Assembly (NCBI GenBank): GCA_902728285.1
Contig: CACVBU010000614.1
Location: 1,129,098-1,193,097 of the forward strand
Length of the DNA: 64,000 nucleotides
Direction of reading: 5' to 3'
DNA from: Clytia hemisphaerica
Taxonomy: Eukaryota > Cnidaria > Hydrozoa > Leptothecata > Clytiidae
Each line of letters starts with the position of its first letter. The first letter of the stretch is position 1. Under the pieces are notes generated by a model, which saw nothing but the letters and a program-made list of their open reading frames with translations, was not told the origin of the DNA and searched no databases. Of the stretch, positions 1-64,000 are shown piece by piece. The position numbers were made by a program, and so were the translations under genes.

Positions 1-189
1 CACAATCAGTGAATTTGGCAACAGAACCATAAAATGCCACTTTTAGAGCATTTTTAACTGTAAATTGCTGTAAAATCCTAAGAATACCGTATAAGAATTT
101 TCAGGATGAAAAGATTAAGAATATCCATGAATAATGGCAAAACAGTATTTTGATAAAAATGGCGTGTATTTATGCCGTATCGAAACCTA

Positions 190-490
190 AACAGACCCGC
201 TGGAACCCCAGTCTCAAGACCCAAGGTGGGACCCCAGCCCCACTGGAAAATTTGGCAAAAATTTCGTCCATGGTGGGAAAAAAACCTACAATTTCAACAC
301 CACTGAGAAATTGACTTTAATTTTATCCCCATTCGAAATCAAATGTGAAACAGTGCACTCCTATAACATTCTCACTGGATATTTTAAAGCTTGGAACAAA
401 AGGATTTATATCCCCATTGGGATTTCGATAGAAATTTGTATCCCCACTGTATGGAAAAAAGCTCCACCAGAGCTGAGACAGGAATATCTT
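190..490. mobile_element. MITE, CACCCCTGT/CCCACTGGAA family, degraded copy
   Basis: It contains the family landmarks: ACCCGCTGGAACCCC, a CCCCACTGGAAAATTTGGC block, TTTTATCCCCATTCGAA, and the far end GAGCTGAGACAGG. The terminal inverted repeats are eroded. The 90-residue open frame at 311-583 runs through it and is not a gene. Confidence 0.6.
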
Positions 491-956
491 AACGAACCGC
501 TTCGGAAGAAGCGGGAAATACGATTAGATAAACCCTGGTTTGTGGCACCAATGGGCCATTGTTCCATAGTTTTGATGACTTAGGTACTATCAACTTGTTT
601 ATAACTTCGAAGAAGTTTGTTTTTTGAAATTCTCTGAATTCCTTAATTTTGATGTAAAATAAAATTCCTTCCTCAACGGGTTGCTGGACTACTGTATTTA
701 AAGCTGACTATGTTGTTTTCCTTATGCTAAAGATTTTTATTGATTAACCGGGTAGAACGCCTCTTCGTCTGAAGTTACATTTGTGCTGCCTTAAGTAAAC
801 AAAACTGAAACAAAATTACGTAAAAATTAATGTGTGCATACAGTTCACCAGATTAAACATTAAGTTGGGAAAAAACATCTCTTCCACAGAAAACCCAGCA
901 TTTCTGTTATGTTTGCGTTTACAGAGGTTACTCGACACACTAAGAAAATGGAAATA

Positions 957-1056
957 CAGTTGACTCTCTCTAATTCGATCTTCAAGGGACCACGAATTTT
1001 CTTCGAATTAGAGAGAGATTCTAATAGAGGAGGTTCGAATTAGAGAGAGTTGACTG
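957..1056. mobile_element. TA-flanked hairpin MITE, CAGTTGACTCTC family (pogo/Tc1-mariner type)
   Basis: The termini CAGTTGACTCTCTCTAATTC and its inverse (ending GAGAGAGTTGACTG) are flanked by TA on both sides (955-956 and 1057-1058). A TA duplication is the signature of Tc1/mariner-pogo elements. Related copies lie at 19943-20050, 25584-25740, 28553-28730, about 42690-42862 and about 52230-52396, with a fragment near 11935-11958. Confidence 0.75.
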
Positions 1057-3150
1057 TACATCTACCTGTCATCTTCTCATAGGGCTAAGCTCGAGTTTCA
1101 GTGTACAATGTTTCCCCGTTTAACTTAAATGCTTGGACACACTGATTGATTGTACCAAACTTTTCTCTTCGCTGAAAGATAAACGTCCGTGTGCGGGGTT
1201 GTGCGGGCAAAATTAATCGTATATCTGGCATATTTATACACCCCTGTTTCACATACCAGTTGGAACCCCACCCCACCGGAAAATCGACTCTAATTCCACC
1301 TCCTTTTGCATTTCCACTGGAAATTTTGAGATGGGGGAACAACAGATTTCCCTATTGGAATTTCGATAGAAATCCTCATCTGGGATTCATCACCACTTTG
1401 AAAATATGTTTCACTAAGGCTGTGAGAAAAGGGATGTTTTGTATTTTATTCTAGCAGAGGGGACAAATTAGGAACATTTTCAGGCTTTGTGGACTCAAAA
1501 ATACCCTATCTTTTAGGAATATGGTCAAAATTATTCACACAATAGTCAAAATAAGAACATGTTAAGAATATTTTTAGGCTTAAATCTCAAAAAGTTAAGA
1601 ACATCTAAAGGCTTCAAAAATTTTGGATGTTCTTATAAAAAAACATACTTAATATAATAAAATATACTTGTCACCTCAGCATCGAACGATGTGATTGAAT
1701 CATTAATGTGGTCTGATGCAAGTTTATTTATAACTGGCATTAAAAACCTTTAAAGCTTATTGAGGATTTTAACTTTTTGATTTTTAAGAATGTTCTTGGA
1801 ATGTTCTTACTTCAAGTCTTTCTGAGAACAATGGTGTAACTTAATACAAATCACATTTTCATGGTTGCTATGTATATAGATTTTTCCTGATTTAATACGT
1901 GTTCTAGGGAGTCTGCTAAAGTGATTGAATGTCCCTACAATACCTTATTATTATTATTTGTTCTTATAGAAAAACCTGACAACAAGGGAACTTTCCCTTT
2001 AAGTACATATTAGATCCCTTATTATTTTCTCTTCACACGTTTTTTATAAGAAAGTATACAAGAGATTTAAGAACATATTATTAAGGCAAAAATTACATTA
2101 AAATACGTTCACAAGGCTTGAAATAAAAGAATTTAAGAACATTTTAGGCTTAAAACTCAAAGAGTTAAAGAATACCGAATACCCAAGAACTTTAAAAATA
2201 TTTGACGTTCATATAAAAAAATGTGTAGATTAGCTGGAACAAAACGTTCATCTACCGTTACTCTAACGTACAAATCCAACTTCCCAGGGTACTTCCCTTC
2301 GCTAATGATTGACATCAAGTTATTTTCCAAAGATCTATGACATAAATACACAAATTGTCTTTGTATAGAGGAGGTTTGCATTGCAAATGTATATGTATCC
2401 TGTATATATCATTATCTCTGTAGGTTCGATTCATTTGCATTTTGTAATGGTTCTGCTTAGTTATCCTTTATCTCCAAGGTGATTCTGATTGATCAATATA
2501 TAGAGTCGGTATTTTACGCGTGGATAGCCCAGTATTTAAGGACTTTTAGGCAGTCTTTCGATTGTTTTCGCGGGGTCCACGCAGGCCGACTCGGCTATCT
2601 TAGAACTGAACTGAATATTGGAAGGAGTGGAATTGAAACTGCAAATCCCTGATTTGGGACGCTGATGCCCTATGGGCCACTTGGCCAGTGCTCTTTAAAA
2701 TTTTCGATTACTCCGCGCATGGCACATATTCACTTTAAAGGCTCGAGCTATAACAGAGTCTGCCCAAGTTGGTGGACCGTTTTGAGCTTTTTCATTCTGA
2801 TTTGGGACGAATACTTGATGAGCTTCATCGGCATGATTGGCTAATTAATCAAAACAATCGCGCCAAAATAGACAATTATAAACATGAACATTAGAACCCA
2901 GCTTCTTTCGCTTTTTTTTTCAATCAAAAGGCAACATTTTTTTAAATGTTTTGGTTGAACAACTATGTAGGTCAGATTATGAAATTCGCCACATCCCTTT
3001 AAGCAGTGCTTAGCGTGTGCAAAGTTATCACCTAGTTATTTCAAATAGGTAAGTAATACAAAAAGTGGTGATATCTGGTGGACCACAATCATGGAAAAAA
3101 ATTATGAGAAAGAAGCAAATTCAAAGCTATTTCCCTCCCTTCCCCCATTT

Positions 3151-3439
3151 GACACCCCTGTCTCACAGCCCCACTGGAACTTTTTTCTTCAGTGGGGATA
3201 AAAATTCCCTGAAATCCCGATGGAGATAGAAATTCTTTTGTTTCAAGGTTAAAAAATACATTAGGGATGGTTTTGGAGTACAATTTTTAAACATTGAATT
3301 TCGAATGGGGATGAAATCAATCAAAGTCATTTTCCTAGTGGGGCTAAAATACAAGTGTATTTTCCCACCGGGGGCGAAATTTTTGCCAAATTTTCCAGTG
3401 GGGCTAGGGTCCCAGTTGGTCTGTGACACAGGGGTGTCA
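3151..3439. mobile_element. MITE, CACCCCTGT family, complete copy
   Basis: The 289-bp element has terminal inverted repeats GACACCCCTGT and ACAGGGGTGTC. The interior carries the usual CCACTGGAA, AGTGGGGATAAAAATTCC and GGGGATGAAAT blocks in reverse order relative to the copy at 190. It is non-coding; the short minus-strand frames at 3089-3453 are translations of the element. Confidence 0.8.
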
Positions 3440-3675
3440 TTTGTAATGTTCAATTAACGGTGGGATAGCCGTGCAGACTGAACATGAGGACAGGGTTATT
3501 TTTTTCTAAATTTCTGAGGTAACTTCCAGTGTTTTTCTCAAACAATACATTGTTCCTTTCCCCCATTTAATGAAATTGTTCTGAAAAAGTGCCTAAACTT
3601 TCATTTTCTAAGGGGTTTTTGGGAAAATCACCCCAAAATCACTTAATATTGACCCCCTCCATTTTAAGGATTTTC

Positions 3676-4397
3676 TCGGGTGAGTTAGGGCGTGTCTAGA
3701 TTTTTAAAAATCACAAATCCCGAATCCGCGACCAATAGCACCCATTCTCAGGGATTCACTTATGGATTTTTAGATGACCTATACCTGAAGGTTTCAGGAC
3801 CCGGTTGTTACGTAATTAAATATTAACCTAAAAATTAATTATTAAAGAAAATGTGAATTATGACGTCATCAAATTATGACGTCATAAATCGTAAATTAGC
3901 TCTAACTCTTTAAGTACATGTCGAATCTTTCTCAAATTTAGACCAAAGATGCATCTTAATGGTGCCAAACTTTTCAATGAAAAATATTTTCAAAATTTTG
4001 ATGACGTCAGCAAAAAATGCAAAAAATCGAAAAATGCAATTTTTTGCTGACGTCATCAAACTTTTCCAAATTTTTTTTTTCAAAAAGTTTCATCTCAGTT
4101 AGATGCATCTTTGGTGTAAATTTGGGAAAGATTGGACATGTATTTTTAATATTATAGCGATTATACGATTCATGACGTCACCAAATTCGATCAAATTATG
4201 ACGTCATGATTACAATTTCTTTAATAATTAATTTTTAGGTTAACATTTAATTACGTAACAACCGGGTCCTGAAACCTTAAGGTATAGAGGTAATTTAGAG
4301 CCCTAAGTGGATCTCTGAATCTGGCTGCTATTGGTAGCGAAAACTTAGGGTAAACTGTTAGGTTTCTGAGACTTGCCCTAAGTCACTCGAGTTCTCC
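3676..4397. mobile_element. 720-bp foldback element
   Basis: The two halves are imperfect inverted copies. GGTTTCAGGACCCGGTTGTT near 3795 pairs with AACAACCGGGTCCTGAAACC near 4257, and ATTAATTATTAAAGAAA pairs with TTTCTTTAATAATTAAT. The centre near 4000-4060 has paired TGACGTCA sites around an AAAAATGCAAAAAATCG stretch. No coding potential is visible. It looks like a non-autonomous foldback transposon; I could not define a target-site duplication. Confidence 0.75.
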
Positions 4398-6076
4398 CCC
4401 AGAATACCAACCCCCCTGTTTATTCCACAAACCCCTACAATAATTACAATAACACAAAAGTGTACAGACGGTATAACGAGGCAGGGTGGTACTACTCAAC
4501 AACTCAGTCTTTTCTTGACATTTAACACTCTGATCCCCTATAATTTTTTGTGGTGTGCAAATCTTTAAAATAAGGTCCTAAACTAACACGACGGTAATAA
4601 TGTTGATTCGGTCCTGTAGCTGTTAAATTGAGACCCGAGGACCATTGGGTCGAACTCAAAAATCGGATGAGCGGAATCCCTATTTTGTAATTCGAGAGAT
4701 CTAGACACTTCTCGTTACCTTACATCAATGATCTGTTATAAAAAATGCAGCTAAGCAAAAAAGGGACTAGTCCCTTTTCGTGCAGCCCTTTCGGAGTTTC
4801 TGTATAAGCCTAGCCTCTATTTTTAAGAAGTTTCCGTTAATTGTTAAAGACTTTGAAGCTTTTCTTTCAAATAAAATAGAGGTATTCTCTTTAGAAACCA
4901 AAACGTCATTCTAAGCTTTTAAGGAATTCGTGGAGTGGAGTTTTGCAATAAATAAAATCGTGTCATTTCAAACACAAGCTATATGCTTTACCATAGCAAT
5001 CGAAACAAAACTTAGGCACTTAGAATGCGTATTTTTATATAAATCTATGTACTAGAAACAAAAAAGAGGGGTCTTGCATTTATTTCATTTCTCACGATTA
5101 CTGTACACATAGTGCGTAAGCACGGAACTCTGAGTGATGTACTTTTTAGTTTTTTAATGGAAGATAACTTTTAAAATATTGGTATCTCATTATTATAATG
5201 ACTTGACTCTCCAGTAGAGAGATTGAAAGGTCAAAAAAGTATTCTGTCATATTTCATCATCCAATCTCTAAATATAAATCTATTCCTTCTCTCTTTCTCT
5301 TTCTCCTGGAAAACTGTGTCAAGACCTTATAAGAACAAAGAAATAGCCAAGTAAGACCTTGACTTTATAAAGAGCTCTTAACTAACATAACTTTTAATTA
5401 GTACAAACACAGAAAAAAGCGCCTGAAATCCTTTTTAAATCTATCGATTTTTCATTAACGTTATATTTTTAACACATGGACACCACAGAAAGATACCAAA
5501 TCTGTCATAATCTTTCTTATAAGAAATAGCACCTTATAAAAAACCTTTCAAAGAAAAAAGAGGGGAATTCCCAGAAAAATACGAAATCAATTCTCTAAAG
5601 TTTCATAGACAACAATCCTTTGCAAATCAATTTAATGATGTTTATATATAGATGTGCACGCAAGAGAGTTTAGTTAAATTACTGGACCTCAGAGAGGAAA
5701 GTTGTTTTTTGGTTTTGGAAAAGAGATGTATTTTCAATTTTGGTTCATTGTTCATTTGATAGTTGGAGACTGGGAAATTCTGCATGAACTGCAAATTACA
5801 TTCTAAACAGAGTTTTGTGCATTTATAGATTTCTTCCCAATTACTTTCACTAACTATCGCGGTTTTTGGAAAGTTTATGCCAACCAAGCATTTTTTTTCA
5901 ATTATACATCTTTCGGAAAATGTTTATGGTTTAAATATTGCTTATTCGGCGCCAATAAAGAGATGTGTTAGAGGATATTTTAGCTCCTTACTTTTACACC
6001 AGAGCAGAATACATACCAAGTGGATTTAAATCGAAATTTTTCACTTGAATTATCGATTCAAGTTGGTCGTATCCGA

Positions 6077-6403
6077 TCTGGGTTTGCGGACTGACGGTAT
6101 GTGCGGGCCAAAAATTGGCTTTTAAAATTGCACCCTTACAGTGCAGCAAAAATCAGTGAAAATCATACCCTTAGAGTGCATTTTCCCCCAAATTTTCGAT
6201 CCCTTTCGTGCAAAAAATGGTCAAAATTCTAGCATTTTTGGTCAAAATATCTAGATTTTTCAAGAATTTTCTGAAATTTCTACCCTTACAGTGCATCTCT
6301 AGTTTTTCCGACCCTTACAGTGCATTTGAGGTGCCTTGAAAAAGACACCCTTAGTGCCCGCACATACCCGTCGGTCCTTTTGCCCAGCTGCCCCCCCCGG
6401 GGA
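6077..6403. mobile_element. CCCGGGG-type element, left end lost
   Basis: It begins CTGGGTTTGCGGACTGACGG and ends GTCGGTCCTTTTGCCCAGC followed by a run of C and G. The element at 63507-63700 has the same two ends, with a much shorter interior and an intact G-run on the left. The interior here repeats CCCTTACAGTGCA four times. Confidence 0.6.
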
Positions 6404-6940
6404 TTGACATCAAATCGATGATTCGATTAATTCGATTGAACTAATTCGATCCATAAAGACATTTTTATGTTAAGTGTTTTCCCATTTCTTGTTGTATCTT
6501 TACAGAAAAGGTATCTTACATTTTTTGGTGTTTTCTGTTTATGACGTAGCTTTTCTGCGGGAAAATTCTCGAAATTCCATCTTTGTATTTATGTTTAACT
6601 TAGATCACTATATCGAAATGAGTTAGCAGTAGTAAAAGTAGCTTGACAGGAGATAGATTTTGCAGGACTTAATTTAGTTCGAGTTTTTTGAAGTTTTTTT
6701 TTTTAGCAATATTACACCTACTTACTTTCAAGGTTCTCTTTTGGACCTTTCCTGGTAATATTTTTCATAGAAAAGTCGTTGGATACCTTAAATTGGGAAT
6801 AGCACTGGAAAAATAGAAAAAATGCTGATTCCCATTCGCACATTGATGAAAGTACGAAGGGATTTAGATCGGAAAAAAACAATAAGCCCCCCTCTATAAC
6901 TTTTAACCAGCCATTGCAGTACCCAGTTCATCAATCTCTG

Positions 6941-7280
6941 CAATCAGTGACAAAATACTTGGTACGAAAGGGAAATTCACCGGGAAGTTTTGAAACCACA
7001 ATCGATTTGTAAGTGCTCTAAAGTAGGTTCGAAGGGTAGAGTTTTAACTCTGAGTTTTAACGCTAGACTTAAGACTAGACTTTAGGATCTGAGGATCCAA
7101 AAGTTCAAAAATAGTCCAGTAGGCTTGAAATATAGCCTAGAAACCAATAAATCCCTTCCAGATCGAAATAATCGATGAAATCAAGTTGAAGGCCTGAAAT
7201 ATTGACATTCTCGATCGAACTTCAATTTTCGAAAAATGGTAAATTAGCCAAAAATGCCAATATGTTATGGCACTGATTGT
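6941..7280. repeat. Dispersed ~330-bp repeat (TTTTAACTCTGAG family), copy 1
   Basis: It holds the family blocks CACAATCGATTTGTAAGTGC, GGTAGAGTTTTAACTCTGAG, GGATCTGAGGATCCAAAAG and ATATAGCCT. Other copies are at about 20376-20645 and 38760-39088 (inverted) and 29553-29894, 45222-45684 and 60894-61120 (direct). Ends resemble inverted AATCAAGGTCATAAT / ATTATGACCTTAATT in the best copy. Confidence 0.7.
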
Positions 7281-7694
7281 AGCTCTGTTTCTCCATCCGT
7301 TTCAAAATAATATCAAGACATGTGCGTTTTCTCGAGCGCTTCGGAACACTAGGACTCCAGAGTAACATCTACGCATGCAGACATTTAAGACGCTTGTAAC
7401 GGACAGCGTTAGGGATTTGGAAAGATGAAAAACTCTTTTTCCTATTCTCCGAGTATACCTTCTATATCCCACTACACTTTACCACACTATGCAAACTAGA
7501 ATCCAGTCCCTTAGTTCACTTTGTATGATTTTGATAACGCTCTCGAAAGAGTCACGATTGTATCAAGTCTATTTGGAAAATCAAAAAATGGTGCAATAGT
7601 GGCTCTGGGTGATTGTGTACTTAATATATTTTAAACACTTGCTCTACTTTAGGTCAGATCTCTGATCTTCACCATGCATATTTTTTTCTTTTAG

Positions 7695-10600
7695 ACGTTG
7701 CAGTGAAAGGCTTGATAGCAGAAGATATCCGAGTGAAACTCCTTCAAATTGACAAGCAGTTTCTTGGTCAAGTCATACAAACATGTCATGGAGATATTGC
7801 GTACCATTTCACGCTCAATAACCAAAAGGTAATATTTTGAATTTTATTTTTTTGGAATTTCAAGCCCATTCAAGGTCAAATATTTTCATGTCTCGCGTAT
7901 GTTTCATTGTTCGGGAAATTTTGTCGCAAAAATACTTTAGTCGAGTAGAAAAATCGAGAAAAACTTTGTCGTTTTTGTGGGAATCATTTTTGTCACCCCA
8001 TTGAAGTTAACCAGACAAAATTTTTATCGGGAGATTATGCTGTCTCGTCACTTCTCTCCAGTTAATTTTCCCCTTCAGGCAAATTTCCAGGGTTTTGAGC
8101 TGCTACCGTTTTTATTTCAAAGATTGAGTTTGAATTCAGTTCGAAGAACAAAATTTTCGACCCAGGCTCTGTTTAATTAGTTGCGAACTATTAAAACACA
8201 AAGAATCCACCTCAGAATGGTTTTTTTTGTTAATATGGGGCTTAGGACATCAAATTGTTGTCATGATTCTCATGGCTCATGTACAAAAATTAGGATTGAG
8301 TTTCAAAATTCAAGCAAAGATTGAGTTTCTGCCACTGTTATCTGGTAGCAGAAAAGGCCTGGAAAGTTGCCTTCCCTTAAATGTAGTATCCGAACGGTTA
8401 CAGATAAAAACCTTTGGTCTCTTGAACTTAAAACGTCTAAGGAAAATTTTTACTCTAATCCTCTAATTTCTTATAAAAAAACAACCTTGTGATTACTCCT
8501 GTCATCCCTTTTCTTCTCTGAAATACATTCCCGGCTGGCACACAACATCTTTTCATCGTTTATCTAACGTTCACGACGTCCATATAACGTTAGGTGAACG
8601 TTGAAACAACGTTATGTGCCAGCTGGGTTCTTTTATAAGAACTAGTAAATGTTGGCTCTGTTTCTTACTTTACCTAATGTTTTCGTAATTTTCAGTAGAT
8701 TTTCAGGGTTAATGTTGTAAAAATTTTATGAATGCAGTGACAATTGTCTGTACTTAAATTTGAACTAAAGAGCCATTAGTGGGCATTAACTTCTTAGAGT
8801 TACTCTGAGTTATTTTTTGAAATATACTAGTAAGGCATTTAAATTGTTTTCAAATCTTTAAATGTTCTCATAAAAAATTTGCTAAAAATTTGCGACAAAT
8901 TTTATCCAACTACGTTATTTTTTTGTAGGAGGAATTCCAGGAAGGTGAGGTTATTGGATTTTTCGGTCAAGACAGCAAGCAAACAGTAGAAAAGCTGACG
9001 TCAGCAAATTGCAAAGATGTCAAGCTACAAGGGGTGGTTACTCGATCGCAATACTTTGAAGGGATGAAACCGCGAAATGCAGATAGTAAGTAGGATGAAA
9101 TTTCCCTCGTTTTTAATAGGTCTCAGATCCTTAAATGGGATTTTAATCTCTTAGATAAGGAGAGACCGATTTGATTAGTTGTTGACCCAACCGACCCTAA
9201 AATTCCAAACATCGAAATAAAAATTTAATTTATTTTGATAGTACATTTTTATTTTCATTGCTTTGCAGACTGCCAAATTTTCAAAGTTCTACTTTTATTT
9301 TTATATTTTCGCCGACTGACCGACCACGTAGCTTGGCCCAGGGTGAATAATTTTTTCAATCAAGTATATTTAGCTATAGATTGCTGTGCTCTTAGGCTAC
9401 GTCATACCGTCCTTCGTTTTTAGCTTAAAACGGTCTATTGTGTTGACTCGATTGCTGTTCGATCAATTTTACCCACGAGTAAGGGAAAATTATTATGACC
9501 AGGTTAGCTTCGAGAAGGACTTGAGCTTTTCTAAGAAAGGTACTGTGGGTAGTTAATCTCATTTGAGATGTTAAGAAATTTTAGAAATGTTGGAATAAGA
9601 CTCATTTTAAAATCTGATATCGTGCCAAATTTATGTAAAAGATGTGTGGGTGTTGCTTTTTATTGGTATTTTGAGAAAACTGCAAATTTTTAGATTTTAT
9701 CTTTCATTTCAAGTATTAGCCCACACAATTTATTTCTTTTTCGTATTTTATTGACTATTGACAGAAAATCCAACTCCTTTTTATGGCGTAGGTTTTACAC
9801 CCACATCCCTACACTTTAACTAGTAACACTTTCTTTTGTTTCATACAACCCCTTCTCTTAAAACGAAACCCCTAAAAATGACATTCAGTAAATATATTGC
9901 AGACTTTCGATTGTTTTTGTTACTGATTTTACCGCGACGTGTTTTTAATATATTAGAAAGAAACACCCACACTTATCAGTTTAATTTTAAAGGGATAATC
10001 AGATGTTTTGAGATAGTTGGCCTGCAGAAAGATTATGTGGACTTGAGTAAAACCTCCAAGTATGTTTGGGTAACTATTTTCCAACTTTTCAAATTTCTGA
10101 AAATAGGTTCTCACACGGTTCTCATGTTGAAATTCTATTTTTTTCTTACTAGGGCTTGTAATTTAAATGTCTCAACTTTGGAAAATCTTTAGGCAAAAAT
10201 ATTTTGAGGTTTTGCTCAGGACAATAGAAAGATTCACATGCCAAATATCTCAAACCATCTGATTATCCCTTTAACCTTGGTATTGCTACGACATCTTTTT
10301 TTTATCTAAACTGAAAACAATAAGTATTTGAATATATTTTCGCGAGGAGGTCTGGTGCTTAGACCCTTTAAAAACTTGACATATAATAGAAAAATATTCA
10401 ATGGCTATCGCCAAAAGAATTGCGAGTAGGGAATTTCGAAGAGACCAATTGGATCGACTGATCTTTTCAATTAAGGTGTTTTTTTCCCCAGAACTGAGGA
10501 GATGAAGTAACCTCTCTAACACATTTCCAATCCACTCAGAGTTTTCTTTTCAGTGATCTAACTTAGAGGTTTTATTTTTACACAAGTGTTCCCATTTCAT

Positions 10601-13600
10601 ATCAGACACATATTTCATGTCGGGACAGTGTCTGCCTATTGTTATATTATGCTGAAATAAGCAAAACAATGTTTTTCTTTTCCTCTCTCTGGCCAATCTT
10701 GCTCCACATCCGTGTCAATCTAACGTGAAAAAGCTTGCGAATTGAAATTGATGAGTAAGCAAACGATATCACTCTTATTTAAAAACAAAACCTTTAACGG
10801 AAGTAAGGATCTTTTGAATTCATGAAAACCTATCAATATTTATCTTACATACAGCCTCAACAGAAACAATATGTTTGATGGGTGTGGTTCCAGTCAAAGT
10901 GATTGGTAAAGTTCAACCACGTGATGCTCTTTACTCGTGCCCAGACCACCCTGGTGTCGCAATCAGCCAATCAGAGTTGAGTAAAGACGATACAGAGAAA
11001 TCGAAGTATGCTTTTGTCGGAATGGCTTTTGAAGGGAAACCTTTAAATGATTCTAAAACTGTAAGTCATTTTGAATATTGGAATTTTTTGAGATGTAAAC
11101 TTCGATCAGAGAGTATTTATACTTTCGGACCAATATTGGGCTTAAAATTAGGCTTTTGAAGAAATACTGTATGTATGTATGTATGTTTGACCTTACAGTC
11201 CATTTTGGTATTAAATCTTGGAGGAAAAAAGCTCCCAAAAAACCGAAGGCAATTCCCTCAATAACGCAGATACATATATTACAAATTACAAATAATTTTC
11301 TACCTTGAATAATTATGGGCGACAACCCTTTGCTGTCTTGGATGGGTGATCAAGGTTAGCCGATCGGCTATCTTAACTATGACGGCAACCTTTTAGGAAT
11401 AAATGTTCCTGACTCAATACAATGCCTTAGATTTTAGAAAAACCTTTTTACCTTAGATTTGTTTTGTGATGACAATTATATCGATGAACCAATCGATAAC
11501 TCAGCGAATGTTCAACGAACGATTGGAATCGATGAATGCACAATATCATCAACGAATCGAACACGTTAAGAAAAGTGGGAAAAACTTCCGAAAAAGTAAG
11601 TTTATGGTTTCCAAATACTTTTTATTCTAAACTAGAAAAAGCTCGCAAAGTTTTACTTTGAGCTTCAGTGGGATCCTATAAATAAGTAGAATTAATTATA
11701 GTTAGAAGGTGTAATGATTCGCCGAACATTTTCTTGTTTGCCTACACTGAACGCTTGACCTAGAGCTAGTTCCAGTCTTTTTAGGTAAATTCCCCGTGTG
11801 TGAGTCAGAAGTTTAAAGGAATGTTAAGAGTGTTTTTTTGTGGTTTTTGGTTTTGCATCCTAGAACTATTTGCGTGATTGTGGATTTCATAACAATTCAT
11901 AATACCCTCACTACACATATTTTAAAACAATTATCTGAATTAGAGAGAGTCAACTGTGAAGGTGGATTACAAGCCTCAAGGATATGTCATGCGATGAAAA
12001 TTATGCTGTTCTATTAATTTATATACAATACAACGTCCTGCCTTCAGAACTCTGATCTATTTTTGAAAACCTTTAAAAACAGTTTCTAAGAATAAGAAAA
12101 AAAACCATACCGAGAACTCAATGGCAAACGCGAGACTAATGATTTCTATAAAGATATTTGCAACCTTGACGGAGAGTGTTTTCATTAATCATAATATTCC
12201 TTTTATGGGAATCGGCACTTCTCCTTCCTCTCTTTTTTTGGACTTCTTGAGGTTACTAATGCGAATGGTTTTTCATGGTATGTTTTCAAATTTTGACAAT
12301 GACATTGGGAAATTTTTATCTGAACGATTTTAGTCGGAAAGGACTCTTTAGGTTTTCCTTTTTATAATTACATCTTAAATATATGCAATCTACGTCGTCC
12401 CTTACATATAATAGAATAATACAGGGTAATCTTGTTTTCATAAACATGCCAGGCTTGATTTTAATAATCCGTTATGTTTTTAAGCTGTAATAAAGCCTGG
12501 CCTTTTATGCTTTTAAGATTTTATTTTGACTTGAAATCCTATGTAAGGGCTTAAGTTGATCAATTTAATTCTCTTGGCTCAATCATGAGCATATCAGATG
12601 ACTTTTTTTGCTGACAAATATGATTTTCGACCTTTTTTGTTTATACTTGGAGCGACTTGGAGTTAGCTTTAAATTCATAGTCCAGCCAGTACAAGCGTAT
12701 TTAGACTTATTTCACTTTTTGACATGGAGAGAAGAAGCTTTTAGTAGAAATTACTTGCATCCGTCCATATGTTTTAATGAAATAATTTTTGCTAAAACAG
12801 AACTTTTGATTGCTTTCTCGATATCAAAAATCGAAAGAATACACGTTCTTTATAAGAACTATCAAATTATTTATTCGTGATTTTACAGGCTTAAATGTTC
12901 TGGATATTTTTTTAATATGCTTACTTTAAAATAAATTAAAGTTATGATCTAAGATTTTTCCAAATTTGTCATGTCACGAGATGCGAGGTTGATTTCTCCG
13001 AAAATGTTCCAAGCGCTGTACCTCATCGGAAAATTTCTGCGAAACATCGATTTTTGGTCTTGAAAAGGTCATTTCTTGGCATCGGAAGGTGGAAACTTGA
13101 CAGATAACCTCATTTCCTTGATCTACTTTTCGCACTGAATGCATTGGTAGCATCGAATCTTTAATTTCAGTCTTTGAAAAGAATCGCTTGCAAAGGGTCC
13201 CTGATAAATTCTGACGGTCTATCGATTTACTTGAAAAATGCAAAGGAAAACCGAGAGGCAAATTGTAGGTGTAGCACCTTGTTAGTTGCAAAAACTTGTC
13301 CAGATCTAAGGAATGGCCCTACAAAAACCTGTTTTAAGGTCTCTTTGCCTAGTAGGGTTCTTTTGTGACATTTTCTGACTTTAAAATTATATAAATTATA
13401 CTTCTCCCATTTCTTTGCAAGCCTGATAGCCTTTTTGTGGATATTCATTCTAGATAATGTGTGATTTGTCCTTTTGTTTTGTGGGTTTTGTTTTGTGGGT
13501 TTCCATTTGAATAGTTGAAGGCTTCATATTTCTAGACTATTATATATATCCTTTCATAGGATGTCTCTGTATCTCAATCTTGGTGACATTGATTCTACTA

Positions 13601-16247
13601 CTGGTCAGTATCTTCATGTGGCAATACTTCTTCCCTGGATCGAAATTCCGCTACTGGAAATGCAGCCTTGGTCGTGCGGAACCGGCCGGTGATGTATCCT
13701 TCCGCTTTGTGTCATTCAAAGACCTAAGTAAGGTAAAATCAAAGCTCGAATCAGTAGAACACCCCTGTGTCACAGACCCACTGGGACCCCAGCCCACTGG
13801 AAAATTTAGCAAAAATTCCGTCCCCGGTGGGATTAATTTCATCCTCACTTTAAGTTCAATGTTTAAAAATTGCACTCCAAAACCATCCCAACTGGATTTT
13901 TTCTCCATTGGGATTTCAAAAGGAATTTTTATTCCCATTGAGGAAAAAACTTCGGCCGGGGCTATGAGACAGAGGTGTAGTAGAGATTCACATTTTTTTT
14001 ATAAAATGGGTCAGCCCTTGGGTTGCTTAGCATTTTAGCTCGTTGTCTAAAAAAATTGCTTCAACCACTCCTGATATTATACTATATTTATGCTCATTAG
14101 GTCACGGGCTATCGTTTGTCATGGTTAGATAATCTAAAAAGCTTGTACCTCACGAGAGGTAAAAAAAAAATGTCTAATTTCAAGACTCGAGCCTTTTCAA
14201 CTTAGTCGCTTAAAAAAAAGTGTACACCCTTTAAAATACAGTGGATGCAACCCGCAACCCTTCCCTCCAGAAAACCCTTTAATAGCTGTTCTATATAAGA
14301 TCTACATAGTTGATTGGCTAATTTTCTAACTGCTCTTACTCGAATTTCTTAATGGAGCACGGCGAATTTTTGGGAGAATTTCTGATCTGAAAACTTAACC
14401 TCTCTAATTCTTTAAGTATGGAGTTTATTTAATGATGCTTTAAACGAAATTATGGCTTGCGGTTAAACCACAATTTTGAAGGTACTATTCCTGTATGAAC
14501 AATTTTCTCATGAAGTGAACTTGACAGAATTACTTGAAACACTTGAAATAATGTCATAGAAACATTTGAAAATTAAAGTTATCTAAGAATAGTTACCCTT
14601 TTGGAAAACAATTAATTATGTGGTTATTAAATATGACATTAAACTTTTTTTTGAATCTAATAATCTAAAATAAATCAGACTGCCAAAACTACCAAAATTC
14701 AAATTGCTGGGAATAGGGACTTTGCAGTGATGTGATAGTTAGTGGTACCTTGATAATTATATTTTGTTTAATTGCAGTGGAAACATTGTACATTTCTAGC
14801 ATACAGGGGTATCAACCCAGCTCTACCAGGGTGTTATTTAGCTATTTTTCCAGGGTGTCGTCACTAATAATTAACAAGAAAAGCATTTACGGCCTAACCA
14901 ATTGAGCCAAATCTACGCGGCCAAAAAGAAATTTCTTTGTTCTTAATCGTATATTGTATATATTCCCTCTAAAATGCTAGTGGCCCCTAAATAGAAGCTT
15001 TGTTCTAAACTAATTATTCTGTTCTATATTTTCATTTTAAATGAAAGTTTTCTGATGGGTTTTAAAGATAAAACGATGTTAAAATCACTTATCACATTCT
15101 ATATTTCAGTACGTATCCGTGCATGGCATAAGATTCGAATATTTCGAACTGTTAGATAAAATGGATCTGCAACATTACGAGCCACTTAATCTAAATGATA
15201 CATGTAAGTGTAAATTTATATATTTGTACATCCCATGGCTGGGTAGCTAAGTGGGTAGAGCATTCGCCTTACAATCCGAGGGTTGTGGGTTCGATCCCCG
15301 GTCACCACAAACTCAGTGAAAGAGTAAAGCTTAAATTGGGTGATATGATCTAGGTGATAATGAGAGTAGGTTTGGCACTCCACCTCAGCATTCGATTTCA
15401 CTTTACAACGGAAAATCATCAACACTCTGGGTAGATACAAAAGCAGCTTCAACTTATTAGGCGGTCAGTGTCAGGGCCGTTTTGACTACAAAAATGTTAT
15501 TTTTGTTGGTGAGCACGTGGAAAGCAGTGAGAAGATCCCGGGAATGCGCCAAGAATACTTCCCCGGGAACGAGAAGGTTTAGCCTTGATCATCATGTGGC
15601 AATCTCATAAAAATTCCTTTTGAAATTCGATTTCGGTTTCTTAAACTGCTAAGTCACGCATAGAATAGAATGGGTTCATGCTTTTAAGCATATCTGACTG
15701 GAGACTGACTATTTTCTTAAATTTTTTTTTGACATTTTCATCAAAACAACCCACGGTTCTGGCCGGAAAATTCGAGGTCGGTGAATATGCTGAAATACCG
15801 TCTTCCACAGTCAGTCAGGATATAGGAAAGTCAAAAGTCAGCTATCTCTGTCGCAGCAATACATGAACCCGCTTTTGTCTGCACAGTGGAATCTCCATAA
15901 CTTGAACACGCTATGTGAACAAAATTTTCTTCGAGTTTCAGAGAACTTTTTGATCAGATTTTTCCCAAAGAAATTGTGTTTGAGTTTGGAGAATTTACAT
16001 AATAATACACAATTATATTTACAAACGCTTTCTTCCAGCTACTAGATATTACCTGAACATTGATCGTTGTGCGCATGGTGGTATCCGACGGACTCCTGAC
16101 ACATCGCGCGGTCTGAAAGTGGTAGCGGGTCCAAATATCTTTGCGGTAGACGGGGGTTGCAGATATGTTTATTTCTTCAACGACAATTTGGGAAAATGGA
16201 GAAAATATTTGACGGCAGACGTTTTGAAATGCAACCACGGTGACTGA
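7695..16247 (+). CDS. Gene A: 3' part of a tandem-family membrane protein gene (partial)
   Basis: Seven exons were found by homology to genes B-D: 7695-7828, 8929-9085, 10855-11060, 11457-11595, 13560-13732, 15110-15203 and 16039-16247 (TGA). They join in one frame to 369 codons. The first exon is entered in phase 1, so at least one upstream exon is missing. Order: short beta segment with DIAYHFTL, GEVIGF strand, GVVPVKVIGKV...LYS.P..PGVA module, transmembrane helix followed by PGSKFRYWKC, and an ectodomain with DRCAHG, DGGC and LKC. It is the most diverged copy. The 139-nt exon has the family length but lacks the VEAGVSL motif, and the first intron sits 16 nt upstream of its position in the other genes, in another phase. 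The 5' half (Q-rich, PPDF, beta domain, linkers) was not found. It could be a truncated gene or continue left of the window. Confidence 0.75.
8530..8627. mobile_element. AACGTT hairpin MITE, copy 1 (in gene A intron)
   Basis: About 98 bp, with ends CCGGCTGGCACACAAC and GTTATGTGCCAGCTGG, and inner inverted AACGTT/GACGTC strings. The same family occurs at 25179-25276, 26313-26415, 33858-33955, 35310-35408, about 39118-39203 and 57829-57926, plus a fragment at 36550-36582. Confidence 0.8.
9990..10272. mobile_element. Inverted-repeat MITE, AAGGGATAAT family (gene A intron)
   Basis: The left end AAAGGGATAATCAGATG...TTTGAGATAG is inverted at the right end as ATCTCAAACCATCTGATTATCCCTTT. The second copy, at 25899-26133 in gene B, overlaps a splice donor. 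The 118-residue open frame at 9836-10192 runs into this element and is not a gene. Confidence 0.65.
10590..10800 (+). repeat. CTCCACATCCGTGTCAAT intron repeat, copy in gene A
   Basis: The stretch from ATATTTCATGTCGGGACAG through TGTTATATTATGCTGAAATAAG to CTCCACATCCGTGTCAATC and GAGTAAGCAAACGATATCAC also occurs at 56960-57165 in gene D, and in part at 43877-43995. In each case it precedes a splice acceptor (10855, 57183 and 44117). Confidence 0.7.
13560..13732 (+). CDS. Gene A exon with transmembrane helix
   Basis: This 173-nt exon has exactly the length of its counterpart in gene B. It encodes about 20 hydrophobic residues (CLCISILVTLILLLVSIFMW), then QYFFPGSKFRYWKCSLGR. The preceding exon ends in a basic KKSGKNFRK stretch, which fits a cytoplasmic N-side and an extracytoplasmic C-side. 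A CACCCCTGT-family MITE begins 27 bp after its donor. Confidence 0.85.
13759..13979. mobile_element. MITE, CACCCCTGT family (gene A intron)
   Basis: The left end ACACCCCTGTGTCACAGACC and right end GAGACAGAGGTGT bracket about 220 bp with the usual CCCACTGGAAAATTTAGC and GGGATTTCAAAAGG blocks. It lies immediately after the donor of the transmembrane exon, so the 152-residue frame at 13580-14038 is exon plus element read-through. Confidence 0.75.
15233..15470 (+). mobile_element. tRNA-derived SINE, copy 1
   Basis: The head is tRNA-like with an A box (TAGCTAAGTGGGTAGAGC), a CTTACAA loop and a B box (GGTTCGATCCC). It is followed by the family tail (ACTCAGTGAA..., TGATCTAGGTG, CACCTCAGCATTCGA). 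The anticodon stem does not pair and the acceptor stem is broken, so this is a SINE and not a working tRNA. It starts about 30 bp after a gene A splice donor. Confidence 0.8.
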
Positions 16248-16670
16248 AACAACTTTGGAAATATAAGTATTTTCATTATCATTAACTTTTGACTATCGAG
16301 AGCCGCTAAAATGCCTCAACTTTCGTTTGATTTGAAGACCCTGTAAATATAATACTATAACAGGGTTTGCATTGTTCACGCTGCGAACCTCAACTTCCAT
16401 ATACGGTATTAACAAACCTTTAGAAAACTGTGGAAAGTACTGGGCTATATATGTGAAGAAACAAGAATTTCTGTTCAACTATATTCACTCAGAAGATTTC
16501 GGTGGCAGAGCAGCATATGCATTTTGTCCTTATATATAATACACTTTCGTGATATAATGGTCAGTACGGAGTGATTCTGATGTATTAGTACATCCCTAGA
16601 ATCACTCTTCTTACCGTTACGGCTTTCCTACTAATATTAGCCAACTGGATCGCAAAAGTCTGTTCTAGTG

Positions 16671-16676
16671 AATAAA
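16671..16676 (+). promoter_or_regulatory. Candidate poly(A) signal of gene A
   Basis: This is a canonical AATAAA. A second one near 16942 (GAAATAAACC) is also possible. Confidence 0.45.
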
Positions 16677-19600
16677 AATAGGATATCTGTGATCGACATT
16701 AGCCTATTTCATAGAATTCGTGTTTTGAGTAAATTATATTTCTCTACGTTACTGCATTAGTGATCAACTTTTTATTTTCAGTACTGTTACTCCTTTATGA
16801 ATTGAAATTAAAGGTTTTGCAAAGACAGCAACAATAGAAAAGAATTCTCGAATTTTCAAGTCAATTAAGTGATGACAAAATTTAATTTCTTGAAGGGAAA
16901 TCTGCACAGATTTGTGCATTTTTCCACTGTAAATTGAATAGAAATAAACCAGCCGAGGCTGGAAGGTCAGCCAATAGAGCTTAGCTAGATAGCTTTAATA
17001 AGTGGGTTAACAGATGTAAGAGCTGCACTGAAACAGAGTAGACTAAATATGTTGAATAATGTACAAAATGTGAAACATTTGATAACTTGATTTAAAATTA
17101 AGTAAAACAAGCCTGAGAGCTCCTCCAACCCCCCCCCCCCCCCCCCGCACGAGAAGCTCAAAGTATACTTCTCTTTAGCATTGTCCATATAGTACGTACA
17201 CAAAGATTTTCCAAATATTTGACACCCCCTCCCCCCTTGTACGCAGAGAACAATAGAAATGACTTTGTTTAAACAATAGATGTACGCTTTGCTGAACCCC
17301 CTCTCCCCCCTTCACTGTGTACGTACTAATGGATGGCCCCTCCAATCTGGGTAAATAAATTTTGTAGTTTAGTAACCGTCAAGTTACACAACATGCACAC
17401 AACCATCTTGAAGACTTTGCTGGTCACAAATGATAATCGAAAGCAAAACTTAAAATTCATAACTATGCGGGGAAGCTCATTTTTCCCCCGTTTTGCTTTA
17501 AACTCACTTTTGATTGGTCTATGAAATTGGGCGATTGATTTACCGCCTTGGCGGAATAAACACATGACCATAATAAATAAATTCAACAGGGCAGCGGTGT
17601 AGCAATTAATTTCAACTGGGAATCCTCTCTTCTGTGCCAAGCACTGGCAGTGTTTTTTAAACTTTAAAACAATGTTAAAATGAAGACCAGATTGATCTGT
17701 TTGTTATGGCTGTGCAAGTTGTGACGAGAGTGTGCATGTTGTGTAACTTGACGGCAGCCCGCTTTCGGCAAGTCTGATAAGAGATATCTATAAACTGTTA
17801 TCTCCATTCATTCCATTCCATCATTCAGTCAAAATGTGCGCCAAGGTTAGAAAAGGTTACAAAAACACAATCTGCGTCCGGAACTGCGTGAAAAATAGTT
17901 TGATTAATTTCACCATTTGTCATAATTTTACAAGTCCAATAATAGGAGATGTGATGTCATCATTTGGTTCCCGTCATCTGATTTACGGACAGCAGGTAGA
18001 GCTGGAGAGTCGGAAAGCTTTTCCGCTGCTTTGCTGGATTTCCACTGTCGACCTCTGCACACTCTGTGTTTAAAAGTTTTCAAATCGAAGTAGAGAGAGC
18101 CGCATGCTAATAGAGAGTAAACCGAAAACACCAGTTTATCCACGGTTTCTCAATTTTAAAATTCGGATCAGTCCACACGAATTCCCTTTCAACAAGATGT
18201 ATAGCTGCTTCTTAACAGAAAAATATTTTCGACTGACCAGCCGAACGACTCCCACTTTTTAAAGTAGAAATGACCGGAACCAAACAGTTTTTTGCGATTC
18301 GCCTTTATCACAAACACGTCCAAGTCCAAAAAAGCACGACGATTGCATCCATTCTTTATATCAAATTTATACAGTAGCTGTACTTTTGTAAACTTTATCA
18401 AATCCCAATAACATTATAACACCATCAATTCCCCTAGAGGCAAACAAGAAAAATATGTTTTTATTGCAAAAACTAATAAAAATCAGCAATAAAAAGCAAC
18501 ATAAACAAAAACTTGAGCAAACGGCTTTAAACCTTCAAAGAATGTAGAAAAAGAATCCCCTTGATGAAAATCATGTGTTTGATTTGCCGAGGTAAAAAAA
18601 TAAATGACAGAAATTGAAGCTTGCAACAGATTTACACTGGAAATACTTTGGTACAACACTGACTTATCACATCTGACTATCGCTTGAGCCGCCATCTTGA
18701 AACTACATTACGATCTGTAAAAACAACGGACGCTAAAAGTACCAAAAAAGTTAACCCGATCGGAAGAAAGTTTAGAAATCAAAGTGAGATCGGAAAATCG
18801 GATTTTTTTTTCGCCGTCTTATGATGGAGGAACTGGAAGAAAATTTTACCTATTTGAATGCTCAGCTTAGGCTGACCAATAACATGTAACAGATGCACGG
18901 ATCCTATGAAATAGGAAAATATTTAGTAGTGAGCAGTAAAATTTAGAAAGATTTGTGAAAACTGCAGTTGATTAGTTTCGTAATCGAAAAAGTGACATTT
19001 TTAGACCAAAGAGTTTTTATTGTAAATAATTTTGACCGTTTTTCGTAATTTTTGTGCTGTAAAAATACCAGAGAAATGTTTAACTAAAATTTTTTCGTCC
19101 AAGTATTTATGATTGCTGGTGTATTGTCTATTGTTTCGCAAATTATTCCTTCGTAGGAAAAAGCTTTTCCTTAATCCCCAAAGGTTTTAGTTTAGGAACA
19201 ACGGCCATTTTTGAAAATGTTAATACCAATACATAACTTTCTTCATCATTGAAAAATTGTGAAATTTTTAATGAGAGGAGGATGGTTACCATCAAAGTTT
19301 CGATTCATAATAACACGATCGAAACTACCAAATGAGCACATGTCAGTCTGGCTTAGGTAAACACATAATACACATATTTTTCAGAACGCATGAAAAGTGA
19401 ATCTTTTTACAATAAGGAAACTATTTCATTGGTCAAAATGGCGTTAGTCATAATGTTTGAACAAACATTGTGCTTTGAAACATTTTGATACAACACTGAC
19501 AATCATTGTACTTAGTTTGAGTCGTTTCTTTAGAAATAAAGTAAAGATAAAAATAAGTAAAGAAAATACTCTAAGAACCGACAATTAATTTTAGGGTGGC

Positions 19601-19687
19601 TAATACCAAGGTAGCATATTATTCTCTTTAGAAAGCAGAATTATCAGGCCGTGGAAACCAACGCTATCTGCCGTAAAAATCGAGCTC

Positions 19688-19694
19688 TATAAAT
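19688..19694 (+). promoter_or_regulatory. TATA-like box upstream of gene B
   Basis: TATAAAT lies 74 bp before the proposed ATG of gene B. A possible acceptor AG two bases before that ATG (19764-19765) is the alternative, in which case the promoter is further upstream or the 5' end is trans-spliced. Confidence 0.35.
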
Positions 19695-19767
19695 TTTCTC
19701 TACCCAGTAAAATAGAAATGTGATAAATAGAAAACGCAAGGAACAGATTTAACAACCTATTGCAGAC

Positions 19768-22700
19768 ATGTCAAAGAAGAACTGCTACTTATACACGCCC
19801 CTCATACCGCCCACGAACAACAACAATGGCCAACAGCAATCCTTTCATCAAGAAAGTGAATCGGAGAATGAGGAAAAGTCAAACACGACGTTTTTTTCGC
19901 TTTTCTCCAATTTAAGTCAAATTTGTAAGTTATTTTTATTATAGTTGACTTTCTCTTAGGCTTTCTCTCTTATTCGATCTAAATATAATTTTTCGAACTA
20001 GAGAAATATTTGAATTGCAGAAACATTTGAATTAGAGCGAGTTGACTTTATAGAAAACCATGTTTGATAGCTACACTTCAGTATCTGGCTTTTTCTACCC
20101 ATTTTTTGTAAAATCCTTAACTCTCAATTCTTTTAGCATTCCCTGCGGCCGGCATTTCAATACAAGAACTTAGCCAAATAGCGCCAGGACCTCCAGACTT
20201 TGACCTACAAGAAGTTTATTTCCCAAAAGAAATTTGCAAAAAGCAGGTATGACATTGTACATCCAACTCTACTATTTATATTTTTTATGAAAACTTTATA
20301 ATAAAGGTTTTGTGAAGTGGTGCCTTCACACAAGAAGATATTGCTTGCTTCAACGTGTTTCTATTGTTAATTCGACGTTGGTGAAAATATATTGAGAATT
20401 TAGCTTATTTCCTCGTTTTTCGAAATTTGGAGTTCGGGCGAGAAAGTCACTTTTGGGCTAATTGATAAATTTATTTTATTCAAGTATTTCAATTCGGGAT
20501 GGTTTATAGACTTCCAGGCTATATTCTGAGCCCTATTGGACTATTTTTGAATTTTTGGATCCTCAAATCCTAAGCTCCAGAGTCTTAAGTCTAGCGTTTA
20601 AACTCAGAGTTAAGAATCTACCCTTCCAACCTATTTTCGAGCGCTCCTTTTTTCGCACCTATAAACAATAGAAAAATGTGTCAAAAAAGGATTGGATCGA
20701 GTTTAGGGGGATAATTAAATAATTAAGTGCCTGACCGCGTGACTACGGTCAAAAAGGTGTATTATAAGATTCTTTATGTAATTTATACAGGTACGCAGGA
20801 AGCAGAAAGGAGCATGTGCAGTCAATTCAACACAAAGACCGAACAGCGACGATATCAAATTCGATCTCATCTTCAAAACAAAAGATTGCAACAACATAGT
20901 AGCTGATATTGATGTCAATGTATTCAAAGTCCATAACAAAGCTCAGTCTCGCGTCAAGTCATCATGGAGATGGGTTAATAACACTGTAAGTCAAATTATA
21001 CACCCCCTTCTCACAGACCCGGTAGGATTTTTTCAACCTGTGGGGATAAAAATAAAGCACTCAAACTCAGTGGGGATAGATATTTCCATTGTTTTTATGG
21101 CTGGGGATTATTGTCTTTGTTTTATTGTCAAGTCAGAAATTCAGTGGGGATGGGGAAAATAGCATGATATTTTGTAGTGAGGATTGGTTTATTTGATTAT
21201 TTTCAGTGGGGATAGAAATTGGAAGATATAATTTTCCACCAGGGACGATATTTTGGCCAATTTTTCCAGTGGGAAGGGGAACCCTGGTGGGTCTGTGAGA
21301 AGGGGTGTAATTATATATGGTGATGAGGGCTGACCCATAGTTATCGGATCCTTTTGATACACTCACAACTACATTCGACCCTGAAATTCTGGGAACCAAA
21401 CCTATATCATGATACCGTGAAAAGCACAGCTCAAAATCATATATTTACGCTGTGCCGACGAATCGAGATTCTATTCATCGCGCAATCAGCGAAGACAAAA
21501 GTAACCATGACGACCATCCAAGATCTTGGATGAGCGTCATAGTCGATATTTTTATTACCGTCGTTGAAAACACAACTTACAAAAAGTCATCAATGCTTTG
21601 TAAAAAGAGTCAGTGATAGAGAATCATAACATAAAGTCTTTCTATTATTTCGATTTAATTAAAGTGACATTTCCATATAAAAGTTTAGTAATTACTGTTA
21701 TACATTTGGGGATCATCTAAAAGATTTCTTTCGAAATAAACTCATTTCAACTACACTTGGAGGTTTCTGGGGAATTCGTAAATAGTAAACTGCATACTGA
21801 TACAGTCTGCTAGACATTAATATGGTAATATTTTCTCTTCATCTTTGATTTTTTCTACAGTGATTAGATTGACACATGCGCGATAAAATTTCTATTATTT
21901 GTCTTCAGAGGTTACTATTTTCTTTGAAAACTTAACCTCTGATACTCAGGGTAATATCATGATGGTATATCATGATATTGGTTTTGTTAGTAATCCGTCC
22001 TGCTTTAGTAAATGTCTTCAAAATTCGTAGGTTTAACTGAGAAGTAATTTATTTTTGAATTGCTTCTGTTTTTGAGAATAATTAGAAATTTCCATTTACA
22101 GATTCGTTTGGAAATTAACATGAACGAAGTCGAAGATAATAAAATCTACAAACTTCTCACAACACCAAATATGGAGAAAAAGAAATACTACTTCACTATT
22201 ACCGTCAAATACTCTACTACATCCAATGATCATTTTCAACGATACTTTCCGACGCATGCGCATAAAGAAGAGATGGCAAACGAAAGAACCAAACAAACGG
22301 ATTTCTTCTATCTCATTGGAAGTGAGCAAACCAACGAATCCAAACGAGCTAGAACGACAGGTATCTTTTCAAGCTGTCACATAAGGTTGTTTTAACGTCA
22401 ATTTAAAGTTGTATGAAAGTTGTCAAAAGACTGACCAAATTCGAGAAAATTCGAAATTCCTTTTCGATGAACACTCCATTAAGCTTTATGGGATCGTGAT
22501 GAAATCTTAATGTTTTGTTTTTTTCTAAATCCACTTTTTTCAATCATCTCTGTATAAATTTCCATACCAGCTTCGGTCAGCTCTGCAGATTCAGCTTTGG
22601 GAACACCATCACCGTGGCTTCAATCACCCCAAGCATATTCACCACCTTTGTCTTTGAATGCCGATATAGAAAGCCCACCAGTGCCACAGGAGGCGCAAGC

Positions 22701-25700
22701 ACCATCGCAGAATGCAGGTACTTAATTCTCTTTCATAATACCAAGACTATGGACATATATCCATGATGTTTATTTATGAGTACCATAAGTAGAGTATTTT
22801 GCTACAACGTTCATTGAAGTTTGCCCAATCCCTAACATGCACACTTTAATTTTTTTGCTACTTGTGATATTCATGACGTAATGTTTTGAACGAAGGCACC
22901 CGGAATATCCCAGGAGTTTGTCACTAGTTTTATTGTTTAAATTCAAAACTAGTGGCAAAAACCCGGTCTTTTTAGGTGCTTTCGTATAAAACATTACATC
23001 ATAAATATCATGAACTGATATTCAGGTGACGTTGCACATTTCTCGAACATCATTGCGGAACGTATTCAAACGGAAACGTTAGAAGTTGGTGAAATTAAAG
23101 GGCAAGTCTTCACTACTCCTCATCACGACATTGGCTACCATTTTGAATTGAATGATGATGAAGAAAAATTCAATGAAGGTATATATGTGCAAACAATAAT
23201 AATCCCTTGCTTACTGCCCTGGTGGAACTTTTTCCAAAGCGGGGAAATAAGTTCTAGCGAAATCCTTATGGGAATGGAGATTCAATCGTCCCAAGCTAAA
23301 AAAAGCTAGTGGGGATGGTTTTGGAGTGAAATCTTTCACAATGAATTTCGAATGGGGATGAAATGAGAATTAATTTCTCAGTGGGGCTGAAGTTGTAGGG
23401 TATTGTTCCCATTATAGGGCAAAACTTTAACCAAATTTCACATTAGGGTGAGGGTCCCACCGTGTTAGGGACACAGGGGTGTATACAACATTGGGATCAA
23501 ATTCGATGTCTAGGATATAGTAGAAAGACCCTTCTAGACCCTTCAGTTCAACGACTCATAAATAAGTCTCCAAAATTCAAAATGTTTTTAACTCGAACGA
23601 AATTGTCTTTCCCGTGTGCGTTCTCTACTGCATCCGTATTTGAGGGCTTTGTGTCAACTTCAAACTTCAAATTCTCGTGGCTGGTTAGTTCAGTCGGTAG
23701 AGCATTCACCTAACAATCCAAAATCCAAAGGTTGTGGGTTCGATCCCCGGTCACCGCTAACTCAGTGAATGAGTAGCTTGGATTGGGTAATCTGATCTAG
23801 GTGGCAAGCTACTGGGAGCTGAGAGGAGGTGCGGCGCTCCACCTCCCAGGTCTAGGACACTTAGAAAGGGGTTAGACTCCCTCTGCTGATAGCCGACAGA
23901 TGATTTACTTACTTACTTAACCATTTTAGGGGAAGTTGTTGGTCTGTTACCAGATGGTGACGACAAAGATAAAGGAACTCAACGTTTACGTGTTGTGAAA
24001 CTAACCAGTGAAACTGCAAGTCAATGTAATCTCAAAGGTGTTATCACCAATTCACCGTACATTGAAGCTTACTGCCCCAAGAAGGATTGTAAGTGTTTTT
24101 TTTAATATAAGTTGCTCAGTGAGCAACTCATAATGAGCCTAATATTCCATACTATGAGTATCAAAAACACACAACTGGTAAGCTTTAAGTCAGGATTCTG
24201 TTTGTATCGAAATAATGTCGAAACAAAGGAAAATATATCATTATTAGAATAATTGAAATTGACGATGCAATAGTCTGACTTTTCTGTGTTTTTATTTTTT
24301 TCTTCGATGCTCATTTCCAATTTACATTAATTGCAACCAATCAGCTGCTGTGAGACTGACTTAATGTCAATATACCCTACAGGGATAATTTTAGGTCGAA
24401 ATATCGGTAAATTCAGGATTGATTTTGCCTCTATAACCTTCGCCTTCTCGTTCGCTAGATTTAAAAAACATCCAAAAATTTAGACCAACAGAAAGTCGTT
24501 ATCAGAGCTTGGTGGTCCTGATTAAACGATTCATTTCGACTGTGAAATGACTGAATTCATGATATGTACCACTGGAGAGTCTTCTGAGAACTTTTAAAAT
24601 TTTCCACCCAATACATCACTTAAACAATAGAAAAAGTGACGTATTGGGTGAAAAAAAACAACAGAAAAATTTCATAATTTCTTGAAGTCATTGCATTAGT
24701 GCATATCATGAAATAGATCTCCTATAATTCTTTCTCCAGCCAACAAGCGAACAATAATCATCTGTATGTTGGGTATTGTGCCAGTACAAGTCATTGGCTC
24801 AGTTCGCGCCAGTGAATTCTTGTATGCAGCTCCTGGACATCCAGGCTTAGCAATAAGTGGATATCATTTGAGAAGAGAAGATAAGAGAGAAGCCAACTTG
24901 GTTGGGATTGCTGTCAATTCTGTTTTGACCAAGAATGAATTGTCGGTAGGTTTGTTTTTTGAAATACCCTTTATATTGAGGCCTTTCAAAACAGGGCCCA
25001 CGCCATGAAATTGAAATGAATATAGAGTTTAAGGAGAAGCAACCAAAAATTTTTACTTTGCAAAAAAGGCCCCGGTGCCGTGGGCCCTGCATGACGTTCT
25101 ATTCTAACTCTAGTTTAGACGGTCAACTTTTTGGTTTGCTTTCCTTTATATTTTAGTTCTTCTAGAGAGTCGTTAGTTCCCAGCTGGCACACAACGTTGT
25201 TTCAACGTTCATCTAACGTTATATGGACGTTGTGAACGTTAGATAAACGTTGAAAAAACGTTGTGTGCCAGCTGGGTTGAGATACTTTCTTCAGACACTA
25301 AGCCAGAAAACAAAAACAATCTGAAACTTCCTATCGACTTTCTACTGTCTATTACATCGAACGAAGGCAAGATAGTGGGTTTTGATTCTCAGGCAACAAC
25401 TTTCATTTACTCTGTATTATGGGTCAAATATTTTATCAAATTGTTAATGAACCGCTCTAATAAATTTGGTTCAACAAGAATTGAAGATCTTTACTTCACC
25501 TGCCTTCAAAATACCGTGACCACAATAATTAAGCTTTCCCCAAAATTTAACCTGTGGAGACGAACTATGTCCATCTTACCATACAGTTGACGCTCTCTAA
25601 TTCGATCTTCAAGGGGAATTGGATTTTCATCGAATATGGGAGCGTCGTTTATAAGAGTTTCTTGTTGACGGGGACTTTAAATTTCATCGAATAAGGGAGC

Positions 25701-28530
25701 CTATCGAATAGTAAAACGTCGAATTAGAGAGCGTCAACTGTATTTGTTTACTCTCTTTTTCAGGTTGGTGTAGTTGAAGCAGGAGTATCATTAATGCAAG
25801 CAGCCTCGCAACATTTAGTCAATGAAAAATTGAGAGAAATGGAGACTGGCTTGGAACACAAGATTTTAACTGTTAAGAAATCGGCAATTCGGTGGAGAAG
25901 GGGTAATTTAAGGGATATTCATGTGGTTTGAGATTTTTTGTCTCATAAAAAACTTCTGCAGTCCTAGCCAAATCCTCCAAACATTTTGGTCTGATTTATT
26001 TCCCAGTTTTCAAGTCAGAGGAACTTGAAAATTAGACTTTGAAAAATAGTTAGACAAAATGATTTGGAGGTTTTGCTATCCAAACATGAAAGAATATGTA
26101 GGCCAAAGATCTCAAACCATTTAATTACCCCTTCCCTTGACAGTTTGCAGAGAGATCTTACAATTGTGATACATATCATATCTTATATTAGTTTGAAAGC
26201 CAATTTAACTCACTAGCCTTTTGATGTTCAATAATACCCAGCCTTCTTTGGACGAATTTTGGGTAATTCTAGAGTTTTAACACATCATCAAATTATACTC
26301 GAACCTTTCAATCCCGGCTGGCACACAACAAAACGTTGTTTCAACGTTTATATAATGGCTTGATAATGCTCATAACGTTAGATAAACTTAGAAAAAACGT
26401 TGTGTGCCAGCTGGGATGTTTCTTTTTTAATAAAAATTCAGAATTTTAACGCTTAAGGAGACGCTGACAAAACATCGACCCCAGGGGGGGGGTAACAGTT
26501 GAGAACTGACGGGGGTGTGCCCCCCCCCCCCGACTATTAGTACTAATTTGACCAAATTTCGATGTTTTTAGGGACACAAAATTTAAATTTTCATATTTTC
26601 CGACCCTTATTGAAACTGAGATTTGAATTCCTCATTTTCCCAACAATTAGTGTGACTTAGGAAATCCAAAAAAGGTACCCTTAAGGGTGGCACTTACCTG
26701 TACCCTCCTATTCTAACTACCCCCCCCCCCCCCCCCGGGAATTTGGTCTCTTTAACGGTAGCTAATCTCGTTCCAAAGAATATCCTGATATTGGAGGATT
26801 CCTCAAAGTTAAACTCGTTTGGCCCTGGAACTGAATTTTTCTTTTCGTTCATTTTCAGTGTTCACTTGGTTAGCTGTCATTTTTGTCATCTTCTTGATCT
26901 TGGCTAGTGCTTACGTCTTCCAACTGTATTGGCCTGGATCTGCCTATCGCAAGTACAAATGCATGCTTGGGCACAAGGAACCCCTCTACAAAGCTCAAGT
27001 CATTTATGTACCCTACGCCAAGCAAGACATAGTAATAACATTGAGTTGAATTATCATTTTTCTTTATCATTCTTCTAACTAACCACAATCGAATTCAGAA
27101 CTGGTGTCTGATTCTTTGAGTTTAAAATGCGATGGGCTAGAATGTTCTAACCTTTCTCAAAGCAAGTAAAAGTGATACCTTTAAGATTTGTGCCGCATTT
27201 AGAATGACAGATTGAATTGAGCATCTTTCACGCGGCACATTTCCCGAAAAATGTCGATAGATTTTACTTTCAATTCAGTATTTGCTTGTAAAACGCTTAT
27301 CAGGCTTTTCATGGTGGGAAATAAGTAGTTTTATCTAAGGTTTTTTCGGGGATTTCAACTTGATGGTCCAGTTACCCTTTTCTACTTTCAACACCCCCAC
27401 CCCATCCTCGAGGCAGGAAGTGGAAAACAGTTTTTAGTTGATAGATCGTGGGTTGAAGCCAAAAAACAAACTCAAAAAGTTACATTTTACTAAAGTAGTA
27501 CATTTTGCTAACATTTTCAGATGAGATGGAGTTTTTATAAGATACTTTAATAATTGGTCATTTGAAGTAATAAAAATGACCCGTTCTTTAGAAAAAGTTA
27601 CAAATTTGTTTTATTACTGGTTAACGACCAACCAAATCAAAAAAGAAAAAAACTCTATCTCGTCCCAACATTTTACTGTATTTAGCTCATTACAACCAAC
27701 GGCATCGAATTCGAATATGACGAACTCATAAAAAAGATAAGAGAGCACAAAGGGGCCACGTACCGACTTCTTGCACCAATGGTTGGTGGTATCAAAATTG
27801 GAAGTAAGCATATTATCATGTTATCTTCTTTGAAATGTTATCAAAATATGACCCGTTTTTTATAAAGTTAGTCATGTTCAAAAAGCTTAAATTTTATTCG
27901 TAATATGGGGGGGGGGCTGCTTCTGTTCGGAGATAAAACCAATTTTAATAGCTCCTGAAATAATAGAGCCTTTATTTGGCATAAATTCCTAACTTTTATT
28001 TAGCTTCAAAAAAAAACAAAAACATTTGACATCTAAAAGTTTTCACACCTTGACAATGATGACATTTCCGACAGAATAAGGTGTCACAAAAATTGACACA
28101 TTTTTGATACAAATTTATTCTTTATGTCAAATATATCGTTTAAACCGTAATTTATTGGATATTTAGGATAAAAAAATGTACATGCTGAAGATCTGAAACC
28201 CTCCGATTCTCTCTTGAAAATGAATTAATCTTTCTCATCTTATTAGAACCCAGATTTTTTCTTGGCTTTAATCGATGTGCGTATGGGAACAGTTTTGCAT
28301 ACGCTAAGATGGACGGGACAACAGTATACAGTGGTGTGATCATGTTTGCAGTTGATGAAACTTGTACTTACGCATTCCTCTACAATGGAGTTTATGATAC
28401 TTGGACACGATTTAACTCTGCTGGAAATGTTGAATTTCCAGGTTCTGTCAGATGTGGTCAAAATGCGACACTTGACTTCCCAGAAGCCAATGGTAGACGG
28501 GATATTAAACTTGAAGCACAAGACCCCTGA
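19768..28530 (+). CDS. Gene B: predicted type II membrane protein, tandem family
   Basis: Exons: 19768-19924, 20137-20246, 20791-20985, 22102-22360, 22571-22717, 23026-23178, 23930-24088, 24740-24945, 25764-25902, 26859-27031, 27686-27803 and 28256-28530 (TGA). They join without a stop to 696 aa. Residues 1-52 are polar, with N and Q runs. PPDF is near 71-74. A beta-rich domain spans about 75-240 (VFKVHN, IRLEINMNEVEDNKIYKL, FFYLIGSE), ending in a basic SKRAR. A Ser/Pro/Gln linker follows at 241-289. Strand-rich modules are at 290-393 (IGYHFEL, EVVGL, GVIT) and 394-470 (GIVPVQVIGSV, LYAAPGHPG). A helix with VEAGVSLMQAASQHLV is at 463-508, the membrane segment at 510-531, then PGSAYRKYKC and a Cys ectodomain to 696. 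The start is the first ATG of the Q/N exon. Gene D is its closest relative. Function is unknown; a membrane-tethered regulator is inferred. The last exon uses the acceptor at 28254-28255, because the earlier AG gives a stop. Confidence 0.85.
19943..20050. mobile_element. CAGTTGAC-family hairpin, degraded (gene B intron 1)
   Basis: The ends are AGTTGACTTTCTC and GAGCGAGTTGACTTTA, with inner TTCGA/TCGAA pairing. It fills most of the 212-bp first intron and starts 18 bp after the donor. Confidence 0.6.
20376..20645. repeat. Dispersed ~330-bp repeat, inverted copy (gene B intron 2)
   Basis: It reads in the opposite orientation to the copy at 29553. Blocks are TTCGAAATTTGGAGTTCGGG, ATATTCTGAGCC, TTTTTGGATCCTCAAATCC and TTAAACTCAGAGTTAAG. 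Confidence 0.7.
21000..21310. mobile_element. MITE, CACCCCCTTCTCACAG subfamily (gene B intron 3)
   Basis: The ends ACACCCCCTTCTCACAGACC and GGTCTGTGAGAAGGGGTGT are a near-perfect inverted pair about 310 bp apart. The left end is 14 bp after the splice donor at 20986. Confidence 0.8.
22866..23013. mobile_element. ATTCATGACGTAATG hairpin MITE, copy in gene B
   Basis: The left end GATATTCATGACGTAATGTT is inverted at the right end (AACATTACATCATAAATATC), with an inner ACTAGTTTT/AAAACTAGT pair. The right end lies 12 bp from the acceptor of exon 23026. Homologous copies are at 40562-40712 and 47863-48024. Confidence 0.75.
23216..23482. mobile_element. MITE, CACCCCTGT family (gene B intron 6)
   Basis: It contains GGTGGAACTTTTTCC, GGGGATGGTTTTGGAGTG, GAATGGGGATGAAAT and the intact right end GGGACACAGGGGTGTAT. 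The left terminus is degraded. Confidence 0.7.
23676..23919 (+). mobile_element. tRNA-derived SINE, copy 2
   Basis: It has an A box TAGTTCAGTCGGTAGAGC, a B box GGTTCGATCCC and the shared tail GGGTTAGACTCCCTC. It ends in a (TTAC)n-like run, TGATTTACTTACTTACTTAA. The tail stops 10 bp before the exon at 23930, so its pyrimidine-rich end may serve as the exon's acceptor tract. Confidence 0.8.
25179..25276. mobile_element. AACGTT hairpin MITE, copy 2 (gene B intron 8)
   Basis: The ends CCCAGCTGGCACACAACG and CGTTGTGTGCCAGCTGGG are perfect inverted repeats. The interior alternates AACGTT and GGACGTTGTGAACG. This is one of the best-preserved copies of the family. Confidence 0.85.
25584..25740. mobile_element. 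CAGTTGAC-family MITE with TA duplication (gene B intron 8)
   Basis: The ends CAGTTGACGCTCTCTAATTC and GAATTAGAGAGCGTCAACTG are perfect inverted repeats, flanked by TA at 25582-25583 and 25741-25742. It stops 21 bp before the exon that starts at 25764. Confidence 0.85.
25899..26133. mobile_element. Inverted-repeat MITE overlapping the donor of a gene B exon
   Basis: The left end AAGGGGTAATTTAA...GGTTTGAGAT matches, inverted, the right end ATCTCAAACCATTTAATTACCCCTT. The homologous element is at 9990-10272. The splice donor of the exon 25764-25902 (GTAATT at 25903) lies inside the left end. Confidence 0.65.
26313..26415. mobile_element. AACGTT hairpin MITE, copy 3 (gene B intron 9)
   Basis: The ends are CCCGGCTGGCACACAAC and GTTGTGTGCCAGCTGGG. 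The middle differs from other copies (ATAATGGCTTGATAATGC). Confidence 0.75.
26859..27031 (+). CDS. Gene B exon with transmembrane helix
   Basis: The hydrophobic stretch FTWLAVIFVIFLILASAYVF is preceded by basic RWRR and followed by QLYWPGSAYRKYKCMLGHK. The charge distribution predicts the N-terminus inside. The exon is 173 nt, entered in phase 1 and left in phase 0. Confidence 0.9.
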
Positions 28531-28552
28531 ATGAAATTGTATTTTAAGCGTA

Positions 28553-28730
28553 CGGTTGACTCTCTCTTATTCGATCTTCCAGCGACCAAGAATTTCTCTT
28601 CGAAGTAGAGAAAGATTGGAATAACAGAAAGTATTTCATACTAATTCATACTAGCTGCGGGGACAGATATTTGTGTTCGAATTATAGAAAGATTCGAAAA
28701 GTAGAGGTTCGAATTAGAGAGAATTGACTG
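28553..28730. mobile_element. CAGTTGAC-family MITE with TA duplication, in the 3' UTR of gene B
   Basis: The ends CGGTTGACTCTCTCTTATTC and GAATTAGAGAGAATTGACTG are flanked by TA (28551-28552 and 28731-28732). Transcribed as part of the 3' UTR it would form a hairpin of about 180 nt. Confidence 0.75.
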
Positions 28731-29334
28731 TAAATATTACAATGTGATACAGCAAAAAAGACAACAAAAATGACACCTGGAATAATTTCTTAAGTCACAA
28801 AAACGAAATTTTACATCAAATATGCTGTTCCTATTCTTGTGCAGGGGTTGCTGTCATAATGTTGTGTATATATTTTGGTGTGAATATTTTCAGATAATGA
28901 TGATTTTTTTACATTTTCAAGTACTTTTGTGCCATGAAGCTGGATTATCAAACTTTTTACGTAATGTTATAGATATGTATAATTTTTTATATTTCCCTTG
29001 ATTTCAAAACTATATGATTGAATGATTATGATTTTATGATCCTTGTCGGTTGATATAGAGGGACGGTCGTTAGTCTGTTACCAATTTCTTCTCGGGATTG
29101 GCTCATTAGTTCTTTCTGATTTTTTGCACAATGATGCAAAATGGTAATAACCAAAATGTGACGGAGTCCAATTTTCGATAAAAAAAGATCTTTAGCCGTA
29201 AAAATCAGATTTTTGTATTTGGGCATTTCTGGATGTTTTAAATCTTAGATGGACGTTTTATCATAGTCATTATAAAAAACCCTGGTCTGGTAATGTATTG
29301 TTTAAGCTTTATTGTCAACTTTTCCTTTGTTTTA

Positions 29335-29340
29335 AATAAA
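29335..29340 (+). promoter_or_regulatory. Candidate poly(A) signal of gene B
   Basis: It is an AATAAA 805 bp after the stop codon. I saw no nearer canonical signal. Confidence 0.4.
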
Positions 29341-29552
29341 AGACAAGTTGCGATTTGCATACTTTTTGATCACGTTACCCTTTTCGACTCTTGGGATTGG
29401 TTAATTTTATAATCACATGATCAAAAGGTATGCAAAACAAATCAATTTAAGGTAAGCAAGCTCTAACTGTTAATAATAGGAAGAAACAAAAGACTTACAG
29501 ACCGGGGTTTTTGATAATAACTATGGTTTTATGGACGCTTTGTGGCAGCTGC

Positions 29553-29894
29553 AATCAAGGTCATAATATTTGAGAAAAAAAGGGAAATCAACCGGGCAGT
29601 TTTTGAACCACAATCGATTTGTAGGTGCTCTAAAGTAGGTTGGAAGGGTAGAGTTTTAACTCTGAGTTTTAACATGAGACTTAAGACTTACGACCTTAGG
29701 ATCTGAGGATCCAAAAGTTCAAAAATAGTCCAATAAGACTCAGAATATAGCCTGGAAGTCTGCCAACCCCTCCCAAATTGAAATATTCGATTAAATTAAA
29801 AAGATAGCCAAAAATCGACTTTCTCGCCAGAACTTTAAATCTTGAAAAACGTTAAAATAATCAAAATTCTCAATATATTATGACCTTAATTGTG
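29553..29894. repeat. Dispersed ~330-bp repeat, best-preserved copy
   Basis: The termini AATCAAGGTCATAATATTTG and ATATATTATGACCTTAATTG are an inverted pair, suggesting a non-autonomous transposon. It holds one unit pair of the TTTTAACTCTGAG motif that is amplified at 45321-45522. Confidence 0.75.
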
Positions 29895-30108
29895 GGTACA
29901 TAAACATCATTTTAATAATCTATATCTTTAAGGGTTACTTTTGTAAAATATATATAATATATTAGGGTTCATCATTCATAGTAAAAATGAGAATTTGAAA
30001 ACATTTTTTTGATGTTTCCAAACGTTTGATGAAACTCTTTTGATATTCTTTTATTTCCATATCCATATTTCCTTCACATCTACTTTCACTTTCTTTTTCT
30101 TTTTCTAG

Positions 30109-30195
30109 GAAAATGAAAAATAAAACTAGAAGGAAAAGTCAAAAAAAGAAAAAAAAATTGGATGAAATTGTTGACTTGTGTTGACCTTAGCAGCA
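30109..30195 (+). other. Gene C 5' UTR exon start with upstream ORF
   Basis: A strong polypyrimidine tract ends in CTAG at 30105-30108, so the mRNA 5' end is probably spliced, either to an unseen non-coding exon or to a spliced leader. A short upstream ORF runs from ATG at 30113 to TGA at 30184 (23 codons, very Lys-rich). The gene D leader carries a similar ATGAAAAATA.AAAC start at 43311. Confidence 0.55.
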
Positions 30196-31375
30196 ATGAT
30201 GCCAGAGAACTCACATGGTGGGCATTTAAATGCACAGGTACCAACAAACACTGGTATGTTCAAACCAACATTCAGTTCGAACCACTTGAATCAGCCTAAT
30301 GTGAGTGACTTCGAAACCGAACAATATCAATCTACACCGCAACACCAAAATTGTGTCACACAGGCGAATAGACAAAACTACGAAATTGGAAATGGTCAAC
30401 CTTTTACAAACGCACCACTGGATAACGGATATCAGAATTGCATACATAACTTTGACTTTAATGGAAATGTATTTTCCAACCAACAAGAGCAACAACAACA
30501 ACAGCAACAACAAGACTACACTATACAGTCAAATATGCAGCAAGATAATTACGGTACTAGTAACGAATACAACCAAATAAACTCATTAGACCCGCAATTC
30601 ATCGACCCACAATTCATTGCACAAACATTTGGCATCAGTGGTAATGCAAATCACCAATCAAACACACAACAAAACTCATTCAACAATTTTAATAATCCCG
30701 ATATGCAGAACTCGACTAATACTGAAAATTTAAACTATTTTTCCCATCAAACGAACCACCAGATTGATAATACCGATATGCAGAACTCGACTAATACTGA
30801 AAATTCAAACTATTTTTCCCAACAAACGAGCCACCAGATTGATAATCCCAATATGCAGAACTCGACTAATACTGAAAATTTAAACTATTCTTCCCAACAA
30901 ACGAGCCACCAGATTGATAATACCGATATGCAGAACTCGACTAATACTGAAAATTCAAACTATTTTTCCCAACAAACGAGCCACCAGATTGATAATCCCA
31001 ATATGCAGAACTCGACTAATACTGAAAATTCAAACTATTTTTCCCAACAAACGAGCCACCAGATTGATAATACCGATATGCAGAACTCGACTAATACTGA
31101 AAATTCAAACTATTTTTCCCAACAAACGAGCCACCAGATTGATAATACCGATATGCAGAACTCGACTAATACTGAAAATTTAAACTGTTTTTCCCATCAA
31201 ACGAGCCACCAGATTGATAATCCCAATATGCAGAACTTGCCTAATACTGAAAATTCAAACTATTCTTCCCAACAAATTATCCAATACAAGGATAATATCT
31301 CTTCTCAAAACTCCAGTCCAGGCTTTGAAGATATTTTGGATATTTTGGATATGGAAACCAGCGACGAATCAGAAA
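30196..31375 (+). CDS. Gene C exon 1: N/Q-rich low-complexity domain
   Basis: This single 1,180-nt exon is uncommonly long for the family (157 and 184 nt in B and D). It encodes asparagine-, glutamine-, serine- and threonine-rich sequence with almost no hydrophobic core and no signal peptide. It ends in a short acidic patch (FEDILDILDMETSDESE) just before the donor, typical of an acidic-hydrophobic activation segment. The composition fits a prion-like or transactivation-type region; activity is inferred. Confidence 0.85.
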
Positions 31376-34300
31376 GTAAGAACAAAACATGGAATTTCAA
31401 TACAAATGTTCCATAATCTAGCCCTGAGAGGGCTGGGGGCACTGACCTTGACATCCGATGGGGACATGACGCTGGAGTTTGAAAAGTGGACCCTGTTAGA
31501 TTTGAGTATATTTCGGACCCGGTCTTTCCACCCGGAAAAGTGGTGAAAGTGACCAAGAAGACGAAAAATTGAAATATTTTCTTATTCCACCCAGAAAATT
31601 GTCCAAAATAGCTAAAAGTCAAACCTGTCAGATACATTTCTTGGAAATTAGTAAATTTGGAACCTTGCTAGAAATCTTACGTAAGGGCCTAAAATGAGAC
31701 ATTGACTAGTGGCACGTCCCCATACCCAATTTTGCCCAAGAGCCTCCCAGAATAAAAATGTTCTTAACATGTTCTTAGCATTTCGGCCATTGAAGTCTTA
31801 TGTTCTTATATAGTTTATTCTTCTAAAAAAACGTGTAAAAGCTTTTGAATTTGTATTTAGAAACATCACCAGAACAGACCAATCACCTTTCACCTTCAAA
31901 ACCTCCGGACTTTACTATTGAAGAAGATGTCTTCCCTAGAAGTCCTGTTAAGTCTCAGGTAAACATTGGCAGATCTAAAGAGGGCTTATTAATGCAAATT
32001 TATTTTTGGACCTTCAAAGTCCTTCTAAGGGTCGTAAAAATCACAACATCTAATTTCATTTCGCCTTTAGGGATACGAAAAAATCAAAAACTCTAATATT
32101 TATCCTTAAATAAAAAGGCTAAATTCCCGGGGGGGGGGGGTACTACCCTTGTCGACCGACGGGGGTGCTCCGCTGAGGTTCGAAAAATGGACCCTACGTG
32201 GGACTCAAAATTTGCGAAAAAATGACCCTGAGTGGGACTGAATTTCCAAAAATTTCTCAAATTTTCGACTTTTTCCCCAAATTTTCCAAAAATAGGCACC
32301 CTACGAGGGACTGATTTTTCTATTTTGGTGTTTTTGCGACCCTACCTGGGACTCGTGGAGGTTCAAAAAGGTACCCTGACCAGCGGAGCATCCCCGTAAC
32401 CCATCTTGCCCTAGTACCCCCCCCCCCCCCCGGGGCTAAATTTTAGGAAAAAAGTCTCGGTAAGGGCCCTAAAATTGAAAAAAAATTCGGTTTACTAATT
32501 TTTTTACAAATGCTTTTTTTTAGGTACGAAAAACAGTTGACAAGAACATAGACTCCCGTCAAAAGCCCAAAGCAGAAAACGTTGTCCTAAATCTCGTCTT
32601 TGATGGGCCTCCTCATGAATTGGATTGGGTGACAGAAATTAAAGTTTTTGTACACAATAACAAAAGAAGTAAGAAAGCTCAAATTTATATTGAGCGAACA
32701 GACCGGATGAAAAAGGTTGAACATAATAAGGTATATATTTTATTTCATTAGGTTTTCTAATATTTTTTTTATTCATTTATTATCTTTTGTACAAGCATGC
32801 ACGCTTTTTATAAGAACATCTAAAATTATCTTAAGCTTGATGCTATATGTAGTGCTATAGCCTAAAAGTAGAAATTTAAAATTGTTCATGCTTAATAGGC
32901 ACTCCCCCCCCTTAATAATTTGATATAATTTGCTCAGAATTTAATACCTTATTCGGTGGAATTAATCATTTTCGTTTAATTCGACTTTGAAAAATCTTCA
33001 AATTTTTACTCATTTCGTGGGCTATAATGTCAGTTTTTTGGTCATAAAAAACTTTGCCAGGTCAAATTTGCACGCAGGCCCCCTCCCAAAAAGGTTTTGA
33101 AATCCTATCTACTTTCGAACCAATCACATGCCGTTGCGTCCCACAAAAGATGCGATGGATCCTAAAGGTTTGACTCTCTACTATTTAAGAATCATATTAC
33201 TGTTATATTTTCAGATAAAGCTGACTTTTGATTTAAATAACTTGGTCGAACCTGAAGACCAAATCTATGAGCTTACAACATCTCGAAAAAAAGATTCAAA
33301 AAAGTTTCACTTTTCCATTGAAGTACACTACAATTGTTTTGAGAAGCCAACTATCAAAGAAACCAACTCTTTTACTCTCTTTGGTTCCGAAAAAGCAAAG
33401 AAAAATGCAGGTAATGTGGAGCTAGTCTATCAGCATGCCTCTCTCCTCTAAGGTCCCAAATAAACGTCTCCCCCAGGTTATTAATTTTCCCCGTTTTTAT
33501 TAGGATCTCCTAATTTTTGATAATATTTTCAGCAATCAAAATCTGAATTGGTATGAATACCTCATCATGAGGTTTTTAGAGGTACAATATCCTACACTCT
33601 CTCCCCTGGAAATTCGGGACCTTAGAGTCAAACCCTGATAGTCAAATAGAGTCCATTGCAGTGCAAGTCGCGCACTACCGATCGGCAGAATGTTAGAGAG
33701 GCACAGTGATAGCCTGATCCAGATGACGAATCAATGTATTGTTACCGAGTTTATCGTTCTACATCTGTCTTATTTTGGACATCTTTTTCGGAAATGTTTG
33801 AAGAGGCAATGTTTTTTGTGAAAGTCAAGATATCGCAACCGTCAGCTCAATGCGTATCCCAGCTTGCACACAACGTTGTTTCAACGTTCATCTAACGTTA
33901 TATGGACGTTGTGAACACGAAATAAACGTCAAAACAAGTGTTTGCACCAGCTGGATAAATGAGAACTTCAATCAACAAATGGAGGAAAACTATGCAACAA
34001 TTCGACTTTTGACAGTCTTTTCATCGATTTTTTTTAGAAAAACCAAAAACCAAGAAAAGAAAAGTAAATGAACCAATAGGTAAACTGAATTAATTTCTAC
34101 TTCAAACGATCCAATTGTGAACTGGTAGAAAATAAGATACATTCTGACATTCTGATTGATGGGCTAGGCTTCAATAAACAGCGAGGCTACATATTTTGCA
34201 CTTATGGGGGCGGTTGAGTGACTGAAGCGATTTGACCTGCTATATCTAGGATGGTAAAAGTGCTAATTTACTGTTGTCCTCAGTCAGTCAGGATGTATCC

Positions 34301-37300
34301 AAATTACTAGAACCTTACAGTCTCCGTCGTTGAAAAACACACATACATAAAAATTCCATCCACGCAGGGTATGGACTTTTTTTATCCAATAGAGATTTTT
34401 GAAAATGTGTGGATACCCCCTATAGAAAATGGCAAAATGGCAAGAGTTACAAAAAAACCCTTGGAAAAATTCTCTCTTCGTACGTTAAAGTGGACGAACT
34501 AAAATCAGTATTTTTATTCCTAAGGTTTATTATAACTTTATAACTTTTCACCCTTAGACCCCCTGAATAATCTGCTCGGATTTTCAGTTTAAATTGTAAT
34601 GACGTCTTGGCTGGGTTTTTTTTTCTGACACAAAGCTTGATTGTGATATTTGTTATGTAATTTATAACATTATAGGTCAATGTATACCAAATCAGCATGA
34701 ATTCGATAACTCACACCATTACGAAAGGCTCCCAGATGAGGAGCCAAATGACCACATAGGGAACGAAAAAACTGGTAAGTATTATAATGATTGATTTGAT
34801 TTTGGTAATTTCAAAAAAAAAGCTGAAAAGTATAAAGATGAGATGTTTTGTCTACACAGTTGGCTTCTTCTTTTTCCATCTTCCCAATGGGCACAAACGT
34901 CTTTTGGACGTCTAATGTACGTTTCTAGGACGTCCAAAGGTCTTAAAGTCGTCCATTGAATGTCCATAAGACGGTGCGTGCCCATAGGGTTAAAGGAACC
35001 AAAGAATTCTTTTTAAAATATCTTATTTCAGATTACACAAAAGAATTATAAAAGAGGTCAGCATTAGACCATGTTCACACGCTACGATTCTGCTCCCTCC
35101 AAAATGAAATGAAACTATTCTATTGGTTGAATTATAGTTTTACTTCACATCTAACCACTAAGAATGGCTTCATTTCGTTTCGGAGCGAAACGGAGCCTCT
35201 ACGTGCCAGCATGGTCTTAGGGAGGGTTGATTGTAATTATTCTCTACCTTCTACTTTGCGAATCTTTGACTCTTCTTAGATTTTCTTAGATTTTACTTTG
35301 GACTTGCAAACCCAGCTGGCACACAGCGTTGTTTCAACGTTTATCTAACGCTCACAACGTCCATTTAACGTTAGATGAACGTTGAAACAACATTGTGCGC
35401 CAGCTAGGAATGTAGAAAAAAGGTACCCTGACCAAATTCATATCAATATACTGGTTTGTTTTGTCATTATTTAAACCTTTCCTTTAAATTAGCTAATTTC
35501 GCCAAATTAATTGTCCAAGATTTGGAAGCACAAAATCTACACGTCAAAGGAAGCCTTAATGTTGATGGAAAGGCTGATATCGGCTACCATTTTGAATTGG
35601 GTGATGACGAAGAGGACTTCGAGGAAGGTAAATTTTAAATACGCATGCGCACATATTAAAGTGAAATAAAAATTACGAAATTTCTAAACAATCTTTTTGG
35701 ATATAATTTACGTTTTATAAGAACAGCGAGGCTCAAAATCGTCAAAAAGTACGAACAATTTAAGAGCAATGCTTCGAAATTTTGAAAAGTAGATGCCAAA
35801 AAGGTGTGCAGTGTTTTTGTTTTTGGTCATAGCATTTCAACCAGTTGCTGTATACTAAAAAGTTTGGTACCGTTGGAAAGATATTAAGTGTGCTCATATT
35901 CTCCACACACTTATCAGTTTTTGAAAATTCGTCCAAGAAAATGAAAAAAAAATGAAAAATAAATTTTTGCTACTTTTGGTAGAAAGGTGCTACAAAAAAG
36001 ATTTTTAGATCAAAGCTGTTTTGAGATTGACTTTATAATATTAAGTCATTTCATAAAGACTTGATATGCTTAAGCTCATATACTTCCATCTGAATTTTTT
36101 ACTTTTTCAGGAGAAGTGGTGGGTCTTGTACCAAGAGACAGCTCCATCAATGCAGATAACTTTGAAGAGTGCAACGAACAGCAACTGCGAGCTGTAAAAT
36201 TGACCAATGAAACTGCAAAGAAAGCCGTTCTTAAAGGGGTTGTTACTGAAAGTCATTATATTGCTGCCAACAAGAAAGATCGTACGTATTCTAACGTAGC
36301 CTGGAGCCTAAATGATTTGATCTTTTATACACTGATGGTGAAATGAATAGCATGGTTTAGCTACTTTATTGAATTTCCCAGCGTCAAATGTTAATGACAG
36401 TTGAAAAAACAGTCAATCAAATGCTGTTTTTCTTTCACCAGTCAGTCACACTTTCTTAGAAAAAGTTCCTAAACTTGTTTTAACTTTAATAATTGATTAC
36501 AGCGCTAAATTTGAATTTCCTATTGTGAATATATAATCTGCTTCACAGTCCAGCTGACACACAACGTTGTTTCAACTTTTAGCTTCAAAACGGTCCATAG
36601 TTTTATGTATGATGGGAATAGTACCTGTTAAAGTCAAAGGATCTGTACGACCCAATGAAACACTTTATGCCGCCCCAAACCGCCCTGGACTAGCAATTAG
36701 TGGTTATCACTTAGAAGCGAGCGAACAAAAAGAAGTTAGCGTCATTGGTGTCACGTTTGGATCACGGAAAACTTCCGATGAAAATTCTGTAAGTATGGTC
36801 ATACAATAATTGTGGGTAATCAGGTTTTCGTACAAATAGTGGGGAAAACATCCTCCACATTGCCCGATGATGGGAGAAGAATCTTTTGAAACGTAGCCAA
36901 ACGTAAATCTCGTGATCCAAGCCACGATAAACTCCCAATATGAATATCACTGGGTCGATTTAGAAGTCTCTTTAACTCGAACCTATACAACGAACCTACA
37001 ATAGTATTCCTGTCATCCTGTGTAATTCTGTGTTCCTCGTGTGGGTTCGATTAATATCCATCGAAAATATTTCCTTTCCATCTTTGGATATCAATGTGAT
37101 TGAGACATGCACGATAATTTTTTTACAGTTTGTCTCCACACCTTAATATCACAGAAAGCTAAACTGCGAGTTTTGAGTTCTTAAGATTTTCTTTATTTTT
37201 ACCATTTTGTGAGTATTTTATCGATTTTTCTAAGAAAATAAGTGTTTTAGGGTCTGCAAAGCCTTAAAATGTTCTTAACTTGTTCTTAACATTTTGGCCA

Positions 37301-40300
37301 TCGAAGCCTTATGTTCTTACTCTCGGGTACCTAATAGCCGTCCCCCCCCCGCTAATTAATTTTTCGAAAATTTTCCACCCAGGACATTCTTATTCCAACC
37401 CCCCCGCTTATTAATTTTTGGGAAAATGTTTTTGAAATTTCCCTTTTTTGTCTTAATTCTGCTGTATTAGCCTCTTTTTCAAACATTTTCCACCCAGGAC
37501 ATTTTTATTCCAACCCCCCCGCTTATTAAATTTCGAGATTTTTTCCAACCCCCCTGCTTATTCCAACCCCCCCGGCTATTAGGTACCCGAGAGTATATAG
37601 TTTGTTCCTATAAAGAAATGTGCATGTGATGAAAAATTTTGTTCCTATCATCTTTGAAGAAATGCTTTGGGCAAAGACTCTCTAAAAAGAGGAGAGTAAC
37701 GTCTCAACAAAGATTTATTATACACTGGATAAACGACTCATGAAACGATGGAGAGCGCTCATTGTATTTTCATTGTTTCAGAAAAACAATGGATGTTCTA
37801 GCTTTGTCCGCAAAGGACAACTGTCATAGCGGCTCGAAGATGTCTGATTTTTGAAAATGTTTATCAGTCTTTTTTTTAAAAAGTTCTCTAGCTCTTTCTT
37901 TTTGTACATTTGGAGAAAAAAAAGTTTGAAAGTAAGGATAGCATTTCGAGCTGGATAGATTTGTGAAATCTAATGTGAGAAAAACATCATTAGACAAGAA
38001 ATTCAGACAAAACGCTTATAATGACACAAAATTTTCAATTGGAAATATCTTTCCAAGACTGTCCCCAGAACAGCTGAAATTAATATACAAAAGATATGAG
38101 TGTCTTGGTTCCACTGTGTTATGGAAATCCTTTGGAGGCACGTGGTGGCAAGGTGGTTTTTTTTAGGTTAAAGTTTGAAAATTTCCGGTGTCAACATTCA
38201 ATTTCTTATACACAACACGTCTTTTGCATCTTTCTCAAAGCTTGAAACGTCATAACGACTTATGATTAGCAATTAAGTGGAAGAATCTGACTCTCACAGG
38301 AAAGTTTTAAGTCTCTTTTGGGAATTGGATGAGTGATTTTTGATAAGAAATGCAATAAAAATGCTTCGAAAAATCATTTAATGAGGGAATGAGAGTGAAC
38401 AATAATACATTACTGCGGACATAGCTAGTACACGAGAAATCGGCAAAAATCTGTTACTTGTATATCCAGTGTATAATAAATCCTTGGTCTCAATACCAAC
38501 ATCACATTTATAATGAAAAAATGTTTAATTTTTTCTCAGGTTGGTTTGGTTGAGGCAGGTGTTTCAATCCTTCAGCAAGCTTCACACCATCTGGTGGACT
38601 CCAAATTTAGATTTGTGGATGATCAAATCAAGAATACCAAAAAATCAATGAAACGTAGACGAAGATGTGAGCAATATTCATGATATCTTTCTGTTCCTCT
38701 AAAGAATCCTGCATTATAACACGCATGCGTAATTTGTCGTTCTTTTAACCATATGTACAATCATGGTCGAAATTTATTGAGAGTTAAGCTTAGTTCCTCG
38801 TTTTTTGAAATTTGGAGTTCGGGCGAAAAAGTCGATTTTGGGCCATCTCTTAAATTTAATCGGATATGTCAGGTTTATAGACCTCCAGGCTATATTATTA
38901 GCCTATTTGGACCATTTTTGAACTTTTGGATCCTCAGATCCTAAGGTCCTAAGTCTTAATTCTCATGTTAAAACTCAGGGATAAAACTCTACCCTTCCAA
39001 CCTACTTTAGAGTACTTACAAATCGATTATGGTTTCAAAACTTCCCGATGAATTTCCCTTTTTTTCTCAAATATAACGACCATGAATGTAGTTAATGATT
39101 CTGTTTTTCTACACTCAACTGGTACCACTGGTACATAACGTTTTTTCAACGTCTATATAATAACGTTAGAAGAACGCTCAATTAACGTAATGTATCAGCT
39201 GGGCATCAAGTCAGCTATTTATTTTAAAGATTGTGTATGGACGATGAGTCTCAAAACAAAATACCTTAAAAAAATGATTCAGCTAAATTTCCATAATCAT
39301 TTTCTTTTCTAGTTCATTATGGTTGTTGTGCTGTCTTTATACTTCTTCTTGCTTTGCTGTGTATCCTTTTTTGGCAGCTTTATTACCCTGGAACAGCTTA
39401 TCGCCATTGGAAATGTAAACAGGGCCATACGAAGCCTTTACAACGTGCTCGCATTATCCGGTATAAATCAAAAAAGGACCAAACTGTGGTAAGAAGTCTT
39501 AGACCACGCTCACACGCTACGTTTCCCTTTCAATCCGAAACGAAATGAAGCCATTTCATTGGTCGAATTCAAATTTTACGTCATTTTTAACCAATAGAAT
39601 GACTTGACTTGAATTCGTTTCGGAGCGAAATGGAACCGCTACGTGCGAACATAGTCTTAGCTGGGTTGGGTTGATGTGAATTCTTTTCCCGTCGACGAAC
39701 GAAGAACTATGCCAGCGGTTGAATATCTTTAAAACTTTTACTTTCGATTTTCCGGAGGCCGTCTTACAGGTCTTCAGCCGTTAGAGACTGGCCGAAAATT
39801 ATATCTGTAGGTCTTCGGCCGCCGACGTAGGTCTTCGTCTGTTGACAGAAAAAAAAATCCGTTGATAGGGCGTAGGGTTACAGTTTATTCTAAGAATATT
39901 TTGTAGATTTTCTTTCTTAATTTTGAGAATCAGGTCCTGCGGACCATGGTGGCTGGTATGGTGGCTGTTGTGTATTTTTGAGAAGGGCTGTAAATTTCAA
40001 AAGCAACTGTATATCAGAAACTGCTCGAAGCTTTCATCTCGCCAAATATAATTTTGACTGCCTCCATCTCCTTATAAAGCCATGCTTTTGTTTCCTTTTG
40101 GATTTAACTCTGGTGCGTGAAGCTTACCATTCTTTGAGTTTCTGAGGACTTAGATTAATCTAAGCCAAAGTTTGGTCTTTAGAAAGACTAATTTAGACAC
40201 CCCCTTCTCACTTACCCACTGAGAACCCTTCCCACTGGAAGTAATGGCAAAAATATCGTTCCACTTACGATAACACTATAATTTTTGTCCCCACTGAAAA

Positions 40301-41489
40301 TAATCAGATAAGCAAATTCTCACTGCAAATTATTGTGCTATTTTTTCCATCCCTACTGAATTCTCTGGTCAGAAAACAATGGAATTCAAATCCCCAGCCA
40401 TAAGAACACATAGGAATATCAATCCCCATCGAGGTTTGGTCCGCTATTTATCCCCACTGGCTGCTAAAATCCCACTGGGTCTGTGAGAAGGTGGTATATT
40501 TAGGACATCATAATGTTTTGTTATGACTCTTGATGATAAAGAAAAAATACACGCTCGTATTCATGATATTCATGACGTAATGTTTTCTACGGAAAGACCC
40601 CAGTTTTACCATGCAGTGGTAAATTTAAACTAGACAAAAATTGTATAAAATTTGCTACTACTGGCAAAAACCGGGGTTTTTCCGTAGAAAACATTACGTC
40701 ATGAGTATCATGTATTAACAAAATAATAAATTTCAGAGGATAACAGCTCACGGAATAAGATTCGAATTTAAAGACATCCTCCGTAAAATTGAATTATCAG
40801 AAGAAGATTCTTTTCAAGAACCCATCAGCGGAATCGTTGATGGAGTTGATGTTGGCGGTAAGTTTTTTAAGGCCGGTCTCAACTTTCGCGCGAAATGGGC
40901 GACAGTTTTTTTCTTGACCTTTTTTGCCAGAAAAAAAGATTACGTCATAAAAGAGTTTCGCGCGAACAAAAAAAAGTTGAAGGAAGTTCTACTTTTTTCA
41001 TCCGATACGTCAATTTTGACCATAATGGTATTGCTTCATTTTTCAACCGACCAATGACCTTACAAAGTTTTTTTCGCTCATGTCGCTCGAAAGTGGAGAC
41101 CGGCCTTTACATTCCCTTTCTTTAAACCGCTAAGATTTCTGACTCGTTGAACCCCAATAATGAACAATAAAGTTTTAGCAAAACCCACATTTTGAACAAA
41201 ATAGTTGCTTGGATTTTTTTGAACTCGCTTTCAAATTTCACAGTGAACTTCAATAAATTCTAAATTCTTATTTCTTATAGAAGCCAGATATTATCTTGGA
41301 TTCTACCGGTGTGCGTATGGAGATAGCTTTGCTTACAGAAAGACTTCAGGAGGGACACAATACACTGGACCAAGAATGTTTGCTATTGATGAGAAATGTG
41401 AAAATGCTTTTTGGCTGGGACCTGATAGTTGGGTACGGTATGAGACACCACAGGCAATACAATGTGATGAAAAGATACATTTTCCCTAG
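30196..41489 (+). CDS. Gene C: predicted type II membrane protein with prion-like repeat N-terminus
   Basis: Exons: 30196-31375, 31861-31958, 32524-32730, 33215-33410, 34038-34079, 34676-34774, 35493-35627, 36111-36281, 36583-36788, 38540-38666, 39313-39488, 40737-40857 and 41281-41489 (TAG). They join to 988 aa. Residues 1-393 are N/Q/S/T-rich, with a Q run near 96-107 and eight 25-residue repeats at 168-367. PPDF lies in exon 2. The beta-rich domain spans about 427-560 (IKVFVHN, IKLTFDLN, SFTLFGSE). Residues 561-574 carry KPKTKKRKV, an SV40-type nuclear localisation motif. Strand-rich modules are at 608-709 (DIGYHFEL, EVVGL, GVVT) and 710-790 (GIVPVKVKGSV, LYAAPNRPG). A basic KKSMKRRRR precedes the membrane helix at about 824-843, then PGTAYRHWKC and the ectodomain RCAYG, DEKC and C. 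It is the longest copy because of exon 1. The start is ATG 30196 or the adjacent 30199. Confidence 0.88.
30697..31296 (+). repeat. Eight tandem 75-bp coding repeats in gene C exon 1
   Basis: The unit encodes 25 residues, beginning with PDMQ, TDMQ or PNMQ and running through QNSTNTENSNY and SHQIDN. Seven units are nearly identical at DNA level; the eighth is diverged. PDM, TDM and PNM variants are interspersed, as expected from unequal exchange. The period is a multiple of three, so a second frame also stays open (30914-31183), but that frame is not a gene. Confidence 0.95.
31752..31836. repeat. AAGAACATGTTAAG-family repeat fragment (gene C intron 1)
   Basis: It has the family's AAATGTTCTTAACATGTTCTT, CATTGAAG and CTTATGTTCTTATATAG strings and ends in TTCTAAAAAAACGTGT, 25 bp before the exon at 31861. 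Related pieces are at 37263-37615, 42490-42690, 49026-49255 and 49480-49535. Confidence 0.6.
32126..32434. mobile_element. CCCGGGGGG-ended MITE with 8-bp target duplication (gene C intron 2)
   Basis: The 309-bp element runs from CCCGGGGGGGGGGGG to CCCCCCCCCCCGGG. It is flanked by perfect GCTAAATT copies at 32118-32125 and 32435-32442. An 8-bp duplication is typical of hAT-superfamily transposases. It has internal GACCCTA..TGGGACT repeats and no coding capacity. Confidence 0.8.
33858..33955. mobile_element. AACGTT hairpin MITE, copy 4 (gene C intron 4)
   Basis: It is a slightly diverged copy (CCCAGCTTGCACACAACG ... GTTTGCACCAGCTGG), 82 bp upstream of the microexon at 34038. Confidence 0.75.
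34038..34079 (+). CDS. Gene C microexon encoding a nuclear localisation motif
   Basis: This 42-nt exon has a T8AG acceptor and a GGTAAAC donor, with phase 1 on both sides. It encodes KPKTKKRKV within 14 residues, close to the classic SV40-type monopartite signal (PKKKRKV). Being a multiple of three with matching phases, it can be skipped without changing frame. Its position directly after the beta-rich domain corresponds to the basic SKRAR in gene B and to RQIKRTK in gene D. Import activity is inferred. Confidence 0.75.
34887..34988. mobile_element. GACGTC-type hairpin related to the AACGTT MITEs
   Basis: The ends TGGGCACAAACGTC and GACGGTGCGTGCCCA enclose paired TTGGACGTC and GACGTCCAAAGG. 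It is a distinct subfamily with GTGCCCA ends instead of CCAGCTGG. Confidence 0.6.
35064..35219. mobile_element. TTAGACCATGTTCACACG MITE, copy 1 (gene C intron 6)
   Basis: The left end TTAGACCATGTTCACACGC and right end TACGTGCCAGCATGGTCTTA are an imperfect inverted pair, with inner TTTCGTTTCGGAGCGAAAC. Copy 2 is at 39498-39660. Confidence 0.7.
35310..35408. mobile_element. AACGTT hairpin MITE, copy 5 (gene C intron 6)
   Basis: The ends are CCCAGCTGGCACACAGCG and CATTGTGCGCCAGCTAGG. It is a near-full-length copy, 84 bp upstream of the exon at 35493. Confidence 0.8.
36550..36582. mobile_element. AACGTT MITE fragment supplying a splice acceptor in gene C
   Basis: CCAGCTGACACACAACG followed by TTGTTTCAACTTTTAG is the left third of the AACGTT MITE. 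It runs directly into the exon at 36583. Its TTTCAACTTTTAG forms the polypyrimidine tract and AG. Confidence 0.65.
37320..37593. mobile_element. TA-flanked MITE nested in an AAGAACAT repeat (gene C intron 9)
   Basis: The 274-bp element has perfect 21-bp terminal inverted repeats beginning CTCTCGGGTACCTAATAG. TA lies at 37318-37319 and 37594-37595. Its flanks, CTTATGTTCT and TATAGTTTGTTC, are contiguous in other copies of the AAGAACAT repeat (for example 31799-31821), which proves insertion. The interior contains three CCAACCCCCC-type runs. The TA duplication points to a mariner-type transposase. Confidence 0.85.
38760..39088. repeat. Dispersed ~330-bp repeat, inverted copy (gene C intron 10)
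   Basis: It starts TCATGGTCGAAATTTATTGA and ends CTCAAATATAACGACCATGA. It carries GGATCCTCAGATCCTAAGG and a single AAACTCAG motif. Confidence 0.7.
39118..39203. mobile_element. AACGTT hairpin MITE, diverged copy (gene C intron 10)
   Basis: It has ACTGGTACATAACGTT on the left, AACGTAATGTATCAGCTGGG on the right, and a short central ATAATAACGTTAG. It is an old or distinct variant. Confidence 0.55.
39313..39488 (+). CDS. Gene C exon with transmembrane helix
   Basis: It encodes GCCAVFILLLALLCILFW followed by QLYYPGTAYRHWKCKQGH. The helix is preceded by four arginines from the previous exon. Two cysteines sit at the start of the helix, where palmitoylation would be possible. A MITE (39498) begins 9 bp after the donor. 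Confidence 0.9.
39498..39660. mobile_element. TTAGACCATGTTCACACG MITE, copy 2 (gene C intron 11)
   Basis: The ends CTTAGACCACGCTCACACGC and TACGTGCGAACATAGTCTTAG mirror each other and match the copy at 35064-35219. Confidence 0.7.
40199..40497. mobile_element. MITE, CACCCCCTTCTCACAG subfamily (gene C intron 11)
   Basis: The ends ACACCCCCTTCTCACTTACC and GGTCTGTGAGAAGGTGGT bracket about 300 bp with the subfamily blocks CACTGAAAATAATCAGA and CCCCAGCCATAAGAA. Confidence 0.8.
40562..40712. mobile_element. ATTCATGACGTAATG hairpin MITE, copy in gene C
   Basis: The left arm CATGATATTCATGACGTAAT and the right arm ATTACGTCATGAGTATCATG pair. The inner GTTTTCTACGGAAAGACCCC pairs with GGGGTTTTTCCGTAGAAAAC. 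It ends 24 bp before the exon at 40737. Confidence 0.85.
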
Positions 41490-41749
41490 CTTGAAAATGG
41501 TCTTGTTTGATAGTTATGTAAATTTTCAATGTTTTTTTGCGAGCTAGGTTGTAAGTAGATATCACAAGGCCTCTCATTGGATAATTGAATTTATTTGGTC
41601 AATATGAGTGATGTTTAACGGCGAAGCACTACTAGATGGGGCAGACGGGGCCGAAACAACTCACAGTTTGGTGCCAGTAATTTGTTTGATTCAGGAAATT
41701 CTCTCGTCTTCCCCGCTTACACTGATATACTAGTTGTTTGATTTGATTG

Positions 41750-41755
41750 AATAAA
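41750..41755 (+). promoter_or_regulatory. Candidate poly(A) signal of gene C
   Basis: It is a canonical AATAAA 261 bp after the stop codon. Confidence 0.5.
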
Positions 41756-41890
41756 TTGTCGATCCACTGTCTTTTACTCTTTTGTAAAGATGGTGTGCGG
41801 TTTTGCTTTTACTTCGTCGGCTTGTGAAAGTTCCACTAGGTGGAGTGGTGGTTTTGTATAAGATATCTGAGCACGATGCCAATTCCAATA

Positions 41891-42071
41891 TTACCTCAAG
41901 GGAAAGAAATTTTGGCGGAAAGAAATTTTGGCGAATTTGGTGAATTGTGAAATTTGCCAAATTTACATTTATAGGTCGTTCGCCAAAATTAATTCACGCC
42001 AAATTTAGAAATTTATTAAATCGCCAAAATAAATTCCGCCAAATTGCACCAAAATTTCTTCTTTTAAGGTA
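41891..42071. mobile_element. GCCAAAAT hairpin MITE
   Basis: The ends TACCTCAAGGGAAAGAAATT and AATTTCTTCTTTTAAGGTA are an imperfect inverted pair around repeated TTGGCGAATTT and GCCAAAAT strings. No coding potential is visible. Confidence 0.65.
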
Positions 42072-43293
42072 GTATTCACCGAAGTGATTAGTGAACTGAG
42101 TTCGAGTTTAAATTTCCATCTCCAATAATTTCCCGTATACTTGTGTTTCAAAGAAAGCCCAAGCTAATCAAATTTCAGAAAACACTAAAACTTTTCCCAC
42201 ATCATATGACAACAATCAAATGACCAATGAATTTTAACAACCCAAAATCCTGAAAGACAAAGACAAAAGACAAAACAAACCAAATTTCACTAATTTTTAA
42301 TAGATTAAGTAAATTTTGTAAAAATATTTTTAGTATATTTTTTAATAGTATTTGGATTTAAATATTCAGAGTTTTATATTCCTTTTTTTACTATTTATTT
42401 ATATTGCGTGTAGTACTCGAAATTTTAGAGGGAGTGATTTTGTAAAAAATGGATAGAGGATAAAATATTATTAGGTATTATCAATGAAGCCTGTGGGTGT
42501 TCTAATCTAAACTTTTTGAGTTTTAAGCCAAAGAATGTTCTTAACCTGTTCTTATTTTAACCCTTTTGTGAGTATATTTGTCCTTTTTCTAAGAAATTGG
42601 GTGTTTTAGAGACCGCAAAGCCTTAAAATGTCCTAAATATTTAATGTTCTCAATATTTTGGCCATCGAAGCTTCATATTTTCTTATACGAAGGCATTGCA
42701 GTAACTTTTCATTCGAACTTCTATTATTCGAATCTTTCTATGATTTGAACTCTTCTTCTGTTCCCGTCAAGAAGAAACGCTTTAAACTTTCTATAATTCG
42801 AATCCCTCTATAATTCGAACAAAAAAGATTCCCCCTTTCGAATTAGCGAGGGTCAGCTGTGTTCATGTATCCAAAGCCCCCCTCCCCCACGTATAAGCCT
42901 TGAAATATTTTGGTTAGTCCGATGATAACTGAAACGGGATTTGAAAATCTTATTATCAGAACTATTGCTGTGAAAATCCGTAACGCAGTCTGGTGAAATT
43001 AGTTTATACGAGCTGATATTATCTTGTATCAATTATCGTAAAGACGGCCGATTCAGACATTGCAGAAAATAAACAAAAAATTATGGAGAGGACGAATTGT
43101 GGTTTATACAAACTGATATTATCCCGTAACAATTATCGTATTATCATAGAACAGCCATATTACTCCAGTCTGCCACAGTAGAAAATGATGATTTTTCCGA
43201 AACGAACATGTTAATCATATAACACCCATATTGAAGTATTTATACGGATTTAAATAAACAATTCTAATGAAATTATTGTTTTTATCTTTACAG

Positions 43294-43371
43294 ACAAACA
43301 AACAAATATAATGAAAAATAGAAACAAAAAATATTGAACCAAATCGACGAGACACAATTAGAAAAGTAAAA
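43294..43371 (+). other. Gene D 5' UTR with short upstream ORF
   Basis: The leader begins after TTTATCTTTACAG (acceptor at 43292-43293), so the transcript 5' end is spliced from an unseen exon or a spliced leader. An 8-codon upstream ORF (43311-43337) begins ATGAAAAATAGAAAC, which matches the leader of gene C. Confidence 0.55.
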
Positions 43372-46300
43372 ATGTATGAAGACAACTCACAAAGAGAGCC
43401 TTTGCTCGCCGCAGCTGGTGGTACTGGTCAAGAAAACTTTCAGCCTCAACAACAACAACAACAAAATGGATTTTTTGGTGGATTCAACTTTGGTCAATAC
43501 CATCAATATCCTTCCTTCCAAACAGATGGTTCTTTGAATTTCCCAGCTGTTCCAGGTTTGTGTTTTGTCAAAGGTTTTTCATATTTTGTTGAGTTTGCAT
43601 AATCTCTGACATTATGGAAGCAAATCTTCCATTTTTTAGAAGGCGATCCCTTACACACGCTTCGAATGTTTGTTTCTATAATGGCGGAACCTTTATACAC
43701 CCTATAATACCCTCCGGGTATTCAGTATTCAGTTAAAATTGTTGTCCGAGTATGTGCAAGCCATAAGGGTACCACAAACCATAACACATCAATTGAGTTT
43801 TTGATCGGGTCTTAAAATTAAGGACAATTTTTCCGGCTCGGACGTACCCGTCACCTCACAAACCTAGTAGTCTTCTTTCTGACCAATCTTGCTCCACAGT
43901 GACTTGCTCCACATCCGTGTCAATGCAATATCAAAAAGCTTGTAAATTAAAACTGACGAGTAAGCAAACGATAAAAACAAAATCTTTAAGGACGTCTTTT
44001 TAGAACCCTCAAAATCGCACTGAGGGTTGTGTAAAAGCCTATGAGCTTTTTTTTTATTTTTTGGCGTTTTTAAGCCTTATAAAGTTGTTAAACTCTACGT
44101 TTCTTTTCATCATCAGGGTCAAATCTACCACAGTTATCAGGTGCGGATTTAGACTTTTTACCAACTGAACCGCCAGACTTTATCATTGACAATGCTGTTT
44201 TTCCAAAAGAAATATGCAAAAAACAGGTACTTGAAAATATTTTCGAAATTTCTTCCTTTGTTTGTCCGTACGTCTATCCATCCGTTCGTTCGTCCGTCCG
44301 TCCGTCTGTATTTATGCTTATCTAAAGTTTAAATTTCCTACAGTCACCTAGACTTCACTTAGTCATAAGCTGCACTTCCCACTAGTAAAGCGACTTTAAT
44401 TTCGATAAGTCAAGCTAAAAACTTCTCGGTAATTTGCTCAAACTCGTCAGATAGACAATTCTCACCGAGACAGGGGTGAAGATGTATAGATATGATTTTT
44501 TTTCAAAAGATAAGATTTCGAAATCTCATACCTTGCAATCACTTGCACCATTTCACACTATTTTAATACCAAGTTTATGTACGTGTGTTTTTCTGCGACG
44601 GAGACGGTAAGGTTCTAATTCGTCTACATCCTGACCAGCCCTCAGCTGAGGACGACGGTAAATTAGCACTTTTGGTCCTCGATATTGTGGGTCAGAACTG
44701 CGGGTTTTTCCGAATCGCTTCAGTCACTTTACCGTCCTCAAAAGTGTAAATACATAAACTCCGTAATGATGCGCGTGGTGCCACAATTTTCGTGTGTTGT
44801 ACCATAATGGAAAATGGACTGAGGGACTGTGAACAAGCTTAAAGCATACCTAAATTTATCTCTTTCTTCATAGCAACGAAGGAAAGAAAAGATGACACAG
44901 ATGGTAAAGTCGGTACAACGAATCAATTGTGATGACATCAAGCTAAATATCATCCTTCAGACGACCACTAATTCATTAGAATGGGTGGACAAAATTGACG
45001 TCATAGTCCATAATCATTACAAGAATATTAGATCAGAAGTTCAATCAAGCTGGAGAAACTTCAACAGATTTAATACAGTAAGTATTTAAATAAATTTTGT
45101 GTCGTGATAGCTACTCGAGTTCTTTTTCCTTTCAACACCTCCGTTCAGCTCATGGAAGCAGATTCGGTTGGTCGTGGACCCCCGCGAAAACAGAAATACT
45201 GTCTAGAACTTACTGAGCTACAAACATGGTCGTAATATTTGAGAAAAAAGGCAAATTCCTACGAAATCTTATAACCACAAACGATTTGGAAGTGCTCTAA
45301 ATTAGGTTGGAAGTGTAGAGTTTTAACTCTGAGTTTTAACTCTGAGTTTTAACTCTGAGTTTTAACTCTGAGTTTTAACTCTGAGTTTTAACTCTGAGTT
45401 TTAACTCTGAGTTTTAACTCTGAGTTTTAACTCTGAGTTTTAACTCTGAGTTTTAACTCTGAGTTTTAACTCTGAGTTTTAACTCTGAGTTTTAACTCTG
45501 AGTTTTAACTCTGAGTTTTAACGCTAGGGCTCAGAATATAGCCTGGAAGTCTATAAATCCCTCCCGAATTGAAATACTGGAATAAATTTATCAATTAGCC
45601 CAAAAGTGACTTTCTCGCCCGAACTCCACATTTCGAAAAACGAGGAAATAAGCTAAATTCTCAATATATTTTCACCATGATTGTATCCACAATAAATATC
45701 GACTCTTATCTAATCGTGCAGTCACCCAGCCCCTTGATTTTTTAATTGATAGTGCTTTCGTTAACCTACCAGAGCAGTGCCGTAGCAACTGGGGGGGCAA
45801 GGGGGGGCTATGCCCCCCAATAATTTTTTCAAAAATGGTTATTTTGAAAAATGCAAAGTTTTTATTTTTTAATTTGTCATAATTGTCTCTATGTGCATGT
45901 TTTGAGTGTATTTTTAAGCAATCTAGAGCTCAAATTTTCAAAATTTCCCCCCTCGGGCCAAACCATGGTTGGCCCTCGCGGTGTCACTAAACTTCAGCCC
46001 CCCCAATATGAAAATGCTTCCTACGGCACTGCAGAGATTTTGCCTAAATATCCCCTTCCTCAGGTAAGGTCCAGCTAGAGAATGCAATTCAACAATGATA
46101 ATGTCTTCGTCTACTATGATAAAATCCTTTCAATTCCAGATTCGTTTGGAGTTCAGTTTGAACGATGCTATAGACCACAAAGTCTTTGATCTTCCAAAAT
46201 CTCCAGACAAAGAAAAAAAGAAATTCTCTTATCTTATCACCATCAAATACAAGAACGTCTCAAAAACAGTCACAAAGGAGACCGATTCGTTTTACTTGAT

Positions 46301-49300
46301 CGGAACGGATAACAAGCGCCAAAGTTCAGGTATGCTCAGCGTGTTAGTCTAGAATAGACCTTTTCATAAATTACGTCACGAACATCACTTGCCTCGTTTT
46401 GAAATTATTGCCATGGTGATTATGTTCCTAGATACATTAAATGATTTTTTTGTGAATAGAAAGTAGTTGCAATGAAATCCGCTGGGAGCTAATCACCATG
46501 GCAATAATTTCAAAACGAGGCAAGTGATGTTCGTGACGTAATTTATGAAAAGTTCTATTATTAACCTTCAGTCAATATTCCCTGGAAAAATATTGTTTAG
46601 ATTTTGTTGTAATATTTTTTAAATAAGCTCAACACCGGGTAGCTGTTTTCTTCATTAAAATAATCGAAGTAAGCTTTAGTCGAGGATGAAATCCTAATAC
46701 CCTTTTAAGGGTTCATCCGAGTTTTCATTCCAAAACATGCAGAACAATATTTCTATTCAAACTTGGCTCTGCCCCTTCTGTGTAAGGAAAGTACTGTTTC
46801 ATCCATAATTAAAATCATTTGTCAAAACAAACTTTTTAAACAATGGATTGAAATGATTGGTTATTTTTTCACATGTTTTGTTTATGTATCCACCCCCTTC
46901 TCACAGACCCACTGGAATCCCTTCCGACTGGAAAAATTGGCCTAAATGTCGTCCTCATTGGAAAATTTTACTCTAATTTTTGTCCCCGCTGAAAATAATC
47001 AGAAAAGCCAATCTCCACTGCAAATTATTGTGCCATTTTTTCCATCCTCACTGAATTTTCTGACTCGAAAGCGATGAATTACAAATCCCCAGCCATAAAA
47101 AAGAAATGGGAATATCAATCCCCATCAGGGGGGGGGGGGTCAGTAGTAAAATCTCAGACATAATGAGGTTTACTACCGTGGTGGTGTGACAAAAAATGGA
47201 AAAAATTTTTTACTACCCAGGGTAGTAAAATAACAAAAAAGGTGGTATCTATGTGTAAATTTTTGAAAAACTTTTACTACCCGGGTAGTAAAAACTGGTA
47301 AAATTAGCAAATTTTAGCTATTTTTTGCAATATTTTTAATTTTTGGGATAATTTTTCTGGAAAAAATCTGAAATTTTTTATAATTTGAAACAAAATTTCT
47401 GTTGGAAAGTTGTTTGCTGCAAACAAAAAATTCTTGAAATTTTTTGTCAATATAGAAAAGACTTTAATTCTAAGGACAAAACCTAAAAATAGAGAAATAA
47501 TGATTTTTTAGCTCTTTTTGAAAAATTGGTCCAAAAAGCGACCAAAATTTAGGTGGTCTCTATGTCAAATTGTCCCAAAAAAATTTACTGCCAGGGTAGT
47601 AAAATACCTCTTCCAAGAATCTGGGTGGTGGTATGTAAAATTTTGTAAAAATCCTTTTACTACTCATATATGTCTGAGATTTTACTACAGACCCCCCCCC
47701 TGTCCCCATCGAGTTTTACTCCGCTATTTTTACCGCCACTGGCTGAAGAAATTCCACCGGGTCTGAGAGAAGGGGGTTTATGTATCACGTTGTATGAAGT
47801 TTGTTTTCTTTGTAACTTTACTTTTATGTCCATTTGACTTTTCACAACTTTCACCCCCAATGCATGACATTCATGACGTAAAGTCTTCTACGGAAACGCT
47901 TCGGTTCTTGCTAGTAGTGGAGAAAATTCAAGAGATTTCAACTGGAGAAAAATTGATTAAAATTCGCTACTACTTACCATAACCAGGGTGTCTCTGTAGA
48001 AAACAATACGTCATGAATATCATGAATAAAATACCATCATCATCACACACAACAGGTAGCACATCAAACAATGAAGAACTTGAACGCCAAATCAAACGAA
48101 CAAAATCTGACTCTTTTAATTCAGGTACCAAAAAATAAGAAAATAAAATAACAACAAAAACATCTAATGACATCAACTAAACATTCAATAATAAAAAACT
48201 AGGTCACAGTGTGGATCTAAACCACACTGAAACGACCGCCTTCCATCGCGCATCACGCTCGCGAAAGAGCGCGCGCACATTATTAACGCTTACATGTCAT
48301 GTACCAGATAAACATGTCATCTCCAGTACATTTTAGATTATTCATTGAAAACAGATTACAATATAGTCATTTTTCATGTCTCGATTATTCAATTCCGAAT
48401 ATAAGACATTCAGGGGAAAAAAAGAGAAACACCTGGGTAATCTAGTTAAAAAAGCCGAAAGTAAATGGTAGACAAAGTAATGAGCCAAGGTAAAACGAGA
48501 TTAGCTCACCACTATGAAAGAAACCGCCTCCGGCGGTCGATAATTACTACTTAAATAACGACACAGAGATTACTAACAACAACGACAAAAATATTGATTC
48601 TCCGAAATTTACACGGATCCCTCGATAAGGAAATATAAGAAATTTATGAAACGCTCCCTAAGCTTCTTTTGCCGAACCTAGGAGTCATTAGCTGTCAATG
48701 AGGATGATTAAATTGTCCAAGTTAGGGAGAACATCCCAAAATCTAGGTTTAGTTTAGTGATTTCATGGAAAAAATCTTTCTCACTTTTCAACGTTATCAT
48801 TCATTCTCTCATTAATTTATTGACTTTTTTAATTGGCCCCTGCTTATAACCATATCCACTTATGTATATTAGCGGGTGAGAATATCCTTTTGCCACCGCA
48901 CATATATTTTACTGATCCAACTAATACCAACTAATCATTATATTCATTTTGTGTGTATTGTATTGTTCTGTTTCTTGCTTCAGTATTTGTGAGAAAATTT
49001 TCTTTTCCTCAAATTACAGACCTATACGTTGTTTTTTTATAAGAACATCCAACTTTTTTGAGTTTTAAGCCTAAAAATTTTCCTAACATACTCTTATTTT
49101 CCCCATTTTTTGCGTATTTTTATCCATTTTCTTAAGAAATCGGGTGTTTTATAGTCCGCAAAGCCTTAAAGTGTTCTTAACATGTTCTAAACATTTTGGC
49201 CATCTAAGCCTTATGTTTTTACATAGTTTGTTCTTATAAAAAAACGTGTACACACATTGAAAATAACAAACACAGATAGCGCAGTTGGGAGAGCAATCGC

Positions 49301-52300
49301 CCGGCAAGCGAGAGGTCGTGGGTTCAATCCCCACTCGATTCGTTACCTTTGAGAAAACTGGGAAGTACATTAGTGCAGGATCCGTTGATTCATTACCCAT
49401 AAGTAATACGCACTTGATTTCACACAAACACAGTTTGGAAGTGACGATTTTTTGTACAAGGTAACAAACTTTTAGGGAATTACCCACAAAATGGCGAAAA
49501 TAAGAACATGTTAAGAACATTTTAAGGCTTCAATCTGATAAAAGCGCAGCTCGTTAAAGACGAGCAACACATCATTCGACCCTCATTACACTGTACTGTA
49601 ACGAACTACTTCTTTTTCTTTCAGTGAGTTCTGGAGATTCTGGAGTTGGATATTCACCGAGCGCCCCTTCATGTAAGATATACATTATAACCTTAATCTT
49701 CTCTGGATCTTCCTTATTAGAAATTAACAGGTTTTCCATACTCCTTATCAGACCTACTATTTGAGATCTGTTTTTATGCCAGTATGTAATTATATATAAC
49801 CATACATCTGTGGAATTTATTGACTTGCCGGTTAATTTTACAAGCACTTGCTATTCTCTCGCTTCTAAAAAAGGACTTAAGGCTTGGGAACACGAGCAGT
49901 TTTTTTCACGTTTGTACAATGCAACATGCTCCATCCCACCAACACAGGAAGTCCAAAAAAGGTACCCTTAAGGGCGGCACATACCGTACCCTCAATTTGC
50001 CTAAGTACCCCCCCCCCCCGGGCTGGCATCAAAGAATGAAAAGTTCATTTTTTCTTCTTCATTTTCAAAAAATTTTAAAATTATTTTTCTCAAGTATATA
50101 TTGCAGTTCTCTGATTTATTCTGAATTTAAAGATCTTTTTTACGCTTATAAAAAGGAATTTTGAGTCGCATTTTTATAGGAATCTTTTTGTTTTTAATGG
50201 ATTGAGATTTTTCTTAAGAAAACGGGGTATTTACGACCTGTGTGTACAATACAATGTGTATATTTTGTGTAACGCTTCATTCAAAATCCATAATGCTGCC
50301 GGAGCCACGTTTCACGCGTCTTCGTCGTTGATGTTCTAATATTATGCGAAATTATCGACTTTAAGTCGTCTTGTTTAATTTTACAGACGAAGGCAACAAC
50401 AATGGTCAACATCAACAACAACAACAGCAAAGCAGAATATTGGACGAATATTCACGTATTATAACCGATCGAATTGAAACGAAGACTCTTTCACTTAATG
50501 GTACGGAATTCGATGGAACATCATTCAAAACGGAACGCCATGACATTGGCTACCATTTTGAATTAGGTGATGATGATGGAAATTTCGAAGAAGGTATGAG
50601 CACCACTGAACTCTAACTACTTGACTGGATCGGGCTTATCGTATAATGGAATCGTTTTAAGGTTTAGAGCTGACAAGTCCGCCATCTTGTTTTCAGTTTT
50701 GGTCGTTAATACACCTTTTTGACCGTAGCCGCCAATTGCCGCGCGGGTATTTTTTTGTCCGCTTTATCCTACTAAAACCGTCCCCGTCTTTTTTCGCACC
50801 TATAAACAAAAGAAAAATGTGTTAAAAAAGAATTGGATCGAGTTTAGGGGGATAATTAAGTAATTAAGTGGCACGCACCTGACCACGCGACTACGGTCGA
50901 AAAGACGCGTGTATAGCGCGTGATTCGAATGTTTTGAAATTTGACGTTCTAGAAATCTTAAGGTAAAATAGAAAACAACATGGCAGACTACTCGACCTTA
51001 AAACCAGACACACTTTTCCACGCGAAATCTGTGAGCTTATCTATGTGTTTATATTGTATAAAACTATATCTTATATGAAACTTTAAATGGACCATTTGCG
51101 TCCCTAACTGAACTAAAATCCTGCCCCATCTTTTAATGCGACAGTAGACCTATGTGATGGTGATTTGTTTCAAGAAGACTTTCATACTCGCATCACGCTA
51201 TCTAATGGACCGAACTTGACTTCTTCTTTTTGCCGCATTTTGCTTTCAGTAAAGAAATTCATCAACGGGATTTAGGCTCGAGTTTGGATGTAATCATGAT
51301 TTACTTTGGTTTAGAAGCACCCCTGTGTCACAGACCCGGTGGACCCCTGCCCCGGTGGAAAAATAGGCCAAAAGATCGTCCCCTGTGGAAAAATACCATA
51401 TAATTTCAACCCTATTGGAAAATTGCTCTATGATTTTATCCCCATTGAAAATTGAATGGAAAAAGTTTCACTCCAAAAACATCCCCACTGGAATTTTTGA
51501 GCCAGAAACAATAGATTTTCTATCCACATTGGCATTTTGATAGAGATTCTCATCCCCACTGAGGGAAAAAGTTCTACCGGGGAATTGAGACAGGGGTGTT
51601 TAGAAGGGTACTGGCTATGGCAAACTGAACCAGATTCCTTTGCAGGGTTTAGGGTTGATAAATGTATTGACAGTGTTTTCTCTACTTCTTTGCAATCAAC
51701 AACAGGTGAAGTAGTTGGTCTGTCCGCTATAGAAACGTACGATGCAGATGTTGATCAAAACTCCATTCAAAAATTGGCCGTTGTCAAACTGACCAATCAG
51801 AATGCAAAAGACGCCATTTTGAAAGGTGTTGTTACGAAAGCACCATATATTGAAGCTTATTGTCCAAAGAAAAATTGTAAGTACAGTGTGTATTTTTGTC
51901 TTTTGAATGTAGATAGTCGGGCTGAAACGATATCATGCGGGACAAGTGAGTATAGAGGTTAGGTAAGCATAGATAGACAATTTGTTGGCAAAGGTTGAAA
52001 GCAGTGTGGCTCGACCAAAATTGGGGCAAATATAGGAAACAATTTTCGAAAGTTGGGATTTTGGCGCGCCCTAAATGTAAAATATAGGTGTAAAAGTAAC
52101 ACGAGCGAAGCGAGTATGAAAATTGTTGGGTATTATTTTTTTTCTGCTTATTTCAAGGTGATTATTTAAAAAGCAAAGGGGCGCTGAAATTAATCATTTT
52201 TGCTAAAGAGATTAGAATAAAACATTGCAGTCGACCGTCTCTAATTCGAAAGGGGAATTAGATTTTTATCTTATTAGGGAGCGTATCAAATAGTAGAGCG

Positions 52301-55300
52301 TCGTTTATGAGAGTTTCTTGATGACGATGACTTGTAGAATTATCAAAAAATGGAGCGTATCGAATTGTAGAAAGTCGAATTATAGAGTAGAATGATATAC
52401 TATTTTTATTTCTTTTCACCAGCCAACAAACGGACCATTATCATCTGTATGATGGGTATTGTTCCAGTTCAAGTCATTGGTTCTGTGCGCACAAATGAGT
52501 TTTTATACGCAGCTCCCAACAACCCTGGGTTTGCAGTCGGTGATTACGACTTGGGAACTAAAAGCGAGAAAAACGAAGCAACTTTTATTGGTGTAGCATT
52601 CAACTCGCGCTTGAACAGCGGTGATAAAACTGTACGTATTTCTTTGTATTTCTACATGCCCTCGTATTTTGTGGTCGGTTAGCTCAGTCGGTAGAGCATT
52701 CGTCTTACAATCCAAAGGTTGTGGGTTCGATCCCCGGTCACTGCTAACTCAGCGAATGCTAGGCAGTAAGTTACTGGGAGTTGAGAGTAGATATAGCGTT
52801 CTATCTCAGCATTAAATGGAAAAAGTGACGAAACGAGGATAGACTCCCTCAATCCCGGCTCCACCGACAGCCACTACAATCCTGGCCAAAAGTAAACGGA
52901 ATTCCACTTATTCTACGGTACTGTTTTTATGGCTCCACTCCCCCTTTCCCTCTCTACTATGTTGCTGAGTCAAGTTGTACTGAAATTCAACATTGTATAA
53001 GGGGGTAAAGGGGGAACTTGTAATTCATATAAATAAGTGAGGAATTCCATTACACTTTTGGCCAGTATTGTAGATGATTATACTTACTTCATTTTTGTCA
53101 GTCTCTCGAATGGTGTGAAGCATGGGCACAGATTTCTGTAAAGCCCAAAGGGCTAGATGTCGTGCTTCAAGCTCTTCCAAGCAAAAAAAGTGAATATCGC
53201 AAAAAAATATTGCTGGCACTGTTTTCGAAAACCCGCAAAGCTTCGCTTATTGGTCAAACACTGAAATTCTATGGTAATGTCACGTCACCTAGGTAGGATT
53301 TCCTTACCTAACCTCGCACACTTTTCAGCCAAAGCACGACTTCTAGTCCTTCGGGCTTTATAAATCTATGAGTATGGGCTGTAAAGAGGCAAAATTAGAG
53401 GATTTCGTTTTAAAAGATAAGAACTGAATTTTTCCAAGAAAACAAAATTTCTTATCACTACATCGAGAAAAGTCAAAACGCCGTTTCACAAATGATAGCT
53501 TTTGTCTCTTATTTTTTAGGTCGGTATAGTTGAAGCAGGGGTATCACTCATGCAAGCAGCTTCACAGCATTTAGTCAATGAAAAACTGAGAGACATGGAA
53601 ACTAGTTTGGACCACAAGATCGAAAGAGTGAACAGGTCAGCAATTCGATGGAGGAAATGTGAGTTTTACCAACCAACCAACTTGTCTTTTTCTCTAAATG
53701 AATACACCTAAAAACATTTAAGAAGGTTACAATATAACACCCCCTTCTCACAGACTCACTGGGACCCTTTCACACTGGAAACGGTGGACAATTATCCTCC
53801 AATTTTTGTCCCCACTGAAAATAATGAAATAAACCAATCCTCACTGCTAATTTTCCCATCCCCACTGAATTTTCTGACTTGAAAACAAAAGAATTAAAAT
53901 CTCTAGCCATGAAAAATATGGCAATATCGACCCCCATCGAGTTTCAGTCCGCTATTTTTATACCCACTGGCTGAAGAATCTTACCAGGTCTGTGAGAAGG
54001 GTGTCTTATTTTTTTGTTTTCCTTTCAAGTGCAAAACCTTTAGAGTAAAGCCTAGTCTATTATGTAGACTATACTTTTTAGCTGTTTTATAGAATTTTGA
54101 ATAAACTACGGACGGCTCCTGGACGGCTGAAAAAAAGTAAATCAACGACAGCATAATATTTTCCCCTCATTCTAGCAACTACTTATAAAAATTCAGCGAC
54201 GAATTTAGTACCTGAAAAGTCTCCTCCAAAACTGAGACAACAAGAAACAATATAAAATGTAATTTTGAAATCTTTCTTTTTGCCACCGGAGGAAGCCTAA
54301 AAGCTGAAGATGGCATTCATAGCTTCACGCATAAGGAAGTTGGGCAAACATCTCATAATTTTGCGCGTTTTTCAGTATTTTAGTTCCGCTTAACGGTAGC
54401 ATTCTTATCTTACGGTCTCTCTATTGTATTATCATCATCAAAAAGACTTTTCCGGAGTTATTTTGATCTGATTACTCATTTTGAAACGTCAGTTTGTCTT
54501 TTTCTTATACCTGGAGAGTTAAATGAATCTAAGGAAATGCCCTTTTCCGGGAAATTCCCTTTTTATACCACAAGTAGTTATTAAGCGCTCTTCACAGGTT
54601 ATAAATATTACTCTACTCAAAGTATTCAAACAGTTATGTTGCTAAACGTGTACATTAGTAAAATAACAGTATCTTCAGATATATACGCTTTTTATAGGAA
54701 AAACCAGTACGTCATATGATTCTGGCTGGGCTGCTCTTAAATTTATATGAGTTTTTCAGCCTTAAATGTCAATATTAATTAAAACGGAAACGTGTACTTC
54801 TCAGTAATTTCTGAAATCTGAGGTTCAGATTCTTCCTAATTTGTTCTTAGGTTTTGGCCAAATTTCAGCCTCGTATTCTTTTGCAATTGTTCTTAAAAAA
54901 ACGTGTAAGACAAGGCACGGATGTCACCTTAAGTAGACTGTAAATCACTCCCTTGACACATTTGTTAGCATTTGAAAGAATTTTGTCTCAGATGAGAGGT
55001 CACTCTTAACAAAAATTACTGTAGGGCTAGGATCATTTCTTTTGAGCGCAAATTCAACTCTATGTGTTCGTTTTGCTGCGGTGGCAACTTAATGAAAGTT
55101 ATGGCTAGTTTAAGGGACAGAGCCTACAACATTTTTAACACGGAATCGAATTTTTTCAATAGCTAATATCACATTAAAGGTTTTACCTTTTCATAAGTTT
55201 TCCCGTTTCATACCAGAAACATATTTCATATCAGGGCAGTGTCTGCCTTTTGTTATATTATGTGTCTCTTATAAGGGCATGAAATGCAAATGCTGTAGAT

Positions 55301-58300
55301 CTCAATTTTATAGTTTGATTATAGATTGCATCCATTTAAACTTTTAAAAAATGGCATTAAAATGTTAATATTTTCAAAACGTCATCAAACGGGTTCAACG
55401 ACAAATTTTCCAAATAAATACATAGATTTGCCGATTGATTCAAATGGTTGCATCTCTTAAAATGTTATCTCCAGCATGGTTTACGTTTGTAGTCCGTAGT
55501 TACGTTAAAGCTTGACAATGTTTCGCCCAATCTGTTTCCAATCTTTTTATAGCCATCCTGTAAAATAGAACAAAAATTCATTATTTTTAGCTTGACAACA
55601 ATGTTACAGTATGACATTAATTTTCATTTGATAACAATGTAACAGATTTATCAGGGACACACCAATAAATTTATTGCTCTTAAATTAATTATGGCTGGAA
55701 TGCAGACGTCCTGCCAATTCAGTAAATATTTGAATAAAATTTGTGTGGGATGGAATGATGCTAAGGGGTATTTCAGAACTATATAGAATTTCTAAACTTT
55801 AGAATCCCAGCAAAGTACGATGCTGGCAGCATTTTTGACATGATTTATTCTCTCCCAGCTTTGTATTTCCACAAAGCGCAATAAGAAACTAGTCAAACCT
55901 TTGAAGTACCAAACCAACACGTCAATTCTGCAAAATTAGCATCATGTTTAATAACCCCTACTGTACACTATACCCAGTACAGTCAGACAGTTCAGAGATT
56001 AAAGAGATGAACAAACAGGTTAAAAATTACTTACTTTTTTATCAACTCAGCCAACTTGCCAGCTTGCCAGTGCAAAATGCATATATATAATCCAGATCAG
56101 AAAGTCAGTGGATGCCACTCAAAATATCCAAGATCTCTTAGTCTTTCTTTACCAATCAATTTTCTGTATTCCTTCTTTATATCCAGTTTCTGGTTTAGAT
56201 TTGAACATGATTGAATCAATTTTGAAATTAAATTTCTCAAGAAGTTCGAAACTTTGGTTTCTGCACCAGCGGAGGTGAATGAGGCAAAAACAGCTTGACA
56301 ACAACGTCATTTCAGCATGATTTTCAAATCAAATTTAGTGGAACTTCTAGGCCATGAATGGGTGTGAATCCCATTTGATTCTTTCAAGAAACCCTTGATC
56401 TATCACCAGTTGACCATTCATTCCCATTCATTCAAAATAAGCCAAGATTCAGGTCCATCTCTGACCACAACAAATTCAAAATAAAAGCCTGTCGGATTTT
56501 AAAAGGTGCAAGTGTCGGATGACTTGTCTCGATGAATGTAAAGTTTGAGATTGATTCCTTTTTGGATGTTGGTACATGAATCATATTCAAATTCACCAAT
56601 CAAAACCCCATAGTTCAGCCTCGTATTCTTTTGCAATTGTTCTTAAAAAAACGTGTAAGACAAGGCACGGATGTCACCTTAAGTAGACTGTAAATCACTC
56701 CCTTGACACATTTGTTAGCATTTGAAAGAATTTTGTCTCAGATGAGAGGTCACTCTTAACAAAAATTACTGTAGGGCTAAGATCATTTCTTTTGAGCGCA
56801 AATTCAACTCTATGTGTTCGTTTTGCTGCGGTGGCAACTTAATGAAAGTTATGGCTAGTTTAAGGGACAGAGCCTACAACATTTTTAACACGGAATCGAA
56901 TTTTTTCAATAGCTAATATCACATTAAAGGTTTTACCTTTTCATAAGTTTTCCCGTTTCATACCAGAAACATATTTCATATCAGGGCAGTGTCTGCCTTT
57001 TGTTATATTATGCTGATATAAGCGAAAAACTAATTTTCTTTTCCTCTTTCTGACCAATCTTTCTCCACATCCGTGTCAATCCAACGTGAAAAAGCTTGTG
57101 AATTAAAATTGATGGGTAAGCAAACGATATCACTTTTATTTACAAACAAAACCTTTAATACCTTTATTCCTTTATCTCGTAGGTTTTTGTGGATCAGCCA
57201 TTTTGTTTGGTATTCTACTGGGCTTATTGGGTATATTTTTATGGCAGAATTATACACCAGGCTCTGCTTACAAAAAATGGAAATGTAGATTGGGCCACAA
57301 AGAACCATTTCAAACAGCTATAATGAATTTCATTCCAAACAATTTGGATCAGGTAAGAATACCAAATACAGTATGCCCAAGAAAGGACTTCCGTGTATAC
57401 CGTACTTATGGCTACTTTTTAGAATAAGTTCGCTTAACAATCAAATCATGGGCCCCGGCGAGCCATTTTAAGTGAGGGGGACCAACATTTTGGAAAGAAA
57501 ATGTCGCCCACCATGGTTGGGCGATCACCTTTAAATGATATCTAATTGGGAAGAATAATAGTTTTTGTGGTTTGATTTGGTCTCAAACCAGCTTAAAATA
57601 GTAACTCTTAAAAACGTATGACATGGTCTACGAAAAAGCTACCCCCGTTGACGGGGCCCATGCAAATGGGCTATTCCAGAAAAAATTTATACCCCTTCTG
57701 TTGAGGAGATATTTTTTTTAAAGGTGATTCCCCTGTATTATTTTCCTCACATTTCTTCGAACCACACTGAATTTTCAATCCGATTTTACCGACCACCCTG
57801 GATTTTACAATTCAAAAAACCAGACCATCCCAGCTGGCACACAACGTTGTTTCGACGTTTTTCTAACGCTCACAACGTCCATATAACGATAGAAAAACGT
57901 TGAAACAATGTTGTGTGCCAGCTAGGATGGATTCTTCATTTTCCAGGCCACCCTGGATGTCACACCTCCTCAACATAGGGGGTACAGACTATTTCTGGAA
58001 TAGCCCAATGAAAATAATTCCAGTGGAAATCCAAATTACCAAATATTTTGAGAGCTGGACGTTCATAAAAACAAATTGATATTAACTTATTTCACTTAAG
58101 TACGACCCCCTTAATTTTACTGCTTTGAAAGGTTGGAAACTATGAAATTGTTCTATTAATTTCATTTTCACCGTTTTTTTTTTGTAAGATTATGCTCCTT
58201 TCATTTTAATTTACTTTTTATCTTTCCTCTATATTTACTAAATGAAATTACTTTTTATTCATATTACAGTTGGTGGAGACATACGGTATTGAATTCACTT

Positions 58301-59403
58301 TAGAAGGTTTAAGGAAAAAGATTGGTCACTCAGAGTATAAAGCTATTCCCGAAGTTGTTGATGGCATTTACGTTGGGAGTAAGCAGATTTGTTCTTAAAA
58401 TGTTCTTATTTACACCATTTTGTGACTATTTTTACCCATTTTCCTTAGAAATGGCTTAGGGACTCGGTGGGTATTGAACTAAGGCCATTATACCACTACG
58501 CCAGATTTCATAACTGGTTTAAAAGTGCAAAGATTTTACTCTTTTCTCAACTGTGACATAGACAAATTACAATCTTGAATGTCACTCCCTCCATAAGTTG
58601 ATAAATTAAATATTTTTTAAGCTTTTTGGCAAACTTAGAACTTATCTTAACCGTAGATTAGGCTGCAAATGTTCGTCTAACTAGCTTTAAGTCCTAGGAT
58701 ATCTCGCAATCCCGGACAGTTCAGTGGTATAGTGAAGGTTAGCCTGGAGATCCATGCTATGATTTCTTCTTTTATATACTGATGGTGAAATGAATGGTAT
58801 GATCTGGGCTAAGATTTTGAGCTTCCCAGAAAACAAAGCTAATCAAATTTTGTTATTCTTTCACTGGTCACACTTTGTTAGAGAAAACGCAAGTTCCGAA
58901 ATTTGGTTTAATTTAATTTTAGTAAGAAGCGAGGACAGTGCTAATTTCGAATTTCTCACTGTAAATTTTTCAAGGCAGAAATCTACTTCACAGCTCGTAC
59001 CCGTCCTGTATATATCAGAGTATAAAAAAACAGGACGGGTTTCCTGTCTAAGTGATGGTCCCATTGCGCATTAAAGCTGATGAGTGTCATATTAATTCAT
59101 TAATTTGTGGTAATTCAATGATTTTCTTTAACTCTTTTTTGTTCAGAAAATCCACATTATATGCTCGGCTTCTACCGTTGCGCCTATGGTAATGCAATGA
59201 TGTACGAAACAGAATCCGGTAAAAAGATCTACAGGGGACCGGAAAGTTTCGTTGTGGACGAGAAATGTCAGCACACATTTTATCATCACGACCGTAAAAA
59301 TATTTGGGTACGATATCTCAGTGTGAATGCTATTACAGATCCCACAACACTGGTTTGCAATCCAGCGCTGAAAAGTAACACCACTACGAGCAGGGATGAA
59401 TAG
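43372..59403 (+). CDS. Gene D: predicted type II membrane protein, tandem family
   Basis: Exons: 43372-43555, 44117-44226, 44874-45077, 46140-46329, 48056-48124, 49625-49672, 50387-50593, 51706-51876, 52423-52631, 53520-53658, 57183-57352, 58270-58378 and 59147-59403 (TAG). They join to 688 aa. Residues 1-61 are Q/G/F-rich with a polyQ run. PPDF lies in exon 2. The beta-rich domain spans about 99-229 (KIDVIVHN, IRLEFSLNDAIDHKVFDL, DSFYLIGTD). Two linker exons carry a basic RQIKRTK. A second polyQ run is near 274-279, followed by DIGYHFEL and EVVGL (270-394), GIVPVQVIGSV and LYAAPNNPG (395-464), VEAGVSLMQAASQHLV, and basic RWRK. The membrane helix is at 511-531, then PGSAYKKWKC and an ectodomain with RCAYG, DEKC and VC. 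Exons 2 and 10 keep the length of gene B (110 and 139 nt), and the VEAGVSL helix is almost the same, so B and D are the closest pair. Function is unknown. Confidence 0.88.
43877..43995 (+). repeat. CTCCACATCCGTGTCAAT intron repeat, short copy (gene D intron 1)
   Basis: It has TTTCTGACCAATCTTGCTCC, a small internal duplication (GACTTGCTCCACATCCG), AAAAGCTTGTAAATTAAAA and GAGTAAGCAAACGATAAAAA. It is homologous to 10675-10800 and 57040-57165. Confidence 0.65.
45222..45684. repeat. Dispersed ~330-bp repeat carrying an expanded minisatellite
   Basis: This is a direct copy of the dispersed repeat (ends CATGGTCGTAATATTTGAG and AATATATTTTCACCATG). Its TTTTAACTCTGAG motif has grown to a long array (45321-45522). 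It lies in gene D intron 3. Confidence 0.75.
45321..45522 (+). repeat. 13-bp minisatellite, TTTTAACTCTGAG x ~15.5
   Basis: About 202 bp of essentially perfect 13-bp repeats, with no visible unit variation until the last (TTTTAACGCTAGG). In the other copies of the host repeat the motif occurs once or twice. Confidence 0.95.
46353..46559. mobile_element. 207-bp near-perfect hairpin MITE (gene D intron 4)
   Basis: The arms of about 80 bp are almost identical inverted copies: TTTTCATAAATTACGTCACG on the left pairs with CGTGACGTAATTTATGAAAA on the right, and CTCGTTTTGAAATTATTGCC with its complement. It starts 23 bp after the splice donor at 46330. Confidence 0.85.
46891..47778. mobile_element. 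MITE, CACCCCCTTCTCACAG subfamily, split by a nested element
   Basis: The ends CACCCCCTTCTCACAGACCC and GGGTCTGAGAGAAGGGGG bracket a subfamily copy interrupted by 47128-47700. Removing the insert restores the normal order: ATCAATCCCCATC joined to GAGTTTTACTCCGC. Confidence 0.8.
47128..47700. mobile_element. Nested 573-bp element with G/C-run termini and 8-bp target duplication
   Basis: The left end is a G run then GTCAGTAGTAAAATCTCAGA. The right end is TCTGAGATTTTACTACAGAC then a C run. Direct repeats TCCCCATC lie at 47119-47126 and 47703-47710, and the host MITE normally has that sequence once. The interior repeats GGGTAGTAAAA. The 8-bp duplication suggests hAT-type mobilisation. Confidence 0.8.
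47863..48024. mobile_element. ATTCATGACGTAATG hairpin MITE, copy in gene D
   Basis: The arms CATGACATTCATGACGTAAA and ATACGTCATGAATATCATG pair, as do TCTTCTACGGAAACGC and GTGTCTCTGTAGAAAAC. It ends 31 bp before the linker exon at 48056. Confidence 0.75.
49270..49342 (+). mobile_element. tRNA-like sequence inside an AAGAACAT repeat (SINE or pseudo-tRNA)
   Basis: It has a D-arm AGCGCAGTTGGGAGAGC, an anticodon arm with four of five pairs and loop CCGGCAA (anticodon would be GGC), and a perfect T-arm GTGGG-TTCAATC-CCCAC. The 7-bp acceptor stem does not pair, so it is not called as a functional tRNA. Inverted AAGAACAT repeat pieces flank it on both sides (49026-49255 and 49480-49535). Confidence 0.65.
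51318..51600. mobile_element. MITE, CACCCCTGT family (gene D intron 7)
   Basis: The ends CACCCCTGTGTCACAGACCC and GAATTGAGACAGGGGTGT are clear. The open frame that begins at 51537 starts in this element and runs into the exon at 51706; the MITE part is not coding. Confidence 0.8.
52671..52880 (+). mobile_element. tRNA-derived SINE, copy 3
   Basis: The best-preserved head: A box TAGCTCAGTCGGTAGAGC, CTTACAA loop, B box GGTTCGATCCC. It then has ACTCAGCGAATG, TTACTGGGAGTTGAGAG and the shared GATAGACTCCCTC. It starts 40 bp after the donor of the exon at 52423-52631. Confidence 0.85.
53739..54005. mobile_element. MITE, CACCCCCTTCTCACAG subfamily (gene D intron 10)
   Basis: The ends ACACCCCCTTCTCACAGACT and AGGTCTGTGAGAAGGGTGT enclose about 267 bp with CCCCACTGAAAATAATG and CCCCATCGAGTTTCAGTCCG. 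Confidence 0.8.
54864..55262 (+). repeat. 399-bp direct repeat, left copy (gene D intron 10)
   Basis: It begins TTCAGCCTCGTATTCTTTTG and ends TGTTATATTATG. It is nearly identical to 56614-57012 (I noted one difference: GGCTAGGATC against GGCTAAGATC). The two copies start 1,750 bp apart. Confidence 0.95.
55263..56613. other. 1.35-kb insert between the 399-bp direct repeats
   Basis: AT-rich, with no long open frame and no match to other repeats in the window that I can see. It contains several AGCTTGACAACAA strings and TTTCCAAATAAATACATAG. It separates sequences that are contiguous in the related repeat at 10590-10800. Confidence 0.6.
56614..57012 (+). repeat. 399-bp direct repeat, right copy (gene D intron 10)
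   Basis: This copy continues directly into CTGATATAAGCG and the CTCCACATCCGTGTCAATC block (to about 57165), the arrangement also seen at 10640-10800. It is therefore in the ancestral context on its right side. Confidence 0.95.
57183..57352 (+). CDS. Gene D exon with transmembrane helix
   Basis: It encodes GSAILFGILLGLLGIFLW followed by QNYTPGSAYKKWKCRLGH. The helix is glycine- and leucine-rich (GxxxG-like spacing), which could favour helix packing. The preceding exon ends in basic RWRK. Confidence 0.9.
57829..57926. mobile_element. AACGTT hairpin MITE, copy in gene D intron 11
   Basis: The ends are CCCAGCTGGCACACAACG and TGTTGTGTGCCAGCTAGG. It is inserted in a larger imperfect inverted sequence (GACCACCCTGGATTTTAC ... 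CCAGGCCACCCTGGATGTC). Confidence 0.8.
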
Positions 59404-59405
59404 AG

Positions 59406-59497
59406 AATAAATAGAGACAAAACCTCATCCTTGTTATATCAATTTTTTGGTGACAGCGACTCACTATAAACAGGGATGCCTATAAGAAATAAATAAA
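59406..59497 (+). promoter_or_regulatory. Candidate poly(A) signals of gene D
   Basis: AATAAA occurs at 59406-59411, only 3 bp after the stop, and again as an overlapping pair at 59488-59497. The second is the more likely signal and would give a 3' UTR of roughly 110 nt. Confidence 0.5.
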
Positions 59498-60475
59498 GAC
59501 AAACCTATTCGTTTCATTAAAAGGGACATAACAGTACTTGCGAAATTTGTAAACAAACTGTATGCAGCGGATACAAAATCAAAACAAATATCACATGTCA
59601 AAATAAAAAATCAAACCAAATATGGCTAATTTTGATTGTTCAATTGTTTTACAAGTTTGTTTTGGACACGTGATTTTAATTGTTCTCTTTAATGACACTT
59701 GGTTCTCGCAATGTTTACATTTTACTACTTTTATGTCTCTTTAAGATGCACTTTTTTGGTGACATTGATGTCATTCTAAGCAGGAATGGGTATGAAAAGT
59801 AAATAGAGACTGAAAACACCAAACGTCCTTGTAATGATGAAATGAACTTTGTGTTTCGAATTCGGAAGGGACTATTTTTATTAGAGAAAAAAGAAATTTC
59901 GGGATAATTTTTAAAATCATTCTTCGTATTAATTCTCATTAGTATTTCAATATTGTGATTTTTAAATGGTTTATGGTAAATATTTTAAACCATACCACAT
60001 TTAGATAGCAGAGAGTTAAAATTTGCGGATAAGTGGTCAAGCCAATTCAATTCGTTGATTTTTAATGCGAATTCATAATGTCAAACAATGTTTTTTATTT
60101 TAATGATTTTTCATTTGAAAGATTTCGAGACTTCACTGCACTTGTTCTGTTCCATAGTTTTCTAATCTATATCGCTCTTGATTGTTCATAGGTATTTTTT
60201 CATAGTATTTAATAAATTTTTATTTTTTATGAGCTGGCCTCAGAACTTTTATCAATGTCAATTATCTCATTTGCTGATACTAATACTTTTATCTGTGTTA
60301 TTTTGATTTTAGATTTTAATGGTATAGTTTTCTAACCTTTTTCTTCCAATACAATGTTAGATTTGGTCAATTTTTGAAAATTATTATTTCTCAACTAACT
60401 GAATATAGATAAAATAAAATAAACATTTGTCCGCCAATGAACTTCAATCTAAAATTTGATTGCAGACTACGTTAA

Positions 60476-60738
60476 GGGAGCTAATTTTAGCGGGAACTAA
60501 TTCTTTCACGGTTGGAAAAAAATTCGAACGAATCTTATTTCGCGATATTGCCCTATTTGGACATATTTCTTTCGTTTTCATAGGGGTTTTACAATTTTTT
60601 TGGTGAAAAATGGCCCACTTTGTAATTCGTAGGTTCTTTTCGTGGGAAAAATTGTTCCCGCAAAAATTTACCGTGAATATTTTCTCGGATGAAAATTTGG
60701 CCTCTGGTACCCTGGCTGGGTAGCGAAAATTAGTTCCC
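60476..60738. mobile_element. TTAA-flanked MITE (piggyBac type)
   Basis: The 263-bp element has ends GGGAGCTAATTTTAGCGGG and TAGCGAAAATTAGTTCCC, flanked by TTAA at 60472-60475 and 60739-60742. TTAA duplication is diagnostic of piggyBac-class transposition. No coding potential is visible. Confidence 0.8.
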
Positions 60739-60893
60739 TTAATTTGCAGTGGGGAAACAAATTTGCCATAACTTTTGATTTAGTTTTAGACTATGTTTTT
60801 TGATTGTAAAAATATATTTTTTATATTTTTTGAAATAAAATTATTTCATGGAGATGACGTTCCAAGATTTGTTGATGTGAAACTGTTGATGCT

Positions 60894-61120
60894 ACAATCA
60901 AGATCGTAAAACCATTTGCAAGCGTTTTAACTTAGGTTGGATGGGTGGTAGAGTTAACTCTGAGTTTTAAAACTGAGGACGTTTAAGATCTTAAGATAAG
61001 TCTATAAACTGCTCTCAAATTGAAATATTCAATTACATTTAACAGATAGCCCAAAACCGACTTTCTCGCCCGAACTTCAAATTTTGAAAAACCCAGATTG
61101 TGGGATTTCCGCTATATTTT
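60894..61120. repeat. Dispersed ~330-bp repeat, truncated copy
   Basis: It has ACAATCAAGATCGTAAAACC, GGTAGAGTTAACTCTGAG, a shortened middle, and TTTCTCGCCCGAACTTCAAA. It lacks the BamHI-like GGATCCAAAAG block. Confidence 0.6.
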
Positions 61121-61181
61121 GAAAAAATATCCGGTAATCTGAATATCTTATACGATTTCGGACGAAAGTACCGGCATGCAC

Positions 61182-61189
61182 TATAAAAG
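61182..61189 (+). promoter_or_regulatory. Isolated TATA-box-like sequence
   Basis: TATAAAAG occurs in a GC-richer context (CACTATAAAAGGGAGG). It could mark the promoter of a gene or element further right, but I see no first exon. Confidence 0.2.
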
Positions 61190-63506
61190 GGAGGAACGGA
61201 GTAGACTTGACATCCCATTTGCAACGCAAGGTCGTGTACTTAAAATTTTATTAATCGATTACATTTCTTTTCATGAACATACGGCGATTGCCGACAATAT
61301 AGGGACCGAATAACCTATCAAGCGATAGGCTGCTGGCATCCACTAACGGATTCGTGCTCCTTATAGAGGATGCTTAATAAGCTATATTTCCTTTGTCCAG
61401 AGATTTGCCGCCTTTAGCCGATATACGGCTAAAGACATTTTTAGCTGGCGAGTGTCTACAAATATAACATTACGTAATGTTTAAACTTTCTGTGAGGCAC
61501 CAAATCATAGATTGGAAAATATATTTGGATTTTGAAAAAAAAGTAGGCGGAGGGAAGTTTGCTTGTTTTTCTTCCTCCTTTCTTGTTTAATGGGGAGATT
61601 TTGTAAAAGATGAGAAATTAGATTTATTGAATTTAAGTGCCCTGATGTATCTTCTGTGTGCACCAACAAAATTTTGCTTCATAAAACTACATTTTGATGC
61701 TTTAATTTGGACTTGCATGAGTGTATAGTTTTTTACCAAACTGGATTCGTTGATCACTTTAGCTCCAGATAATTGTGTTGTCAGTTCTATAGATATGTTG
61801 CAGATTATTATTATTTCAAGGTATTCTAGTTATGTATATACAGTACATTTTGGGGGTCATATTGAATATTTCTGACATTACTTCTTTATGATTCTACAAA
61901 AGGGAGTGTTGTTGTTCCTTCAACAAGGGCCTTTAAATGTTAAAACAAACAAAGAGCTTTTCTTCAGCTTTGGCATTTCACTTTTTAAGACTGTGTGGCC
62001 TTTGTATCTTTTCAGGTTTCTATCTTATCTTTTTCAATTCTTTGAAGAGATTGGAGTGTTTCTGGTTGTATTTTTTGAGCTTCGACCGAAGAGCTGATGG
62101 AAAAGTTTTGATAAATTTACAGACCAGATATCTTATAAAAGCAAAAGTCAAAAATAAATCTACAGACTGTACATAATGCGCGTATCAGATTGTTTTTTTA
62201 TCTTTTTTCTGTTTTGTTTTTCTGGTCTGGGATTCGAATTTCAAATGTAAACATTCCATTGAAAACGTTCGAAACGATCGTTTTTGCGCGCACATCAATG
62301 TCAATCAAATTACTCGCCAAGATTTCCTTTGCGAACCGGAAAGCCGTTGGTAGATCATTAAGCAGACCTATACTACCTGTGGTTTTGTAGAGGTCTGCGA
62401 TTCAGACTAATCAAGCGATGGAACGGAAACGGAACAGAAGAAGACCATAACAGATTTATTATTTTATTAACGAACCAAGGTTTTTTGTCCTACCAAAAGA
62501 TCAGTTAGATTGGCGAACCAGACTGACCCCTGTAGCCTCGAGGGAGGTAGGTTTTTAGTCCAGGGAAGGGGCTCATTAGATTGCGGAGTCCCTTAGGTTA
62601 TGTTTAATTAATTATGAAAAAAGCGAAACGGAAGAGATATCGAAGAATTCAAACGCAACGAGTCTTGAAATTGTTGAACAGATTGAATGATTCATAGACT
62701 TAACGAAAGACTTATTGATTGTAAAACGTACAGAATATCACCGAAGAATCAGTTAAATATATTTTTGTGATTTATCTTAGTATATCTATTATGACCCTCT
62801 AAATTTGTTATTTACGGTTTCTATATTATTCACACGTGTCTTTCATTTATATCTTACTTTTGAAAGAAAAAGATTAATAAATAATTAATAAAGTCATACC
62901 TTGAAAATTACCCATTTTTTAGCACTTTTGACTTTCAGCTTCTTACAATATCTTGGAAAATAGACAAGCTTCTTCAAGTATTTTTCTGCATTTGGTCAGT
63001 ACTTAATTTAGTCTTATTTGTGTGGATATTCGTTCGTAGCCTTAACTCAACTAATCAACTCTTCAGATGACTCCAAAGTTGAAAATTGACGAAAAAAACA
63101 ATATTTTTTAGAAAATTTGGTTGCTAGGCAACCTAGGCTGGTTGCTAGGAGCAAAATATCAAAACTTTCGAATATGTATTCAGACTCTACATTTCATATG
63201 CTTTCAGAAAATATATAGTTTTACAGGTGATGAATGCGTAAGCAAGAAATTTTAAGTATTGAGAAGAAATACACCGTTTCTTAATCTTTATGTAGTTTTA
63301 CAGGTGTAATATAAAACCATAAAAAAGTCATTCTTCATTGCATTCGCCTAGATGTCAAGGAACCTTACTGAAATACCAAAATGATGTGCAGATCCAAAGG
63401 GTTAAAAACTCGGAATTTTTTTTCGTTAACAAAAGTTACAGTCCTCCATAATGGTACCCTGAGTATCAGAGGTCAAGTTTTCAAAGAGAAAATATTAACC
63501 AATGAG

Positions 63507-63700
63507 CCCGGGGGGGGGGGCACTGGGTTTGCGGACTGACGGTATGTGCGGGTCAAAAATTGGCTTTTAAAATAGCACCCTTACAGAGCAGCAAAAATCA
63601 GTGAAAATCATACCCTCCCGGGATTCTAAACATATTGGAAAAGGTACCCTTAGGACCCGCACATACCCGTCGGTCCTTTTGCCCAGCTGCCCCCCCCGGG
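63507..63700. mobile_element. CCCGGGGGG-ended MITE with 8-bp target duplication
   Basis: The 194-bp element runs from CCCGGGGGGGGGG to CCCCCCCGGG and is flanked by perfect CCAATGAG copies (63499-63506 and 63701-63708). Both inner ends match the element at 6077-6403, but most of the interior is missing. The hAT-type duplication agrees with the element at 32126-32434. Confidence 0.85.
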
Positions 63701-64000
63701 CCAATGAGTGTGTTCCATCTTGCTTCATAATAAAATTGTTTCTTTAAACTTATGCTGTTCATTTTTGAAAATGAAAAATAGGGACGGTTCACTCTTCATC
63801 CTTGAAAGATAATCTGGAGATATTTTTTATGAAGAGAAGGAGTATAAAACGTTTGTGGTTTAAAAAAGCCTGGTATCTCGGGGTCTTTTGTCTTCATCAT
63901 AAAGTATGAAAATGTTATCAAAAGGACTGAAAAATTGCCCTCGCTGATCTGACCCGTACGTCAGTTAGGTACAATTGCAAGGAAAATCTAGTTGAGTTAG

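Follow-up and report, generated by a model that had tools for sequence, protein, structure and literature searches.

Tandem genes of Clytia hemisphaerica encode single-pass membrane proteins with a probable phage-type module and a MYRF-like order of parts

Within the window, the 64,000-nucleotide stretch of Clytia hemisphaerica DNA analyzed here, stop-to-stop frames and self-comparison of the window revealed four paralogues (A to D), all on the + strand, that are copies of one exon series, as the initial annotation had proposed in describing a tandem family at this locus. We built the following gene models from splice signals and likeness among the copies.

7695..16247, + strand: gene A, a 3'-half type without the beta domain (tblastn and self-comparison; layout resembles the related protein P0007)
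7695-7828, 8929-9085, 10855-11060, 11457-11595, 13560-13732, one near 15083 (ends not fixed), 16039-16247, + strand: exons of A
20137..28530, + strand: gene B without its first exon, 597 aa (exon-by-exon likeness to C and D)
20137-20246, 20791-20985, 22102-22360, 23026-23178, 23930-24088, 24740-24945, 25764-25902, 26859-27031, 27686-27803, 28247-28530, + strand: exons of B
30199..41489, + strand: gene C, 13 exons, 987 aa (likeness to P0006)
30199-31375, 31861-31958, 32524-32730, 33215-33410, 34038-34079, 34676-34774, 35493-35627, + strand: exons 1-7 of C
36111-36281, 36583-36788, 38540-38666, 39313-39488, 40737-40857, 41281-41489, + strand: exons 8-13 of C
43372..59403, + strand: gene D, complete, 13 exons, 688 aa (no internal stop; likeness to P0001)
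43372-43555, 44117-44226, 44874-45077, 46140-46329, 48056-48124, 49625-49672, 50387-50593, + strand: exons 1-7 of D
51706-51876, 52423-52631, 53520-53658, 57183-57352, 58270-58378, 59147-59403, + strand: exons 8-13 of D

All internal junctions in the B, C, and D models are AG/GT and in phase; in the A model such junctions are limited to the first five exons, and the sixth exon is not joined. The D protein is identical to P0001 (TCONS_00067879, a EukProt transcript protein) in 675 of 688 aligned columns, with the ends of two D linker exons having been picked by likeness to P0001, and the D model ends at 59403, where the earlier region also ended. The C protein is identical to P0006 (TCONS_00067876) in 921 of 998 columns, and the repeats of the two are not alike. 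First exons were not found for A or B, and no transcript protein for either gene was seen among the relatives found. We regard the genes and their layout as practically certain.

Protein searches yielded eight related proteins (P0001-P0004 and P0006-P0009); an origin is known or can be inferred for just three of them, namely the Clytia-type P0001 and P0006 and the Hydra protein P0009. Numbering of the TCONS kind is applied to Clytia transcripts in PMC9525680. P0009 is the uncharacterized Hydra vulgaris protein LOC105843326, a true relative (36% over the searched region), so that, judged by sequence, the family is present in at least two hydrozoans. Like the Clytia family, P0009 has the beta domain, module, membrane helix, and ectodomain, but unlike C and D, the isoform compared has no Q/N-rich start and only a weak basic linker. 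P0007, a 403-aa protein encoded on a Logan contig, is laid out like A; both lack the beta domain and retain the stalk, module, membrane helix, and ectodomain. Given this shared layout, A may represent a genuine type that lacks the beta domain, but part of the P0007 N-terminus could be missing.

In B, C, D, and the full-length relatives, the order of parts is N-terminus, beta domain, basic linker, short beta-stalk, module, helix, membrane helix, and cysteine ectodomain. These parts map to the window as follows.

30199..31375, + strand: C exon 1, Q/N-rich N-terminal region with 25-residue repeats (75-base unit, 7.8 copies)
44117..46329, + strand: D beta-sandwich domain, about 140 aa (3' half of exon 2 plus exons 3 and 4)
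B 20137-22360; C 31861-33410, + strand: beta-sandwich equivalents
34038..34774, + strand: C linker exons with the EKPKTKKRKVNEP basic stretch
48056..49672, + strand: D linker exons with the basic stretch KRTKSDSFNS and with DSGVGYS
50387..52631, + strand: D beta-stalk and phage-type module, with a DIGYHF motif in exon 7 (hhalign, hmmsearch, and fold rows)
A 7695-11060; B 23026-24945; C 35493-36788, + strand: stalk and module equivalents
53520..53658, + strand: D exon for the helix between module and membrane (P0002 model helix; alignment)
B 25764-25902; C 38540-38666; A 11457-11595, + strand: equivalents of this helix
57183..59403, + strand: D membrane helix and cysteine ectodomain (sequence; cysteines; model)
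B 26859-28530; C 39313-41489; A 13560-16247, + strand: membrane helix and ectodomain equivalents

The layout described earlier thus stands in its order of parts for B, C, and D and in its Q/N-rich start for C and D, while the start of B was not found. The 3' half ascribed to A was recovered as module, membrane helix, and ectodomain, but a tblastn search at E up to 10 found no upstream beta-domain exon. The Q/N-rich start is long in C, shorter in D, and also seen in P0004; it is not general, since P0002, P0003, P0008, and P0009 show little or none. A 75-base tandem repeat of 7.8 copies (30692-31276, C exon 1) encodes the N/Q/S-rich repeats of 25 residues, and the repeat makeup of P0006 differs. 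By eye, no signal peptide is evident at the N-termini of B, C, D, or the full-length relatives.

The beta-rich domain of the initial annotation proved to be a beta-sandwich of Ig-like type, whose best matches among the top Foldseek rows compared are antibody domains. DNA binding by the front half is putative, and we consider it possible but doubtful. The linkers that follow carry basic stretches (KRTKSDSFNS in D, KTKKRKV in C, KRAR in B, and RKRGRPP in P0008; weak in P0009), which resemble nuclear localization signals (NLS) or AT-hooks, with EKPKTKKRKVNEP in C presumably an SV40-type stretch. P0002 and P0003 carry KRTKSNSFDS and DSGVLS, counterparts of the D linker sequences. We also observed that DSGVGYS (D linker, 49625-49672) and DSGVLS are similar to the beta-TrCP degron; such a degron would fit a short-lived nuclear fragment.

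The model of P0002 has a helix at 420-480 leading into one membrane helix (pLDDT means of 59 to 87 over residues 501-620). Basic residues lie just before the single membrane helix, and four ectodomain cysteines, all after it, are invariant in 8/8 aligned proteins. Because there is no evident signal peptide, basic residues precede the membrane helix, and the cysteines follow it, the N-terminus is probably cytosolic. In most pairs, the ectodomain is more conserved than the beta domain.

In B, C, and D, the strand-rich module combines the beta-stalk with a barrel. Searches with single module sequences failed, whereas profile comparison succeeded. No Pfam or NCBIfam model matched at its curated cutoff (NCBIfam on the module only), the weak Pfam rows for the family (best E, 0.0065) were to unrelated families, and PDB sequence searches gave no match below an E value of 0.3. 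For the phage and bacterial search, the bait was a written-out consensus of a bacterial domain, which matched naturally occurring genes from 15 records of phages and 11 of plasmids; the resulting alignment holds 11 fetched rows, 4 phage and 7 bacterial (loci L009-L019). When we compared these 11 C-terminal domains by hhalign with alignment A11 (ten family modules, from the eight found proteins plus A and B of the window), the score was 64.0 (96.2%; E, 2.7e-9; 144 columns), while 60 column shuffles scored at most 26.2 and the reversed control scored 18.3. Phage rows alone gave 60.5 (95.7%) and bacterial rows alone gave 31.7 (32.1%), while the end of the K1F tail protein, which we take to be S74, gave 10.8 (0.1%) as a single sequence. 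In the reverse direction, hmmsearch with the profile of 11 found 8/8 family proteins at E values of 1.2e-12 to 0.01, above all 408 decoys (best, 2.8). In addition, phrog_22593 matches 7/10 family modules (best E, 9.4e-4).

We also found that the 11 phage and bacterial rows match six phage Peptidase_G2 domains (hhalign, 94.8%; E, 5.4e-8), and PF11962 was present in two of nine scanned phage or bacterial proteins, both under the cutoff. The direct match of the family to Peptidase_G2 is weak (hhalign, 9%, 24 columns), and PF11962 was above its cutoff in 0/8 family proteins, with gp12 as the control at 2.6e-97. Peptidase_G2 is the phi29 gp12 autochaperone. Thus, the module is very probably homologous to the C-terminal domain of phage and bacterial tail-spike-type proteins on the Peptidase_G2 side, and we hold the layout and phage-type module together with high confidence. 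The profile match over 144 columns to this unnamed phage and bacterial domain (L009-L019; an example is AUZ94958.1 of Agrobacterium phage Atu_ph07) is collinear; unlike the family module, that domain is prokaryotic, lies at the C-terminal end of its protein, and keeps a motif Glu in 11/11 rows.

This Glu bears directly on self-cutting. The Asp of a D-x-(A/G) motif occupies the same column in 10/10 family modules (A11), 6/6 G2 domains (A12), and the 11 phage and bacterial rows. Counting the residue after this motif presupposes the Asp and adds no separate support for it: 17/17 phage and bacterial rows have Glu there, and 10/10 family rows have Tyr, with His behind the Tyr in all ten. The Glu has a catalytic role in the phage proteins, and gp12 is cut just before the Asp; the D-I-(A/G)-Y-H motif of the family corresponds to this cleavage region. 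On sequence grounds, the change from Glu to Tyr is the main result against self-cutting, and the invariant Tyr-His could be a re-made active site. The family shares with gp12 and Peptidase_G2 (PF11962) the Asp-x-Ala/Gly motif and the domain after it, linked via the phage and bacterial relatives, and differs in the Tyr, in the helix and membrane anchor that come next, and in the weak direct match. Peptidase_G2 peptidase was therefore rejected as a family label because the Glu is found in 0/10 family rows; of the earlier reading as a processing module, the strand-rich module stands, phage-type by profile, without the Glu for self-cutting.

Two reports describe MYRF as a type II membrane protein that forms a trimer and is self-cut by a Ser-Lys dyad in an S74-type ICA, and that also has a beta-helical stalk and C-terminal helix (PMC3742443, PMC8326128); it is the case on record in which a membrane-bound transcription factor makes use of a phage tailspike domain (PMC3742443). 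In 2026, a screen for regulators anchored in membranes reported further Ndt80-membrane proteins, seven with an endosialidase chaperone, and its section on these proteins holds nothing resembling the family module (PMC13294678). Like MYRF and MrfA, the family has a front half, beta-stalk, phage-type chaperone module, helix, single membrane pass, and further domain, but it has no Ndt80, ICA/S74, or MYRF C-terminal match, and its phage module is of another kind. Consistent with the lack of direct similarity noted earlier, Pfam matches to Ndt80/PhoG (PF05224), S74/ICA, or MYRF domains were absent in eight proteins at E up to 10, at which filters remove most weak matches. Because Ndt80 and S74 are absent at the sequence level, MYRF was rejected as a family label. 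The proposal of an independent family with MYRF's logic is supported in part: the order of parts agrees and the phage module is a different one, while the change of the Glu speaks against self-cutting. Most likely, this is a new family with a G2-side phage module that works by MYRF's plan, a plan that apparently arose twice, here on a different phage module.

As the best explanation of the whole, we tentatively propose a tandem single-pass membrane family on the MYRF plan, with a different phage-type module, whose front half is released to the nucleus. The N-terminus would lie in the cytosol, and the stalk, barrel, and following helix would form a trimer at the membrane; gp12 forms a trimer. 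The front half (beta-sandwich and basic linker) would be freed at or near the D-I-(A/G)-Y-H motif and would then act in the nucleus, while the A type, without the beta domain, could enter trimers and weaken the response. We are least sure of self-cutting, for which the active site would have to have changed, the invariant Tyr and His standing in for the phage Glu. That the front half is freed by some means is somewhat probable; that it is freed by self-cutting is a tentative suggestion, as is its self-release to the nucleus, in which cutting and nuclear role are both proposals. The fuller scenario, in which animals built a self-releasing trimeric tethered transcription factor a second time, with a G2-side module rather than S74, a re-made Asp-Tyr-His site, a new Ig-like DNA-binding domain, tandem expansion, and a damper copy without the beta domain, is unlikely. 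A second family with the MYRF part order and a different phage module would point to more than one origin of the design. It would also offer a jellyfish system for testing how animal cells turn phage assembly modules into release switches. A G2-side phage module in an animal membrane protein would be unusual even without cutting.

An uncut membrane trimer, in which the module is a folding or trimerization clamp that has lost cutting, would make these proteins tethered scaffolds or receptors with the cysteine ectodomain outside, and we consider this a real possibility, though not a probable one. The Tyr in place of Glu in 10/10 family rows fits it, as do the ectodomain's better conservation than the beta domain's in most pairs and the retention of module and ectodomain in A and P0007, but the basic NLS-like linkers hold their position in most members, with differing letters, and the retained Asp has an invariant Tyr and His next to it, which suggests function rather than decay. 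Alternatively, an intramembrane or luminal protease, as for SREBP and ATF6, could free the front half, with the module serving for assembly only. The loss of Glu and the likeness of the predicted topology to that of known released factors are consistent with this, but protease-released factors of the SREBP or ATF6 kind are not known to have a phage module, and we find this route improbable.

A far-diverged true MYRF would account for the same order of stalk, chaperone module, helix, and membrane pass (PMC8326128), but the Pfam result above and the hhalign score of 10.8 for the K1F tail end versus 64.0 for the G2-side family make it very improbable. Just as little probability attaches to an ordinary extracellular adhesion or receptor family with its N-terminus outside: the Ig-like first domain, best matched by antibody domains, would suit one, but the lack of a signal peptide by eye, the basic linker, the position of every invariant cysteine beyond the membrane helix, and the phage-type module argue against it.

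The window also contains repeats. D introns hold a perfect 13-base tandem repeat of 15.8 copies (45318-45522) and two Rfam tRNA matches (49275-49336 and 52673-52746; 34.2 and 36.5 bits), which ARAGORN did not call and which are perhaps tRNA-derived repeats. Two nearly identical stretches of a D intron (54808-55344 and 56555-57050), about 1.75 kb apart, perhaps reflect a recent duplication. Dispersed repeats with similar translations occur on both strands at 191-580, 3166-3453, 13758-13850, 21136-21444, 40245-40400, 46946-47074, 51315-51452, and 53712-53879.
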